Positions 1-64,000 of a DNA stretch of 64,000 nucleotides are shown in pieces. This DNA is from Halichondria panicea. Lineage: Eukaryota > Porifera > Demospongiae > Suberitida > Halichondriidae. The DNA lies in the NCBI RefSeq assembly GCF_963675165.1, contig NC_087382.1:2140567-2204566 (forward strand). Reading direction: 5' to 3'. Numbering within the stretch: the first letter of the stretch is position 1; every line of letters begins with the position of its first letter. A model generated the notes under the pieces. That model was not told the origin of the DNA. It searched no databases and saw only the letters and a program-made list of their open reading frames with translations. Both the position numbers and the translations under genes were made by a program.

Positions 1-535
1 ACAAATGGGGGGAAGTACTGTGTAGGGTTGACTGAGCCGCTCAAACACCAACAAGGTCAAGTTCAGATAAGTTGGTAAGAGTTCGTGCACTGAACAGCGT
101 GCAACAGCGGTTCAAGATAATGATTGATTCAACCATGCATAGATCAACTAGATCAACTAACATATGCACAAAACAATAACATAGACTGTAAATACTAACT
201 ACAACAAAGACAGTGGAGCAGAGGCTCCCATAATTACACAGAGGGCGCTACTAGGAGCAGGCCGCTGGCTATACTAGAGCACAAGCAGTAAAGAGAACTA
301 TATAAAAGAAGTAATAGTATTAGGAACCCATGCATGTGCAATTAATTAAACAGTACACAATACAGGAGTACAGGAAATGACTAATGAAGTGATTAACTAG
401 CTACTAGCAAAGTCATTAAAAACTGAATCTACATAGTCCACAACAAGTCGATGAATATAATTGTGCATGCATGCAGGCTCACAATAAACAATGAAAACAA
501 GCTATAACAGTAATTTTTTGTTTACTGTTTACTGT
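1..535. other. 3' flank of beta-helix gene copy 1, non-coding
   Basis: No gene is seen. The stretch matches the region beyond the stop codon of copies 2-5 (6660-7030, 16320-17440, 26500-27130, 33730-34370), including the shared landmarks around gtcaacaag, cagtggagcagaggctcc and gcgctactaggagcaggccg. It is therefore the left part of a duplicated unit whose orphan kinase exon would lie just outside the window. Confidence 0.75.
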
Positions 536-1014
536 TTACTGTTTCACGACATCGATGACAGTGTGCGTGACTTTGGGTGCATTGTCAGCTGTAGCTTGAG
601 GAGGGGGAGGGACTGGTCTGTAGTCCTCTGTGGTGAGGGGGGCTAGTACGTCCAGGGCAGGCTTTTTCAGCTGGTCTGGCCTCGTGGCAGTTCGGATGAT
701 GGGAGGAGTGATGTAACGATCAGGGTCATCTTCTTCCATGGCTCCGTCAGTGTACGGATCACATCTGTCCGCGTTTGTCCAGGTTTCATTGTCCATTTCG
801 TGCCTTTCCAGTTTGCAAACTCGTGGAATCCTTTTTCTCAGTTTGAGTGAGTTTTGCAGAACAGGAACTTTCTTCAACATGTACTCGTAACAATGGTAGC
901 AAACTATCACCACAAACAAAATAAAAGCCACTGCCATTGAAATGTTTGATATTATGTCTTGATTCCCATTGATGCTTCCTATGTAGAGGGTACCATACGC
1001 TAGAATTGCAAGAT
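536..1014 (-). pseudogene. Beta-helix/multi-TM family copy 1, 3' stub only
   Basis: Only the end of the family protein remains. There is the last hydrophobic segment (ISMAVAFILFVVIVCYHCYE), the basic juxtamembrane stretch and the cytoplasmic tail with YITPPIIR and RPVPPPPQ, ending VIDVVKQ. Homology to copies 2-5 stops abruptly near 1014, in the codons for the preceding membrane segment (NLAILAYGTLYIG). There the sequence switches to a T-rich joint and then to a piece of CRT exon 5. The surviving part is still open, so the truncation looks young. Without signal peptide and ectodomain it cannot make the family protein. Confidence 0.85.
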
Positions 1015-1044
1015 TTTTTTTCTCTACATCTAAGTCAACAGAGC

Positions 1045-1308
1045 TCCCAGGGGGGTCACCAGTTAGTATGTGGGGGGGGCAGGGGGATTTGGTGGGAGGT
1101 GTAATTCTACAATATTAGCATAAACTACACATTCCATGCAATGATAACCTGCACTATAGCAAGGTAAGCCGCTCCCTCTGCGTATCGAATGAGTAGACCT
1201 CCTCCCAGGTACGAGACCACATACATGGCAATGAAGGCCACACCCCTCAATCCTGGCACATAGTTACAACCACCTCCACCAAAGAAACACTGAATAGCAA
1301 ACCAATAG
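1045..1308 (-). pseudogene. Orphan copy of CRT-like exon 4 and the start of exon 5
   Basis: Positions 1149-1308 repeat exon 4 of the CRT-like transporter at 56532-56691 with the same 160-nt length and an open frame (YWFAIQCFF, NYVPGLRGVAFIAMYVVSY, LLIRYAEGAAYLAIVQ). Its acceptor (TTACAG) and donor (GTTATC) are intact. Around 1045-1080 the first codons of exon 5 (LVTPLGAL) follow and run into a stop at the junction with copy 1. No other CRT exons accompany it in order, so it is a duplicated fragment. Confidence 0.85.
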
Positions 1309-1577
1309 CTGTAATAAACAAAGAGCAACATAAATATACTACCCACAATTACACCACGCAGCAGCTCATACATAAATTCTCTCCATATAATGTATACAGG
1401 TAGTCTTCCACAGGCCAGAGGTTTTATATAGTATCACGTATGTAGCTGTCATCAGACAAGTCCAGGCTTCCAATTCCCTGTATGTTTTGCTGTTCCCAGA
1501 AAATCCATACCACCCTGCTTCCCAGAAACTGAAAGGAAGTTGTGGTTACCCCACGCCCCCACGCCCACACACCACAG

Positions 1578-1730
1578 AACACACGACTGGTTCTGGCCAC
1601 CATTGACGAGTGCTGGAGCAAAGACGACCACACAACAACTCAAGGAGACACTGCAAACATCGCTATTGCCAGCCATTAAGTATCAGTTGACAAGAACAGA
1701 TAAACAGTGTACAAGCAAATGACTTCCTAC
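1578..1730 (+). pseudogene. Orphan last exon of the TGF-beta receptor-like gene (frameshifted)
   Basis: This is a copy of the receptor's terminal exon at 6331-6504, starting after CACACCACAG with codons for NTRLVLATIDECW. Bases encoding the SSSPSQ stretch are lost after the conserved Cys-Trp, which shifts the frame. It belongs to the same sub-type as 39441 and 44869, which also follow a GTGGTTACCCCAC lead-in. Confidence 0.85.
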
Positions 1731-1881
1731 TGTAAACCCTTAAAACGAGATGCTACAAATATCATACTGCTTTTTGGGATCAAAAACATCTAAATTCTAA
1801 TAATTGACAATTCAACACATTTGTGGCAGGGGAAACTTTTGCATGATTTATAAACAATTTCCGTATAGCATGTATATATTT

Positions 1882-1936
1882 AGCCTCGATTCCAGGCCGA
1901 TTTAATTTTAATCGGCCTTGAATCGAGGCTAGTATA
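1882..1936. repeat. Near-perfect short palindrome (hairpin)
   Basis: The arms AGCCTCGATTC-AGGCCGATT and AATCGGCCT-GAATCGAGGCT flank an AT-rich 7-9 nt loop, with AT-rich flanks. A related core (GGCCTGGATTCGAGGCT) is present near 16727 inside another inverted-repeat element. This suggests a dispersed miniature element rather than a gene. Confidence 0.7.
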
Positions 1937-2002
1937 TATTAATTTTAAAAAACTTTTTTCTAATAAGTTAAATGTTGCACACAGCGAGAGAGTTAGCTAA
2001 AA

Positions 2003-2247
2003 GTCTATTTGCGTTGAGATCGACCCCGGAAGTTATTATGCTTTATTTGGTGGACAAGTATGCCTGGGACTTCTACGTGGAAAATGCTAACTTTTAGCTG
2101 GTTGGAGCTTACTAGCTCTACAGCATATAGATAGAAGCGCTTTTTAACAAGGAATCCAATGGTAGATCTATATGAAACTTTGAATTTCAGTAAAGCATGA
2201 CAAAGTTATGACAACTTTATGAAAGTCAAACTCGACACAAATAGACT
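2003..2247. mobile_element. Small TIR element, sister of 61871-62105
   Basis: The ends are inverted copies of GTCTATTTGYGTYGAGTT. The whole ~240 bp is repeated in opposite orientation at 61871-62105 in the epsin gene, including GACCCCGGAAGTTAT, TGGACAAGTATGCC and AAGCGCTTTTTAACAAGGAA. There is no coding capacity, consistent with a MITE. Confidence 0.75.
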
Positions 2248-2268
2248 TGTAGTCCATCATAATTATAG

Positions 2269-2443
2269 TCAGGTTGTGCTATAGTTCTGCACAGAGGCTG
2301 TTAGAATGGGATTCCTTTCTTGAGTGTCATAGTCTCCCTTGAGAGCAGCTCTCTCCAAGCAAGCACATGTGTAGCCAGTCTTGTCACCATATAGATACAC
2401 TTGGTTAGCACGCAACAATATTCTAGCCAGCACATTAAAGGTC
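2269..2443 (-). pseudogene. Orphan copy of the CRT-like last exon
   Basis: It repeats the terminal exon of the CRT-like gene (54674-54845), with acceptor CTGCAG, the TFNVLARILLRATKCIY start and the final ACC TGA. A 2-nt insertion (ATATAG for ATAG near 2391) shifts the frame in the middle. It sits at the right edge of a duplicated unit. Confidence 0.8.
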
Positions 2444-2849
2444 CTGCAGCAGTATCATAATTATAATGGAGGTGTAATAAAATAACAGTGAGGCCACACT
2501 TGTACACTAGTCTACACTGCAGGTCAATTAGGAGCATTTTTGCTTCTTGCTATTTAAGAAGTGAAGGGATACAGCTAGAGAACAAAACACAATAACCAAA
2601 TCTGTTATCAGGAGCACATGTCATTTCCTCTTTCATTTCCCTCACACTTGCATACCTTCCAGAGAAGTTGCTATTGGACTGACTGATGAGTTGGTATTGA
2701 TAAGGACATGGCTGGAATTTCTTAGAATATTGTACATATTTCAGTAACAAGTGTAGTGTCTACTAGCACTTTGGAGGGTACATAGACACTAGTCGAGCGC
2801 CGGCGCCCGACTACATAGATAGACACAGGGCCAAGCCTGTCCACATGTC

Positions 2850-3172
2850 TTGCTACCAGGGTGCCTAAGCCTGCCAGCCTGTCTTCCAGTGCTACCAGGG
2901 TGCCTATAGCCTGCCAGCCTGTCTTGCTACTGGTGGCCTATAGCCTGCCAGCCTGTCTTGCTACCAGGGGGCCTATAGCCTGCCAGCCTGTCTTGCTACC
3001 AGGGGGCCTATAGCCTGCCAGCCTGTCTTGCTACCAGGGTGCCTATAGCCTGCCAGCCTGTCTTGCTACCAGGGGGGGCCTATAGCCTGCCAGCCTGTCT
3101 TGCTACCAGGGGGCCTATAGCCTGCCAGCCTGTCTTGCTACCAGGGGGCCTATAGCCTGCCAGCCTGTCTTA
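2850..3172. repeat. Minisatellite, ~36 bp unit x 9
   Basis: Nine or so units of roughly GCCTATAGCCTGCCAGCC-TGTCTTGCTACCAGGGGG lie directly upstream of the receptor-like gene. The units vary in the G-run length and by small deletions in the first copies. Confidence 0.95.
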
Positions 3173-3469
3173 CTGGCATAGTTGAATGGTGCTAGTAACT
3201 TCAAGTGGTTGTGTTTTGTCTGGCTTCCCATTGTACGCCCACTCTTACAGACACTAGTCTTGTGTGCATGTGCTATAGTTAGCTACCAGACAAAGCTTAC
3301 CGCCCACATACATCATCCTCATATCCTCATATTTGTTTGCTTACATGTGAACTCTAAACCTCCTACCAGCCAGACAGTCTCACTCACTATATATAGCAGC
3401 TAGTGGACTGTTTGGCTGGGTATCAAGACTATTGGTTTGTTGGCACTATTGATATTCAACGCCCAACAG

Positions 3470-3470
<1 letters not shown>

Positions 3471-3546
<76 letters not shown>
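3471..3546. repeat. (CA)n microsatellite ending in a splice acceptor
   Basis: About 75 nt of almost pure CA run straight into the AG that opens receptor exon 3548-3627. The polypyrimidine tract expected at an acceptor is replaced by CA dinucleotides. Confidence 0.95.
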
Positions 3547-3547
<1 letters not shown>

Positions 3548-3548
<1 letters not shown>

Positions 3549-6504
3549 CCTAGAGTGTCACTGCACTGGCTGCAAGGACACTACCTACTGCACTGTACAG
3601 GATGGTGCTTGCTTCACATCATCAACTGTGAGAGCTCACACACACAATAATGTTGTGTACACTGTTTATACAACAACGTGTGTTTATAGTTCATTGTGTG
3701 TGCATGTGTGTTGTGCAAATACTTATTATATATCTCAACATTTTGACAGGTTTCCAATCATTTAATTATGGGTTGTCTGCCTGCGAGTCTAGCATCACTA
3801 ATGTGCGACCAATCAGATTCAAGCGTTCAGTGTTGCCATAACAACCATTGTAACCTAGTCGGAAGTGCTGGAAATCAACGATTCTTAAGAAATGAAGGTA
3901 ATGAAGATCAAAGAAGATTATGAAGATCAAAGAAGATTATGAATATCATTCAATTCTCGAGTAATATTTATTGAGTCTTTATTCTTAAGGAATGCTTGCA
4001 TGACACCACCAAAGCGAGCCAGACAGATTGGGGGGCCCCTTGTGTAATTAAAGGGCCCTCCCCCTAATTACTTATAATTATACAACTATTTTATTGTATG
4101 TCCCGCCCACACACACACACACACACACACACGTACAGAAGAAGCCACTGAAATGCCTGACAACGCTATTCTATTGGGTGTTGTAATTGGGGTGGTTGTC
4201 GTAGGTACTATTGTAATTGCATCTCTAGTAGTGGCCGCCCTCTGTTGTATCTTATACCGGAGGCAGAAAAGAAAGACACAACATCCTGTTTCCACCATTG
4301 AAGCCACACCCACTCCCGAGGTCCGCTGCACGGCACACACTAACAACAACTGTCGTGCCATTCTTCCACAGAGTAAGTCAACTGCATCATTATAATTATT
4401 ATAACGTCCGATTTCAAACTGTTTGGTGCTTAGATCAGTGATGATTAATATCCCTCCTTTGGCTGTGCAGGTGAGAGTATAGGATCACTCATAAAGGCGG
4501 CCATGTTTTATGGTGATCCCTTGTCACCGCTTGTCCAACGCTCTATAGCACAACAGACAATGCTAGAGAAGTACCTGACAAAGGGAGGATTTAGTAGTCG
4601 ATATATTGGGCGATGGCGTGAGGACAGAGTGGCTGTGACCGTGTTCTCTGTCAAGCATCAACACTTCTGGACTAATGAGTCTACCATACTGCAGGTTAGT
4701 AGCAGTGTGAGTCTACCATACTGCAGGTTAGTAGCAGTGTGAGTCTACCATACTGCAGGTTAGTAGCAGTGTGAGTCTACCATACTGCAGGTTAGTAGCA
4801 GTGTGAGTCTACCATACTGCAGGTTAGTAGCAGTGTGTAGCTAGTAGCCTGGTTAGGGCATGGAATGCATGGTGATCATAACCATGGTTACAGGTATGCA
4901 TGGTGATCATAACCATGGTTACAGGTATGCTTACGTATACAGTCTAGAGATTCAGTAGCTATAGGTATATGTAGTTCTTAGAGTGTTTTAGCATAATTAC
5001 TCGTGAAGTTTTATGATGGGTTTGAAATCCATTGCTTTTGACCAAAGCAGAGACCCAAATGTGCTAGCTGTTGCCCACCCCTACACTTGCAATCACACAC
5101 CACCCACACCACACCACCCACACACACACACACGAGCAGCTTCCACTGATGAGACATGACAGTATATTGAGCTTCATTGCTGCAGACACTGTATTCAAGA
5201 AATCAGTTAACCACCTCTACCTCATTAGTGAGTATCATCGTAGGGAGACCCTCAGGGAGCACCTCGTTAAGAGCACACTGGAGGTATCAGAGGCTCTGCT
5301 GTTGATCAGCTCTCTTGTGTCTGGAGTGGAGTACTTACACAGTGTGCTAGCTCAGGAGAGCAGAGGTGGGGTGGTGGTGAAGCCATCCATTGAACACTGC
5401 AACCTAACCAGTCAAAATGTCTACGTGGACAAGTCAGGTGATCTATAATTGTAGCTATGTGCATTTTTTGTGCTTGAATAATATCCTTCAAATTCATTGG
5501 GGAAGCTATGTGCATTTTATATGCTTATTCATTAATGATCTTTACCCAACACTTTTTTCTTCTCCGTCTTCTGCAGGTTCATGTTGTCTGAGTGACTTTG
5601 CCTTGTCAGTAACTCAGAGTGGGTGTGTCAGTGGGTGTGGTCACACTGCCCACTCAGACATAAGATACCGCCCACCAGAAGCATTAGCCGCTACCACTAC
5701 TGACGCTGGGTTCGAGGGTTTAAAGAGTGGAGACGTGTACTCCCTCGGACTCATACTCTGGGAGGTGGCCAATTGCTGCCTAGTCCAAGGTGAGGGGGAC
5801 GCTCTGTGAATATAGGAAAACTGTATCCCACTCTCTCCCCGCTAAAATTACATTTGTGGATTATTTATTGTATTTTGTGCAGGTGAGGACAGTGTGTACT
5901 CTCTACTGTACTCTGACCTCTTGGACTCTGAAGCCACACCTACTAGAGACAATATGATGAGAATAGTTTGTGAGGAGGGAAAGAGACCGCCTCTACCAGA
6001 GCAATGCTCTAGAGATGAGGTGATCAATTATATTAAGTTCAGATATTTCTGTATATATAGCGTTCGTTTTGGTATAGCTATCTTTGAGAGCCCGTAATTT
6101 GTGTTCAGATTGTCCAATGTCAAAACTAAATGACGTATTCAATAGCTCTCAGAATTATCTTTCCAATGGTGTGCTTAGATACAAGTTCTGTGATTGGTAA
6201 ATTTAACAAAAGGGAATTTAAGGCTAGCTATTTCTAGAGCTAGAGTTTACAGCGTTTGATTTAACATTTAACGACATTTCGTTTAGCTCTATACAATGTC
6301 CCCCCACATACTCACGCCCACACACCACAGAACACACGACTGGTTCTGGCCACCATTGACGAGTCCTGGAGCTCCTCTCCCTCGCAAAGACCAACCACAC
6401 AACAACTCAAGGAGACACTGCAAACATCGCTATTGCCAGCCATTAAATGGCAAGTATCAGTTGACAAGAATGGACAAACAGTGTATAAGCAAATGACTTC
6501 CTAG
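3548..6504 (+). CDS. TGF-beta type I receptor-like pseudokinase (5' exon not found)
   Basis: Exons I can join with matching phase: 3548-3627, 3750-3897, 4139-4372, 4471-4694, 5140-5437, 5577-5789, 5883-6019 and 6331-6504, about 501 codons to a TAG. Exons 1-2 encode an activin-receptor-type cysteine domain (LECHCTGCKDTTYC, DGACF, then VQCCHNNHCN). Exon 3 encodes one TM helix (AILLGVVIGVVVVGTIVIAS) and a basic stop-transfer. The kinase domain begins PLSPLVQRSIAQQT, matching the type I receptor PLLVQRTIARQ, but there is no SGSGSG GS box. The catalytic features are gone: the Gly loop reads TKGGFSSR, VAVK is VAVT, the helix-C Glu is replaced (NESTILQ), HRDLKSKN is HCNLTSQN and DLG is DFA. The structural motifs RYRPPEAL and GDVYSLGLILWE remain. 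It probably binds ligand or co-receptors without phosphorylating Smads. The signal-peptide exon upstream of 3471 is unresolved. Confidence 0.88.
4677..4836 (+). repeat. 32-bp tandem repeat containing the 5' splice site, x 5
   Basis: The unit GAGTCTACCATACTGCAG/GTTAGTAGCAGTGT spans the end of receptor exon 4471-4694 and its donor. It is repeated five times, placing identical CAG/GTTAGT donors at 4695, 4727, 4759, 4791 and 4823. Only the first joins to the next exon in frame without a stop; reading on meets a TGA at 4740. Confidence 0.95.
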
Positions 6505-7034
6505 GAATTATGACAAACTCTTGTACATAATAACAAAAAGAGGTGCTGCAAATATCATCATCGTTTTTTACTGCTTTTTTGTGTCAGAATCATTCAATTA
6601 TTTTTGTCCCCGCATCAATATTACATTTCACTAAACTATAATTATATATACAAGTGTAAAAACAAAATGGGGAAGTAGGGCTGACCCACTCAAATACCAA
6701 GAAGGTATCCCTGAGTTCATGCACCAAGCAGCGTGCAACAGTTTAAGATTAATTTGATTCAATTAACATTATATAGACTGTAAATACTATAAGTACAACA
6801 AAGACAGTGGAGCAGAGGCTCCAATACACAAAGCTATAGGGGCGCCGCTAGGAGCAGGCCGCCGGGCTAGAGCACAAAGCAGTATTAAAAGAGAACTATT
6901 ATTACACAAGAAGTACATGCAATAGTAACAGGAACCCACGCTTGAAACAGTACAACACAGATATACTAGCAAAGTCGTTACAAGTAACTGAATCTAGTCC
7001 AAAAGTCAATATATATAATTCTACATTGTTAATG
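6505..7034. other. Intergenic, between convergent receptor and beta-helix copy 2
   Basis: This is the 3' flank shared by the family units: AT-rich, with remnants of the cagtggagcagaggctcc and ggcgccgctaggagcaggccgc landmarks. It joins the converging 3' ends of the receptor (+) and copy 2 (-). No coding signal is seen. Confidence 0.6.
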
Positions 7035-7268
7035 TTACTCTTTCACGACATCGATGACAGTGTGCGTGACTTCGAGTGTATTGTTTTGAGGAGGGGGAGG
7101 GGCTGGTCTGTAGTCCTCTGTGGTGAGGGGGGTTAGTACGTCCAGGGCAGGCTCTCTCAGCTGGTCTGGCCTCGTGGCAGGTCGGATGATGGGAGGAGTG
7201 ATGTAACGATCAGGGTCATCTTCTTCCATGGCTCCGTCAGTGTACGGATCACATCTGTCCGCGTTTGT

Positions 7269-10200
7269 TCAGGTTTCTTTGTTCTCCATTTCGTACCTTT
7301 CCAGTTTGCGAACTCGTGGAATCCTTTTTCTCAGTTTGAGTGAGTTTTGCAGAACAGGAACTTTCTTCAACATGTACTCGTAACAATGGTAGCAAACTAT
7401 CACCACAAACAAAATAAAAGCCACTGCCATTGAAATGTTGGATATTATGACTTGACTCTCATTGATGTTTCCTATGTAGAGGGTGCCATACGCTAGAATT
7501 GCAAGATTGAGGAAAAAGAGTGTTTCCAGTAAATCATTGAATCGTATTTTGTACACTGGATAATTCTGCGATTTGAAAACAATCAGTCCAACAGTTATAG
7601 ATCCAGCTGATAGTACAGGGAGAGAAGTGTCCAAAGCCAAGGCTGTTATTAGATTATGAGCAATCAAAGAAAATAGGAGCAGTCCCACCCAGTAGCGATG
7701 CTTGGGAGTGAATGGAGCATGGTATGCATCCATGAAACCAATGTAGTATGTGTTCTTAGTCCATTTCGTGAGTTTCCATTTTGAACAGCGAGGAAGCCAT
7801 TGTCCAAAGAAGAGCAGTACAGTGAACAATATACCAGAAATGAGGATTATGGCGGCAAAAATAAACCGAGGGACATGACCGGGAGTGAAATATTGCACAT
7901 TGCCGTCATACAACCAAACTATATCACTTGAATTGTTGGGAAAATCCAATACCTTGGTTGCACCATCAGGATAATCCAAGACCCTGTATTGCAGTGCAGC
8001 AATGATAAACCGTAAGAGTTTGGAATAAGAGAGTAGGACGAGTGTGCCTAGGGCAGCAACTGGGTTCCTGTTGGAGAGGAGCTTTGCAAATGAGTCAAAG
8101 TACTTGCTTAAAATGATTATTAAGAACATCAGAAGAAACAGGTAAGCGGGAAAGACAATCTGAAGGAGCACTTTTGCTTGAGAGTTCATTCTATCATAAA
8201 AGCATGTCTCAATACCTAAGTCAAGATTCACCCACGATATGAAAACTGTCAAAGGGTTATGAAAAGGTACGAAAATCGACTGATTTGCAGCTAATACATT
8301 AGTGTAGAAGATCAGCCCATGGATAGTGCCTGTTGCTACGGTAATGTTGAAAACGAGAATGAATGCGACTAGTACTATGCCTGCCAGGGCAAACGGGAGT
8401 AGCAGGAGAAGGTAAGTGTTTGAGCAGAGTTCACATCGTGAAGTACCTAACACAAGACTCAGTCCTGGTTCACATTCTCCACACAAGACACCACTTCGAT
8501 TGTGGGCACATTGTTCGTCAGGGTTGCTTAGACTGATGTTGACTGGTTTTAGTACACAATAGTCAAATGTACAGTTACTAACAACATACCCACTTCCGTT
8601 AGTAGTATTAGTCACTCCTATCCATATGTTGTTATTGCTTTCCAATTTTATGGTCCCATTTTCCTCAGAGCAGTTTGTTATCTGATATTCTTGTTGCAAG
8701 ACTGGATCACAGTCACACTTGCACTCAATTGAGGACATGATTGGCCTGAGTCCAATAGGGCATTCACACTTTAGAAAAGATATGTTTAGAATTTGTCTTG
8801 AAATTCCCAAATTGTTGCATGGACCATCAGCATAGAGTTCCACTTGAGCAGAGCTGTCTTGTGAGAATACATTATACTCTAATTCTGTGCACTGATTGCC
8901 AACTTCTTGCTGTGCTTGTCCTTCTTTAAGACGATCAACTCTACTGCTCTCAGTGATAACAGAACTGTGAATTATGGCATTATTCATTGGATTTCCAGCT
9001 TGGTCTACAGCCATAACACTTATTGTGAATGCTTGTCCTTTTCTAACAGAAATGGTCTGCTTGGTGGTGTTACACAACTTCACTCTGACAGCCTTTGAAG
9101 CTATCCATGAATAATGCACAGTATTGTTCAAGTACTCAAATCCATTGTCTGATGAAGAGAGTTCGGCTGATACATCCACCGTACACCTGTCCAAAAGACC
9201 TCCGTAAATATCTGCTCCTGACTGGGAAGCTGTGTTGTTTGTCAAAAAAGTGTTGCGATGATTAATTGATGTACTGTTCAAACACTTAACTTCTTCTTCA
9301 TATGAATTAGACTGGGAAGATTTGACAAAAGGTATCAAAGTCTCAACAAAATTGATATCAAAACCATAGAGATCTAGAGTTTGAATGAAGCATTCTGTTT
9401 GTGTCAGATCTCCTGCAGTAGTTACATCCTCTCCTCTACACACACCACTCTCAGTACTGTCTGCCACAAATATCCCCCCTCCATATTGAGCCGTGTTATT
9501 GTGGATTTCTAGTATGACTAGCATTTTACCAATCTCTAGCTCCAAGTCCTGTTTCAAAATATAGATCTTGGAACTTTGTTGTAGATACACTCCACCTCCG
9601 CTATTGTTTACTGAGTTTGACTTGATTTGGACGTGAGCGTGAGAAAAAGCCTTAATGTTTGAAGCGACTGCATAAATACCTCCTCCATTTTGAGCATCAT
9701 TTCGATCTATAATACTCACAAACAGTACAGGTTCTATGTCACTACATGTACACAGGACAAAGTTATTATTAAATATACAACCAGTAGTGACCTTCGAATC
9801 AAATTCAATTTCGCTTGAGTATGCATAAATCCCACCACCATTTTGTGCTGTGTTGTGAGAAATCTCTATTGGATAGTGAACAAAGAGTGTGCTCTCTCTC
9901 AGAAACACACCTCCTCCAACAGTAGCAGTATTGTTAGAAATGACCACTCCTTCTGCATTGATATAGACTTGACTCTGGATTGCTCTGATGGCTCCACCCT
10001 GCACACCACGGTTGTTACTGAGAGTTGTGGGTCCATTGAACTCCACTCGACTGCTTAGAGCATACACAGGGTTGACATTATTGCTAACGTTGTTAACTCC
10101 CGTAAATGACAAGTTAGAATGCACTGCGTAAATGATATTTTCACCCTCTAAATTGTCAAATATGCTTGTATTAGTAATTATCAAAGTTGAGATAGCAACC

Positions 10201-11903
10201 GCAATCACTCCATCTTGTTGAGTGGCTCTGTTGTTTGTGAGCACAGAGTCAGAAATGTTCACAGTGCCACCAGCAACAAAAAACACTCCACCAAAGTCAG
10301 CACTGTTATTTTTAAACATGACTTTGGAGATGGATATATTTCCAGTATATACCAAAATCGCTCCACCAAGACTAGTTCCTCCATTACCAAATACAGCTAT
10401 ACTGTCACTATCAACTACAGCTTCATTGTCCGTTATATTACAGCTCATGATAGATGCATTAACTATGAAAAGTCCAATCGCTCCACCAGAGGCTGCCTTG
10501 TTGTTTGTTAGCTCGCTATCAGATATCAGTAACTCTCCAGTCAAAACCGAAATCGCTCCATCTGATCTTTCAGCACTGTTGTACGCTAGCTCACTGTCGG
10601 AGATTGAGAAATTCCCAAACTGGATATTAATTGCTCCACCGTCAAAAATAGCACTATTGTTCAGTAGTGCACAATTGTATATGGTCAAATTACTTCCAAA
10701 TGTGAAAATTGCTCCACCTAATCCTTCAGCACTGTTGTACGCTAGCTCACTGTCGGAGATTGAGACACTCCCATTCTGGCTATAAATTGCTCCACCGCTA
10801 TCGATAGCACTATTGTTCAGTAGTGCACAGTTGGAAATGAACAAATTACTTTCGGAGGTTAAAATTGCTCCACCGTCAATGATAGCACTATTGTTTAGTA
10901 GCGTACAGTTGGAAATGAACAAATTACTTTCGGAGGTTAAAATTGCTCCACCATATTCAGCACTGTTGTACGCTAGCTCACTGTCAGAGATTGAGACACT
11001 CCCATCCTCACTATAAATTGCTCCACCGCTATCGATAGCACTATTGTACGCTAGCTCACTGTCGGAGATTGAGACACTCCCATCCTGGCTATAAATTGCT
11101 CCACCATCAAGGATAGCACTATTGTTTAGTAGCGCACAGTTGTATATGGTCAAATTACTTTCGGAGGTACTAATCGCTCCACCATTATGATAAGCGCTAT
11201 TATTTGTAAAGTTGCTCCAACTGATAGTCACACTTGCAGAGACCACAAACACTGCTCCACCATATGCAGCAGTATTGGAATCGAACCTTGAACCATTAAT
11301 AACAGTTTGATTTGATTTAATCTTCACTGCACCACCATCGTTACTGAAGAAGTCACTCTTTTCAATGTACACAGTATCAGCCTCAACAACACGTAATGCT
11401 CTGTCAATGCCAGTGTTGTTCACAAAGAGAACTTGTTCAATCGTCACAGTTACCGTACGAGTGATCCAGAGTGTACAAGCTTCCAACTTTAGCAATTTCA
11501 AGTCTACCAAATAGCATTGAGAAATGTTCATGTAGCCTGAACTACTTTCATCACCTGCTCCAGTGAAATGCAAACCTTCGATACTCAATGCACTGATATT
11601 AGATAACTGCACTCTACCAGAACTGTTCAAACTGATGGTGGCATTTTGGCCAGCAATAATCACCTCTCTGAAATTATAGATATAAAGCATTTCACGTAAT
11701 ATATGATCTCCAGGTAGAAAGCTCAAGGAGAGATTGTCTCCACCAGATAACAGGGCTGTTTGAACAAGCTGCTCGAGAGTGAAACAAGTTCCATTTCGAT
11801 AGTCATTACACAAGTCGGTTAAATCCACTGGCACGATGTGATAGTGCTCACTCCTGGTAACAGTAGCTAGGGTCAGTAGCAGCACCAACCAGGTGCAGTG
11901 CAT
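7269..11903 (-). CDS. Beta-helix/multi-TM surface protein, copy 2 (tail cut by TGA)
   Basis: This intronless gene of ~1544 codons starts at ATG 11903, giving the signal peptide MHCTWLVLLLTLATVTRS as in all copies; an in-frame ATG at 11936 only adds 11 residues. Residues ~40-700 form a right-handed beta-helix array of 20-25-residue steps with GGAI plus NNSA/NCALLNN or SISDSELAYNSA, resembling Chlamydia Pmp repeats. Then come a Cys-rich stalk (CECPIG, ECKCDCDP, RSGVLCGECEPG), about eight membrane segments starting YLLLLLPFALAGIVLVAF, and a tail. The conserved Trp codon after ENKET is TGA here (7269-7271). The rest of the tail stays open in the same frame down to 7035 (YITPPIIRPATRP, PPPPQ). This copy has the most repeat steps. 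Ligand and function are unknown; a surface receptor or adhesin is likely. Confidence 0.85.
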   Translation of the reverse strand: MHCTWLVLLLTLATVTRSEHYHIVPVDLTDLCNDYRNGTCFTLEQLVQTALLSGGDNLSLSFLPGDHILREMLYIYNFREVIIAGQNATISLNSSGRVQLSNISALSIEGLHFTGAGDESSSGYMNISQCYLVDLKLLKLEACTLWITRTVTVTIEQVLFVNNTGIDRALRVVEADTVYIEKSDFFSNDGGAVKIKSNQTVINGSRFDSNTAAYGGAVFVVSASVTISWSNFTNNSAYHNGGAISTSESNLTIYNCALLNNSAILDGGAIYSQDGSVSISDSELAYNSAIDSGGAIYSEDGSVSISDSELAYNSAEYGGAILTSESNLFISNCTLLNNSAIIDGGAILTSESNLFISNCALLNNSAIDSGGAIYSQNGSVSISDSELAYNSAEGLGGAIFTFGSNLTIYNCALLNNSAIFDGGAINIQFGNFSISDSELAYNSAERSDGAISVLTGELLISDSELTNNKAASGGAIGLFIVNASIMSCNITDNEAVVDSDSIAVFGNGGTSLGGAILVYTGNISISKVMFKNNSADFGGVFFVAGGTVNISDSVLTNNRATQQDGVIAVAISTLIITNTSIFDNLEGENIIYAVHSNLSFTGVNNVSNNVNPVYALSSRVEFNGPTTLSNNRGVQGGAIRAIQSQVYINAEGVVISNNTATVGGGVFLRESTLFVHYPIEISHNTAQNGGGIYAYSSEIEFDSKVTTGCIFNNNFVLCTCSDIEPVLFVSIIDRNDAQNGGGIYAVASNIKAFSHAHVQIKSNSVNNSGGGVYLQQSSKIYILKQDLELEIGKMLVILEIHNNTAQYGGGIFVADSTESGVCRGEDVTTAGDLTQTECFIQTLDLYGFDINFVETLIPFVKSSQSNSYEEEVKCLNSTSINHRNTFLTNNTASQSGADIYGGLLDRCTVDVSAELSSSDNGFEYLNNTVHYSWIASKAVRVKLCNTTKQTISVRKGQAFTISVMAVDQAGNPMNNAIIHSSVITESSRVDRLKEGQAQQEVGNQCTELEYNVFSQDSSAQVELYADGPCNNLGISRQILNISFLKCECPIGLRPIMSSIECKCDCDPVLQQEYQITNCSEENGTIKLESNNNIWIGVTNTTNGSGYVVSNCTFDYCVLKPVNISLSNPDEQCAHNRSGVLCGECEPGLSLVLGTSRCELCSNTYLLLLLPFALAGIVLVAFILVFNITVATGTIHGLIFYTNVLAANQSIFVPFHNPLTVFISWVNLDLGIETCFYDRMNSQAKVLLQIVFPAYLFLLMFLIIILSKYFDSFAKLLSNRNPVAALGTLVLLSYSKLLRFIIAALQYRVLDYPDGATKVLDFPNNSSDIVWLYDGNVQYFTPGHVPRFIFAAIILISGILFTVLLFFGQWLPRCSKWKLTKWTKNTYYIGFMDAYHAPFTPKHRYWVGLLLFSLIAHNLITALALDTSLPVLSAGSITVGLIVFKSQNYPVYKIRFNDLLETLFFLNLAILAYGTLYIGNINESQVIISNISMAVAFILFVVIVCYHCYEYMLKKVPVLQNSLKLRKRIPRVRKLERYEMENKET

Positions 11904-11950
11904 GTTCTCTCTGATACTATATAAGATTACAAGCATATTAATTATGCATT
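11904..11950 (-). promoter_or_regulatory. Conserved proximal promoter of copy 2
   Basis: The block between the start codon and about -45 is shared with copies 3-6 (GTAATCTTATAGTATC-GGAGAGAAC before ATG). In this copy the TATTTAAATA found in copies 4-6 is replaced by ATTAATATGC, and CTTATATAG has an extra TA. Confidence 0.45.
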
Positions 11951-12533
11951 GCAGTATCAGTATTGCTGCTTCTATAGTTTGTACTTAAAGCGTGTACTGT
12001 CTAAAGCATCTTATATAATAGGTAGAACATGTGGAATAAGCTAATTAATGGTCATCAGAGTTTATGAAACATTCATTACTAATTATTGATGAGGCTCAAA
12101 TTCTTTAATATCAGAATTGTTTATTACACAAGACAATCTTAGTTTGCACAGTGTTCACACAGTTAATGGATATAGAGATGCACACAGAAGTTCCCCGGCC
12201 ATGTACAATGCATGTTCTAGGTAACCCTGCTTCCCAGAAAAGGGGAAGTTCGTGGTTAAGTTTTACATCATAAGGATCTACATACACTGCATGTGTGTGA
12301 GGCTGTGTTTGATTTTTGAAATGGCGCATTTTCCACATGCATGCAACCATGCTCATGATTATATAGCCACTCTTGGATATTAGAAAACAAAAACATTTCT
12401 GAATTTATGAAACAGCAGATCACTGAAAGTACGAGTGCCTCCTCTCATTAGTATTGGCTCGATACGTAATTATGAGAGGCCCAACATAATCATACTGGAA
12501 TATAGCGCCGGCTTTGTACCCACATGCAATACC
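11951..12533. other. Upstream region of copy 2, no gene seen
   Basis: AT-rich sequence with fragments shared with other unit flanks (ggtaaccctgcttcccagaa near 12220). No supported coding region. Confidence 0.5.
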
Positions 12534-12537
12534 TTAA

Positions 12538-12730
12538 GGTGACATATTTTCACAGGTAGATTTGTTTGTGTTTTTACAGTTTTGTACATTTTGCGGTATA
12601 ATTTTTTGCGAAATGTCGATCTGGATACATTAAACAAGAGGGCGGCCAATTATATGCGAGTACTAATTTTTGCGATTTTACTCTCATTCGCAGAAATAGC
12701 AGAAATTAATACACGCGAAAATATGTCACC
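12538..12730. mobile_element. 193-bp MITE with TTAA target duplication
   Basis: The ends GGTGACATATTTTC and GAAAATATGTCACC are inverted repeats flanked on both sides by TTAA (12534-12537, 12731-12734). The TTAA duplication is characteristic of piggyBac-type elements; there is no coding capacity. Confidence 0.8.
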
Positions 12731-12796
12731 TTAAGGTAGTAGCTATACACATAGTTTGTATTTATACCAAAACCAAGGTATGCATAAGGGTAGGTA

Positions 12797-13206
12797 GTCT
12801 CGCGAGCAGACGTGGGAGGGAGGGAACGTCTGGTCACTATTGCAGCAATTCCATGGCACTGAGGATGTAGTCACGTGCAAGATATTTGTTAATTAACCAA
12901 ATTCACATGTAGACAAATATATTTTCATTCGCAGCTAGCTAGCTAGCTCTTGCTTGGTCTGAGCTCCTTGTACCGAGTTCCTTCGCAGCCAGATATGGTT
13001 CAATACTAAAATTAGCCTTTGCTAGAGTCAATATAATCCTTCTTTTCACGTTCATTTTATCCTATAATAGGAAAATATATGGGGTGTTACCGCCCACTAT
13101 GACGTGGATAAATCTGATTGGCACTGCCAACATTCTGGCAGGGGGTCCACGGAATTGCTGCAATAGTGACCAGACGTTCCCTCCCTCCCACGTCTGCTCG
13201 CGAGAC
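12797..13206. mobile_element. 410-bp MITE with ~60-bp TIRs and TA duplication
   Basis: The left end GTCTCGCGAGCAGACGTGGG continues through GAACGTCTGGTCACTATTGCAGCAATTCC. It is repeated in inverse at the right end, which finishes CTCGCGAGAC. TA flanks both sides. This suggests a Tc1/mariner-like non-autonomous element. Confidence 0.85.
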
Positions 13207-13302
13207 TAACAACTGACCTGAAAATAGTCTATTAAACATGGGGATGAGCCTGACTTATATAGCTAACAAAAAGCTAGCGCTTTAGTGCAAGGCTAACTCA
13301 TA

Positions 13303-13712
13303 TGTGACAGGGCCTAGGAAAACAACCCTTATGGAGCAAACTAATTAATTGTATTTTATTGCTTAATTAAATAAAGCAGTGCTTAAGCTTCAAATTGATT
13401 ACAATATCACTCACTTTGCACCTTCCTACCCCAAAATATTTTCGGGTGAAAGGGAGGAAGTATTGACCTACCATTTTGAGAAACGAATGTTCCAAGTTCT
13501 ATCCGCATACAAGAACAGCATGAAAAAATTCAATGGCTGCCTTGTAACGGCTATATAAAAAAATTTTCAGATAAAAAAATTTTTTTTTTAGTTTAAGTTA
13601 CTTCTTATGAAAGAAAACCAAAATCCTAAAATAGCTCTAAATATTTTACTTTGTAGTGTACTGAACATTATTAGTTTGCTCCATAAGGGTTGTTTTCCTA
13701 GGCCCTGTCACA
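13303..13712. mobile_element. 410-bp MITE, TA-flanked, with an empty site in the window
   Basis: The inverted ends TGTGACAGGGCCTAGGAAAA and TTTTCCTAGGCCCTGTCACA lie between TA duplications. The paralogous stretch at 14845-14860 lacks it, confirming insertion after the local duplication. Confidence 0.88.
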
Positions 13713-14010
13713 TATGTTGAATAGAATGTTTGTGCGAACAGATGATGCTATGAAAGATTCTGAAGAGACTGCATGCAACAGCCTTCAATGTGAGGCTGCA
13801 TGGTTCATTGCAAGTCGGTGAACAATTTTTGCTATGGACTCTTCTGAAAAGGCTGCACTGAATGGCATTCATTCCAAGTAAGCCGCAAAACTAGACATAA
13901 CTCGAGAACGAAGCATTATTTTGCAAATCCACAAATTCAAATCCACGAAAACATGACTAGAAGCCTATAGAAACTCTTATACTTGCACTTCATTGATCCT
14001 TGAGCAGCTG

Positions 14011-14166
14011 TAGCAGCCAGGTTGTGCTATAGTACTACTACTAGATCTAGTACTAGTTCTGTACATGCAGAGGCTGTTAGAATGGGCTTCCTTTCTTGAG
14101 TGACTGTGTCAAAGTCTCCCTTGATAACAGCTCTCTCCAAGCAAGCACATGTGTAGCCAGTCTGGT
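14011..14166 (-). pseudogene. Decayed copy of the CRT-like last exon
   Basis: It matches the terminal CRT exon from the GGCTACACATGTGCTTGC region to near the stop. It has a CTAGTA-rich insertion, an altered stop context, and truncation at ~14166, where homology ends. It is the most diverged of the four copies. Confidence 0.7.
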
Positions 14167-15035
14167 AAAATTAATGTGTTACTGGTCACACTCGCTTCAA
14201 TTACAACAACAAACTCACTCAAAGCCAAACACTGCATGCAGCGCAAGTAGACACTTCTACCTCAATTGTATTGCAAGGTTATGGAACTCGATGCCCACCA
14301 TGCATGCATAGATATCAACACCACTAACTCAACGAGTGTTGCAAGCGTGCGCTTGCTATAATGCTTAACGCTTCTTGCCATGTTATGCTTTCGCTCAAAA
14401 AGTATTAGTGTTATAGTAGTTTCTATAATGAATTTTATATTAAAGTAATTAGCTTCTCTATATAAACTCACTGAGAAGAAAAGACTTATTTACATGCATC
14501 TATTGTTGTTATCTATTGTTGTTATTTATGGCTTACCAGGACCTCAAGAAAGAAGAAAATTGAGGATCTGTAGTTTAGTGTATATATATAATATCTAAGA
14601 AGAAAAGACCTGTGTACATGCATATTGTTATCTATATTGTTATATGGTAGTGTTTTGTGGCTTACCAGGCCCTCAAGAAAAGGATGATTCTGCCAGGAGA
14701 ATCTGTAATTATTATTTTCTCACATGTGGAATGAGCGCGCATGCGCATTACATCCCTGGAATAGTTAAAGGGTTGTGTCCAAGCTAGCTGTTAACACTGA
14801 GTCTTGTAGCTAACAAAAAGCTAGCGCTTTAGTGCAAGGCTAACTCATAATTATGTTGAATAGAAAGTTTGTGCGAACAGATGATGCTATGAAAGATTCT
14901 GAAGAGACTGCAACAGCCTTCAATGTGAGTCAAACTAGCCATAACTCGAGAAAGAAGCTTTAGTTTGCTAATCCACGAATCAAAATCCAAGAGAACGTGG
15001 CTAGAAGCCTATAGAAGCTGTTAGTTTTCGTCGCA

Positions 15036-15910
15036 TTGCAACCGTTGAGCAGTTACTACTGGAATACACACACACACACACACGCACACACACACACAGT
15101 CAGCTTTACCGTATCGCGTATACCTCGTGCGGCTACGCCTCGAGGCATAATAAACCATCTATTATATATCACCACAGTATTTCTGGGAGAACTTTAAACA
15201 AAACTTTAACACTGCATGCATGACAACCCATGTACTAATGTGCCCATGCAACAGATGTTCATATAGCTCCATATGTAATTATAGTTATAATTATTATATC
15301 CAGCTATGTTGCGCAATATGGCACAGTCTGTCAGCCTTTGTCACAAACATTATATACTTATATCACAATTACGTTACAGGCTGTAAAGTCATAATAATAT
15401 TAATAATTATCTCACGAAATCGTAGATCTAGATCTAGACTATACTTACCTAGTATATAGAATACTGTACTTTTTAATTCCAGACCAACAGACACAAGGAC
15501 ACAGTGCTATAGCAGTATAGCCAGAGACTGATAATTATAGAGCTATAGATCTATATAAGAAAGCTGTATCTAGTGTTATACCCAGATAATTGTGAACAGA
15601 GTTGTCCCTGTACATGCATGTATATAGAATAGAAGAAAATGTTGAAAAAATCCCAACTACTATAGGAAAACATCACAATGTGGTAATAATGTTTCTTCAC
15701 TTGTAGTACCATGCACCAGCAAATCAAACAGAAGAGCTATGAATACATCTATTAGCCTGTAACCATGCATGACATTGTATACATGCACCTTCAAAGGATG
15801 GGCAGACAGATGATGGGATTCTATTATAAGTGAAACCATACCCGAGTATGGCCGTGAGGTTGCAGGAATAAAACTCTGCTCCACCCACACCTCACTCACA
15901 CTCACACCGA

Positions 15911-15943
<33 letters not shown>

Positions 15944-16035
15944 CTCACTCACACTCACACCCCCCCACACACACACACACACTCACACTCACACCCCCAT
16001 CCACACCTCACTCACACTCACACTCACACACACAC
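15036..16035. other. AT-rich intergenic with CA tracts
   Basis: Contains (CA)n at 15067-15098 and an interrupted CA/CACTCA tract at 15895-16037 that leads into the orphan kinase exon. No coding region is supported. Confidence 0.6.
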
Positions 16036-16040
16036 CACAG

Positions 16041-16210
16041 AACACACGACTGGTTCTGGTCACCATCGACGAGTGCTGGAGCTCCTCTCCCTCACAAAGA
16101 CCAACCACACAACAACTCAAGGAGACATTGCAAATCGCTATTATACCAGCTATTATAAATGGCAAGTATCAGTTGACAAGAATGGACAAACAGTGTATTA
16201 AGCAAATAAC
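16041..16210 (+). pseudogene. Orphan last exon of the TGF-beta receptor-like gene (frameshifted)
   Basis: After a CA-rich acceptor (CACACACCACAG) the exon reads NTRLVLVTIDECWSSSPSQRP, then TTQQLKET. A small deletion in the CTGCAAACATCGCTA block shifts the frame before the end. Confidence 0.85.
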
Positions 16211-16465
16211 ATAATAACATAAGAGGTGCTGCAAACTCTTGTTGTGTCAGAATCATTCATTGTCCTGGCATCAACATTATATTATTTCACTCTCATTTCA
16301 CTGAACTATAATTATACAAGTGGACAAAATGGGGGAAGTACTGTAGGGCTGGCTGAGCCGCTCAAACATCAGAAAGGACGTAAACAAGATGGGTTGGTGT
16401 TATAGTTATTGTAATAATATTAGGTTCCCCGTGAAGTGACCAGTAACTTGGTCAACAGTAGTATA

Positions 16466-16876
16466 CCGTATAGCGGGTATATTTCGAGGGTATAAATGTT
16501 CGCAGTTTTCGCGGATTGAGCCTGTACCGCGAAAATTTATATTTATTGCAGTATTATTGACCACACCTATCGACAATAAAAAAAGAATCAAGAGACAAGG
16601 ACGCCGGTATAGCCAGCTAGCTTGCTCTACGTCTACTGTATCCCTTGACCATGGCCTGCACAGCAAACGTTCTGCTGGTGGAGGACATAGTGCATCACCG
16701 ATTCTATACAGGCTATAGGCCTGGATTCGAGGCTAACGGTGTGGAGGTACAGTTGCATGTTGATGTGCGCATGCGCCAAAAGGCTGGAACTCAGACCACA
16801 AAAATAAAATCCGCGAAATCCTTTGTAGTGGTCCATCCGCGAAAATTTATATCCTCGAAATATATCCGCTATACGG
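16466..16876. mobile_element. 411-bp MITE inserted in the 3' flank of copy 3
   Basis: The ends CCGTATAGCGGGTATATTTC and GAAATATATCCGCTATACGG are inverted and flanked by TA. Copies 4 and 5 carry the empty site (GTCCACAGTATGATGCTG), so the insertion post-dates the unit duplications. The small ORFs within it are incidental. Confidence 0.9.
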
Positions 16877-17445
16877 TAGTACAATGCTGTTCCATTGGGC
16901 AAACTATTACAATTGTTCAAATTCAGATAAGTTGGTAATTTAAAGAAGTTCGTGCACTGAGCAGTGTGCGACAGTTCAAGAGAGATAATGATTTTTTTTT
17001 ATTCTATCATTGATCATGATTAATAAATTTGATTCTATCATTCAACCACCATAGATCAACTATATAACAGTATGCACAAAACATAGACTGTAAAGAGTAA
17101 GTACAACAAAGACAGTGGAGCAGAGGCTCCAATACACAAAGCTAAGGGCGCCGCTAGGAGCAGGCCGCTAGAGCACAAAGCAATAAAGAGAACTATACAA
17201 AAGAAGTAATAGTATAACACAGGACTTAAATTGTCTACAGTGCAAGGCAGGTACAGGAAATGACTGATGAAGTGATACTAGTTAGTTATACTAGCAAAGT
17301 CGTTACAAGTAAATTTAAACTGAATCTAGTCCACAAAAAGTCAATGAATATAATTGTGCATACATGCATGAGGAGGGCTCACAAAAATAAGAAAACGGAC
17401 ACAAGCTATAAAATTATACAAACAGTATTTAATTGAGATATACCA

Positions 17446-20400
17446 TCATTCGTTAATGCTACTCTTTATGACATCGATGACAGTGTGCGTGACTTTGGGT
17501 GCATTGTCAGCTGTAGCTTGAGGAGGGGGAGGGGCTGGTCTGTAGTCCTCTGTGGTGAGGGGGGCTAGCACGTCCAGGGCAGGCTCTCTCAGCTGGTCTG
17601 GCCTCGTGGCTGGTCTGATGATGGGAGGAGTGATGTAACGATCAGGGTCATCTTCTTCCATGGCTCCATCAGTGTACGGATCACATCTGCCCGCGTTTGT
17701 CCAGGTTTCTTTGTTCTCCATTTCGTACCTTTCCAGTTTGCGAACTCGTGGAATCATTTTTCTCAGTTTGAGTGCATTTTGCAGAACAGGAACTGTTTTC
17801 AAAATGTACTCGTAACAATGGTAGCAGACTATCACCACCAACAAAATAAAAGCCACTGCCATTGAAATGTTGGATATTATGACTTGACTCTCATTGATGT
17901 TTCCTATGTAGAGGGTGCCATACGCTAGAATTGCAAGATTGAGGAAAAAGAGTGTTTCCAGTAAATCATTGAATCGTATTTTGTACACTGGATAATTCTG
18001 CGATTTGAAAATATTAAGTCCAACAGTTATAGATCCAGCTGATAGTACGGGTAGAGATGTGTCCAAAGCCAAGGCTGTTATTAGATTATGAGCGATCAAA
18101 GAAAATAGGAGCAGTCCCACCCAGTAGCGATGCTTGGGAGTGAATGGAGCATGGTATGCATCCATGAAGCCATTGTAGTATGTGTTCTTAGTCCATTTCA
18201 TGAGCTTCCATTTTGAACAGCGAGGAAACCATTGTCCAAACAAGAGCACTACAGTGAACAATATACCAGAAATGAGGATTATGGCGGCAAAAACAAACCG
18301 AGGGACGTGACCGGGAGTGAAATATTGCACATTGCCGTCATACAACCAAACTATATCATTTGAATTGTTGGGAAAATCCAACACCTTGGTTGCACCCTCA
18401 GGATAATCCAAGACCCTGTATTGCAGTGCAGCAATGATAAACCGTAAGAGTTTGGAATAAGAGAGTAGGACGAGTGTGCCTAGGGCAGCAACTGGGTTTC
18501 TGTTGGAGAGGAGCTTTGCAAATGAGTCGGAGTACTTGCTTAAAATAATTATTAAGAACATCAGAAGAAACAGGTAAACAGGAAAGATCATTTGAAGGAG
18601 CACTTTTGCTTGAGAGTTCATTCTATCATAAAAGCATGTCTCAATACCTAAGTCAAGATTCACCCACGATATGAAAACTGTCAAAGGGTTATGAAAAGGT
18701 ATGAAAATCGATTGATTTGCAGCTAATATATTAGTGTAGAAGATCAGCCCATGGATAGTGCCTGTTGCTACGGTAATGTTGAAAACGAGAATGAATGCGA
18801 CTAGTACTATGCCTGCCAGGGCAAACGGGAGTAGCAGGAGAAGGTAAGTGTTTGAGCAGAGTTCACATCGTGAAGTACCTAACACAAGACTGAGTCCTGG
18901 TTCACATTCTCCACACAAAACACCACTTCGATTGTGGGCACATTGTTCGTCAGGGTTGCTTAGACTGATGTTGACTAGTTTTAGTACACAATAGTCAAAT
19001 GTACAGTTACTAACAACATACCCACTTCCGTTAGTAGTATTAGTCACTCCTATCCATATGTTGTTATTGCTTTCCAGCTTTATGGTCCCATTTTCCTCAG
19101 AACAGTTTGTTATCTGATATTCTTGTTGCAAGACTGGATCACAGTCACACTTGCACTCAATTGAGGACATGATTGGCTTGAGTCCAATAGGGCATTCACA
19201 CTTTAGAAAAGATATGTTTAGAATTTGTCTTGAAATTCCCAAATTGTTGCATGGACCCTCAGCATAGAGTTCCACTTGAGCAGAGCTGTCTTGTGAGAAT
19301 ACATTATACTCTAATTCTGTGCACTGATTGCCAACTTCTTGCTGTGCTTGTCCTTCTTTGAGACGATCAACTCTACTGCTCTCAGTGATAACAGAACTGT
19401 GAATTATGGCATTATTCATTGGATTTCCAGCTTGGTCTACAGCCATAATACTGATTGTGAATGCTTGTCCTTTTCTAACAGAAATGGTCTGCTTGGTGGT
19501 GTTACACAACTTCACTCTGACAGCCTTTGAAGCTATCCATGAATAATGCACAGTATTGTTCAAGTACTCAAATCCATTGTCTGATGAAGAGAGTTCGGCT
19601 GATACATCCACCGTACACCTGTCTAGTAGACCTCCGTAAATATCTGCTCCTGACTGGGAAGCTGTGTTGTTTGTCAAAAAGTGTTGCGATGATTAATTGC
19701 ACTGTTCAAACACTTAACTTCTTCATACGAGAATAAATCTTGGACCAAAGTCTTAATAAAATTGATATTAAGACCATGGAGATCCAGAGTTTGAATGAAG
19801 CATTCTGTTTGTGGCAGATCTCCTGCAGTAGTTACATCCTCTCCTCTACACACACCACTCTCAGTACTGTCTGCCACAAATATCCCCCCTCCATATTGAG
19901 CCGTGTTATTGTGGATTTCTAGCTTGACCAGTGTTTTACCAAGCTCTAGCTCCAAGTCCTGTTTCAGAATATAGATCTTAGAACTTTGTCATAAATAAAT
20001 TCCACCTCCGCTGTTGTTTGCTGAGTTTGACTGTATGTGGATGTGAGCGTGAGAAAAGGCCTTGATGTTTGAAGCAACTGCATAAATACCTCCCCCATTT
20101 TGAGCATCATTTCGATCTATAATACTCTCAAACAGTATATCTTCCACGTCACTACATGTACACAGGACAAAGTTATGATTAAATATACAACCATAAGCAG
20201 TAGTGACCTTCGAATCAAATTCAATTTCGCTTGAGTATGCATAAATCCCACCACCATTTCGTGCTGTGTTGTGAGAAATCTCTATGCGATAGTGAACAAA
20301 GAGTGTGCTCTCTCTCAGAAACACACCTCCTCCAAAGGTAGCAGTATTGTTAGAAATGACCACTCCTTCTGCATTGATATAGATTTGACTCTGGACTGCT

Positions 20401-21911
20401 CTGATGGCTCCACCCTGCACACCACGATTGTTACTGAGAGTTGTGGGTCCATTGAACTCCACTCGACTGCTTAGAGCATACACAGGGTTTATATTATTGC
20501 TAACGTTGTTAACTCCCGTAAATGACAAGTTAGAATGCACTGCGTAAATGATATTTTCACCCTCTAAATTGTCAAATATGCTTGTATTAGTAATTATCAA
20601 ACTTGAGATAAAAACCGCAATCACTCCATCTCGTTGAGTGGCTCTGTTGTTTGTGAGCAGAGAGTCGGAAATGATCACAGTGCCATCAGCAACAAAAAAC
20701 ACTCCACCAAAGTCAGCACTGTTATTTTTAAACATGACTTTGGAAACGAATATAGTTCCAGTATATACCAAAATCACTCCACCAGCGCTAGTTTCTCCAT
20801 TATCAACTACAGCTTCATTGTCTGTTATATTGCAGCTCAAGATAGATGCATTAGCTATGAAAAGTGCAATCGCTCCACCAGAGGCTGCCTTGTTGTTTGT
20901 TAACTTGCTATCTGATATTAGTAACTCTCCACCAAAAACCAAAATCGCTCCACCTGATCTTTCAGCACTGTTGTACGCTAGCTCACTGTCGAAGATTGAG
21001 ACACTCCCATCCTGGATAAAAATTACTGCACCGCCAAAAATAGCACTATTGTTTAGTAGCGCACAGTTGTATATGGTCAAATTAATTATGAAGGTGAAAA
21101 TTGCTCCACCATATTCAGCAATATTATCCATAAAGTTACAGAAACTGATTGAAACATTAACTGCCAAATATATAGAAGTACTAATTGCTCCACCTCTTAC
21201 ATTAGCGATATTATTTGTAAAGTTGCACCAACTGATAGTCACACTTGCAGAGACCACAAACACTGCTCCCCCCATTGTAGCAGTATTGGAATTGAATCTT
21301 GAATCGTTAATAACAGTTTGATTTGAGTGAATGTAAGCTGCACCACCATCGTTACTGAAGAAGTCGCTCTTTTCAATGTACACATTATCAGCTTCAACCA
21401 TCAATGCTCTGTCAGTGCTAGTGTTGTTCACAAAGAGAACTTGTTCAATCGTCACAGTTACCGTACGAGTGATCCAGAGTGTACAAGCTTCCAACTTTAG
21501 CAATTTCAAGTCTACCAAATAGCATTGAGAAATGTTCATGTAGCCTGAACTACTTTCATCACCTGCTCCAGTGAAATGCAAACCTTCAATACTCAATGCA
21601 CTGATATTAGATAACTGCACTCTACCAGAATTGTTCAAACTGATGGTGGCATTTTGGCCAGCAATAATCACCTCTGTGAAATTACAAATGTAAAGGATTT
21701 CACTCAATAAATTATCTCCAGGTAGAAAGCTCAAGGTGAGATTGTCTCCACCAGACAACAGGTCTGTTTGAACAAGCTGCTCGAGAGTGAAACAAGTTCC
21801 ATTTCGATAGTCATTACACGAGTCGGTTGAATCCACTGGCACAATGTGATAGTGCTCACTCCTGGTAACAGTAGCTAGGGTCAGTAGCAGCACCAACCAG
21901 GTGCAGTGCAT
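17446..21911 (-). pseudogene. Beta-helix/multi-TM copy 3 (one stop, one frameshift)
   Basis: Full-length family member from MHCTWLVLLL (21911) to a tail ending VIDVIKSSINE (17446). Two lesions break it. A CGA codon present in copies 4 and 5 is TGA at 19989-19991 (after SGGGIYL). A run of six A is five A near 19675, shifting the frame in the FLTNNTAS region. Between the lesions and on both sides the frames are open and ~95% like the sisters by eye, so the damage is recent or includes assembly error. A further 1-nt deletion extends the C-terminus by a few residues compared with VVKQ/VVKE. The ectodomain has fewer GGAI steps than copy 2. The three open parts could still encode an ectodomain of 640 residues without an anchor. 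Confidence 0.85.
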
Positions 21912-23265
21912 GTTCTCTCCGATACTATAAGATTACAAGTATATTTAATTGCAGAACTATATAGTACTATTGCTGCTTCTATATTGATATCAAAACTTAA
22001 AGCGGGTATATGGAGTAGAATAAGGTATTATGAGACGAAACCAGTTATGAGACAGCTGCAGGAATGCTTCAGCTATTCCGGCATTTAATTATAGTAATAA
22101 CACTCCCACTCTATATGTTTCCAAAACAAATTTGGAGTTGGATGCTGTGTTGACAGAGATACCACAATAATTTGTTTAAGTCCAGAATTTAATTGGAAAA
22201 AACATAGGTGCCAAATGTTTTGTAGTAGGTATCTGTTAAAACAAGAGTAACTAATCGCTACACAGCAAAAATACATATGTTATATGAGATGCATCATCGG
22301 AATTTAGTGTTAAAATGACAGAAATTTATGTCATTTCTATATACATGAGATTTCAAAAGATGCGTTTCATTTATGTTACTGTAAACGAATGTGTTTTTAC
22401 TGTGTATATTTTATATATAACAAGGCTTCAGATATATGCTGTTAGACTATAGCCAATTAGCGTTAAAATTAGCAATGGTGTCTCATAATACCTAAACCAC
22501 TTTGAACACTAAATGCTAGCATTAGTTGCAAACAAAGTACTGTCACTATGTTCTGTGCTTGCATGCAAAGCCTATTGACCATAGTAGTTAGTGAACAGGC
22601 TATTTAGCTCCCTCAAGATTACTGCAAGACAGGTGGTCAGAAACATTTAGATGTCTCATAATACCCTCTTACACCCTATACTATAGTTGTCTATAGATCT
22701 AGACACGTGGAACAAGATAATAGCCACCAGCAATATTTAATTGATAAGGCTCAATTACACAAGTTTGCAGTGTTAACTTACCTAATGGATATAAGCTTAT
22801 AATTTCCTTTTTAGCTTTAATACAAGATCCCAACACAGTCTCACACACACACACGTGTGAATACAGCAGTGGAGTAGAGAGGTACAGGACTATATAGACC
22901 TATAGGTGTTTTCCACAGGCCATATAAATTGTACTACAGCTAATAGCTGTAAAAAGATTTCTCAGGCTTCTGCGGATAACATTTCTGCGTTTACTCGTTC
23001 ATTCGCAGAATTCACAGAATTTTTGGGCCGAATAAATTTCTAGCTATAATTATATACGTAGTCATAGATAGTGTAGAAGGAAACGGACCGCGTCCAATTG
23101 TTGGCGCAGGAAGTTAATTCACTGCACCGGAAGCTAATAATAGCTCTTCACATCACCTTGGGATATATGGGATGGCAGCACAGATTACAGAGCAGACAGA
23201 CAGCACATGAGACTTGAGAAGAGCTAGAGATAAAGAGCAGTGAAAAATACCAGTCTACATTTGTA
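21912..23265. other. Upstream region of copy 3, no gene seen
   Basis: The first ~50 nt are the conserved family promoter block. The rest is AT-rich, with fragments shared with other units (ctcacacacacacacgtgtgaatacagcagtggag near 22840). No supported coding region. Confidence 0.55.
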
Positions 23266-23267
23266 TA

Positions 23268-23947
23268 CAGTGCCTGTAACCTAGGGAGTAGAATACAAAC
23301 ATTTGTACTTAAGTGTATCTTGAGTTTGGAACATTTCTAAGAAATGATGCTGATACCATTGTGTAGGTGAATGAATAAGCTACAAACATATTCAAAAATA
23401 TTTCTCTAAAACATTGTTATAGTGGAAAATCATTTAGGTGAAAACGGGGATGATTGTAAAAAAATGTATGTAACATCAATTATCTCTGGAAGTAAAATGT
23501 TTCTAGAAAAATTGCTTCTACCAAAAGATAAACAATTTATTAACAATTACATGTGTAAAAAAATTAGACCTTAGCCGAAAAATTTACTTGAAATCTCTCC
23601 CTAAGCGAAAAGGCACCCAAAAACACACATAATGGAGTACGAAACAGCGTGTGTACTTATGTAACCGATTTTAATTCATGCATATGTTAGCTCAACTATC
23701 CACTGATGTTAATGCCAGAGTTCCAGACCTTAGCCGACAACGGTTGGTGTTAATTTGTTGCTGTTGTAAAAGCAACCACATACCCACCACCTTAGGTTGC
23801 CATGGAAACATTTTTGGATATGTTGAAGCTCAAGCATTCACCTACACTTTGGTATCATCAAAATTTCTTAGAAATGTTTTAAGGTCAAGATATTCACATT
23901 TATGTACCAAAATGTGGTATTCTACTCTCTATAGGTTACTTGCACTG
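23268..23947. mobile_element. 680-bp TIR element with ~130-bp arms, TA-flanked
   Basis: The left arm (CAGTGCCTGTAACCTAGGGA, TTTCTAAGAAATGATGCTGATACC, GTGTAGGTGAATG) is repeated in inverse at 23790-23947, ending GGTTACTTGCACTG. TA duplications abut both ends. It has no transposase; a mariner-like MITE is likely. Confidence 0.85.
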
Positions 23948-23949
23948 TA

Positions 23950-26090
23950 TAGCTTGCTTGTCCATTTTAATATTGTCCCTTTTAATATTTAATAATACAG
24001 AGAAACACTCTACTGAGATTGAGAGAAGCCACTAAGCCTTTGTTTGTGAAGACGAAGGATTCAAGATATTTAGCAGTGCCAGCATCATGTAACTGCACTG
24101 ACTTTAGCAACAAAGTTGTATTATAGCTATGAATGGATGATTTACGAGGGAAATACAATTTAATAGCTTGATCACTTTAGCGTATTGTGTATTCACACTG
24201 TTTAGTATTATAGTTGATTCGATTCATAATTATAATTATGGTTGTTTGATTACACGTCAAAAAATAATTATGTGCATCAAATAGAAATGTAGTTAAACAC
24301 TTCGAGAGGGTTCTAGCCGATTCGCTCACTCAGAAAGGCACTTGCGTCAGGGAGGATGAACAGGTCCCATACCATGTCAATGAATGATTTGACTGCAAAG
24401 GGACGAGGGGAGTTTTAGGTTTACAATACACATTGTATATAATTTATATACGTACCTGATTGTGAACTTCAGTCCTTGTGGCATCACTACAGCATCTTAA
24501 GCTCCTTACGGCTAGAAACAGATTTTTCCCAGTGTCCCAGTCGTCCACTGCAGGTATTCATTCTCCAACCCTATAGTATATATCACCCATGGGTAAGTAA
24601 ACAAGACGGTAGTAACATAAAGCAGATTTTTCCCAGTGCACGCATGCATTACTGAACTATGATTAGGCTCAATAAGTTTCCCGGGAAACTTCCCCGGGGT
24701 AGAAAGCGAAACACGGATTGTTTCTGAGCTCTACATAGACTTCATTCCGTTGCCAATCCCCTTCTCCTCTATCTATGGTGGAGTTGCATGCCCTCTCTTC
24801 TTTTATACACCCTTGGTATCACTGCATGCAGTATAGCTGTCATCAGATATTAGGCAAGTCCAACGGCTTTAATTCCTTCGCTTATTATACATGTATGCTT
24901 GTGTATTTGCTGTTCCCAGAAAACCCATTTGTTTCTATAATTAGTATATATAGGGTAACCCTGCTTCCTACTCGTACAGTGTCATTCATATTCACTACCA
25001 TTAACCTCCATTCTATATCCAATAATTATACACAGTCTGATATTAAATCATGCATGCATCATTCTTTGCATTTTTCCCAGAACAGGGGAAGTTTGTGGTT
25101 ACGTTTTACATTGATAGAATTATGCATACACCATGACATTGTGTGTTTAAGAACATAATTTAATTTGCGACTGAATGATCTTCGGTATTGTGTGTGTGGC
25201 CATTATTCCACTGACATGCATTGGTATTGGCTCAACCAGGTAGACAATGACCTCATTAGCTACTTTGTTGTTCTCTCCTGCATGTATAATTATGTGCTGT
25301 GCATAACAAGTTTTAAAGAAAATATATCTTTAATTAGATCATGTTTGCCATAAATACTGCAATCTGATTGGTTAGAGGAAATGTTCTATCCAATTTAGAA
25401 AATCATGTACTTCAATAGAAAATCATGTACTTCAATAGAAAATCCTGTACTTCACTTAGAAAATCATGTAGCAAAGATTAGATAAGAACATTCAAATCTG
25501 ATTGGCTAAATACTCATGGTTGCTATGATCTAAAATGCTTAGACACTGTTTAGGAAGTTTCCACATGATTTAGAAGTCCTCAGGGCTAGTAGAACCCTCA
25601 CTGCGTTCGGGATACTACAACCAGCCCTTTGGGCTTCTAAATCATGTAGAAACTTCCTAAACTGTCTAACTATTATTTAATAGGCACCATGCAGCTTTGT
25701 ACCCACAATGCATGCATGAAGTAGTATAATTATACAGTTGATAAAAGCCTATAGTCTACCATGAACATGTTGTAGCCTCATAAGCAGTCACCATCTTTAA
25801 CTTCCATTCTTGAGTCCATCTGAAAGGTGTCAGCATTTAATGTTGACCACCTGATTTGCAATTGGCCACTTCTAAATCTGATCCCATGCATGCAGGCAAT
25901 ATTCTCCCTACTTCCCTATCACTCGGCTCTTAGTCACCACATGCAAGACACACGTTGCTATCCAGACAGTGACCACAAGACACACCAGACAGTGACCACA
26001 AATTAACACACACTGTATACTGCTGCATGCACAAGTACACAATGTGATATGGGATATAGGGTTAAGTGATACCACTTCCTGTTAATTATA
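23950..26090. other. Intergenic, repeats only
   Basis: Holds a short direct repeat (GAAAATCATGTACTTCAATA x ~4, 25395-25460), a hairpin element at 25545-25667, and from ~25128 the left part of the segment that recurs at 32670-33300. I see no convincing exon. Confidence 0.5.
25545..25667. mobile_element. ~120-bp hairpin element
   Basis: The arms GTTTAGGAAGTTTCCACATG-ATTTAGAAG and CTTCTAAATCATG-TAGAAACTTCCTAAAC are inverted around a G/C-richer centre. A target duplication is not clear. Confidence 0.7.
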
Positions 26091-26198
26091 ATGCAATGTA
26101 GAACACACACACCACACACACCACACAGAACACACACACCACACACACCACACACACCACACACACTACACAGAACACACACGCCACACACACCACAG

Positions 26199-26375
26199 AA
26201 CACACGACTGGTTCTGGCCACCATTGATGGGTGCTGGAGCTCCTTTCCCTCACAAAGACCAACCACACAACAACTCAAGGAGACACTGCAAACATCGCTA
26301 TTACCAGCCATTAAGCAAGTATCAGTTGACAAGAATGGACAAACAGTGTATAAGCAAATGACTGCATGCCTATAA
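26199..26375 (+). pseudogene. Orphan last exon of the TGF-beta receptor-like gene (open)
   Basis: The exon is open from the acceptor to a TAA: NTRLVLATIDGCWSSFPSQR, TTQQLKETLQTSLLPAIK, then VSVDKNGQTVYKQMTACL. It lies behind a CACACACC-rich acceptor at 26100-26198. No other kinase exons precede it, so it is a duplication remnant. Use as an alternative 3' exon of the receptor would need a >19 kb splice. Confidence 0.85.
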
Positions 26376-27140
26376 TTATACTGTAAACCCTTTATAATCA
26401 AAAAGAGGTGCTGCAAATATCTTTTACTGCTTTTTTTTGTGTCAATTATTTTTGTCCCCTCATCATTCACTCACATTTCACTGAACTATAATATACTAGT
26501 GCACAAATAGGGGGAAGTACTGTGTAGGGTTGACTGAGCCGCTCAAACACCAACAAGGTCAACAAGATGGGCTGGTATATTGAATTATTATTATGTATTA
26601 ATATTTTAGGTTCCCCATGAAGTGGCCAGTAACTTGGTCCACAGTATGATGCTGTTCCATTGTTTCCCTTGTTCAAATTCAGATAAGTTGGTAAGAGTTC
26701 GTGCACTGGCGTGCGACAGCGGTTCAAGATAATGATTGATTCAACCATGCATAGATCAACTAGATCAACTAACATATGCACAAAACAATAACATAGACTG
26801 TAAATACTAACTACAACAAAGACAGTGGAGCAGAGGCTCCCATAAAATTACACAGAGGGCGATGCTAGGAGCAGGCCCTGGCTATACTAGAGCACAAGCA
26901 ATAAAGAGAAGTATATAAAAGAAGTAATAGTATCAGCCAGGAACCCATGCATGTGCAAACAGTACACACATGCAGGAGTACAGGAAATGACTAATGAAGT
27001 GATTAACTAGCTACTAGCAAAGTCATTACAAACTGAATCTACATAGTCCACAACAAATCGATGAATATAATTGTGCATGCATGCAGGCTCACAATAAACA
27101 ATGAAAACAAGCTATAACAGTAATTTTTTGTTTATACTGT

Positions 27141-30100
27141 TTACTGTTTCACGACATCGATGACAGTGTGCGTGACTTTGGGTGCATTGTCAGCTGTAGC
27201 TTGAGGAGGGGGAGGGGCTGGTCTGTAGTCCTCTATGGTGAGGGGGGCTAGCACGTCCAGGGCAGGCTCTCTCAGCTGGTCTGGCCTCGTGGCTGGTCGG
27301 ATGATGGGAGGAGTGATGTAACGATCAGGGTAAGCTTCTTCCATGGCTCCGTCAGTGTACGGATCACATCTGTCTGCGTTTGTCCAGGTTTCATTGTTCT
27401 CCATTTCGTACCTTTCCAGTTTGCGAACTCGTGGAATCCTTTTTCTCAGTTTGAGTGAGTTTTGCAGAACAGGAACTGTTTTCAACATGTACTCGTAACA
27501 ATGGTAGCAGACTATCACCACAAACAAAATAAAAGCCACTGCCATTGAAATGTTGGATATTATGACTTGACTCTCATTGATGTTTCCTATGTAGAGGGTG
27601 CCATACGCTAGAATTGCAAGATTGAGGAAAAAGAGTGTTTCCAGTAAATCATTGAATCGTATTTTGTACACTGGATAATTCTGCAATTTGAAAACAATCA
27701 GTCCAACAGTTATAGATCCAGCTGATAGTACGGGGAGAGAAGTGTCCAAAGCCAAGGTTGTTATTAGATTATGAGCGATCAAAGAAAATAGGAGCAGTCC
27801 CACCCAGTAGCGATGCTTGGGAGTGAATGGAGCATGGTATGCATCCATGAAGCCATTGTAGTATGTGTTCTTAGTCCATTTCATGAGCTTCCATTTTGAA
27901 CAGCGAGGAAGCCATTGTCCAAAGAAGAGCACTACAGTGAACAATATACCAGAAGTGAGGATTATGGCGGCAAAAACAAACCGAGGGACGTGACCGGGAG
28001 TGAAATATTGCACATTGCCGTCATACATCCAAACTATATCACTTGAATTGTTGGGAAAATCCAACACCTTGGTTGCGCCCTCAGGATAATCCAAGACCCT
28101 GTGTTGCAGTGCAGCAATGATAAACCGCAAGAGTTTGGAATAAGAGAGTAGGACGAGTGTGCCTAGGGCAGCAACTGGGTTCCTGTTGGAGAGGAGCTTT
28201 GCAAATGAGTCAGAGTACTTGCTCAAAATGATTATTAAGAACATCAGAAGAAACAGGTAAGCAGGAAAGACAATCTGAAGGAGCACTTTTGCTTGAGAGT
28301 TCATTCTATCATAAAAGCATGTCTCAATACCTAAGTCAAGACTCACCCACGATATGAAAACTGTCAAAGGGTTATGAAAAGGTACGAAAATCGACTGATT
28401 TGCAGCTAATATATTAGTGTAGAAGATCAGCCCATGGATAGTGCCTGTTGCTACGGTAATGTTGAAAACGAGAATGAATGCGACTAGTACTATGCCTGCC
28501 AGGGCAAACGGGAGTAGCAGGAGAAGGTAAGAGTTTGAGCAGAGTTCACATCGTGAAGTACCTAACACAAGACTGAGTCCTGGTTCACATTCTCCACACA
28601 AGACACCACTTCGATAGTGGGCACATTGTTCGTCAGGGTTGCTTAGATTGATGTTGACTGGTTTTAGTACACAATAGTCAAATGTACAGTTACTAACAAC
28701 ATACCCACTTCCGTTAGTGGTATTAGTCACTCCTATCCATATGTTGTTATTGCTTTCCAATTTTATGGTCTCATTTTCATCAGAACAGTTTGTTATCTGA
28801 TATTCTTGTTGCAACACTGGATCACAGTCACACTTGCACTCAATTGAGGACATTATTGGCTTGAGTCCAATAGGGCATTCACACTTTAGAAAAGAGATGT
28901 TTAGAATTTGTCTTGAAATTCCCAAATTGTTGCATGGACCATCAGCATAGAGTTCCACTTGAGCAGAGCTGTCTTGTGAGAATACATTGTACTCTAATTC
29001 TGTGCACTGATTGCCAACTTCTTGCTGTGCTTGTCCTTCTTTGAGACGATCAACTCTACTGCTCTCAGTGATAACAGAACTGTGAATTATGGCATTATTC
29101 ATTGGATTTCCAACTTGGTCTACAGCCATAACACTTATTGTGAATGCTTGTCCTTTTCTAACAGAAATAGTCTGGTTGGTGGTGCTACACAACTTCACTC
29201 TGACAGCCTTTGAAGCTATTGATGAATAATGCACAGTATTGTTCAAGTACTCAAATCCATTGTCTGATGAAGAGAGTTCGGCTGATACATCCACCGTACA
29301 CCTGTCTAGTAGACCTCCGTAAATATCTGCTCCTGACTGGGAAGCTGTGTTGTTTGTCAAAAAAGTGTTGCGATAATTGAGTGTACTGTTATAACACTTA
29401 ACTTCTTCATTAAATCCAGTCAAAACTTCGAGCAAAGGTATCACAGACTTAATACCATTGCTACCAATACCATGGAGATCTAGAGTTTGAATGAAGCATT
29501 CTGTTTGTGTCAGATCTCGTGCAGTAGTTACATCCTCTCCTCTACACACACCACTCTCAGTACTGTCTGCCACAAATATCCCCCCTCCATATTGAGCCGT
29601 GTTACTGTAGATTTCTAGTATGACCAGCGTTTTACCAAGCTCTAGCTCCAAGTCCTGTTTCAGAATATATATCTTAGAACTTTGTCGTAAATAAATTCCA
29701 CCTCCGCTATTGTTTGCTGAGTTTGACTTGATGTGGATGTGAGCGTGAGAAAAGGCCTTAATGTTTGAAGCGACTGCATAAATACCTCCTCCATTTTGAG
29801 CATCATTTCGATCTATAATACTCTCAAACAGTACAGGTTCCATGTCACTACATGTACACACGACAAACTGATGATTAATTATACAACCAGTAGTGACCTT
29901 TGAATCAAATTCGATTTCGCTTGAGTATGCATAAATTCCACCACCATTTTGTGCTGTGTTATGAGAAATATCTATGGGATAGTGAACAAAGAGTGTACTC
30001 TCTCTCAGAAACACACCTCCTCCAAAGGTAGCAGTATTGTTAGAAATGACCACTCCTTCTGCATTGATATAGATTTGACTCTGGACTGCTCTGATGGCTC

Positions 30101-31529
30101 CACCCTGCACACCTCGATTGCTACTGAGAGTCGTGGGTCCATTGAACTCCACTCGACTGCTTAGAGCATACACAGGGTTTACATTATTGCTAACGGTGTT
30201 AACTCCCGTCAATGACAAGTTAGAATGCACTGCGTAAATGATATTTTCACCCTCTAAATTGTCAAATATGCTTGTATTAGTAATTATCAAACTTGAGATA
30301 AGAAGCACAATCATTCCATCTTGTTGGGTGGCTCTGTTGTTTGTGAGCAGAGAGTCGAAAATGATCACAGTGCCACCAACAACAAAAAACACTGCACCAA
30401 TGTCAGCACTGTTATTTTTAATCACGACTTTGGAGATGGATATAGTTCCAATCAATGCCAAAATTGCTCCACCAGCGCTAGTAGGAAGACTAGTTCCTCC
30501 ATTACCAACTACAGCTTCATTGTCCGTTATATTACAGCTCAAGATAGATGCATTACCCATGTAAAGTCCAATCGCTCCACCAGAGGGTGCCTTGTTGTTT
30601 GTTAGCTTGCTATCGGATATTAGTAACTCTCCATCAAAAATCAAAATCGCTCCACCTGCTTTTTCAGCACTGTTGTACGCTAGCTCACTGTCGGAGATTG
30701 AGACACTCCCAAACCAGATATTAATTGCTCCACCAACAATAGCACTATTGTTCAGTAGCGCACAGTTGGAAATGAACAAATTACTTTTGTAGGCGATAGA
30801 TCTAATTGCTCCACCACTTTCAGCAATATTATTTGTAAAGTTGCTCCAACTGATAGTCACACTTGCAGAGACCACAAACACTGCTCCCCCCATTGTAGCA
30901 GTATTAGAATTGAACTTTGAACCATTAATAACAGTTTGATTTGAGTGAATGTAAGCTGCACCACCATCGTTACTGAAGAAGTCGCTCTTTTCAATGTACA
31001 CATTATCAGCTTCAACCATCAATGCTCTGTCAGTGCTAGTGTTGTTCACGAAGAGAACTTGTTCAATCGTCACAGTTACCGTACGAGTGATCCCGAGTGT
31101 ACAAGCTTCCAACTTCAGCAATTTCAAGTCTACCATATTGCATTGAGAAATGTTCATGTAGCCTGAACTACTTTCATCACCTGCTCCAGTGAAATGCAAA
31201 CCTTCAATACTCAATGCACTGATATTAGATAACTGCACTCTACCAGAATTGTTCAAACTGATGGTGGCATTTTGGCCAGCAATAATCACCTCTGTGAAAT
31301 TACAAATGTAAAGCATTTCACTTAATATATGATCTCCAGGTAGAAAGCTCAAGGTGAGATTGTCTCCACCAGATAACAGGGCTGTTTGAACAAGCTGCTC
31401 GAGAGTGAAACAAGTTCCATTTTGATAGTCATGACACAAGTCGGTTGAATCCACTGGCACAATGTGATAGTGCTCACTCCTGGTAACAGTAGCTAGGGTC
31501 AGTAGCAGCACCAACCAGGTGCAGTGCAT
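27141..31529 (-). CDS. Beta-helix/multi-TM surface protein, copy 4 (intact)
   Basis: This is the only fully open full-length member, with 1462 residues and no intron. Residues 1-18 are a signal peptide. Residues ~45-700 are a beta-helix of GGAI/GGGI steps rich in N-glycosylation sequons (NNSA, NITD, NFTN). At ~700-880 lies a non-repetitive region with QTISVRKGQAFTISVMAVDQ. The ~880-1000 Cys-rich stalk includes CECPIG, CKCDCDP and SGVLCGECEPGLSLVLGTSR. At ~1003-1340 there are about eight hydrophobic segments (PFALAGIVLVAFILVF, AALGTLVLLSYSKLLRFIIA, FVFAAIILTSGILFTVVLFF, AVAFILFVVIVCYH). The ~120-residue cytoplasmic tail has YITPPIIRPATRP and YRPAPPPPQ, possible SH3/WW-type ligands. The GGAI repeat resembles Chlamydia Pmp; the membrane part is eukaryotic in context. 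Function unknown; a surface recognition role is inferred from the variable ectodomain. Confidence 0.9.
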   Translation of the reverse strand: MHCTWLVLLLTLATVTRSEHYHIVPVDSTDLCHDYQNGTCFTLEQLVQTALLSGGDNLTLSFLPGDHILSEMLYICNFTEVIIAGQNATISLNNSGRVQLSNISALSIEGLHFTGAGDESSSGYMNISQCNMVDLKLLKLEACTLGITRTVTVTIEQVLFVNNTSTDRALMVEADNVYIEKSDFFSNDGGAAYIHSNQTVINGSKFNSNTATMGGAVFVVSASVTISWSNFTNNIAESGGAIRSIAYKSNLFISNCALLNNSAIVGGAINIWFGSVSISDSELAYNSAEKAGGAILIFDGELLISDSKLTNNKAPSGGAIGLYMGNASILSCNITDNEAVVGNGGTSLPTSAGGAILALIGTISISKVVIKNNSADIGAVFFVVGGTVIIFDSLLTNNRATQQDGMIVLLISSLIITNTSIFDNLEGENIIYAVHSNLSLTGVNTVSNNVNPVYALSSRVEFNGPTTLSSNRGVQGGAIRAVQSQIYINAEGVVISNNTATFGGGVFLRESTLFVHYPIDISHNTAQNGGGIYAYSSEIEFDSKVTTGCIINHQFVVCTCSDMEPVLFESIIDRNDAQNGGGIYAVASNIKAFSHAHIHIKSNSANNSGGGIYLRQSSKIYILKQDLELELGKTLVILEIYSNTAQYGGGIFVADSTESGVCRGEDVTTARDLTQTECFIQTLDLHGIGSNGIKSVIPLLEVLTGFNEEVKCYNSTLNYRNTFLTNNTASQSGADIYGGLLDRCTVDVSAELSSSDNGFEYLNNTVHYSSIASKAVRVKLCSTTNQTISVRKGQAFTISVMAVDQVGNPMNNAIIHSSVITESSRVDRLKEGQAQQEVGNQCTELEYNVFSQDSSAQVELYADGPCNNLGISRQILNISFLKCECPIGLKPIMSSIECKCDCDPVLQQEYQITNCSDENETIKLESNNNIWIGVTNTTNGSGYVVSNCTFDYCVLKPVNINLSNPDEQCAHYRSGVLCGECEPGLSLVLGTSRCELCSNSYLLLLLPFALAGIVLVAFILVFNITVATGTIHGLIFYTNILAANQSIFVPFHNPLTVFISWVSLDLGIETCFYDRMNSQAKVLLQIVFPAYLFLLMFLIIILSKYSDSFAKLLSNRNPVAALGTLVLLSYSKLLRFIIAALQHRVLDYPEGATKVLDFPNNSSDIVWMYDGNVQYFTPGHVPRFVFAAIILTSGILFTVVLFFGQWLPRCSKWKLMKWTKNTYYNGFMDAYHAPFTPKHRYWVGLLLFSLIAHNLITTLALDTSLPVLSAGSITVGLIVFKLQNYPVYKIRFNDLLETLFFLNLAILAYGTLYIGNINESQVIISNISMAVAFILFVVIVCYHCYEYMLKTVPVLQNSLKLRKRIPRVRKLERYEMENNETWTNADRCDPYTDGAMEEAYPDRYITPPIIRPATRPDQLREPALDVLAPLTIEDYRPAPPPPQATADNAPKVTHTVIDVVKQ

Positions 31530-31572
31530 GTTCTCTCCGATACTATAAGATTACAAGCATATTTAAATACAA
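31530..31572 (-). promoter_or_regulatory. TATA-like core promoter of copy 4
   Basis: TATTTAAATA (31560-31569) lies 31-40 nt before the ATG in copies 4, 5 (38951-38960) and 6 (near 53921). It is followed by the conserved CTTATAGTATCGGAGAGAAC up to the ATG. A start site ~30 nt downstream of the box would fall almost at the ATG, giving a very short leader. Function inferred from position and conservation. Confidence 0.5.
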
Positions 31573-32310
31573 TTAATGCAGTATCAGTATACTAGCTGCT
31601 TTGCTGCTTCTAGTTTGACACCAACACTTAAAACGCGGGTACTGTCTACAGTATAGAACATGTGGAATGAGACAATGGTCACCAGAGTTTATGCATTAAG
31701 GCTCAAATTCTTATCAGAATCGTTCAGTTTCATTACACAAGTTTGCACAGTGATAACTGATAACTTACCTAATGGATATATAATTTCCTTTTCAGCTTAC
31801 AAGATCCAAACACTGTCTCACACACACATGTGAATACAGCAGTGGAGTAGACAGGTAGGACTATATATGACTAGGTAGTATTCCACAGGCCAGAGGGTCT
31901 ATAATTATAGTATCACTGCATGCAGTAGAGCTGTCATCAGGCTAATTTATGCAAGTTAATTCAAAGGGATTTTAATGATGCACACAGAAGATAATTCCCT
32001 AGTTGAACATGTATAACTACATCAGTTGCAATCAACTTGTAACCAGGAATGGTTTCTTTCCTTTTCTTAAAACAACCGAGAATTTAATTCCCTACCAATA
32101 TCTTCAATTTCAAACATGACATTATTACTCCCCTGCAATCAATATTATATACAATCCAAACAAATTTGTGGCTTGGGAAACTCCTCACTGCGTGTAATAA
32201 CTAGCTGTAGATTTCCGTTTAGCATTTAGCAACTTTAAGAATTCTATTTCCACATCTAATAAGTCAACTGTTGCACACAGCAAATTAGAGTTTGCTAATC
32301 TATCATATAG
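31573..32310. other. Upstream region of copy 4, shared with copy 6
   Basis: Non-coding. Nearly the same text follows copy 6 at 53935-54673 (GGTAGTATTCCACAGGCCAG, CAGTTGCAATCAACTTGTAA). Both run into a CRT last-exon copy on their right. Confidence 0.7.
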
Positions 32311-32490
32311 TCAGGTTGTGCTATAGTTCTGCACAGAGGCTGTTAGAATGGGCTTCTTTTCTTGAGTGTCATAGTCTCCCTTGAGAGCAGCTCTCTCCAA
32401 GCAAGCACATGCTGCATGTGTAGCCAGTCTTGTCACCATAGATACACTTGATAGCACGCAACAATATTCTAGCCAGCACATTCAAAGGTC
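32311..32490 (-). pseudogene. Orphan copy of the CRT-like last exon
   Basis: Starts after CTGAAG/GACC and ends at ACC TGA like the parent at 54674-54845. It carries a 7-nt insertion in the codons for GYTCAC (CATGCTGCATGTG) that breaks the frame. It sits at the right edge of the copy 4 unit. Confidence 0.82.
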
Positions 32491-33296
32491 CTTCAGCAGT
32501 ATCAGTTATATATAATTATAATGGAGTTGTAATAAAATAACAGTGAGGCCACACTTGTACACTAGTGTACACTGCAGGTCAATTTGGAGCATTTCTGCTT
32601 CTTGCTATTTCAAGAAGTGAAAAGGGATACAGCTAGAGAACAAAACACAATACCCAAATCAGGAGCACATACACCATGACATTGTGTGTTTAAGAACATA
32701 ATTTAATTTGTGACTGAATGATCTTCGGTATTGTGTGTGTGGCCATTATTCCACTGACATGCATTGGTATTGGCTCAACCAGGTAGACAATGACCTCATT
32801 AGCTACTTTGTTGTTCTCTCCTGCGTGTATAATTATGTGCTGTGCATAACAAGTTTTACTAAGAAAAATATATCTTTAATTAATAGTCACCAGCTTTGTA
32901 CCCACAATGCATGAAGTAGTATAATTATACAGTTGATAAAAGCCTATAGTCTACCATGAACATGTTGTAGCCTCATAAGCGGTCACCATCTTTAACTTCC
33001 ATTCTTGAGTCCATCTGAAAGGTGTCAGCATTTAATGTTGACCACCTGATTTGCAATTGGCCACTTCTAAACCTGATCCCATGCATGCAGGCAATATTCT
33101 CCCTACTTCCCTATCACTCGGCTCTTAGTCACCACATGCAAGACACACGTTGCTATCCAGACAGTGACCACAAGACACACCAGACAGTGACCACAAATTA
33201 ACACACACTGTATACTGCTGCATGCACAAGTACACAATGTGATATGGGATATGGGGTTAAGTGATACCACTTCCTTATAATTATAATGCAATGTAG

Positions 33297-33428
33297 AACA
33301 CACACACCACACACACACACCACACACACCACACACACCACACAGAACACACACACCACACACACCACACACCACACGCCCACACACACCACACACCACA
33401 CAGAACACACACACACCACACACCACAG
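33297..33428. repeat. CACACC-type tract leading to an orphan exon
   Basis: About 130 nt of interrupted (CA)n/CACACCA precedes the acceptor of the orphan kinase exon. The equivalent tract at 26100-26198 is ~30 nt shorter, so it is length-variable between sister units. Confidence 0.9.
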
Positions 33429-33605
33429 AACACACGACTGGTTCTGGCCACCATTGATGGGTGCTGGAGCTCCTCTCCCTCACAAAGACCAACCACACTA
33501 CGACTCAAGGAGACACTGCAAACATCGCTATTACCAGCCAAATGGCAAGTATCAGTTGACAAGATTGGACAAACAGTGTATAATCAAATGACTGCATGCC
33601 TATAA
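33429..33605 (+). pseudogene. Orphan last exon of the TGF-beta receptor-like gene (open)
   Basis: Open from acceptor to TAA over 59 codons: NTRLVLATIDGCWSSSPSQR, then TTLRLKETLQTSLLP, WQVSVDKIGQTVYNQMTACL. It differs from 26199 by a few substitutions and one codon deletion. Sister of that copy in the young tandem duplication. Confidence 0.82.
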
Positions 33606-34371
33606 TTATACTGTAAACCCTTTACAATCAAAAAGAGGTGCTGCAAATATCTTTTACTGCTTTTTTTTTGTGTCAATTATTTTTGTCCCCTTATCATTCA
33701 CTCACATTTCACTGAACTATAATATACTAGTGCACAAATGGGGGGAAGTACTGTGTAGGGTTGACTGAGCCGCTCAAACACCAACAAGGTCAACAAGATG
33801 GGCTGGTATATGTAACTTACCATTAGTATTTTAGGTTCCCCATGAAGTGGCCAGTAACTTGGTCCACAGTATGATGCTGTTCCATTGGGCAAACTGTTTC
33901 CCTTGTTCAAATTCAGATAAGTTGGTAAGAGTTCGTGCACTGCATGGCGTGCGACAGCGGTTCAAGATAATGATTGATTCAACCATGCATAGATCAACTA
34001 GATCAACTAACATATGCACAAAACAATAACATATAGACTGTAAATACTAACTACAACAAAGACAGTGGAGCAGAGGCTCCCATAATTACACAGAGGGCGC
34101 TGCTATACTAGAGCACAAGCAATAAAGAGAACTATATAAAAGAAGTAATATAGTATCAGCCAGGAACCCATGTCATGCATGTGCAAACAGTACACACAGG
34201 ATAACAGAAAATGACTAATGAAGTGATTAACTAGCTACTAGCAAACTTGAAAGTCATTACAAACTGAATCTACATAGTCCACAACAAGTCGATGAATATA
34301 ATTGTGCATGCATGCAGGCTCACAATAAACAATGAAAACAAGCTATAACAGTAATTTTTTGTTTATACTGT

Positions 34372-37300
34372 TTACTGTTTCACGACATCGATGACAGTGT
34401 GCGTGACTTTGGGTGCATTGTCAGCTGTAGCTTGAGGAGGGGGAGGGGCTGGTCTGTAGTCCTCTGCGGTGAGGGGGGCTAGCACGTCCAGGGCAGGCTC
34501 TCTCAGCTGGTCTGGCCTCGTGGCAGGTCGGATGATGGGAGGAGTGATGTAACGATCAGGGTCAGCTTCTTCCATGGCTCCATCAGTGTACCGATCACAT
34601 CTGCCCGCGTTTGTCCAGGTTTCATTGTTCTCCATTTCGTACCTTTCCAGTTTGCGAACTCGTGGAATCCTTTTTCTCAGTTTGAGTGAGTTTTGCAGAA
34701 CAGGAACTTTCTTCAACATGTACTCGTAACAATGGTAGCAGACTATCACCACAAACAAAATAAAAGCCACTGCCATTGAAATGTTGGATATTATGACTTG
34801 ACTCTCATTGATATTTCCTATGTAGAGGGTGCCATACGCTAGAATTGCAAGATTGAGGAAAAAGAGTGTTTCCAGTAAATCATTGAATCGTATTTTGTAC
34901 ACTGGATAATTCTGCGATTTGAAAACAATCAGTCCAACAGTTATAGATCCAGCTGATAGTACGGGGAGAGAAGTGTCCAAAGCCAAAAAGGCTGTTATTA
35001 GGTTATGAGCGATCAAAGAAAATAGGAGCAGTCCCACCCAGTAGCGATGCTTGGGAGTGAATGGAGCATGGTATGCATCCATGAAGCCATTGTAGTATGT
35101 GTTCTTAGTCCATTTCATGAGCTTCCATTTTGAACAGCGAGGAAACCATTGTCCAAAGAAGAGCACTACAGTGAACAATATACCAGAAATGAGGATTATG
35201 GCGGCAAAAACAAACCGAGGGACGTGACCAGGAGTGAAATATTGCACATTGCCGTCATACAACCAAACTATATCATTTGAATTGTTGGGAAAATCCAATA
35301 CCTTGGTTGCACCCTCAGGATAGTCCAAGACCCTGTATTGCAGTGCAGCAATGATAAACCGCAAGAGTTTGGAATAAGAGAGTAGGACGAGTGTGCCTAG
35401 GGCAGCAACTGGGTTCCTGTTGGAAAGGAGCTTTGCAAATGAGTCAGAGTACTTGCTTAAAATGATTATTAAGAACATCAGAAGAAACAGGTAAGCAGGA
35501 AAGACCATTTGAAGGAGCACTTTTGCTTGAGAGTTCATTCTTTCATAAAAGCATGTCTCAATACCTAAGTCAAGATTCACCCACGATATGAAAACTGTCA
35601 AAGGGTTATGAAAAGGTATGAAGATCGACTGATTTGCAGCTAATATATTAGTGTAGAAGATCAGCCCATGGATAGTGCCTGTTGCTACAGTAATGTTGAA
35701 AACGAGAATGAATGCGACTAGTACTATGCCTGCCAGGGCAAACGGGAGTAGCAGGAGAAGGTGAGTGTTTGAGCAGAGTTCACATCGTGAAGTACCTAAC
35801 ACAAGACTGAGTCCTGGTTCACATTCTCCACACAAGACACCACTTCGATTGTAGGCACACTGTTCGTCAGGGTGGTTGCTTAGATTGATGTTGACTGGTT
35901 TTAGTACACAATAGTCAAATGTACAGTTACTAACAACATACCCATGCACTTCCGTTAGTGGTATTAGTCACTCCTATCCATATGTTGTTATTACTTTCCA
36001 ATTTTATGGTCTCATTTTCATCAGAACAGTTTGTTATCTGATATTCTTGTTGCAACACTGGATCACAGTCACACTTGCACTCAATTGAGGACATGATTGG
36101 TTGGAGTCCAATAGGGCATTCACACTTTTGAAAAGAGATGTTTAGAATTTGTCTTGAAATTCCCAAATTGTTGCATGGACCATCAGCATAGAGTTCCACT
36201 TGAGCAGAGCTGTCTTGTGAGAATACATTGTACTCTAATTCTGTGCACTGATTGCCAACTTCTTGTTGTGCTTGTCCTTCTTTGAGACGATCAACTCTAC
36301 TGCTCTCAGTTATAACAGAACTGTGAATTATGGCTTTATTCATTGGATTTCCAACTTGGTCTACAGCCATAACACTTATTGTGAATGCTTGTCCTTTTCT
36401 AACAGAAATGGTCTGGTTGGTGGTGCTACACAACTTCACTCTGACAGCCTTTGAAGCTATTGATGAATAATGCACAGTATTGTTCAAGTACTCAAATCCA
36501 TTGTCTGATGAAGAGAGTTCGGCTGATACATCCACCGTACACCTGTCCAAAAGACCTCCGTAAATATCTGCTCCTGACTGGGTAGCTGTGTTGTTTGTCA
36601 GAAAAGTGTTGCGATTATTGATTGCACTGTTCAAACATTTAACTTCTTCATTAAATCCAGTCATTAATAAAGAAAAGAAAGCTTGGATCAAAGGTATCAC
36701 ACCCTTAATAGAATTGTTATCAAAACCATAGAGATCTATAGTTTGAATGAAGCACTCTGTTTGTGGCAGATCTCCTGCAGTAGTTACATCCTCTCCTCTA
36801 CACACACCACTCTCAGTACTGTCTGCCACAAATATCCCCCCTCCATATTGAGCCGTGTTACTGTAGATTTCTAGTATGACCAGCGTTTTACCAAGCTCTA
36901 GCTCCACATCCTGTTTCAGAATATGTATCTTAGAACTTTGTCGTAAATAAATTCCACCTCCGCTATTGTTTGCTGAGTTTGACTTGATGTGGACGTGAGC
37001 GTGAGAAAAGGCCTTGATGTTTGAAGCGACTGCATAAATACCTCCTCCATTTTGAGCATCATTTCGATCTATAATACTCACAAACAGTACAGGTTCCATG
37101 TCACTACATGTACACAGGACAAACTGATGATTAAATATACAACCAGTAGTAACCTTCGAATCAAATTCAATTTCGCTTGAGTATGCATAAATCCCACCAC
37201 CATTTTGTGCTGTGTTGTGAGAAATCTCTATGGGATAGTGAACAAAGAGTGTGCTCTCTCTCAGAAACACACCTCCTCCAACAGTAGCAGTATTGTTAGA

Positions 37301-38920
37301 AATGACCACTCCTTCTGCATTGATATAGATTTGACTCTGGACTGCTCTGATGGCTCCACCCTGCACACCACGATTGTTACTGAGAGTTGTGGGTCCATTG
37401 AACTCCACTCGACTGCTTAGAGCATACACAGGGTTTACATTATTGCTAACGGTGTTAACTCCCGTAAATGACAAGTTAGAATGCACTACGTAAATGATAT
37501 TTTCACCCTCAAAATTGTCAAATATGCTTGTATTAGTAATTATCAAAGTTGCGATAGCAACCGCAATCACTCCATCTTGTTGGGTGGCTCTGTTGTTTGT
37601 GAGCAGAGAGTCGAAAATGATCACAGTGCCATTAGCAACAAAAAACACTGCACCAGCGTCAGCACTGTTATTTTTAAACATGACTTTGGAGACAGATATA
37701 GTTCCAGTATATACCAAAATCGCTCCACCAAGACTAGTTCCTCCATTACCAACTACAGCTTCATTGTCCGTTATATTACAGCTCATGATAGATGCATTAC
37801 CCATGAAAAGTGCAATCGCTCCACCATTTTCAGCACTGTTGTACGCTAGCTCACTGTCAGAGATTGAGACACTCCCTTCCTGGCTAAAAATTGCTCCACC
37901 ATGAACGATAGCACTATTGTTTAGTAGCGTACAGTTGTATATGGACAAATTACTTTCGAAGGTGTAAATCGCTCCACCATATTCAGCACTGTTGTACACT
38001 AGCTCACTGTCGGAGATTGAGACACTCCCTTCCAGGCTAATAATTGCTCCACCGATAACGATAGCACTATTGTACGCTAGCTCACTGTCGGAGATTGAGA
38101 CACTCCCTTCCTGGCTAAAAATTGCTCCACCGATAACGATAGCACTATTGTTTAGTAGCGCACAGTTGTATATGGACAAATTACTTTCGGAGGTACTAAT
38201 CGCTCCACCAATATAATAAGCAATATTATTTGTAAAGTTGCTCCAACTGATAGTCACATTTGCAGAGACCACAAACACTGCTCCACCATATGTAGTACCA
38301 GTATTAAAATTGAACCTTGAACCATTAATAACAGTTTGACTTGATTCAATGTTCACTGCACCGCCATCGTTACGTAAGAAGTCACTCTTTTCAATGTACA
38401 CAGTATCAGCCTTAACAATCAATGCTCTGTAAGTGTTCACAAAGAGAACTTGTTCAATCGTCACAGTTACCGTACGAGTGATCCAGAGTGTACAAGCTTC
38501 CAACTTTAGCAATTTCAAGTCTACCAAATAGCATTGAGAAATGTACATATAGCCTGAACTACTTTCATCACCTGCTCCAGTGAAATGCAAACCTTCAATA
38601 CTCAATGCACTGATATTAGATAACTGCACTCTACCAGAATTGTTCAAACTGATAGTGGCATTTTGGCCAGCAATAATCACCTCTCTGAAATTACAAATGT
38701 AAAGCATTTCACTTAATAAATGATCTCCAGGTAGAAAGCTCAAGGTGAGATTGTCTCCACCAGATAACAGGGCTGTTTGAACAAGCTGCTCGAGAGTGAA
38801 ACAAGTTCCATTTCGATAGTTATTACACAAGTCGGTTGAATCCACTGGCACAATGTGATAGTGCTCACTCCTGGTAACAGTAGCTAGGGTCAGTAGCAGC
38901 ACCAACCAGGTGCAGTGCAT
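34372..38920 (-). pseudogene. Beta-helix/multi-TM copy 5 (split by a 4-nt insertion)
   Basis: The N-terminal 990 codons run from the signal peptide MHCTWLVLLL at 38920 through the beta-helix and into the Cys-rich stalk. In the NTTNGSGYVVSN stretch, four extra bases (TGCA, near 35944) shift the frame and the first part ends at 35930. The second part is open from there through the stalk, all membrane segments and the tail to VIDVVKQ (34372). Two in-frame 3-nt insertions (SNHPDEQ; AFLALD) are tolerated. If translated as is, the product would be a secreted ectodomain without an anchor. The beta-helix carries its own combination of SISDSELAYNSA and NCALLNNSA steps. Confidence 0.85.
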
Positions 38921-39440
38921 GTTCTCTCCGATACTATAAAATTACAAACATATTTAAATACCATTAATGCAGTATCAGTATACTAGCTGCTATTGCTGCT
39001 TCTAGTTTGACACCAAAACTTAAAATACTTGCTATAGATCATCTAGAACATGTGCATGGAACAAGATAGTGGTATCCAGAGTTTATGCAATTGAACTTAA
39101 TAAGGCAAAAATTCTTATCAAAATCGTTCAGTTTCACTACACAAGTTTGCACAGTGATAACTGATAACTTACCTAATTCCCTTTCAGCTTACAAGATCCA
39201 AACACAGCCTCACTTGTGAATACAGCAGTGGAGTATGCGGAGACAAGTAGTCTTCCACAGGCCAGAGGGTTTATATAGTATCACGTATGTAGCTGTCATC
39301 AGACATAGTCCAGGCTTCCAATTCCCTGTATGTTTTTCTGTTCCCAGAAAACCCATTAGTTACATGTAGTAGCGGTACCACCCTGCTTCCCAGAAACTGA
39401 AAGGAAGTTTGTGGTTACCCCACACACCCACACACCACAG
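38921..39440. other. Upstream region of copy 5
   Basis: Conserved promoter block next to the ATG, then AT-rich sequence with the family upstream motifs (AGTCTTCCACAGGCCAGAGG, GTAGCTGTCATCAGACATAG) leading to an orphan kinase exon. No gene. Confidence 0.6.
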
Positions 39441-39590
39441 AACACACGACTGGTTCTGGCCACCATTGACGAGTGCTGGAGCAAATACCGACCACACAAC
39501 AACTCAAGGAGACACTGCAATCGCTATTGCCAGCCATTAAATGGCAAGTGTCAGTTGACAAAAACAGATAAACAGTGTTCAAGCAAATGA
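39441..39590 (+). pseudogene. Orphan last exon of the TGF-beta receptor-like gene (frameshifted)
   Basis: Begins NTRLVLATIDECWSK after CACACCACAG, then loses the SSSPSQ codons and the frame, as do the copies at 1578 and 44869. The shared lesion shows these three descend from one already broken copy. Confidence 0.85.
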
Positions 39591-39770
39591 CTGCCTACTG
39601 TAACCCTTTATAATAAAACGATATGCTACAAATAATTATCATACTGCTGTTTGGGATCAGAATCATTTAAACTATAATTCAACACATTTGTGGCTGAGGA
39701 AACTTCTGACAAATTTCCGTATAGCATGATTGTATATCAACTTAAAACGTTTTTTCTCTACATCTAAGTC

Positions 39771-39850
39771 AACAGAGCTCCCAGGGGGGTCACCAGTTAC
39801 TATGTGGGGGGCAGGGGGATTTGGTGGGAGGTGTAATTCTACAATAATTA
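39771..39850 (-). pseudogene. Fragment of CRT-like exon 5 start and intron
   Basis: Contains GAGCTCCCAGGGGGGTCACC-AGT and the G-rich intron start, as at 1045-1100 and 45627-45690. Exon 4 has been deleted here; the sequence runs instead into a second copy of the beta-helix upstream region (39868 onward). Confidence 0.75.
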
Positions 39851-39867
39851 TTAGCATAAACTACACA

Positions 39868-40560
39868 TTCTCTCCATATATTGTATACAAGTAGTCTTCC
39901 ACAGGCCAGAGGGTTTATATAGTATCACGTATGTAGCTGTCATCAGACATAGTCCAGGCTTCCAATTCCCTGTATGTTTTGCTGTTCCCAGAAAATCCAT
40001 TAGTCATGTAGTAGCGGTACCACGGTCTAACAAGCCAACAAAATTACTTGCTATGGCCTGCAAAATGCAAACTGTAACTGGTTTTAATCAAAACTGCCAA
40101 ATTAGTGGACCTAATTGCTGTAGTAGCCTAAGACGTCAAATTAAAAATCGCCAAATTCTAATAGCTCACTCGCCAAATAATTATAATAGCCGCTAAATGT
40201 TCCAGGTGTCTCATATTTTGTCTGACTGAAGTGATGGTAGCTCTGATGGTAGCTCAGCTAACTTGTTGCTTGGTTCATTGTGGCAAAATGATATGAGCTA
40301 AAACTTGTATAAACTTGCTGCGTAGGGCTTGTATTTACTAGGCTCAAAATTGGATATTTTCGAAAGCAGCTTGTTGACCTCAAGCATTATATAGAAGGAG
40401 TGCTGTGAAAGTAGAGTAGTAACCCCTTGAGTTGTGTGAAAAGCCTGCAATAGCCAGCCCATCATTGACTTTTGTGATGTGTGGGTGGACTAAGTAACAC
40501 AGACAGGTAATCACTACATTGTGGTTGCAGTGCTCTTGGAGTATAGCCTGCAAAGATATG
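39868..40560. other. Intergenic, no gene seen
   Basis: A partial repeat of the family upstream region (39868-40020) is followed by AT-rich sequence without coding signal. 40505-40568 is repeated in inverse at 44733-44780. Confidence 0.5.
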
Positions 40561-41306
40561 GAAAACCAGGGGCGTAGGCAGGATTTTGAGGAAGGGGGGG
40601 CTGAGCTGAAAAGCTGGTTTCTGGCGCGAAGTCTCCGAAAATTTTCGGCGACCGGAAACCACACCTCCTAATTAATGACTAATTTCCGGGAATATTAATT
40701 TTGTTGTACTTGCTAATTTTATGATGTTACAATTTTTTTGTACTTGTAATAATGATTAATATGCATGAAAACATTGCTAATAATTATTTACATAATATAA
40801 TTATATTATGATAATGTAGCTGATCAGTTACTTTGCTGGCTCTTCATCAGTACTCAGGCTGGCAGTACTAGAGCTTGGCAAGCTGGCACTAGAGCTTGGC
40901 AAGTTGGTACTAGATCTTGGCCTTGAGAAATAGTGGTCCAGTTTCTGTGACATAGTTGCTGCTCTCAAATCAACCTCTGTGGTAGATTATTGATCAGTTG
41001 CACAGTGCATTGCGCATGTGCAAGAAATAGTTTATAGCCACACCTGCTTCAATTAAATATTAACTGCATGCATGCTAAATAAGAAGCTAGATCTAGCTAG
41101 CTAGCTTAGTTACACTGAAGAATTAAAGTTACTAGTATAGTATAGCTAGCTCTTGGACATGCTGTTTGTCTGCCACTAATCTATACCAGTAATTCCCAGG
41201 CTAAAGACAGTCATCAGAGAAGTTGGGGCTCTTAGTGTGGCTTTTGCAGAGGAAGGGGGGGCTCCAGCCCCCAAAGCCCTGCCCCTCCCTACGCCCCTGA
41301 AAACCA
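40561..41306. mobile_element. ~730-bp hAT-like non-autonomous element
   Basis: The inverted ends AGGGGCGTAGG and CCTACGCCCCT are bounded by the direct repeat GAAAACC(A) at 40561-40568 and 41299-41306. The duplication length (7-8 bp) and the AGGGGCGTA end fit hAT elements. The uninterrupted sequence (GGAAAACCACTGT) is present in inverse at 44727-44740. The internal part is AT-rich with a repeated AGAGCTTGGCAAG motif and no transposase. Confidence 0.75.
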
Positions 41307-41877
41307 CTGTAGCTTTGTATACAAATTGATACAAAATTGATGTGGTGATGGTACACATTCTGTCAGACAAACCCACTCAAGCACACAAATAATCACACGA
41401 TTGTGTTAGCTTTCTCCTGGGTGGCCACCTTTTAGATGTCCAGGTACCATTGGAAATTAAATGATCCCTAATTAAATGCATGCATTGAACATGTTATATT
41501 CCCCCCCCCCCCAGAGTGGAGGGTGTGTTCTATCGTATTGGACAGAATCTGGAGCGGTACAGGCTAGCTGGAACCAGTCGCTCACACCATTGACGACCAT
41601 AATGCCAACTCTATATAAGGAATCAAATCAATGCATCCAATTATATGCGTTTAATTACAGTGAGCTCAGTGTTTAACTGATTACTGTTGTGTTTAACTGA
41701 TTTTGTCGTTATTTCAATACCAATCCCATGCACTTTAATACAATGTGATAAAACCACACCTTTTATAAAATTGTAACCACACCCACAAATCACTCAATTA
41801 TACGTGCGTAAATAACAATAATAATTATAGGAAATCCAGCTAAAATGTATAGACCGCAAAACTAAAATAAAATAAAG

Positions 41878-42633
<756 letters not shown>

Positions 42634-43061
42634 CTGGAATTTAAGACGGAAATAAAACGAGTCCAAACAATGTGAGAACATTACTATGATTATTTTAGTG
42701 TAGTGCTTGTGTGTGCAGTATTCAATTACTACATGTTTATGCACTCTTTATCTTTTCCTGTACACACCGTGATCATACATGCACGTACATGCTGCATGTA
42801 CGTGCATGTGAATTATAGTGATCGAGCTCAGTTCTGAGAAACTTGTTTATGGTGGTCACAGTTGGGCAGACCGACAGGTGGCTGTAATAAAGATGTGGCT
42901 TGTTTGCTTGCACGGGTAGAAACATAATTATGCTAGGGAGATTTGAAGCTAATTGGTGTGGCTAGATCACAGACAGTCCTCATTAGACAGTGCACTGAGT
43001 CACTGACAAAGCATGCATATGTGGTGTAGGCTTAGCTTCCTCTGTGTGTGCTTAGCTTCCT

Positions 43062-43974
43062 ATACAAATTGATACAAATTGATTGTGGTGATGGTACACA
43101 TTCTGTCAGACAAACCCACTCAAGCACACAAATAATCACACGATTGTGTTAGCTTTCTCCTTGGGTGGCCACCTTTTAGATGTCCATGTACCATTGGAAA
43201 TTAAATGATCCCTAATTAAATGCATGCATTGAACATGTTATACCCCCCCCCCCAGAGTGGAGGGTGTGTTCTATCGTATTGGACAGAATCTGGAGCGGTA
43301 CAGGCTAGCTGGAACCAGTCGCTCACACCATTGACGACCATAATGCCAACTCTATATAAGGAATCAAATCAATGCATCCAATTATATGCGTTTAATTACA
43401 GTGAGCTCAGTGTTTAACTGATTACTGTTGTGTTTAACTGATTTTGTCGTTATTTCAATACCAATCCCATGCACTTTAATACAATGTGATAAAACCACAC
43501 CTTTTATAAAATTGTAACCACACCCACAAATCACTCAGCCTTCAATTATACGTGCGTAAATAACAATAATAATTATAGGAAATCCAGCTAAAATGTATAG
43601 ACCGCAAAACTAAAATAAAGTAGCAGAGATGTCTTAGAAAGTGACAGCAATTAATAATAGTTTAGTTGGTGAGGTGTCCTTCAATTTCTAACCTCTTTAC
43701 GATCATGTCCACATCATAACTATCTCCCTGCAGTGGACGAGCATAATTATAATTATAGTGTAACCTACTAAACAAGTATTACAGTACATGCAATTATGGA
43801 CATAATATTAATACATATAATGCATGCACAATGGCTACACAGGTAATGTACATGTACACACAACACAACATTGAACATGTAGTACAGTATAAATACTTGC
43901 CTTTTTAGATGCTTCTATAATCGAGATGAGCTTCTTCATACCAATGTGACACAACGTCAGTAAATGATCTCAAT

Positions 43975-44011
<37 letters not shown>

Positions 44012-44727
44012 ACACTTATGCCTCCGTAAATTATGTGTTTGGACCTATGTTAGCAGTCCACTCTCTATAATAAAACCGTTAGTCTACCCAAGGGTAGCCA
44101 TCACCATAATATTATAGACAGCCTCCACTCTCTACACTGCATGTACTTACGATTTCTTGGTCAATCTTTGCCTGAGTGCTTTAGCTTGACTCATAATGAT
44201 CATAATGAAATATACACAGGCTAACACAGTTGACTTGTTGGATGTACTGGTTCCCCCGAGGACCATTCGTATCACCACTCCTCGTCGGAGGTTCCACCTG
44301 GAATTTAAGACGGAAATAAAACGAGTCCAAACAATGTGAGAACATTACTATGATTATTTTAGTGTAGTGCTTGTGTGTGCAGTATTCAATTACTACATGT
44401 TTATGCACTCTTTATCTTTTCCTGTACACACCGTGATCATACATGCACGTACATGCTGCATGTACATGCATGTGAATTATAGTGATCGAGCTCAGTTCTG
44501 AGAAACTTGTTTATGGTGGTCACAGTTGGGCAGACCGACAGGTGGCTGTAATAAAGATGTGGCTTGTTTGCTTGCACGGGTAGAAACATAATTATGCTAG
44601 GGAGATTTGAAGCTAATTGGTGTGGCTAGATCCTCATTAGACAGTAATGACTCCTAATGAGTCACTGACCCAAGCATGCATATGTGGTGTAGGCTAACCG
44701 CTTAGCTTCCTCTGTGTAGGCTTACAG
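43062..44727. repeat. 1.7-kb tandem duplication, copy B
   Basis: Second copy of 41319-43050. It lacks the CTATAGAGAGAGG segment that holds the acceptor of the middle exon in copy A, and has an extra ~30 nt near 43630-43665. Confidence 0.92.
43662..44297 (-). pseudogene. Unidentified gene, last exons, copy B (acceptor deleted)
   Basis: Exon 44151-44297 is intact and like copy A. The middle exon is still readable (HIGMKKLISIIEASKK), but the ~13 nt with its AG acceptor are deleted (44001-44010 region). The final exon ends earlier, at GHLTN-TAA (43662). It is likely non-functional. Confidence 0.5.
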
Positions 44728-44868
44728 TGGTTTTCCTTACTATACTGCAAGAGCACTGCAACCACAATGTAGTATTTTGGTTGGCTTCTGTTATGATTGT
44801 TAGTAACGACTACCACCCTGCTTCCTAAAAGGAAGTTTGTGGTTACCCCACACACCCACACACCACAG

Positions 44869-45018
44869 AACACACGACTGGTTCTGGCCACCATTGACGA
44901 GTGCTGGAGCAAATACCGACCACACAACAACTCAAGGAGACACTGCAATCGCTATTGCCAGCCATTAAATGGCAAGTGTCAGTTGACAAAAACAGATAAA
45001 CAGTGTACAAGCAAATGA
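44869..45018 (+). pseudogene. Orphan last exon of the TGF-beta receptor-like gene (frameshifted)
   Basis: Nearly the same text as 39441-39590, including the loss of the SSSPSQ codons. Downstream homology to that copy is interrupted at 45033-45450 by ~420 nt of unrelated sequence and then resumes (ACCCTTTATAATAAAACGATA). Confidence 0.85.
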
Positions 45019-45032
45019 CTGCCTACTGTAAC

Positions 45033-45450
45033 CTGTTCACGCTCAATGTACCTTACTTTAAATTAACATTTATTAGAACCTTATTAACACCTTACGTTAT
45101 GTAATATTTACTACTACCTTAACCATGATTTGATGTTGATGTTGATATCATATACTCTTCTCTAACAATTCTCATTGTTAGTGCTCCACTTGTTGTGCGA
45201 GCCTCTGGGGCCCTGCTCCACGTATTTAAGGTTTTGTTTACCTTTTTTGCCTCACTTCACTTTAACTTCGTTTTACCCTGTATTGTCAGTTGATGTTTTG
45301 CTTCTCAATCTAAGAATTTGGTTAAGCTACACCGTGAAGTCAATTTGTCTATAACTAGTTGTTGTTGCCTATAGCTAGGAGCCTGTCTCTAGCTAATTGT
45401 CTAGCCTGTCTAGAATCCCTCTACACCAAGATATAAGAGCTCAACATAAC
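45033..45450. other. ~420-nt insertion relative to the 39.6-kb module
   Basis: The modules at 39600 and 45030 agree on both sides (CTACTGTAACC / CTTTATAATAAAACGATATG), but this stretch is present only here. It begins TGTTCACGCTCAATGTACC and ends ATAAGAGCTCAACATAACC. I see no inverted ends or coding region; an LTR-like or other retroelement remnant is possible. Confidence 0.5.
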
Positions 45451-45626
45451 CCTTTATAATAAAACGATATGCTACAAATAATTATCATACTGCTGTTTGG
45501 GATCAGAATCATCTAAACTATAATTCAACACATTTGTGGCTGAGGAAACTTTTGCATGTGATTATCTGACAAATTTCCGTATAGCATGATTGTCAACTTA
45601 AAACTTTTTTTCTCTACATCTAAGTC

Positions 45627-45897
45627 AACAGAGCTCCCAGGGGGGTCACCAGTTACTATGTGGGGGGCAGGGGGATTTGTTGGGAGGTGTAATTCTACAA
45701 TATTAGCATAAACTACACATTCCATGCAATGATAACCTGAACTATAGCAAGGTAAGCCGCTCCCTCTGCGTATCGAATGAGTAGACCTCCTCCCAGGTAC
45801 GAGACCACGTACATGGCAATGAAGGCCACACCCCTCAACCCTGGCACATAGTTACAACCCAGCTCCACCAAAGAAACACTGAATAGCAAACCAATAG
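45627..45897 (-). pseudogene. Orphan copy of CRT-like exon 4 and the start of exon 5 (frameshifted)
   Basis: Exon 4 copy at 45737-45897 is 161 nt instead of 160. One extra C (CAACCCAGCTCC) shifts the frame between QCFFGGAG and CNYVPG. Acceptor TTACAG and donor GTTATC are kept. The exon 5 fragment lies at 45627-45665. Confidence 0.82.
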
Positions 45898-46065
45898 CTG
45901 TAATAAAAAAAGAGCAACATAAATATACTACCCACAATTACACCACGCAGGATGAGCTCATACATAAATTCCATACATAAATTCTCTCCATAATTTATGT
46001 GTCTTATTATCATATTCTCTTGTATGGGCTCCTGTTAATACTGACACAACATAATTGCTATAATT

Positions 46066-46670
46066 ATAGCACAGTGGGGCCACACTATAGGCTCTGTACA
46101 CTAGCTACAGTGCACACAGTGGGGCCACACTATAGGCTCTGTACACTAGCTACAGTGCACACAGTGGGGCCACACTATAGGCTCTGTACACTAGCTACAG
46201 TGCACACAGTGGGGCCACACTATAGGCTCTGTACACTAGCTACAGTGCACACAGTGGGGCCACACTATAGGCTCTGTACACTAGCTACAGTGCACACAGT
46301 GGGACCACACTATAGGCTCTGTACACTAGCTACAGTGCACACAGTGGGACCACACTATAGGCTCTGTACACTAGCTACAGTGCACACAGTGGGACCACAC
46401 TATAGGCTCTGTACACTAGCTACAGTGTACACAGTGGGACCACACTCTAGGCTCTGTACACTAGCTACAGTGCACACAGTGGGACCACACTGTAGGCTCT
46501 GTACACTAGCTACAGTGCACACAGTGGGACCACACTATAGGCTCTGCATGTACACTATAGATCTAGCTACAGTGTGCACAGTGGGACCACACTATAGGCT
46601 CTGCGTGTACACTAGATCTAGCTACAGTGTGCACAGTGGGACCACACTATAGGCTCTGTACACTAGTCTA
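46066..46670. repeat. Minisatellite, 45-bp unit x ~13
   Basis: The unit is CACACAGTGGGGCCACACTA-TAGGCTCTGTACACTAGCTA-CAGTG. The first five units have GGGGCC and later ones GGGACC; the last three add ATGT/GATCTA. Because 45 is a multiple of three, a 217-codon frame stays open, but it is not a gene. A single unit is found in the CRT intron at 57284-57325. Confidence 0.97.
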
Positions 46671-46794
46671 CACACTGCAGATCAATTAGCCTAGCATTTC
46701 CATCTGCTTTTTGTTTTAAAATGTGAGTTGAAGGATTGTAAATAAAAGCGTTCTTTACAATACGATAATATTTACAGACTTTACAGTATTGTAC

Positions 46795-46975
46795 GATATC
46801 TACTTACAAATACTACAGTAAACAATATACCAGTGGTTAGGATTATATAGTGCATGGCAGCAACAAACCGAGGGACGTGATCAAGAGTAACAAATCGAGG
46901 GACGTGATCAGGAGTACACTGTTGCACATTCATTTGCCATCATACAACCAAACAATATCACTTGTATTGTCAACT
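46795..46975 (-). pseudogene. Relic of the beta-helix family membrane region
   Basis: Degraded homology to the stretch encoding IVWLYDGNVQYFTPGHVPRF: CAATATACCAGT, GGCAGCAACAAACCGAGGGACGTG (duplicated once), TTGCACATT, CATACAACCAAACAATATCA. Its many small indels mark it as much older than the other copies. Confidence 0.75.
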
Positions 46976-47269
46976 CATAATATTAATCAAAGCTAGTCTC
47001 TCGTTGCTTGGTCTGGATCTCACCCAAAATACTAGATATACTTATAATTTTGTTTGTTGGCTATAATTATAATTGAGAGTTTGACGTGTGTTATCTTGTG
47101 GACATTAATTAGCTACAGTCACAACACAAATCATAATAACAGCTAGCAGAGGATAATAAAACTAGTAAAACAATAGAGAGGATAATTAGTTTTCTCTAAA
47201 CTAGTAAAACAGCAATGAATATTGTAATCAGCAATAATTAATATTATCATTCTAATCTAAGTCGTGAGT

Positions 47270-50200
47270 TTAGACTTTATTATGTATGGGACCAATTTCT
47301 GTGCATGTAACAGCAGGACGGTGGTTGACTCTTGTAGGGGGAGGGGCTGGTCTGTAGTCCTCTGTGGTGAGGGGGGCTAGTTCATCCATGTAGGATAGTC
47401 TCAGCTGGTCCGGCCTCGTGGCAGGTCTGATGATGGGAGGAGTGATGTAACGATCAGGGTCAGCTTCTTCCATGGCTCCATCAGTGTACGGTGGGTTCAA
47501 GGCGTCTCTTTGTTCATAGTCGTCTACTACTTCAAGTAATTCATCATCATCATTTGCATTGACTACTGGCTGATACATTTCTCGACCATTGTTAGCTCGT
47601 CTGTCTGCAACATCAACTCCTAAATTCCTTACAATGTCTTCTATCTTCAGCCATGTATTGGTCTTCTTGAGTACGAATTGATAAAAATGGTAAGAGAGTG
47701 TTATTGCAAAGATGATAAAGGATATAGTCATCGAAGTATTGGCTAGTGCTGACTGATCTTTCCTGCTATCTTTGACATAAGAGGTACCAAATGCTAGACA
47801 AACAATATTGAGTAGATACAAAGTTTCGAGGGAATCACGGAATTTGTTTTTGTACAAACGATTATTCAGTAATTTCCAGCTGATTAGTCCAACAGACAGA
47901 ACCCCAGCTGATAGTACGGGTAGAGAATTGTCCAAAGCCAAGGCAGTTATTAGATTATGAGTGATCAGAGTCAAAAGGAGCAGTCCCACCCAGTAGCGAT
48001 GCTTGGGAGTGAATGGAGCATGGTATGCATCCATGAAGCCATTGTAGTATGTGTTTTTAGTCCATTTCATGAGTTTCCATTTTGAACAGAGAGGAAGCCA
48101 TTGTCCAAAGAAGAGCACTACAGTGAACAATATACCAGAAATGAGGATTATGGCGGCAAAAACAAACCGAGGGACGTGACCAGAAGTGAAATATTGCACA
48201 TTGCCGTCATACATCCAAACTATATCACTTGAATTGTTGGGAAAATCCAATACCTTGGTTGCACCATCAGGATAATCCAAGACCCTGTATTGCAGTGCAG
48301 CAATGATAAACCGTAAGAGTTTGGAATAAGAGAGTAGGACGAGTGTGCCTAGGGCAGCAACTGGGTTCCTGTTGGAGAGGAGCTTTGCAAATGAGTCAAA
48401 GTACTTGCTCAAAATGATTATTAAAGGGAAGGTACCATGAAAAAATAAAGTTTTATTTTTTTGCCTTAAAATGTTCTTTGTGGGGTATAAAATAGCCCTG
48501 AGACAAAAAAATATTTTTCTGAAAATTAACTTTTCAGAGAAACAGGACTGTAAAAACACAATTTCTGGCTTAAAATTTTGCTTCCTGTTGTGGTCAAATG
48601 TGGGCGCGGTCAAACGTGACGTCAGAGTAGGCATTTGTGCTGCATGTAAAATGTATTCTGTGTGTGTTGAGTGTGTTGCAGCTGGTTGCTCCTTTACATC
48701 TAGCAGTCATACAGTTCTCTCAGTTGAAATATGAGTGGGAAAAACAAGTCCTATGTACCAGAGCTCACTGAAAAGCAACAGAATCCTGTTTTTGTGTACA
48801 GTGAAAACTCACAGATATGACCTCCCTTGCTGCTCAGTTTGGGATCCAAAAGAGGAAGAAGCTGAGATCTGAGGTCTGGAGCCATTCTAACTGTTTTCTA
48901 TAAGGCAGTTATTCAGAAATAAACTGCCATATCGTCCTGTAAAGAGAGACGGCCCTGAGATCAGAGTCATGGAATGGAGAGATAGCCCTATAGAGAAGTG
49001 CCCGGTCGGCCGCTGTATACGGAAAAGCGAGAACGGAGACAGGTTAATAGCTTCTGTTTTTGTTCAATCATGTATAATTATAATACCTCGCTGCAGTTGA
49101 TACTTGATGCTTTACAAGAGACAACCTCTCTATACCGTGACTCCTGCATGTAGACCCGGCATGCAACTGAGACTCCTGATCAGACTACATATGCATGCAG
49201 TACCTCTCTTCCTATTTTCATGTTGGAAACAACTTCAGCAAGGGTCTCATTGTCATGCAAAGACAAGTGAAACCAAAACTTGACGTGTTAATAATGTAAA
49301 GATTACCGATAGTAACTCAAACCCCATCTAAATTATAAATTATAACTACCAAGGATGTCGATATTTAGTGTGAAGTGCTTGGACTCATGCATGGTGACTC
49401 TCCCCCTGTTGTCAAATCCCATACAACCTAATTTTGAGCCCAGCATCTTCTTCTCCTAAACGTTTGTCGCGACATTGACAAAAACGTAACTTTTAAATTG
49501 TCTCAAGAGTAATACACGTAATACAGGTTGAGTCAATAATCCTGCATGTGAAGAAGAAGGAAATTTGTTACGAATCGCAGCTATACTGCATGCACAGCTT
49601 GGTAGAACAACTCGTATAATTATATGTCTTCCAAGCCAGCCCCAGCACAACCGACTAGTTAAGAAAGTTATACCTTTCGCACTGATAAACTTACTGGTGT
49701 ATACTTCATTCTCATCTGCCTCACCATATCTGTGTTTGTGGGCAGTGTACGCTATCTGTAGCACCCACATATCAAGGATCAAATCCATCACACTGATTCT
49801 CTATTGGTATATACATTTCTACACAACGTACTACCGCATGCATTCACACCTGACACACTCAATTGCATGACTGTATACTTATACATATAGACCTAGTCTA
49901 TATACTAATTAGTCAATTAACATTTCCTATCCTGCCTTCATTGTCACCATCATCATCACCACTCGAACTAGCATGGGAAGGCTTTCTCGCTCATACAGAT
50001 ATGGCTCCACAGCGCTTGTTTTATCTTCACTGCAGCTTCTTTCATGCTCAACAGATGAGAAGGAGTAGGAAAAACTCAACTGGCTTGAAAATCATAGCTA
50101 AAATCACATGTGTCTGTCAGTCAGACTCATGCAGCCACCAGTATGCATCAATTCAATGTTTACTAGTACCTACTCTGACGTCACGTTTGACCGCGCCCAC

Positions 50201-53200
50201 ATTTGACCTCAACAGGAAGTAAAATTTTAAGCCTTTCTTAACAATCCTGTTCCTCAGAAACTTTAATTTTAAAAAAAATTTTTTTGCATCAAGGTTATTT
50301 TATATCTCACAAAGAACATTTTAAGGCAAAAAAATAATACTTTATTTTTTCATGGTACCTTCCCTTTAAAAACATCAGAAGAAACAGGTAAGCAGGAAAG
50401 ACCATCTGAAGGAGCACTTTTGCTTGAGAGTTCATTCCATCATAAAAGCATGTCTCAATACCCAAGTCAAGATTCACCCACGATATGAAAACTGACAAGG
50501 GGTTATGAAAAGGTATGAAGATCGACTGATTTGCAGCTAATATATTCGTGTAGAAGATCAGCCCATGGATAGTGCCTGTTGCTACGGTAATGTTGAAAAC
50601 GAGAATGAATGCAACTAGTACTATGCCTGCCAGGGAAAACGGGAGTAGCAGGAGAAGGTAAGTGTTTGAGCAGAGTTCACATCGTGAAGTACCTAACACA
50701 AGACTCAGTCCTGGTTCACATTTTCCACACAAGACACCACTTCGATTGTAGGCACACTGTTCATCAGGGTTGCTTAGACTGATGTTGACTGGTTTTAGTA
50801 CACAATAGTCAAATGTACAGTTACTAACAACATACCCACTTCCGTTAGTGGTATTAGTCACTCCTATCCATATGTTGTTATTGCTTTCCAATTTTATGGT
50901 CCCATTTTCCTCAGAACAGTTTGTTATCTGATATTTTTGTTGCAAGACTGGATCACAGTCACACTTGCACTCAATTGAGGACATTATTGGCTTGAGTCCA
51001 ATAGGGCATTCACACTTTAGAAAAGATATGTTTAGAATTTGTTTTGAAATTCCCAAATTGTTGCATGGACCATCAGCATAGAGTTCCACTTGAGCAGAGC
51101 TGTCTTGTGAGAATACATTGTACTCTAATTCTGTGCACTGATTGCCAACTTCTTGCTGTGCTTGTCCTTCTTTGAGACGATCAACTCTACTGCTCTCAGT
51201 GATAACAGAACTGTGAATTGTGGCATTATTCATTGGATTTCCAGCTTGGTCTACAGCCATAACACTGATTGTGAATGCTTGTCCTTTTCTAACAGAAATG
51301 GCCTGCTTGGTGGTGTTACACAACTTCACTCTGACAGCCTTTGAAGCTATCCATGAATAATGCACAGTATTGTTCAAGTACTCAAATCCATTGTCTGATG
51401 AAGAGAGTTCGGCTGATACATCCACCGTACACCTGTCTAGTAGACCTCCGTAAATATCTGCTCCTGACTGGGTAGCTGTGTTGTTTGTCAAAAAAGTGTT
51501 GCGATTATTGATTGCACTGTTCAAACATTTAACTTCTTTATTAAATCCAGTCATTAATGAAGACAAGAAAGCTTCGACCAATTGTACCAAAGTCTTAATA
51601 AAATTGATATCAAGACCATAGAGATCCAGAGTTTGAATGAAGCATTCTGTTTGTGTCAGATCTCGTGCAGTACTTACATCCTCTCCTCTACACACACCAC
51701 TCTCAGTACTGTCTGCCACAAATATCCCCCCTCCATATCGAGCCGTATTATTGTGAATTTCTAATATGACCAGCGTTTTACCAAGCTCTAGCTCCAAGTC
51801 CTGTTTCAGAATATAGATCTTAGAACTTTGTTGTAGATACACTCCACCTCCGCTATTGTTTGCTGAGTTTGACTTGATTTGGACGTGAGCGTGAGAAAAA
51901 GTCTTAATGTTTGAAGCGACTGCATAAATACCTCCTCCATTTTGAGCGTCATTTCGATCTATAATACTCTCAAACAGTACAGTCTCCATGTCACTACATG
52001 TACACAGGACAAAGTTATTATTAAATATACAACCAGTAGTGACCTTCGAATCAAATTCAATTTCGCTTGAGTATGCATAAATCCCACCACCATTTTGTGC
52101 AGTGTTGTGAGAAATCTCTATGCAATAGTGAACAAAGAGTGTGCTCTCTCTCAGAAACACACCTCCACCAAAGGTAGCAGTATTGTTAGAAATGACCACT
52201 CCTTCTGCATTGATATAGATTTGACTCTGGACTGCTCTGATGGCTCCACCCTGCACACCACGATTGCTACTGAGAGTTGTGGGTCCATTGAACTCCACTC
52301 GACTGCTTAGAGCATACACAGGGTTTACATTATTGCTAACGTTGTTAACTCCCGTCAATGACAAGTTAGAATGCACTGCGTAAATGATATTTTCACCCTC
52401 TAAATTGTCAAATATGCTTGTATTAGTAATTATCAAAGTTGATATAGCAACCGCAATCACTCCATCTTGTTGAGTGGCTCTGTTGTTTGTGAGCACAGAG
52501 TCGGAAATGATCACAGTGCCATCAGCAACAAAAAACACTCCACCAAATTCAGCACTGTTATTTTTAAACATGACTTTGGAGATGGATATAGTTCCAGTAT
52601 ATACCAAAATTGCTCCACCAGAGCTAGTTTCTCCATTATCAACTACAGCTTCATTGTCCGTTATATTACAGCTCATGATAGATGCATTAACTCTGAAAAG
52701 TGCAATCGCTCCACCAGAGGCTGCCTTGTTGTTTGTTAGCTTGCTATCGGATATTAGTAACTCTTCACTCAAAATCGAAATCGCTCCACCTGCTCTCTCA
52801 GCACTGTTGTATGCTAGCTCACTGTCGTAGATTGAGACACTCCCAACATACTGGCTAAAAATTGCTCCACCGTCAAGGATAGCACTATTGTTCAGTAGTA
52901 GACAGTTGGAAATGAACAAATTACTTTCGGAGGTAAAAATTGCTCCACCGTCAATGATAGCACTGTTGTACGATAGCTCACTGTCAGAGATTGAGACACT
53001 CCTAGCACCCTGGCTACGAATTGCTCCACCGACGATAGCACTATTGTTCAGTAGTGCACAGTTGTATATGAACAAGTTACTTCTGAAGGTGAAAATTGCT
53101 CCACCATATTTAGCAATATTATCCATAAAGTTACAGAAACTTATTGAAACATTAATTGCCGAAGTACCAATTGCTCCACCATTATAATAAGCGCCATTAT

Positions 53201-53890
53201 TTGTAAAGTTGCACCAACTGATAGTCACACTTGCAGAGATCACCTCCACTGCTCCACCATATGTAGTACCAGTATTAAAATTGAACCTTGAACCATTAAT
53301 AACAGTTTGACTTGATTCAATGTTCACTGCACCGCCATCGTTACGTAAGAAGTCACTCTTTTCAATGTACACAGTATCAGCCTTAACAATCAATGCTCTG
53401 TAAGTGTTCACAAAGAGAACTTGTTCAATCGTCACAGTTACCGTACGAGTGATCCAGAGTGTACAAGCTTCCAACTTTAGCAATTTCAAGTCTACCAAAT
53501 AGCATTGAGAAATGTACATATAGCCTGAACTACTTTCATCACTTGCTCCAGTGAAATGCAAACCTTCAATACTCAATGCACTGATATTAGATAACAGCAC
53601 TCTACCAGTTTTGTTAAACTGATAGTGTCATTTTGGCCAGCAATAATCACCTCTGTGAAATTACAAATGTAAAGCATTTCACGTAATATATGATCTCCAG
53701 GTAGAAAGCTCAAGGTGAGATTGTCTCCACCAGACAACAGGGCTGTTTGAACAAGCTGCTCGAGAGTGAAACAAGTTCCATTTTGATAGTCATGACACAA
53801 GTCGGTTGAATCCACTGGCACAATGTGATAGTGCTCACTCCTGGTAACAGTAGCTAGGGTCAGTAGCAGCACCAACCAGGTGCAGTGCAT
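47270..53890 (-). pseudogene. Beta-helix/multi-TM copy 6 (frameshift, transposon, mosaic end)
   Basis: The gene starts at 53890 with the family signal peptide. A 1-nt loss near 53613 shifts the frame after GQNDTISL, and the remainder is open from 53600. The ectodomain, stalk and first membrane segments run to YLFLLMFL at 50370. There a 1941-bp element (48425-50365) is inserted; the frame resumes with IIILSKYFDSF on the other side. Beyond LALDNSLPVLSAG the coding sequence (47500-47930) is unlike all other copies (LSVGLISWKLLNNRLYKNKF, then SMTISFIIFAITLSYHFYQF) but fills the same membrane-topology slots. It returns to the family tail at YTDGAMEEADPDRYITPPII. The N-terminus resembles copy 4 (CHDYQNGTC) and the next block copy 5 (FVNTYRALIVKADTVY). 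Confidence 0.88.
48425..50365. mobile_element. 1.94-kb TIR element with TTAA duplication, in copy 6
   Basis: The ends AGGGAAGGTACCATGAAAAA and its inverse are flanked by TTAA on both sides (48421-48424, 50366-50369). Other gene copies show the single TTAA (GATTATTAAGAACATC). The inverted arms are ~205-210 nt, reaching the shared GGGCGCGGTCAAACGTGACG. No transposase is seen in the 1.5-kb centre, so this is a non-autonomous or decayed element of piggyBac-like target choice. Confidence 0.88.
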
Positions 53891-54673
53891 GTTCTCTCCG
53901 ATACTATAAGATTACAAGCATATTTAAATACAATTAATGCAGTATCAGTATACTAGCTGCTTTGCTGCTTCTACTTTGACACCAACACTTAAAACGCGGG
54001 TACTGTCTATACAGTATAGAACATGTGGAATGAGACAATGGTCACCAGGGTTTATGCAATAAGGCTCAAATTCTTATCAGAATCGTTCAGTTTCATTACA
54101 CAAGTTTTGCACAGTGATAACTGATAACTTATACCTAATAGATATATAATTTCCTTTTCAGCTTACAAGATCCAAACACAGTCTCACACACACATGTGAA
54201 TACAGCAGTGGAGTAGACAGGTATAGGACTATATATGACTAGGTAGTATTCCACAGGCCAGAGGGTCTATATAGTATCACTGCATGCAGTAGAGATGTCA
54301 TCAGGCTAATTTAGCAAGTTAATTCAAAGGGATTTTAATGATGCACACAGAAGATAATTCCCTAGTTGAACATGTATAACTACATCAGTTGCAATCAACT
54401 TGTAACCAGGAATGGTTTCTTTCCTTTTCTTAAAACAACCGAGAATTTGATTTCCTACCAATATCCTCAATTTCAAACATGACATTATTACTCCCCTGCA
54501 ATCAATATTAAATACAATCCAAACAAATTTGTGGCTTGGGAAACTCCTCACTGCGTGTAATAACTAGCTGTAGATTTCCGTTTAGCATTTATCAACTTTA
54601 AGAATGCTATTTCTACATCTAATAAGTCAATTGTTGCACACAGCAAATTAGAGTTTGCTAATCTATCATATAG
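53891..54673. other. Upstream region of copy 6
   Basis: Contains the TATTTAAATA promoter block next to the start and the same non-coding text as 31530-32310. It ends directly at the CRT stop codon, so the CRT gene's 3' end and copy 6's promoter share this spacer. Confidence 0.7.
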
Positions 54674-57600
54674 TCAGGTTGTGCTATAGTTCTGCACAGA
54701 GGCTGTTAGAATGGGCTTCCTTTCTTGAGTGTCATAGTCTCCCTTGAGAGCAGCTCTCTCCAAGCAAGCACATGTGTAGCCAGTCTTGTCACCATAGATA
54801 CACTTGGTAGCACGCAACAATATTCTAGCCAGCACATTAAAAGTCCTGCAGCAGTATCAGTTATATATAATTATAATGGAGTTGTAATAAAATAACAGTG
54901 GGGCCACACTTGTAGACTAGCAGGTCAATTAGGAGCATTTCTGCTTCTTGCTATTTCAAGAAGTGAAAAGGGATACAGCTAGAGAACAAAACACAATAAC
55001 CAAATCAGGAGCACATAACCCTTTACTGGTCAAATTGTTGTAAATTTTACAACAACAATCTGGGAGGGAGCGTGCTATCAACTTATGAATGTTGCATGAT
55101 ATTGGATTCTGTGGCAGATTGGATAGTATCATGAATGCGATTATCCTTTGAAGTTTTGCTGAGCTGTTCAATTAGGACACTTAAAAAAAAGAAGGTTTAA
55201 AACCAGCTATACAGCATGTACGTAGGACTGAGTAGTATCCATTGGTAGACCCTCTGGACTATCTTGGTAGCCATAGAATATTTTCAAAGAGGAAGCAGCA
55301 AGCCATTTGTGTACACAGGCACTTCACAAGTGGACACAAGCTCTACAAGTCTACATGCTTGCTAAGCAGCTTAGTTGACCAGAGTGCAGCTTTTAAAGGC
55401 CACACATACTTCCATCGAGGCAGCAGCAAGGCATAAAATCGATGGTTAGTTTGTGCACAGCCATTGACCCACTCATTAAAATTGGGGGCGGCGATAAAAT
55501 CAAGCTAATTTGGTGGGTTGGGCTCAGATGCAAACTAAAGTGATGAAACTGTTCCACCGAGTGAGGTGTGTACCACAGTCCACCCACCACACTGATGCAC
55601 CATAGTCCACCCACCACACTGATGCACCGAGTGAGGTGTGTACCACAGTCCACCCACCACACTGATGCACCGAGTGAGGTGTGTACCACAGTCCACCCAC
55701 CACACTGATGCACCGAGTGAGGTGTGTACCACAGTCCACCCACCACACTGATGCACCGAGTGAGGTGTGTACCACAGTCCACCCACCACACTGATGCACC
55801 GAGTGAGGTGTGTACCATAGTCCACCCACCACACTGATGCACCGAGTGAGGTGTGTACCATAGTCCACCCACCACACTGATGCACCGAGTGAGGTGTGTA
55901 CCATAGTCCACCCACCACACTGATGCACCGAGTGAGGTGTGTACCATAGTCCACCCACCACACTGATGCACCGAGTGAGGTGTACACCACAGTCCACCCA
56001 CCACACTGATGCACCGAGTGAGGTGTGTACCATAGTCCACCCACCACACTGATGCACTGAGTGAGGTGTGCACCATAGTCCACCCACCACACTGATGCAC
56101 CGAGTGAGGTGTGCACCATAGTCCACCCACCACACTGCATGATGCACCGAGCGAGGTGTATACCATAGTCCACCCACACATAATTATAGCTTACCCAATG
56201 TTATAGAGGAATATTGCTGGGACCATAATCACGAGTCCTCCTATACTGAAGTAAGTGAGACTATCTGCACTCGGCTTGAACAAGAATACACCACAATCAT
56301 CCTCTTGAAACAGGCTCCAGAACAACGCTCCCAGGGGAGTCACCAGTGACTATGTGGGGGGTAGGGGGTTAGGGGGGTTACCAGTGACTATGTGGGGGTA
56401 GGGGTTAAGGGGGGTCACCAGTGACTATGTAGGGGGTAGGCAGGGGGTTAAGGGGGGTCACCAGTGACTATGTGGGGTAGTTGCTGGGGCATTAGTGACT
56501 ACACACTCCATGCGATGATTATATTCCATACCTGCACTATAGCAAGGTAAGCCGCTCCCTCTGCGTATCGAATGAGTAGACCTCCTCCCAGGTACGAGAC
56601 CACGTACATGGCAATGAAGGCCACACCCCTCAACCCTGGCACATAGTTACAACCAGCTCCACCAAAGAAACACTGAATAGCAAACCAATAGCTGCAAGAA
56701 TTGAATAAGAAGAGCAACATAATAAAATTATTATGCTACCCATGCACTAATACATGCATGCAGGAACCCATAAATAAGCCCATACATTTTTTCTATTATT
56801 TTATGGGCTCCTGTTAAAAAATACGGACACAAAATTCTTGTTATCTTCTGATATTTCTTTTCTTGCAGCTTACTTTTCCCCAAAGGTCTGGATGCTACCA
56901 GCAAAGCCATACCACGGCACCACGTCCACCCAGAACAACACACCCACAGAGACAAGTTGATACAGGGAAGTCCAGAAGAGAAAGTAGAACAAGTTAACAG
57001 TTCTCGTGTCCTTTAAACTCTTCTCTTCAATCACGTTCATAACAGCAGCCGGGACCTATAGAGAAGTGTGACCCAGTGTTAGTGTTAGGCTTACGTTACT
57101 GTGAGGACAATTACCATTTTCACCTCACTTGCCACCACTATAGCTACAGTGTACCATGCACATGTAGGGATAGGGTTAGGGTTCACCTCACTTGCCACTA
57201 TAGCTACAGTGTATACCGTGCACATGTAGGGTTAGGGTTAGGGTTCACCTCACTTGCCACCACTATAGCTACAGTGTACCATGCACATGTACAGTGGGAC
57301 CACACTATAGGCTCTGTACACACTGATGGTCGATTAAGTATAGTATTTAAATCTGCTTTGTGGTGCTTTTAAAACGTGAGTTAAAAAGGGTTGTAATAAA
57401 GCATTCTTTCCAAAATACGATATTTACGGAGTGTATGATCATCTACTTACAAATCCAATCATGAACACTAGGGGCCATATAATCCTGGAGAGAGTTGGTT
57501 GAGCAAAGAACTGAGCGTTGCCACCTTTAGAGTTATCATCAAACTGTGCGACTACTGGTATGAGTGAGAACACCAGAGCAGCCACCACTGCACAAGCACA

Positions 57601-58523
57601 CAGCAGCTTGAGCAATGTCGGCCGCTTACGCAGAATGAGAAACCTGTGGACATGGAGAAATGAGTTGCAGTATCCGGTCAGGCATTCATATCATTACTTT
57701 GAAAGATCTATTTCAACGATACTAATATAAAGTTGCGGCTGTTGCACATTTTCTCCTACTCCCCCCTGACTCTTTTAATCAATGCATGGCTTAGTGACTC
57801 TTAGGGATATATAGAGCAATGAATCCATGCATCACAATCTCAGTAATAATAAAGCATGCGCGTGGAGAAATTAGTTGATTCTGCAGGAAATAAATATTGA
57901 GGCTAGAGGCATCACTATCACAGTAATAATGTTTATTGTTTAAAGTAGTGTGTGAATACACTTGTACTGGCTATACTGGACATGTGACTAGTAATCAGTG
58001 GCCCTCACCTGAACAGTATGGTGAGTGGGATTGCAGAGTTGGAGAGAATAGCTTGAAGGAAGGGGGCTGTTCGAGTGGGCGGTGAGGCAAACACAACCAG
58101 CACTCCATTCAATGCATCAAAGAACCCGATGAGCATAAACTGCCACTGGGGAAATAGAAGATCATTTTCAACTGTGATGAAACGAAATCGCCTCTCTTTG
58201 CATAATCTGTTGAGTAGGAGCTGGACGGACAAAATCACCAGCAAACAAGTTCCAAATATAATAACAAACGAAATTGAAGCACTGCTCAGAACAAAGTAAG
58301 GGTCCATTTCTGGAGGACTGGAAGTATTTGAGCTGTTTCCAGTTGCATAGCTGCTCTCAAGTGCTGTGCAGTTAGGATTGGAGAAGGAAGCAGTTGCACT
58401 GATCCACAGTGGCAGGCTGACATTCTGCCCCACTTGTCCAATCACTGCAGCCACTGCAAACACAAGGTTAATGGATACCAACAGGTATTGTGATTCTCGG
58501 AGCTTTTCAAGATATTTGGTCAT
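54674..58523 (-). CDS. CRT-like (chloroquine-resistance-transporter family) membrane transporter
   Basis: Six exons join in phase into 458 codons: 58523-58009, 57643-57451, 57055-56874, 56691-56532, 56349-56195 and 54845-54674. The protein starts MTKYLEKLRESQYLLVSINL and has about ten hydrophobic segments. CRT-family hallmarks include FPQWQFMLIGFFDALNGVLV, followed by QAILSNSAIPLTILF (the DAL and Q-L-N-x-x-IP motifs), KRPTLLKLL, VPAAVMNVIEEKSLK, and the Cys-rich luminal loop in exon 4 (YWFAIQCFF, GCNYVPG). The family belongs to the drug/metabolite transporter superfamily and acts in vacuolar, lysosomal or plastid membranes; known substrates include small peptides, amino acids and glutathione-type thiols. 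The specific substrate here is unknown. Exon 6 is assigned by phase and by its duplicated copies; exons 1-5 are firmer. Intron 5 (~1.35 kb) holds a 43-bp minisatellite. Confidence 0.88.
54850..55555. other. CRT intron 5, non-repetitive part
   Basis: No exon is supported. Short ORFs on both strands around 55000-55440 may be transposon debris, but I recognise no family. Confidence 0.4.
55557..56175. repeat. Minisatellite, 43-bp unit x ~14, in CRT intron 5
   Basis: The unit is GATGCACCGAGTGAGGTGTG-TACCACAGTCCACCCACCAC-ACT, with TACCACAG and TACCATAG variants grouped in blocks. Three overlapping minus-strand frames stay open because no unit frame contains a stop; none is a gene. Confidence 0.97.
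56334..56478 (-). repeat. Tandemly repeated 3' splice site of CRT exon 5
   Basis: GTCACCAGTGACTATGTGGG-G(TAGGGGGTTA) recurs about four times. Read on the minus strand, each unit ends CATAG/TCACTGGTGAC. The unit nearest the exon is the one in frame with TPLGALFWSLFQ; the others sit 40-130 nt upstream in the intron. The G-runs form a C-rich tract on the transcript. Confidence 0.85.
57130..57300. repeat. ~63-bp tandem repeat with TTAGGG-like core, CRT intron 2
   Basis: Three units of CACCTCACTTGCCACCACTA-TAGCTACAGTGTACC, CATGCACATGTAGGG and one to three TTAGGG/ATAGGG hexamers. The hexamers match the common animal telomere repeat, but are too few to suggest a telomere. Confidence 0.85.
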
Positions 58524-58928
58524 GTTTCCTGGCGCGTTCTACTAGCTGCACTGATGCCAGTGATGGTGGTGGGTTCCTCTTTTGTATTGCTGGAGGGATG
58601 ATGAAATACACCACAGATTCAGAACGTGCTACAGTAGCTACAACGCTTGCACACTGTCTGCATGTGGCTAGCAGGCGCAGCTAACTAGCCCCGCCCCCCT
58701 CCGCACAACTAGTCTCATGAATTAGCCGCCCCCTCCACTCACACACTAGCCCCGCCCTCTCCACACAACTGGTCTCATAAATCAGCCGCCCCCTTCACAG
58801 CGCACATGAGTAAAGTTCTTTATCATGTGACACTGCTTATTGGGTGTGGATACGCCATTATTAGCTTACTAGCTATAACACTCGTGCTCTACAATAGCTA
58901 CTCTTGAGAGGCTACCAGATCAGAGGAC
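58524..58928. promoter_or_regulatory. Divergent CRT/epsin promoter region
   Basis: The 405 nt between the two start codons are far more GC-rich than the surroundings. They contain CCCCGCCCC and CCCCGCCCT GC-box-like sites inside a twofold direct repeat (CTAGCCCCGCCC, then CACAACTRGTCTCATRAATY-AGCCGCCCCC) at 58687-58800. There is no clear TATA. The geometry suggests a bidirectional, broadly active promoter; this is inferred. Confidence 0.6.
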
Positions 58929-61800
<2,872 letters not shown>

Positions 61801-61870
61801 GTGAGTTATACTCTAATATTATGTCATTACATGTATTTATTGCTGCCCACTTGACAATGCAGCTACTAAA

Positions 61871-62105
61871 GTGTATTTGTGTTGAGTTTGACCTTCATAA
61901 AGTTGTCATAACTTTGTCATACTTTATCAAAGTTACATATGCCGTTGGATTCCTTGTTAAAAGCGCTTCTATCTATATGCTGTAGAGCCAACCAGTTAGT
62001 ATTTTCCATGTAGAAGTCCCAGGCATACTTGTCCACCACATAAAGCATAAATGAAGCCATAATTGACCACATAACTTCCGGGGTCGAACTCAACGCAAAT
62101 AGACA
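61871..62105. mobile_element. Small TIR element, sister of 2003-2247
   Basis: The inverted ends GTGTATTTGTGTTGAGTTTG and CGAACTCAACGCAAATAGAC bound a centre that is the reverse complement of 2003-2247. It lies in an epsin intron. Confidence 0.78.
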
Positions 62106-62221
62106 TTAATTACCAAACACTGTACACTTCCCGCTATCCTTTCATCTCACTACTTAAAATACAAGCCTTTAATATTATTATAATTGTTAGACAACATAAG
62201 TCGACCCCCCCCTCAAAACTA

Positions 62222-64000
62222 GTTACAGTGTACACAGTGGGACCGCGTACACTAGTCTACACGGTGGGACCGCGTACACTAGTCTACACGGTGGGACGGC
62301 GTACACTAGTCTACACGGTGGGACCGCGTACACTAGCCTACACGGTGGGACCGCGCACACTAGCCTACACGGTGGGACCGCGCACACTAGCCTACACTAG
62401 TCTACACGGTGGGACCGCGCACACACTACTACACGGTGGGACCGCGCACACTAGCCTACACGGTGGGACCGCGCACACTAGCCTACACGGTGGGACCGCG
62501 CACACTAGCCTACACGGTGGGACCGCGCACACTAGCCTACACGGTGGGACCGCGCACACTAGCCTACACGGTGGGACCGCGCACACTAGCCTACACGGTG
62601 GGACCGCGCACACTAGCCTACACTAGTCTACACGGTGGGACCGCGTACACTAGTCTACACGGTGGGACCGCGTACACTAGCCTACACGGTGGGACCGCGC
62701 ACACTAGCCTACACGGTGGGACCGCGCACACTAGCCTACACGGTGGGACCGCGCACACTAGCCTACACGGTGGGACCGCGCACACTAGCCTACACGGTGG
62801 GACCGCGCACACTAGCCTACACGGTGGGACCGCGCACACTAGCCTACACCGTGGGACCGCGCACACTAGCCTACACGGTGGGACCGCGCACACTAGCCTA
62901 CACGGTGGGACCGCGCACACTAGCCTACACGGTGGGACCGCGCACACTAGCCTACACTAGTCTACACGGTGGGACCGCGCACACACTACTACACGGTGGG
63001 ACCGCGCACACTAGCCTACACGGTGGGACCGCGCACACTAGCCTACACGGTGGGACCGCGCACACTAGCCTACACGGTGGGACCGCGCACACTAGCCTAC
63101 ACGGTGGGACCGCGCACACTAGCCTACACGGTGGGACCGCGCACACTAGCCTACACGGTGGGACCGCGCACACTAGCCTACACGGTGGGACCGCGCACAC
63201 TAGCCTACACTAGTCTACACGGTGGGACCGCGTACACTAGTCTACACGGTGGGACCGCGTACACTAGCCTACACGGTGGGACCGCGCACACTAGCCTACA
63301 CGGTGGGACCGCGCACACTAGCCTACACGGTGGGACCGCGCACACTAGCCTACACGGTGGGACCGCGCACACTAGCCTACACGGTGGGACCGCGCACACT
63401 AGCCTACACGGTGGGACCGCGCACACTAGCCTACACGGTGGGACCGCGCACACTAGCCTACACGATGGGACCGCGTACACTAGCCTACACTAGTCTACAC
63501 GGTGGGACCGCGTACACTAGCCTACACGGTGGGACCGCGTACACTAGCCTACACGGTGGGGCCGCGTACACTAGCCTACACGGTGGGGCCGCGCACACTA
63601 GCCTACACGGTGGGGCCGCGCACACTAGCCTACACGGTGGGGCCGCGCACACTAGCCTACACGGTGGGGCCGCGCACACTAGCCTACACGGTGGGGCCGC
63701 GCACACTAGCCTACACGGTGGGGCCGCGCACACTAGCCTACACGGTGGGACCGCGCACACTAGCCTACACGGTGGGACCGCGCACACTAGCCTACACGGT
63801 AGCCTACACGGTGGGACCGCGTACACTAGCCTACACGATGGGACCGCGTACACTAGCCTACACGGTGGGACCGCGCACACTAGCCTACACGGTGGGACCG
63901 CGCACACTAGCCTACACGGTAGCCTACACGGTGGGACCGCGTACACTAGTCTACACGATGGGACCGCGTACACTAGCCTACACGGTGGGACCGCGTACGC
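62222..64000. repeat. Minisatellite, 27-bp unit x ~65, to the window end
   Basis: The unit is CTACACGGTGGGACCGCGCA-CACTAGC, with variants GCGTAC, GGGGCCGCG and ACGATGGG, and junction units CTACACTAGTCTACACGG. Junction types recur about every 560-585 nt (62396/62953; 62620/63206), so there is a higher-order pattern. The unit is 9 codons long and stop-free in most frames, so long frames on both strands are artefacts. It lies in an epsin intron and continues past the window. Confidence 0.97.

Follow-up and report, generated by a model that had tools for sequence, protein, structure and literature searches.

The window, by which we mean the whole stretch of 64,000 bases analysed here (C6:2140567-2204566 of the breadcrumb sponge Halichondria panicea, a demosponge), contains an array of related genes for a large multi-pass surface protein. 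When copy 4 was used as tblastn query, six related places were obtained, all on one strand (minus) and with coordinates near those given, as had been proposed from an inspection of the bare letters (the sequence-only reading). Compared with copy 4, DNA identity was 90.0-95.1% for copies 2-6 and 90.4% for the fragment of copy 1. The sequence-only reading had also assigned a whole protein to every copy. This did not hold, as only one of the six (copy 4) was fully open and the other five were cut, shifted, split or fragmentary (Table 1). The claimed absence of introns was borne out by copy 4, which is a single frame from signal peptide to tail; the exons of a nearby kinase gene lie in separate pieces. 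The array in the window represents a tandem expansion of local extent, most of whose copies are now decayed.

Different lesions were observed in the individual copies. In copy 2 a TGA codon at 7269-7271 removes the tail, and homology to the tail continues beyond this codon. The open frame at the 3′ end of copy 5 (P0152, 525 aa) also occurs in a record for a contig 658,297 bases long, indicating that the lesion of copy 5 is present in a second record. The insert in copy 6 carries inverted ends of 101 nt that are 91% complementary, and judged by its sequence it looks like a DNA transposon; we take its TTAA flanks and inverted ends to recall piggyBac elements.

Table 1. Position, strand and basis of assignment of features in the window
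Feature	Position	Strand	Basis
Copy 1, fragment, last 160 residues only	536..1015	-	tblastn, alignment to copy 4
Copy 2, open from signal peptide through membrane module	7035..11903	-	open frame, tblastn
Copy 3, in-frame TGA at 19989-19991, net one-base shift near 19677	17446..21911	-	alignment
Copy 4, complete open frame, 1462 aa, signal peptide to tail	27141..31529	-	open reading frame, tblastn
Copy 4, beta-helix ectodomain, Chlam_PMP type, residues 19-690	29460..31475	-	PF02415 match; boundaries approximate, set by analyst
Copy 4, Cys-rich stalk, residues 691-996	28542..29459	-	weak DUF7630 match
Copy 4, multi-pass membrane module, residues 997-1350	27480..28541	-	hydropathy; structure model
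Copy 4, putative cytosolic tail, residues 1351-1462, proline-rich end	27144..27479	-	sequence; cytosolic side inferred from charges
Copy 4, LREPAL tail motif	27258-27275	-	motif count in relatives
Copy 5, frame shifted by 4-base insertion at residue 941, near 35930-35967	34372..38920	-	alignment
Copy 6, one base lost at residue 92, near 53615; split by insert	47270..53890	-	alignment
Insert within copy 6, 1941 bases, long inverted ends, TTAA each side	48425..50365	.	sequence
TGF-beta-receptor-like kinase exons, convergent with copy 2	5176..6444	+	best PDB match TGF-beta receptor type-1, E 3.3e-8
CRT-like transporter exon (-) and ENTH-domain (epsin-like) gene (+), beyond the array	within 58005-61714	-/+	

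The last exon of the kinase gene was complete at four places in the window, beside copies 2-5 (near 16041, 26199 and 33429 for copies 3-5), and partial at three more (near 1578, 39441 and 44869). At loci of the family outside the window it was complete in L002, L003, L007, L010 and L012 and partial in L006 and L015, while it was not found in the short flanks examined of the other 18. The pairing of a kinase remnant with a surface-protein gene recurs at other loci on contig C6. More than the last exon was present at one window place only, so the kinase remnants have probably been carried along with the tandem unit, in which they lie convergent with the surface-protein genes. A stretch of about 1.7 kb without long open frames was found as a head-to-tail duplicate at 41310-44695, its two halves being 93-95% identical. 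Long tandem-repeat arrays occurred at 46070-46672, 55548-56180 and 62231-63998, and the final 2 kb of the window had a GC content of 0.616, compared with about 0.41 in the array.

Architecture of the encoded protein

The order of parts that had been read from the letters, i.e. a signal peptide, Chlam_PMP repeats, a Cys-rich stalk, hydrophobic segments and a proline-rich tail, was recovered in full. PF02415 (Chlam_PMP) was matched above the curated cut-off by copy 4 (E 1.6e-9) and by copy 2 (E 7.8e-23), Beta_helix PF13229 was matched by relatives, and a profile built from 44 relatives matched Rhombotarget A in the PDB at E 2.1e-4. Copy 2 has more helix steps than copy 4; by a rough count GGAI-type motifs numbered 20 and 14, respectively, and 10-22 across 23 open paralogs. 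The copies also differed in step number, as likewise proposed earlier. Insertions that preserve the frame, measuring 72-81, 159-162 and 234 bases and lying at copy-4 residues 233-291, correspond to units of close to 26 residues. N-glycosylation sequons of copy 4 were concentrated in residues 1-1002 (31 of 38). The stalk gave a weak match to DUF7630 at residues 966-997, which at E 0.018 fails the curated cut-off.

Chlamydial Pmp proteins belong to the autotransporters and carry a C-terminal beta-barrel of the outer membrane. The sponge proteins share with them repeats of the GGAI/FxxN type forming a beta-helix, the multicopy family and the match to PF02415. Unlike the Pmp proteins, they finish in a multi-pass module and a tail, their C-terminal part was modelled as an alpha-helical bundle, and no autotransporter family was among the Pfam matches listed for copies 2 and 4.

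The model of the copy-4 membrane module (pLDDT 87.7, pTM 0.87) contained eight long helices of 24, 28, 24, 25, 18, 20, 27 and 30 residues, with shorter helices lying between the first and the second. Loop charges and sequons place the tail inside, and counting back from it calls for one additional crossing, located between long helices 1 and 2, so that the module probably crosses the membrane nine times. A signal peptide, a long ectodomain, a multi-pass module and a cytosolic tail are also shared with adhesion GPCRs and with the GPCR-TK proteins of sponges and choanoflagellates, which according to the available part of PMC12716839 combine a large ectodomain with a seven-pass module. In contrast to these, the module described here has eight long helices in the model and probably nine crossings, and its tail has no kinase. 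GPCR rows in the Foldseek results against the PDB had a probability of 0.07 at most, and no GPCR was among the convincing PDB matches of the module model; the list from a VIA-align comparison did not discriminate against any family.

To which class the module belongs was approached by profile and fold comparison. For the module part of copy 4, DUF7630 and DUF6105, both below cut-off, were the only entries among the Pfam families listed, and scans of prokaryotes and of viruses, two each, yielded no relatives of the module. When the model was compared with viral models in Foldseek, ranks 1-3 were environmental proteins of Megaviridae (E 3.5e-3, 6.6e-3 and 0.05; probability 1.00, 1.00 and 0.94; TM-score on the query 0.53, 0.46 and 0.32). 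The first of these is named 'Transient receptor potential ion channel', which at E 3.5e-3 is a lead. Rank 4 had an E of 1.0, and one short later row had a probability of 0.69. These matches raise an alternative, that the genes encode a family of channels or transporters, perhaps akin to the fungal TRP-like proteins (Flc/Pkd2, PF06011), in which the beta-helix would act as a gate, force sensor or anchor and the copies would be largely redundant. Such proteins likewise have a multi-pass module after an extracellular domain, and the stronger constraint on the module than on the outer helix (see below) would suit a channel. However, neither the PDB nor the viral models yielded a match of the module at E 0.001 or better, PF06011 was absent among the best 25 of 32 and 25 of 44 Pfam families listed for members of the alignments A1 and A3, respectively, and the ectodomain differs from that of the fungal proteins; Flc1, according to the accessible part of PMC9600462, consists of ML-like and TRP domains. 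We regard a channel or transporter as the main alternative, though a doubtful one. A conserved single-function transporter, which the sequence-only reading had itself set against its proposal, is still a candidate, given the more constrained module and the channel name of its nearest fold match.

The tails were otherwise divergent, and the tripeptide REP was present in 129 of the 205 tails that could be read (7.3% in shuffles) and in 27 of 46 from the distant set (4.5% in shuffles). The stricter pattern REPx[LM] occurred in 95 of 158 tails and in 25 of 3160 shuffles; with a longer length cut-off applied, only one of nine distant tails contained it. All these counts derive from related sequences, which are hence not independent. 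The retention of LREPxL in many relatives suggests a putative binding site on the cytosolic side.

Size and spread of the family

To estimate the extent of the family, the assembly of 131,455,214 bases in 39 contigs was searched. Copy 4 gave at least 75 matching stretches in its own genome (32 of 598 candidates scored). Thirty loci were retained, five within the window and the 25 best-scoring ones outside it. Open frames could be read from signal peptide to tail in 21 of these 25, a share that is biased upward because the loci had been chosen by score; L009, L012, L013 and L015 were partial or broken. With DUF7630, a weak marker of the stalk, 150 of 349 candidates were scored, and at least 131 places, spread over 13 contigs, had an E of 0.1 or better. 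Only nine of the 131 reached the curated cut-off, and matches below it were obtained in two of 14 control genomes as well, indicating that some of the 131 places may be chance matches. Frames of at least 1000 aa contained 85 of the places and frames of less than 600 aa contained 22. Contig C6, which makes up 5.8% of the assembly, holds 65 of the 131. The figure of 131 is a lower bound of family size, and the family is concentrated on C6.

Relatives in protein databases numbered at least 878, 2096 and at least 1931 at E 0.001 in three overlapping searches, and the best 120 of each set were examined. Identity went down to 40-50% among the matches listed in the third set. Most of the matches listed carried no name; the named ones were H. 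panicea proteins called 'uncharacterized' and one called 'probable outer membrane protein PmpB', an automatic name. Of 271 proteins compared, 11 that are not encoded in the window agreed with loci of this genome letter for letter, save for the first residue. A single search recovered around two thousand database relatives of the membrane module, for which Pfam has no clear model. A description of the family was not found in the literature searched (mostly open-access, best-ranked papers), and the terms 'outer membrane', 'PMP' and 'beta helix' were absent from PMC8242945 and PMC11229196. We conclude that this is a genuine, large family with little previous description, of which the window locus represents a partly degraded segment. 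The sequence-only reading had proposed a candidate recognition locus in the window. Its components, i.e. surface location, a repeat ectodomain, a multi-pass module, variation in copy and step number and mosaicism, were all supported, but a special standing of the locus was not, as the family extends to 131 scored places on 13 contigs and the window covers one stretch of it, partly made up of pseudogenes.

Selective constraint and mosaicism among paralogs

Ratios of dN/dS were calculated by the Nei-Gojobori method for ten close and eleven far paralogs; L014 and L016 were in neither group. For close and far paralogs, respectively, the values were 0.67 and 0.50 in residues 1-230, 0.80 and 0.81 in residues 231-420, 0.45 and 0.45 in residues 421-690, 0.32 and 0.45 in the stalk, 0.42 and 0.27 in the membrane module and 0.59 and 0.44 in the tail. 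No region of either group had a mean dN/dS above 1, and purifying selection dominates. The outer helix evolves faster than the membrane module in both groups, a pattern that fits recognition or adhesion.

A largely neutral turnover by birth and death among redundant genes might also be considered, in which tandem copies decay and change in the ectodomain reflects relaxed constraint. The five broken or fragmentary copies among the six in the window would agree with it, as would mean dN/dS values below 1 in all regions. Against this stand the open frames of 21 of the 25 outside loci, with the upward bias noted above, and the confinement of fast change to the outer helix in both groups, the stalk and module being constrained. 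We consider a neutral origin of the pattern improbable.

Mosaicism, a further point of the sequence-only reading, was confirmed by two approaches. In a PHI-type test of the ten close paralogs (357 informative sites) the observed value was 0.360, compared with a permuted mean of 0.436 (sd 0.005), and none of 500 permutations was as low. Up to residue 1200, copy 6 was 90-99.7% identical to copies 2-5, with two exceptions (83-87% over residues 201-300, and 86% to copy 5 over 301-400). Identity to copies 2-5 fell to 84-85% over 1201-1300 and to 58-59% over 1301-1400, where copy 6 was 89-90% identical to L010 and L011. As read from the alignment, copy 6 is a mosaic whose C-terminal part comes from another subfamily, with the switch inside residues 1201-1300. 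Copy 4 and L002 were 99.7-100% identical over residues 1001-1400 and 93.3-98.0% before, a jump that fits recent gene conversion.

Candidate role and comparison with known systems

Sponges distinguish self from non-self and sort microbes; to our knowledge, the receptors involved are poorly known. The genes described here probably encode a large intronless family of multi-pass surface proteins that bind ligands, cells or microbes via the beta-helix, with adhesion or recognition as the likeliest function. The repeat-built helix would make the contact with ligands, other cells or microbes, the membrane module and the tail with its REP motif would anchor the protein or relay a signal inward, and unequal exchange together with gene conversion may create ectodomain variants and spread them. 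A more specific form of this proposal, which we put forward tentatively and think rather unlikely, is that these are diversified recognition receptors of sponges built on Pmp-like beta-helices and not on Ig or LRR repeats. Specificity would then reside in the number and sequence of the helix steps, be reshuffled by unequal exchange or gene conversion and be read out via the module and the REP tail. A large, clustered and mosaic family with a fast helix on a constrained module offers a concrete candidate set for sponge receptors.

Strict allorecognition would go further, requiring that individuals differ at these genes and that matching decides between fusion and rejection. Like known allorecognition loci, the genes are clustered, recombining and variable surface genes; they are mosaic and vary in step number. 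Grafting of Amphimedon, as presented in the available portion of PMC5450542, has been used to argue for a polymorphic genetic basis of recognition in sponges. However, that portion contains no mention of such genes ('outer membrane' and 'helix' each occur zero times), and one copy compared across two contigs, which may come from one individual, was identical in 1445 of 1446 residues. Judged from the gene sequences, a strict allorecognition role appears quite unlikely. The broader role in adhesion or recognition sets the genes beside the SRCR and NLR families of sponges. The domains differ, as no SRCR, NACHT or LRR was among the Pfam matches listed for copies 2 and 4; shared with those families, as described in the accessible parts of PMC4772301, PMC12909245 and PMC10855680, are a lineage-specific expansion and a partly clustered arrangement.
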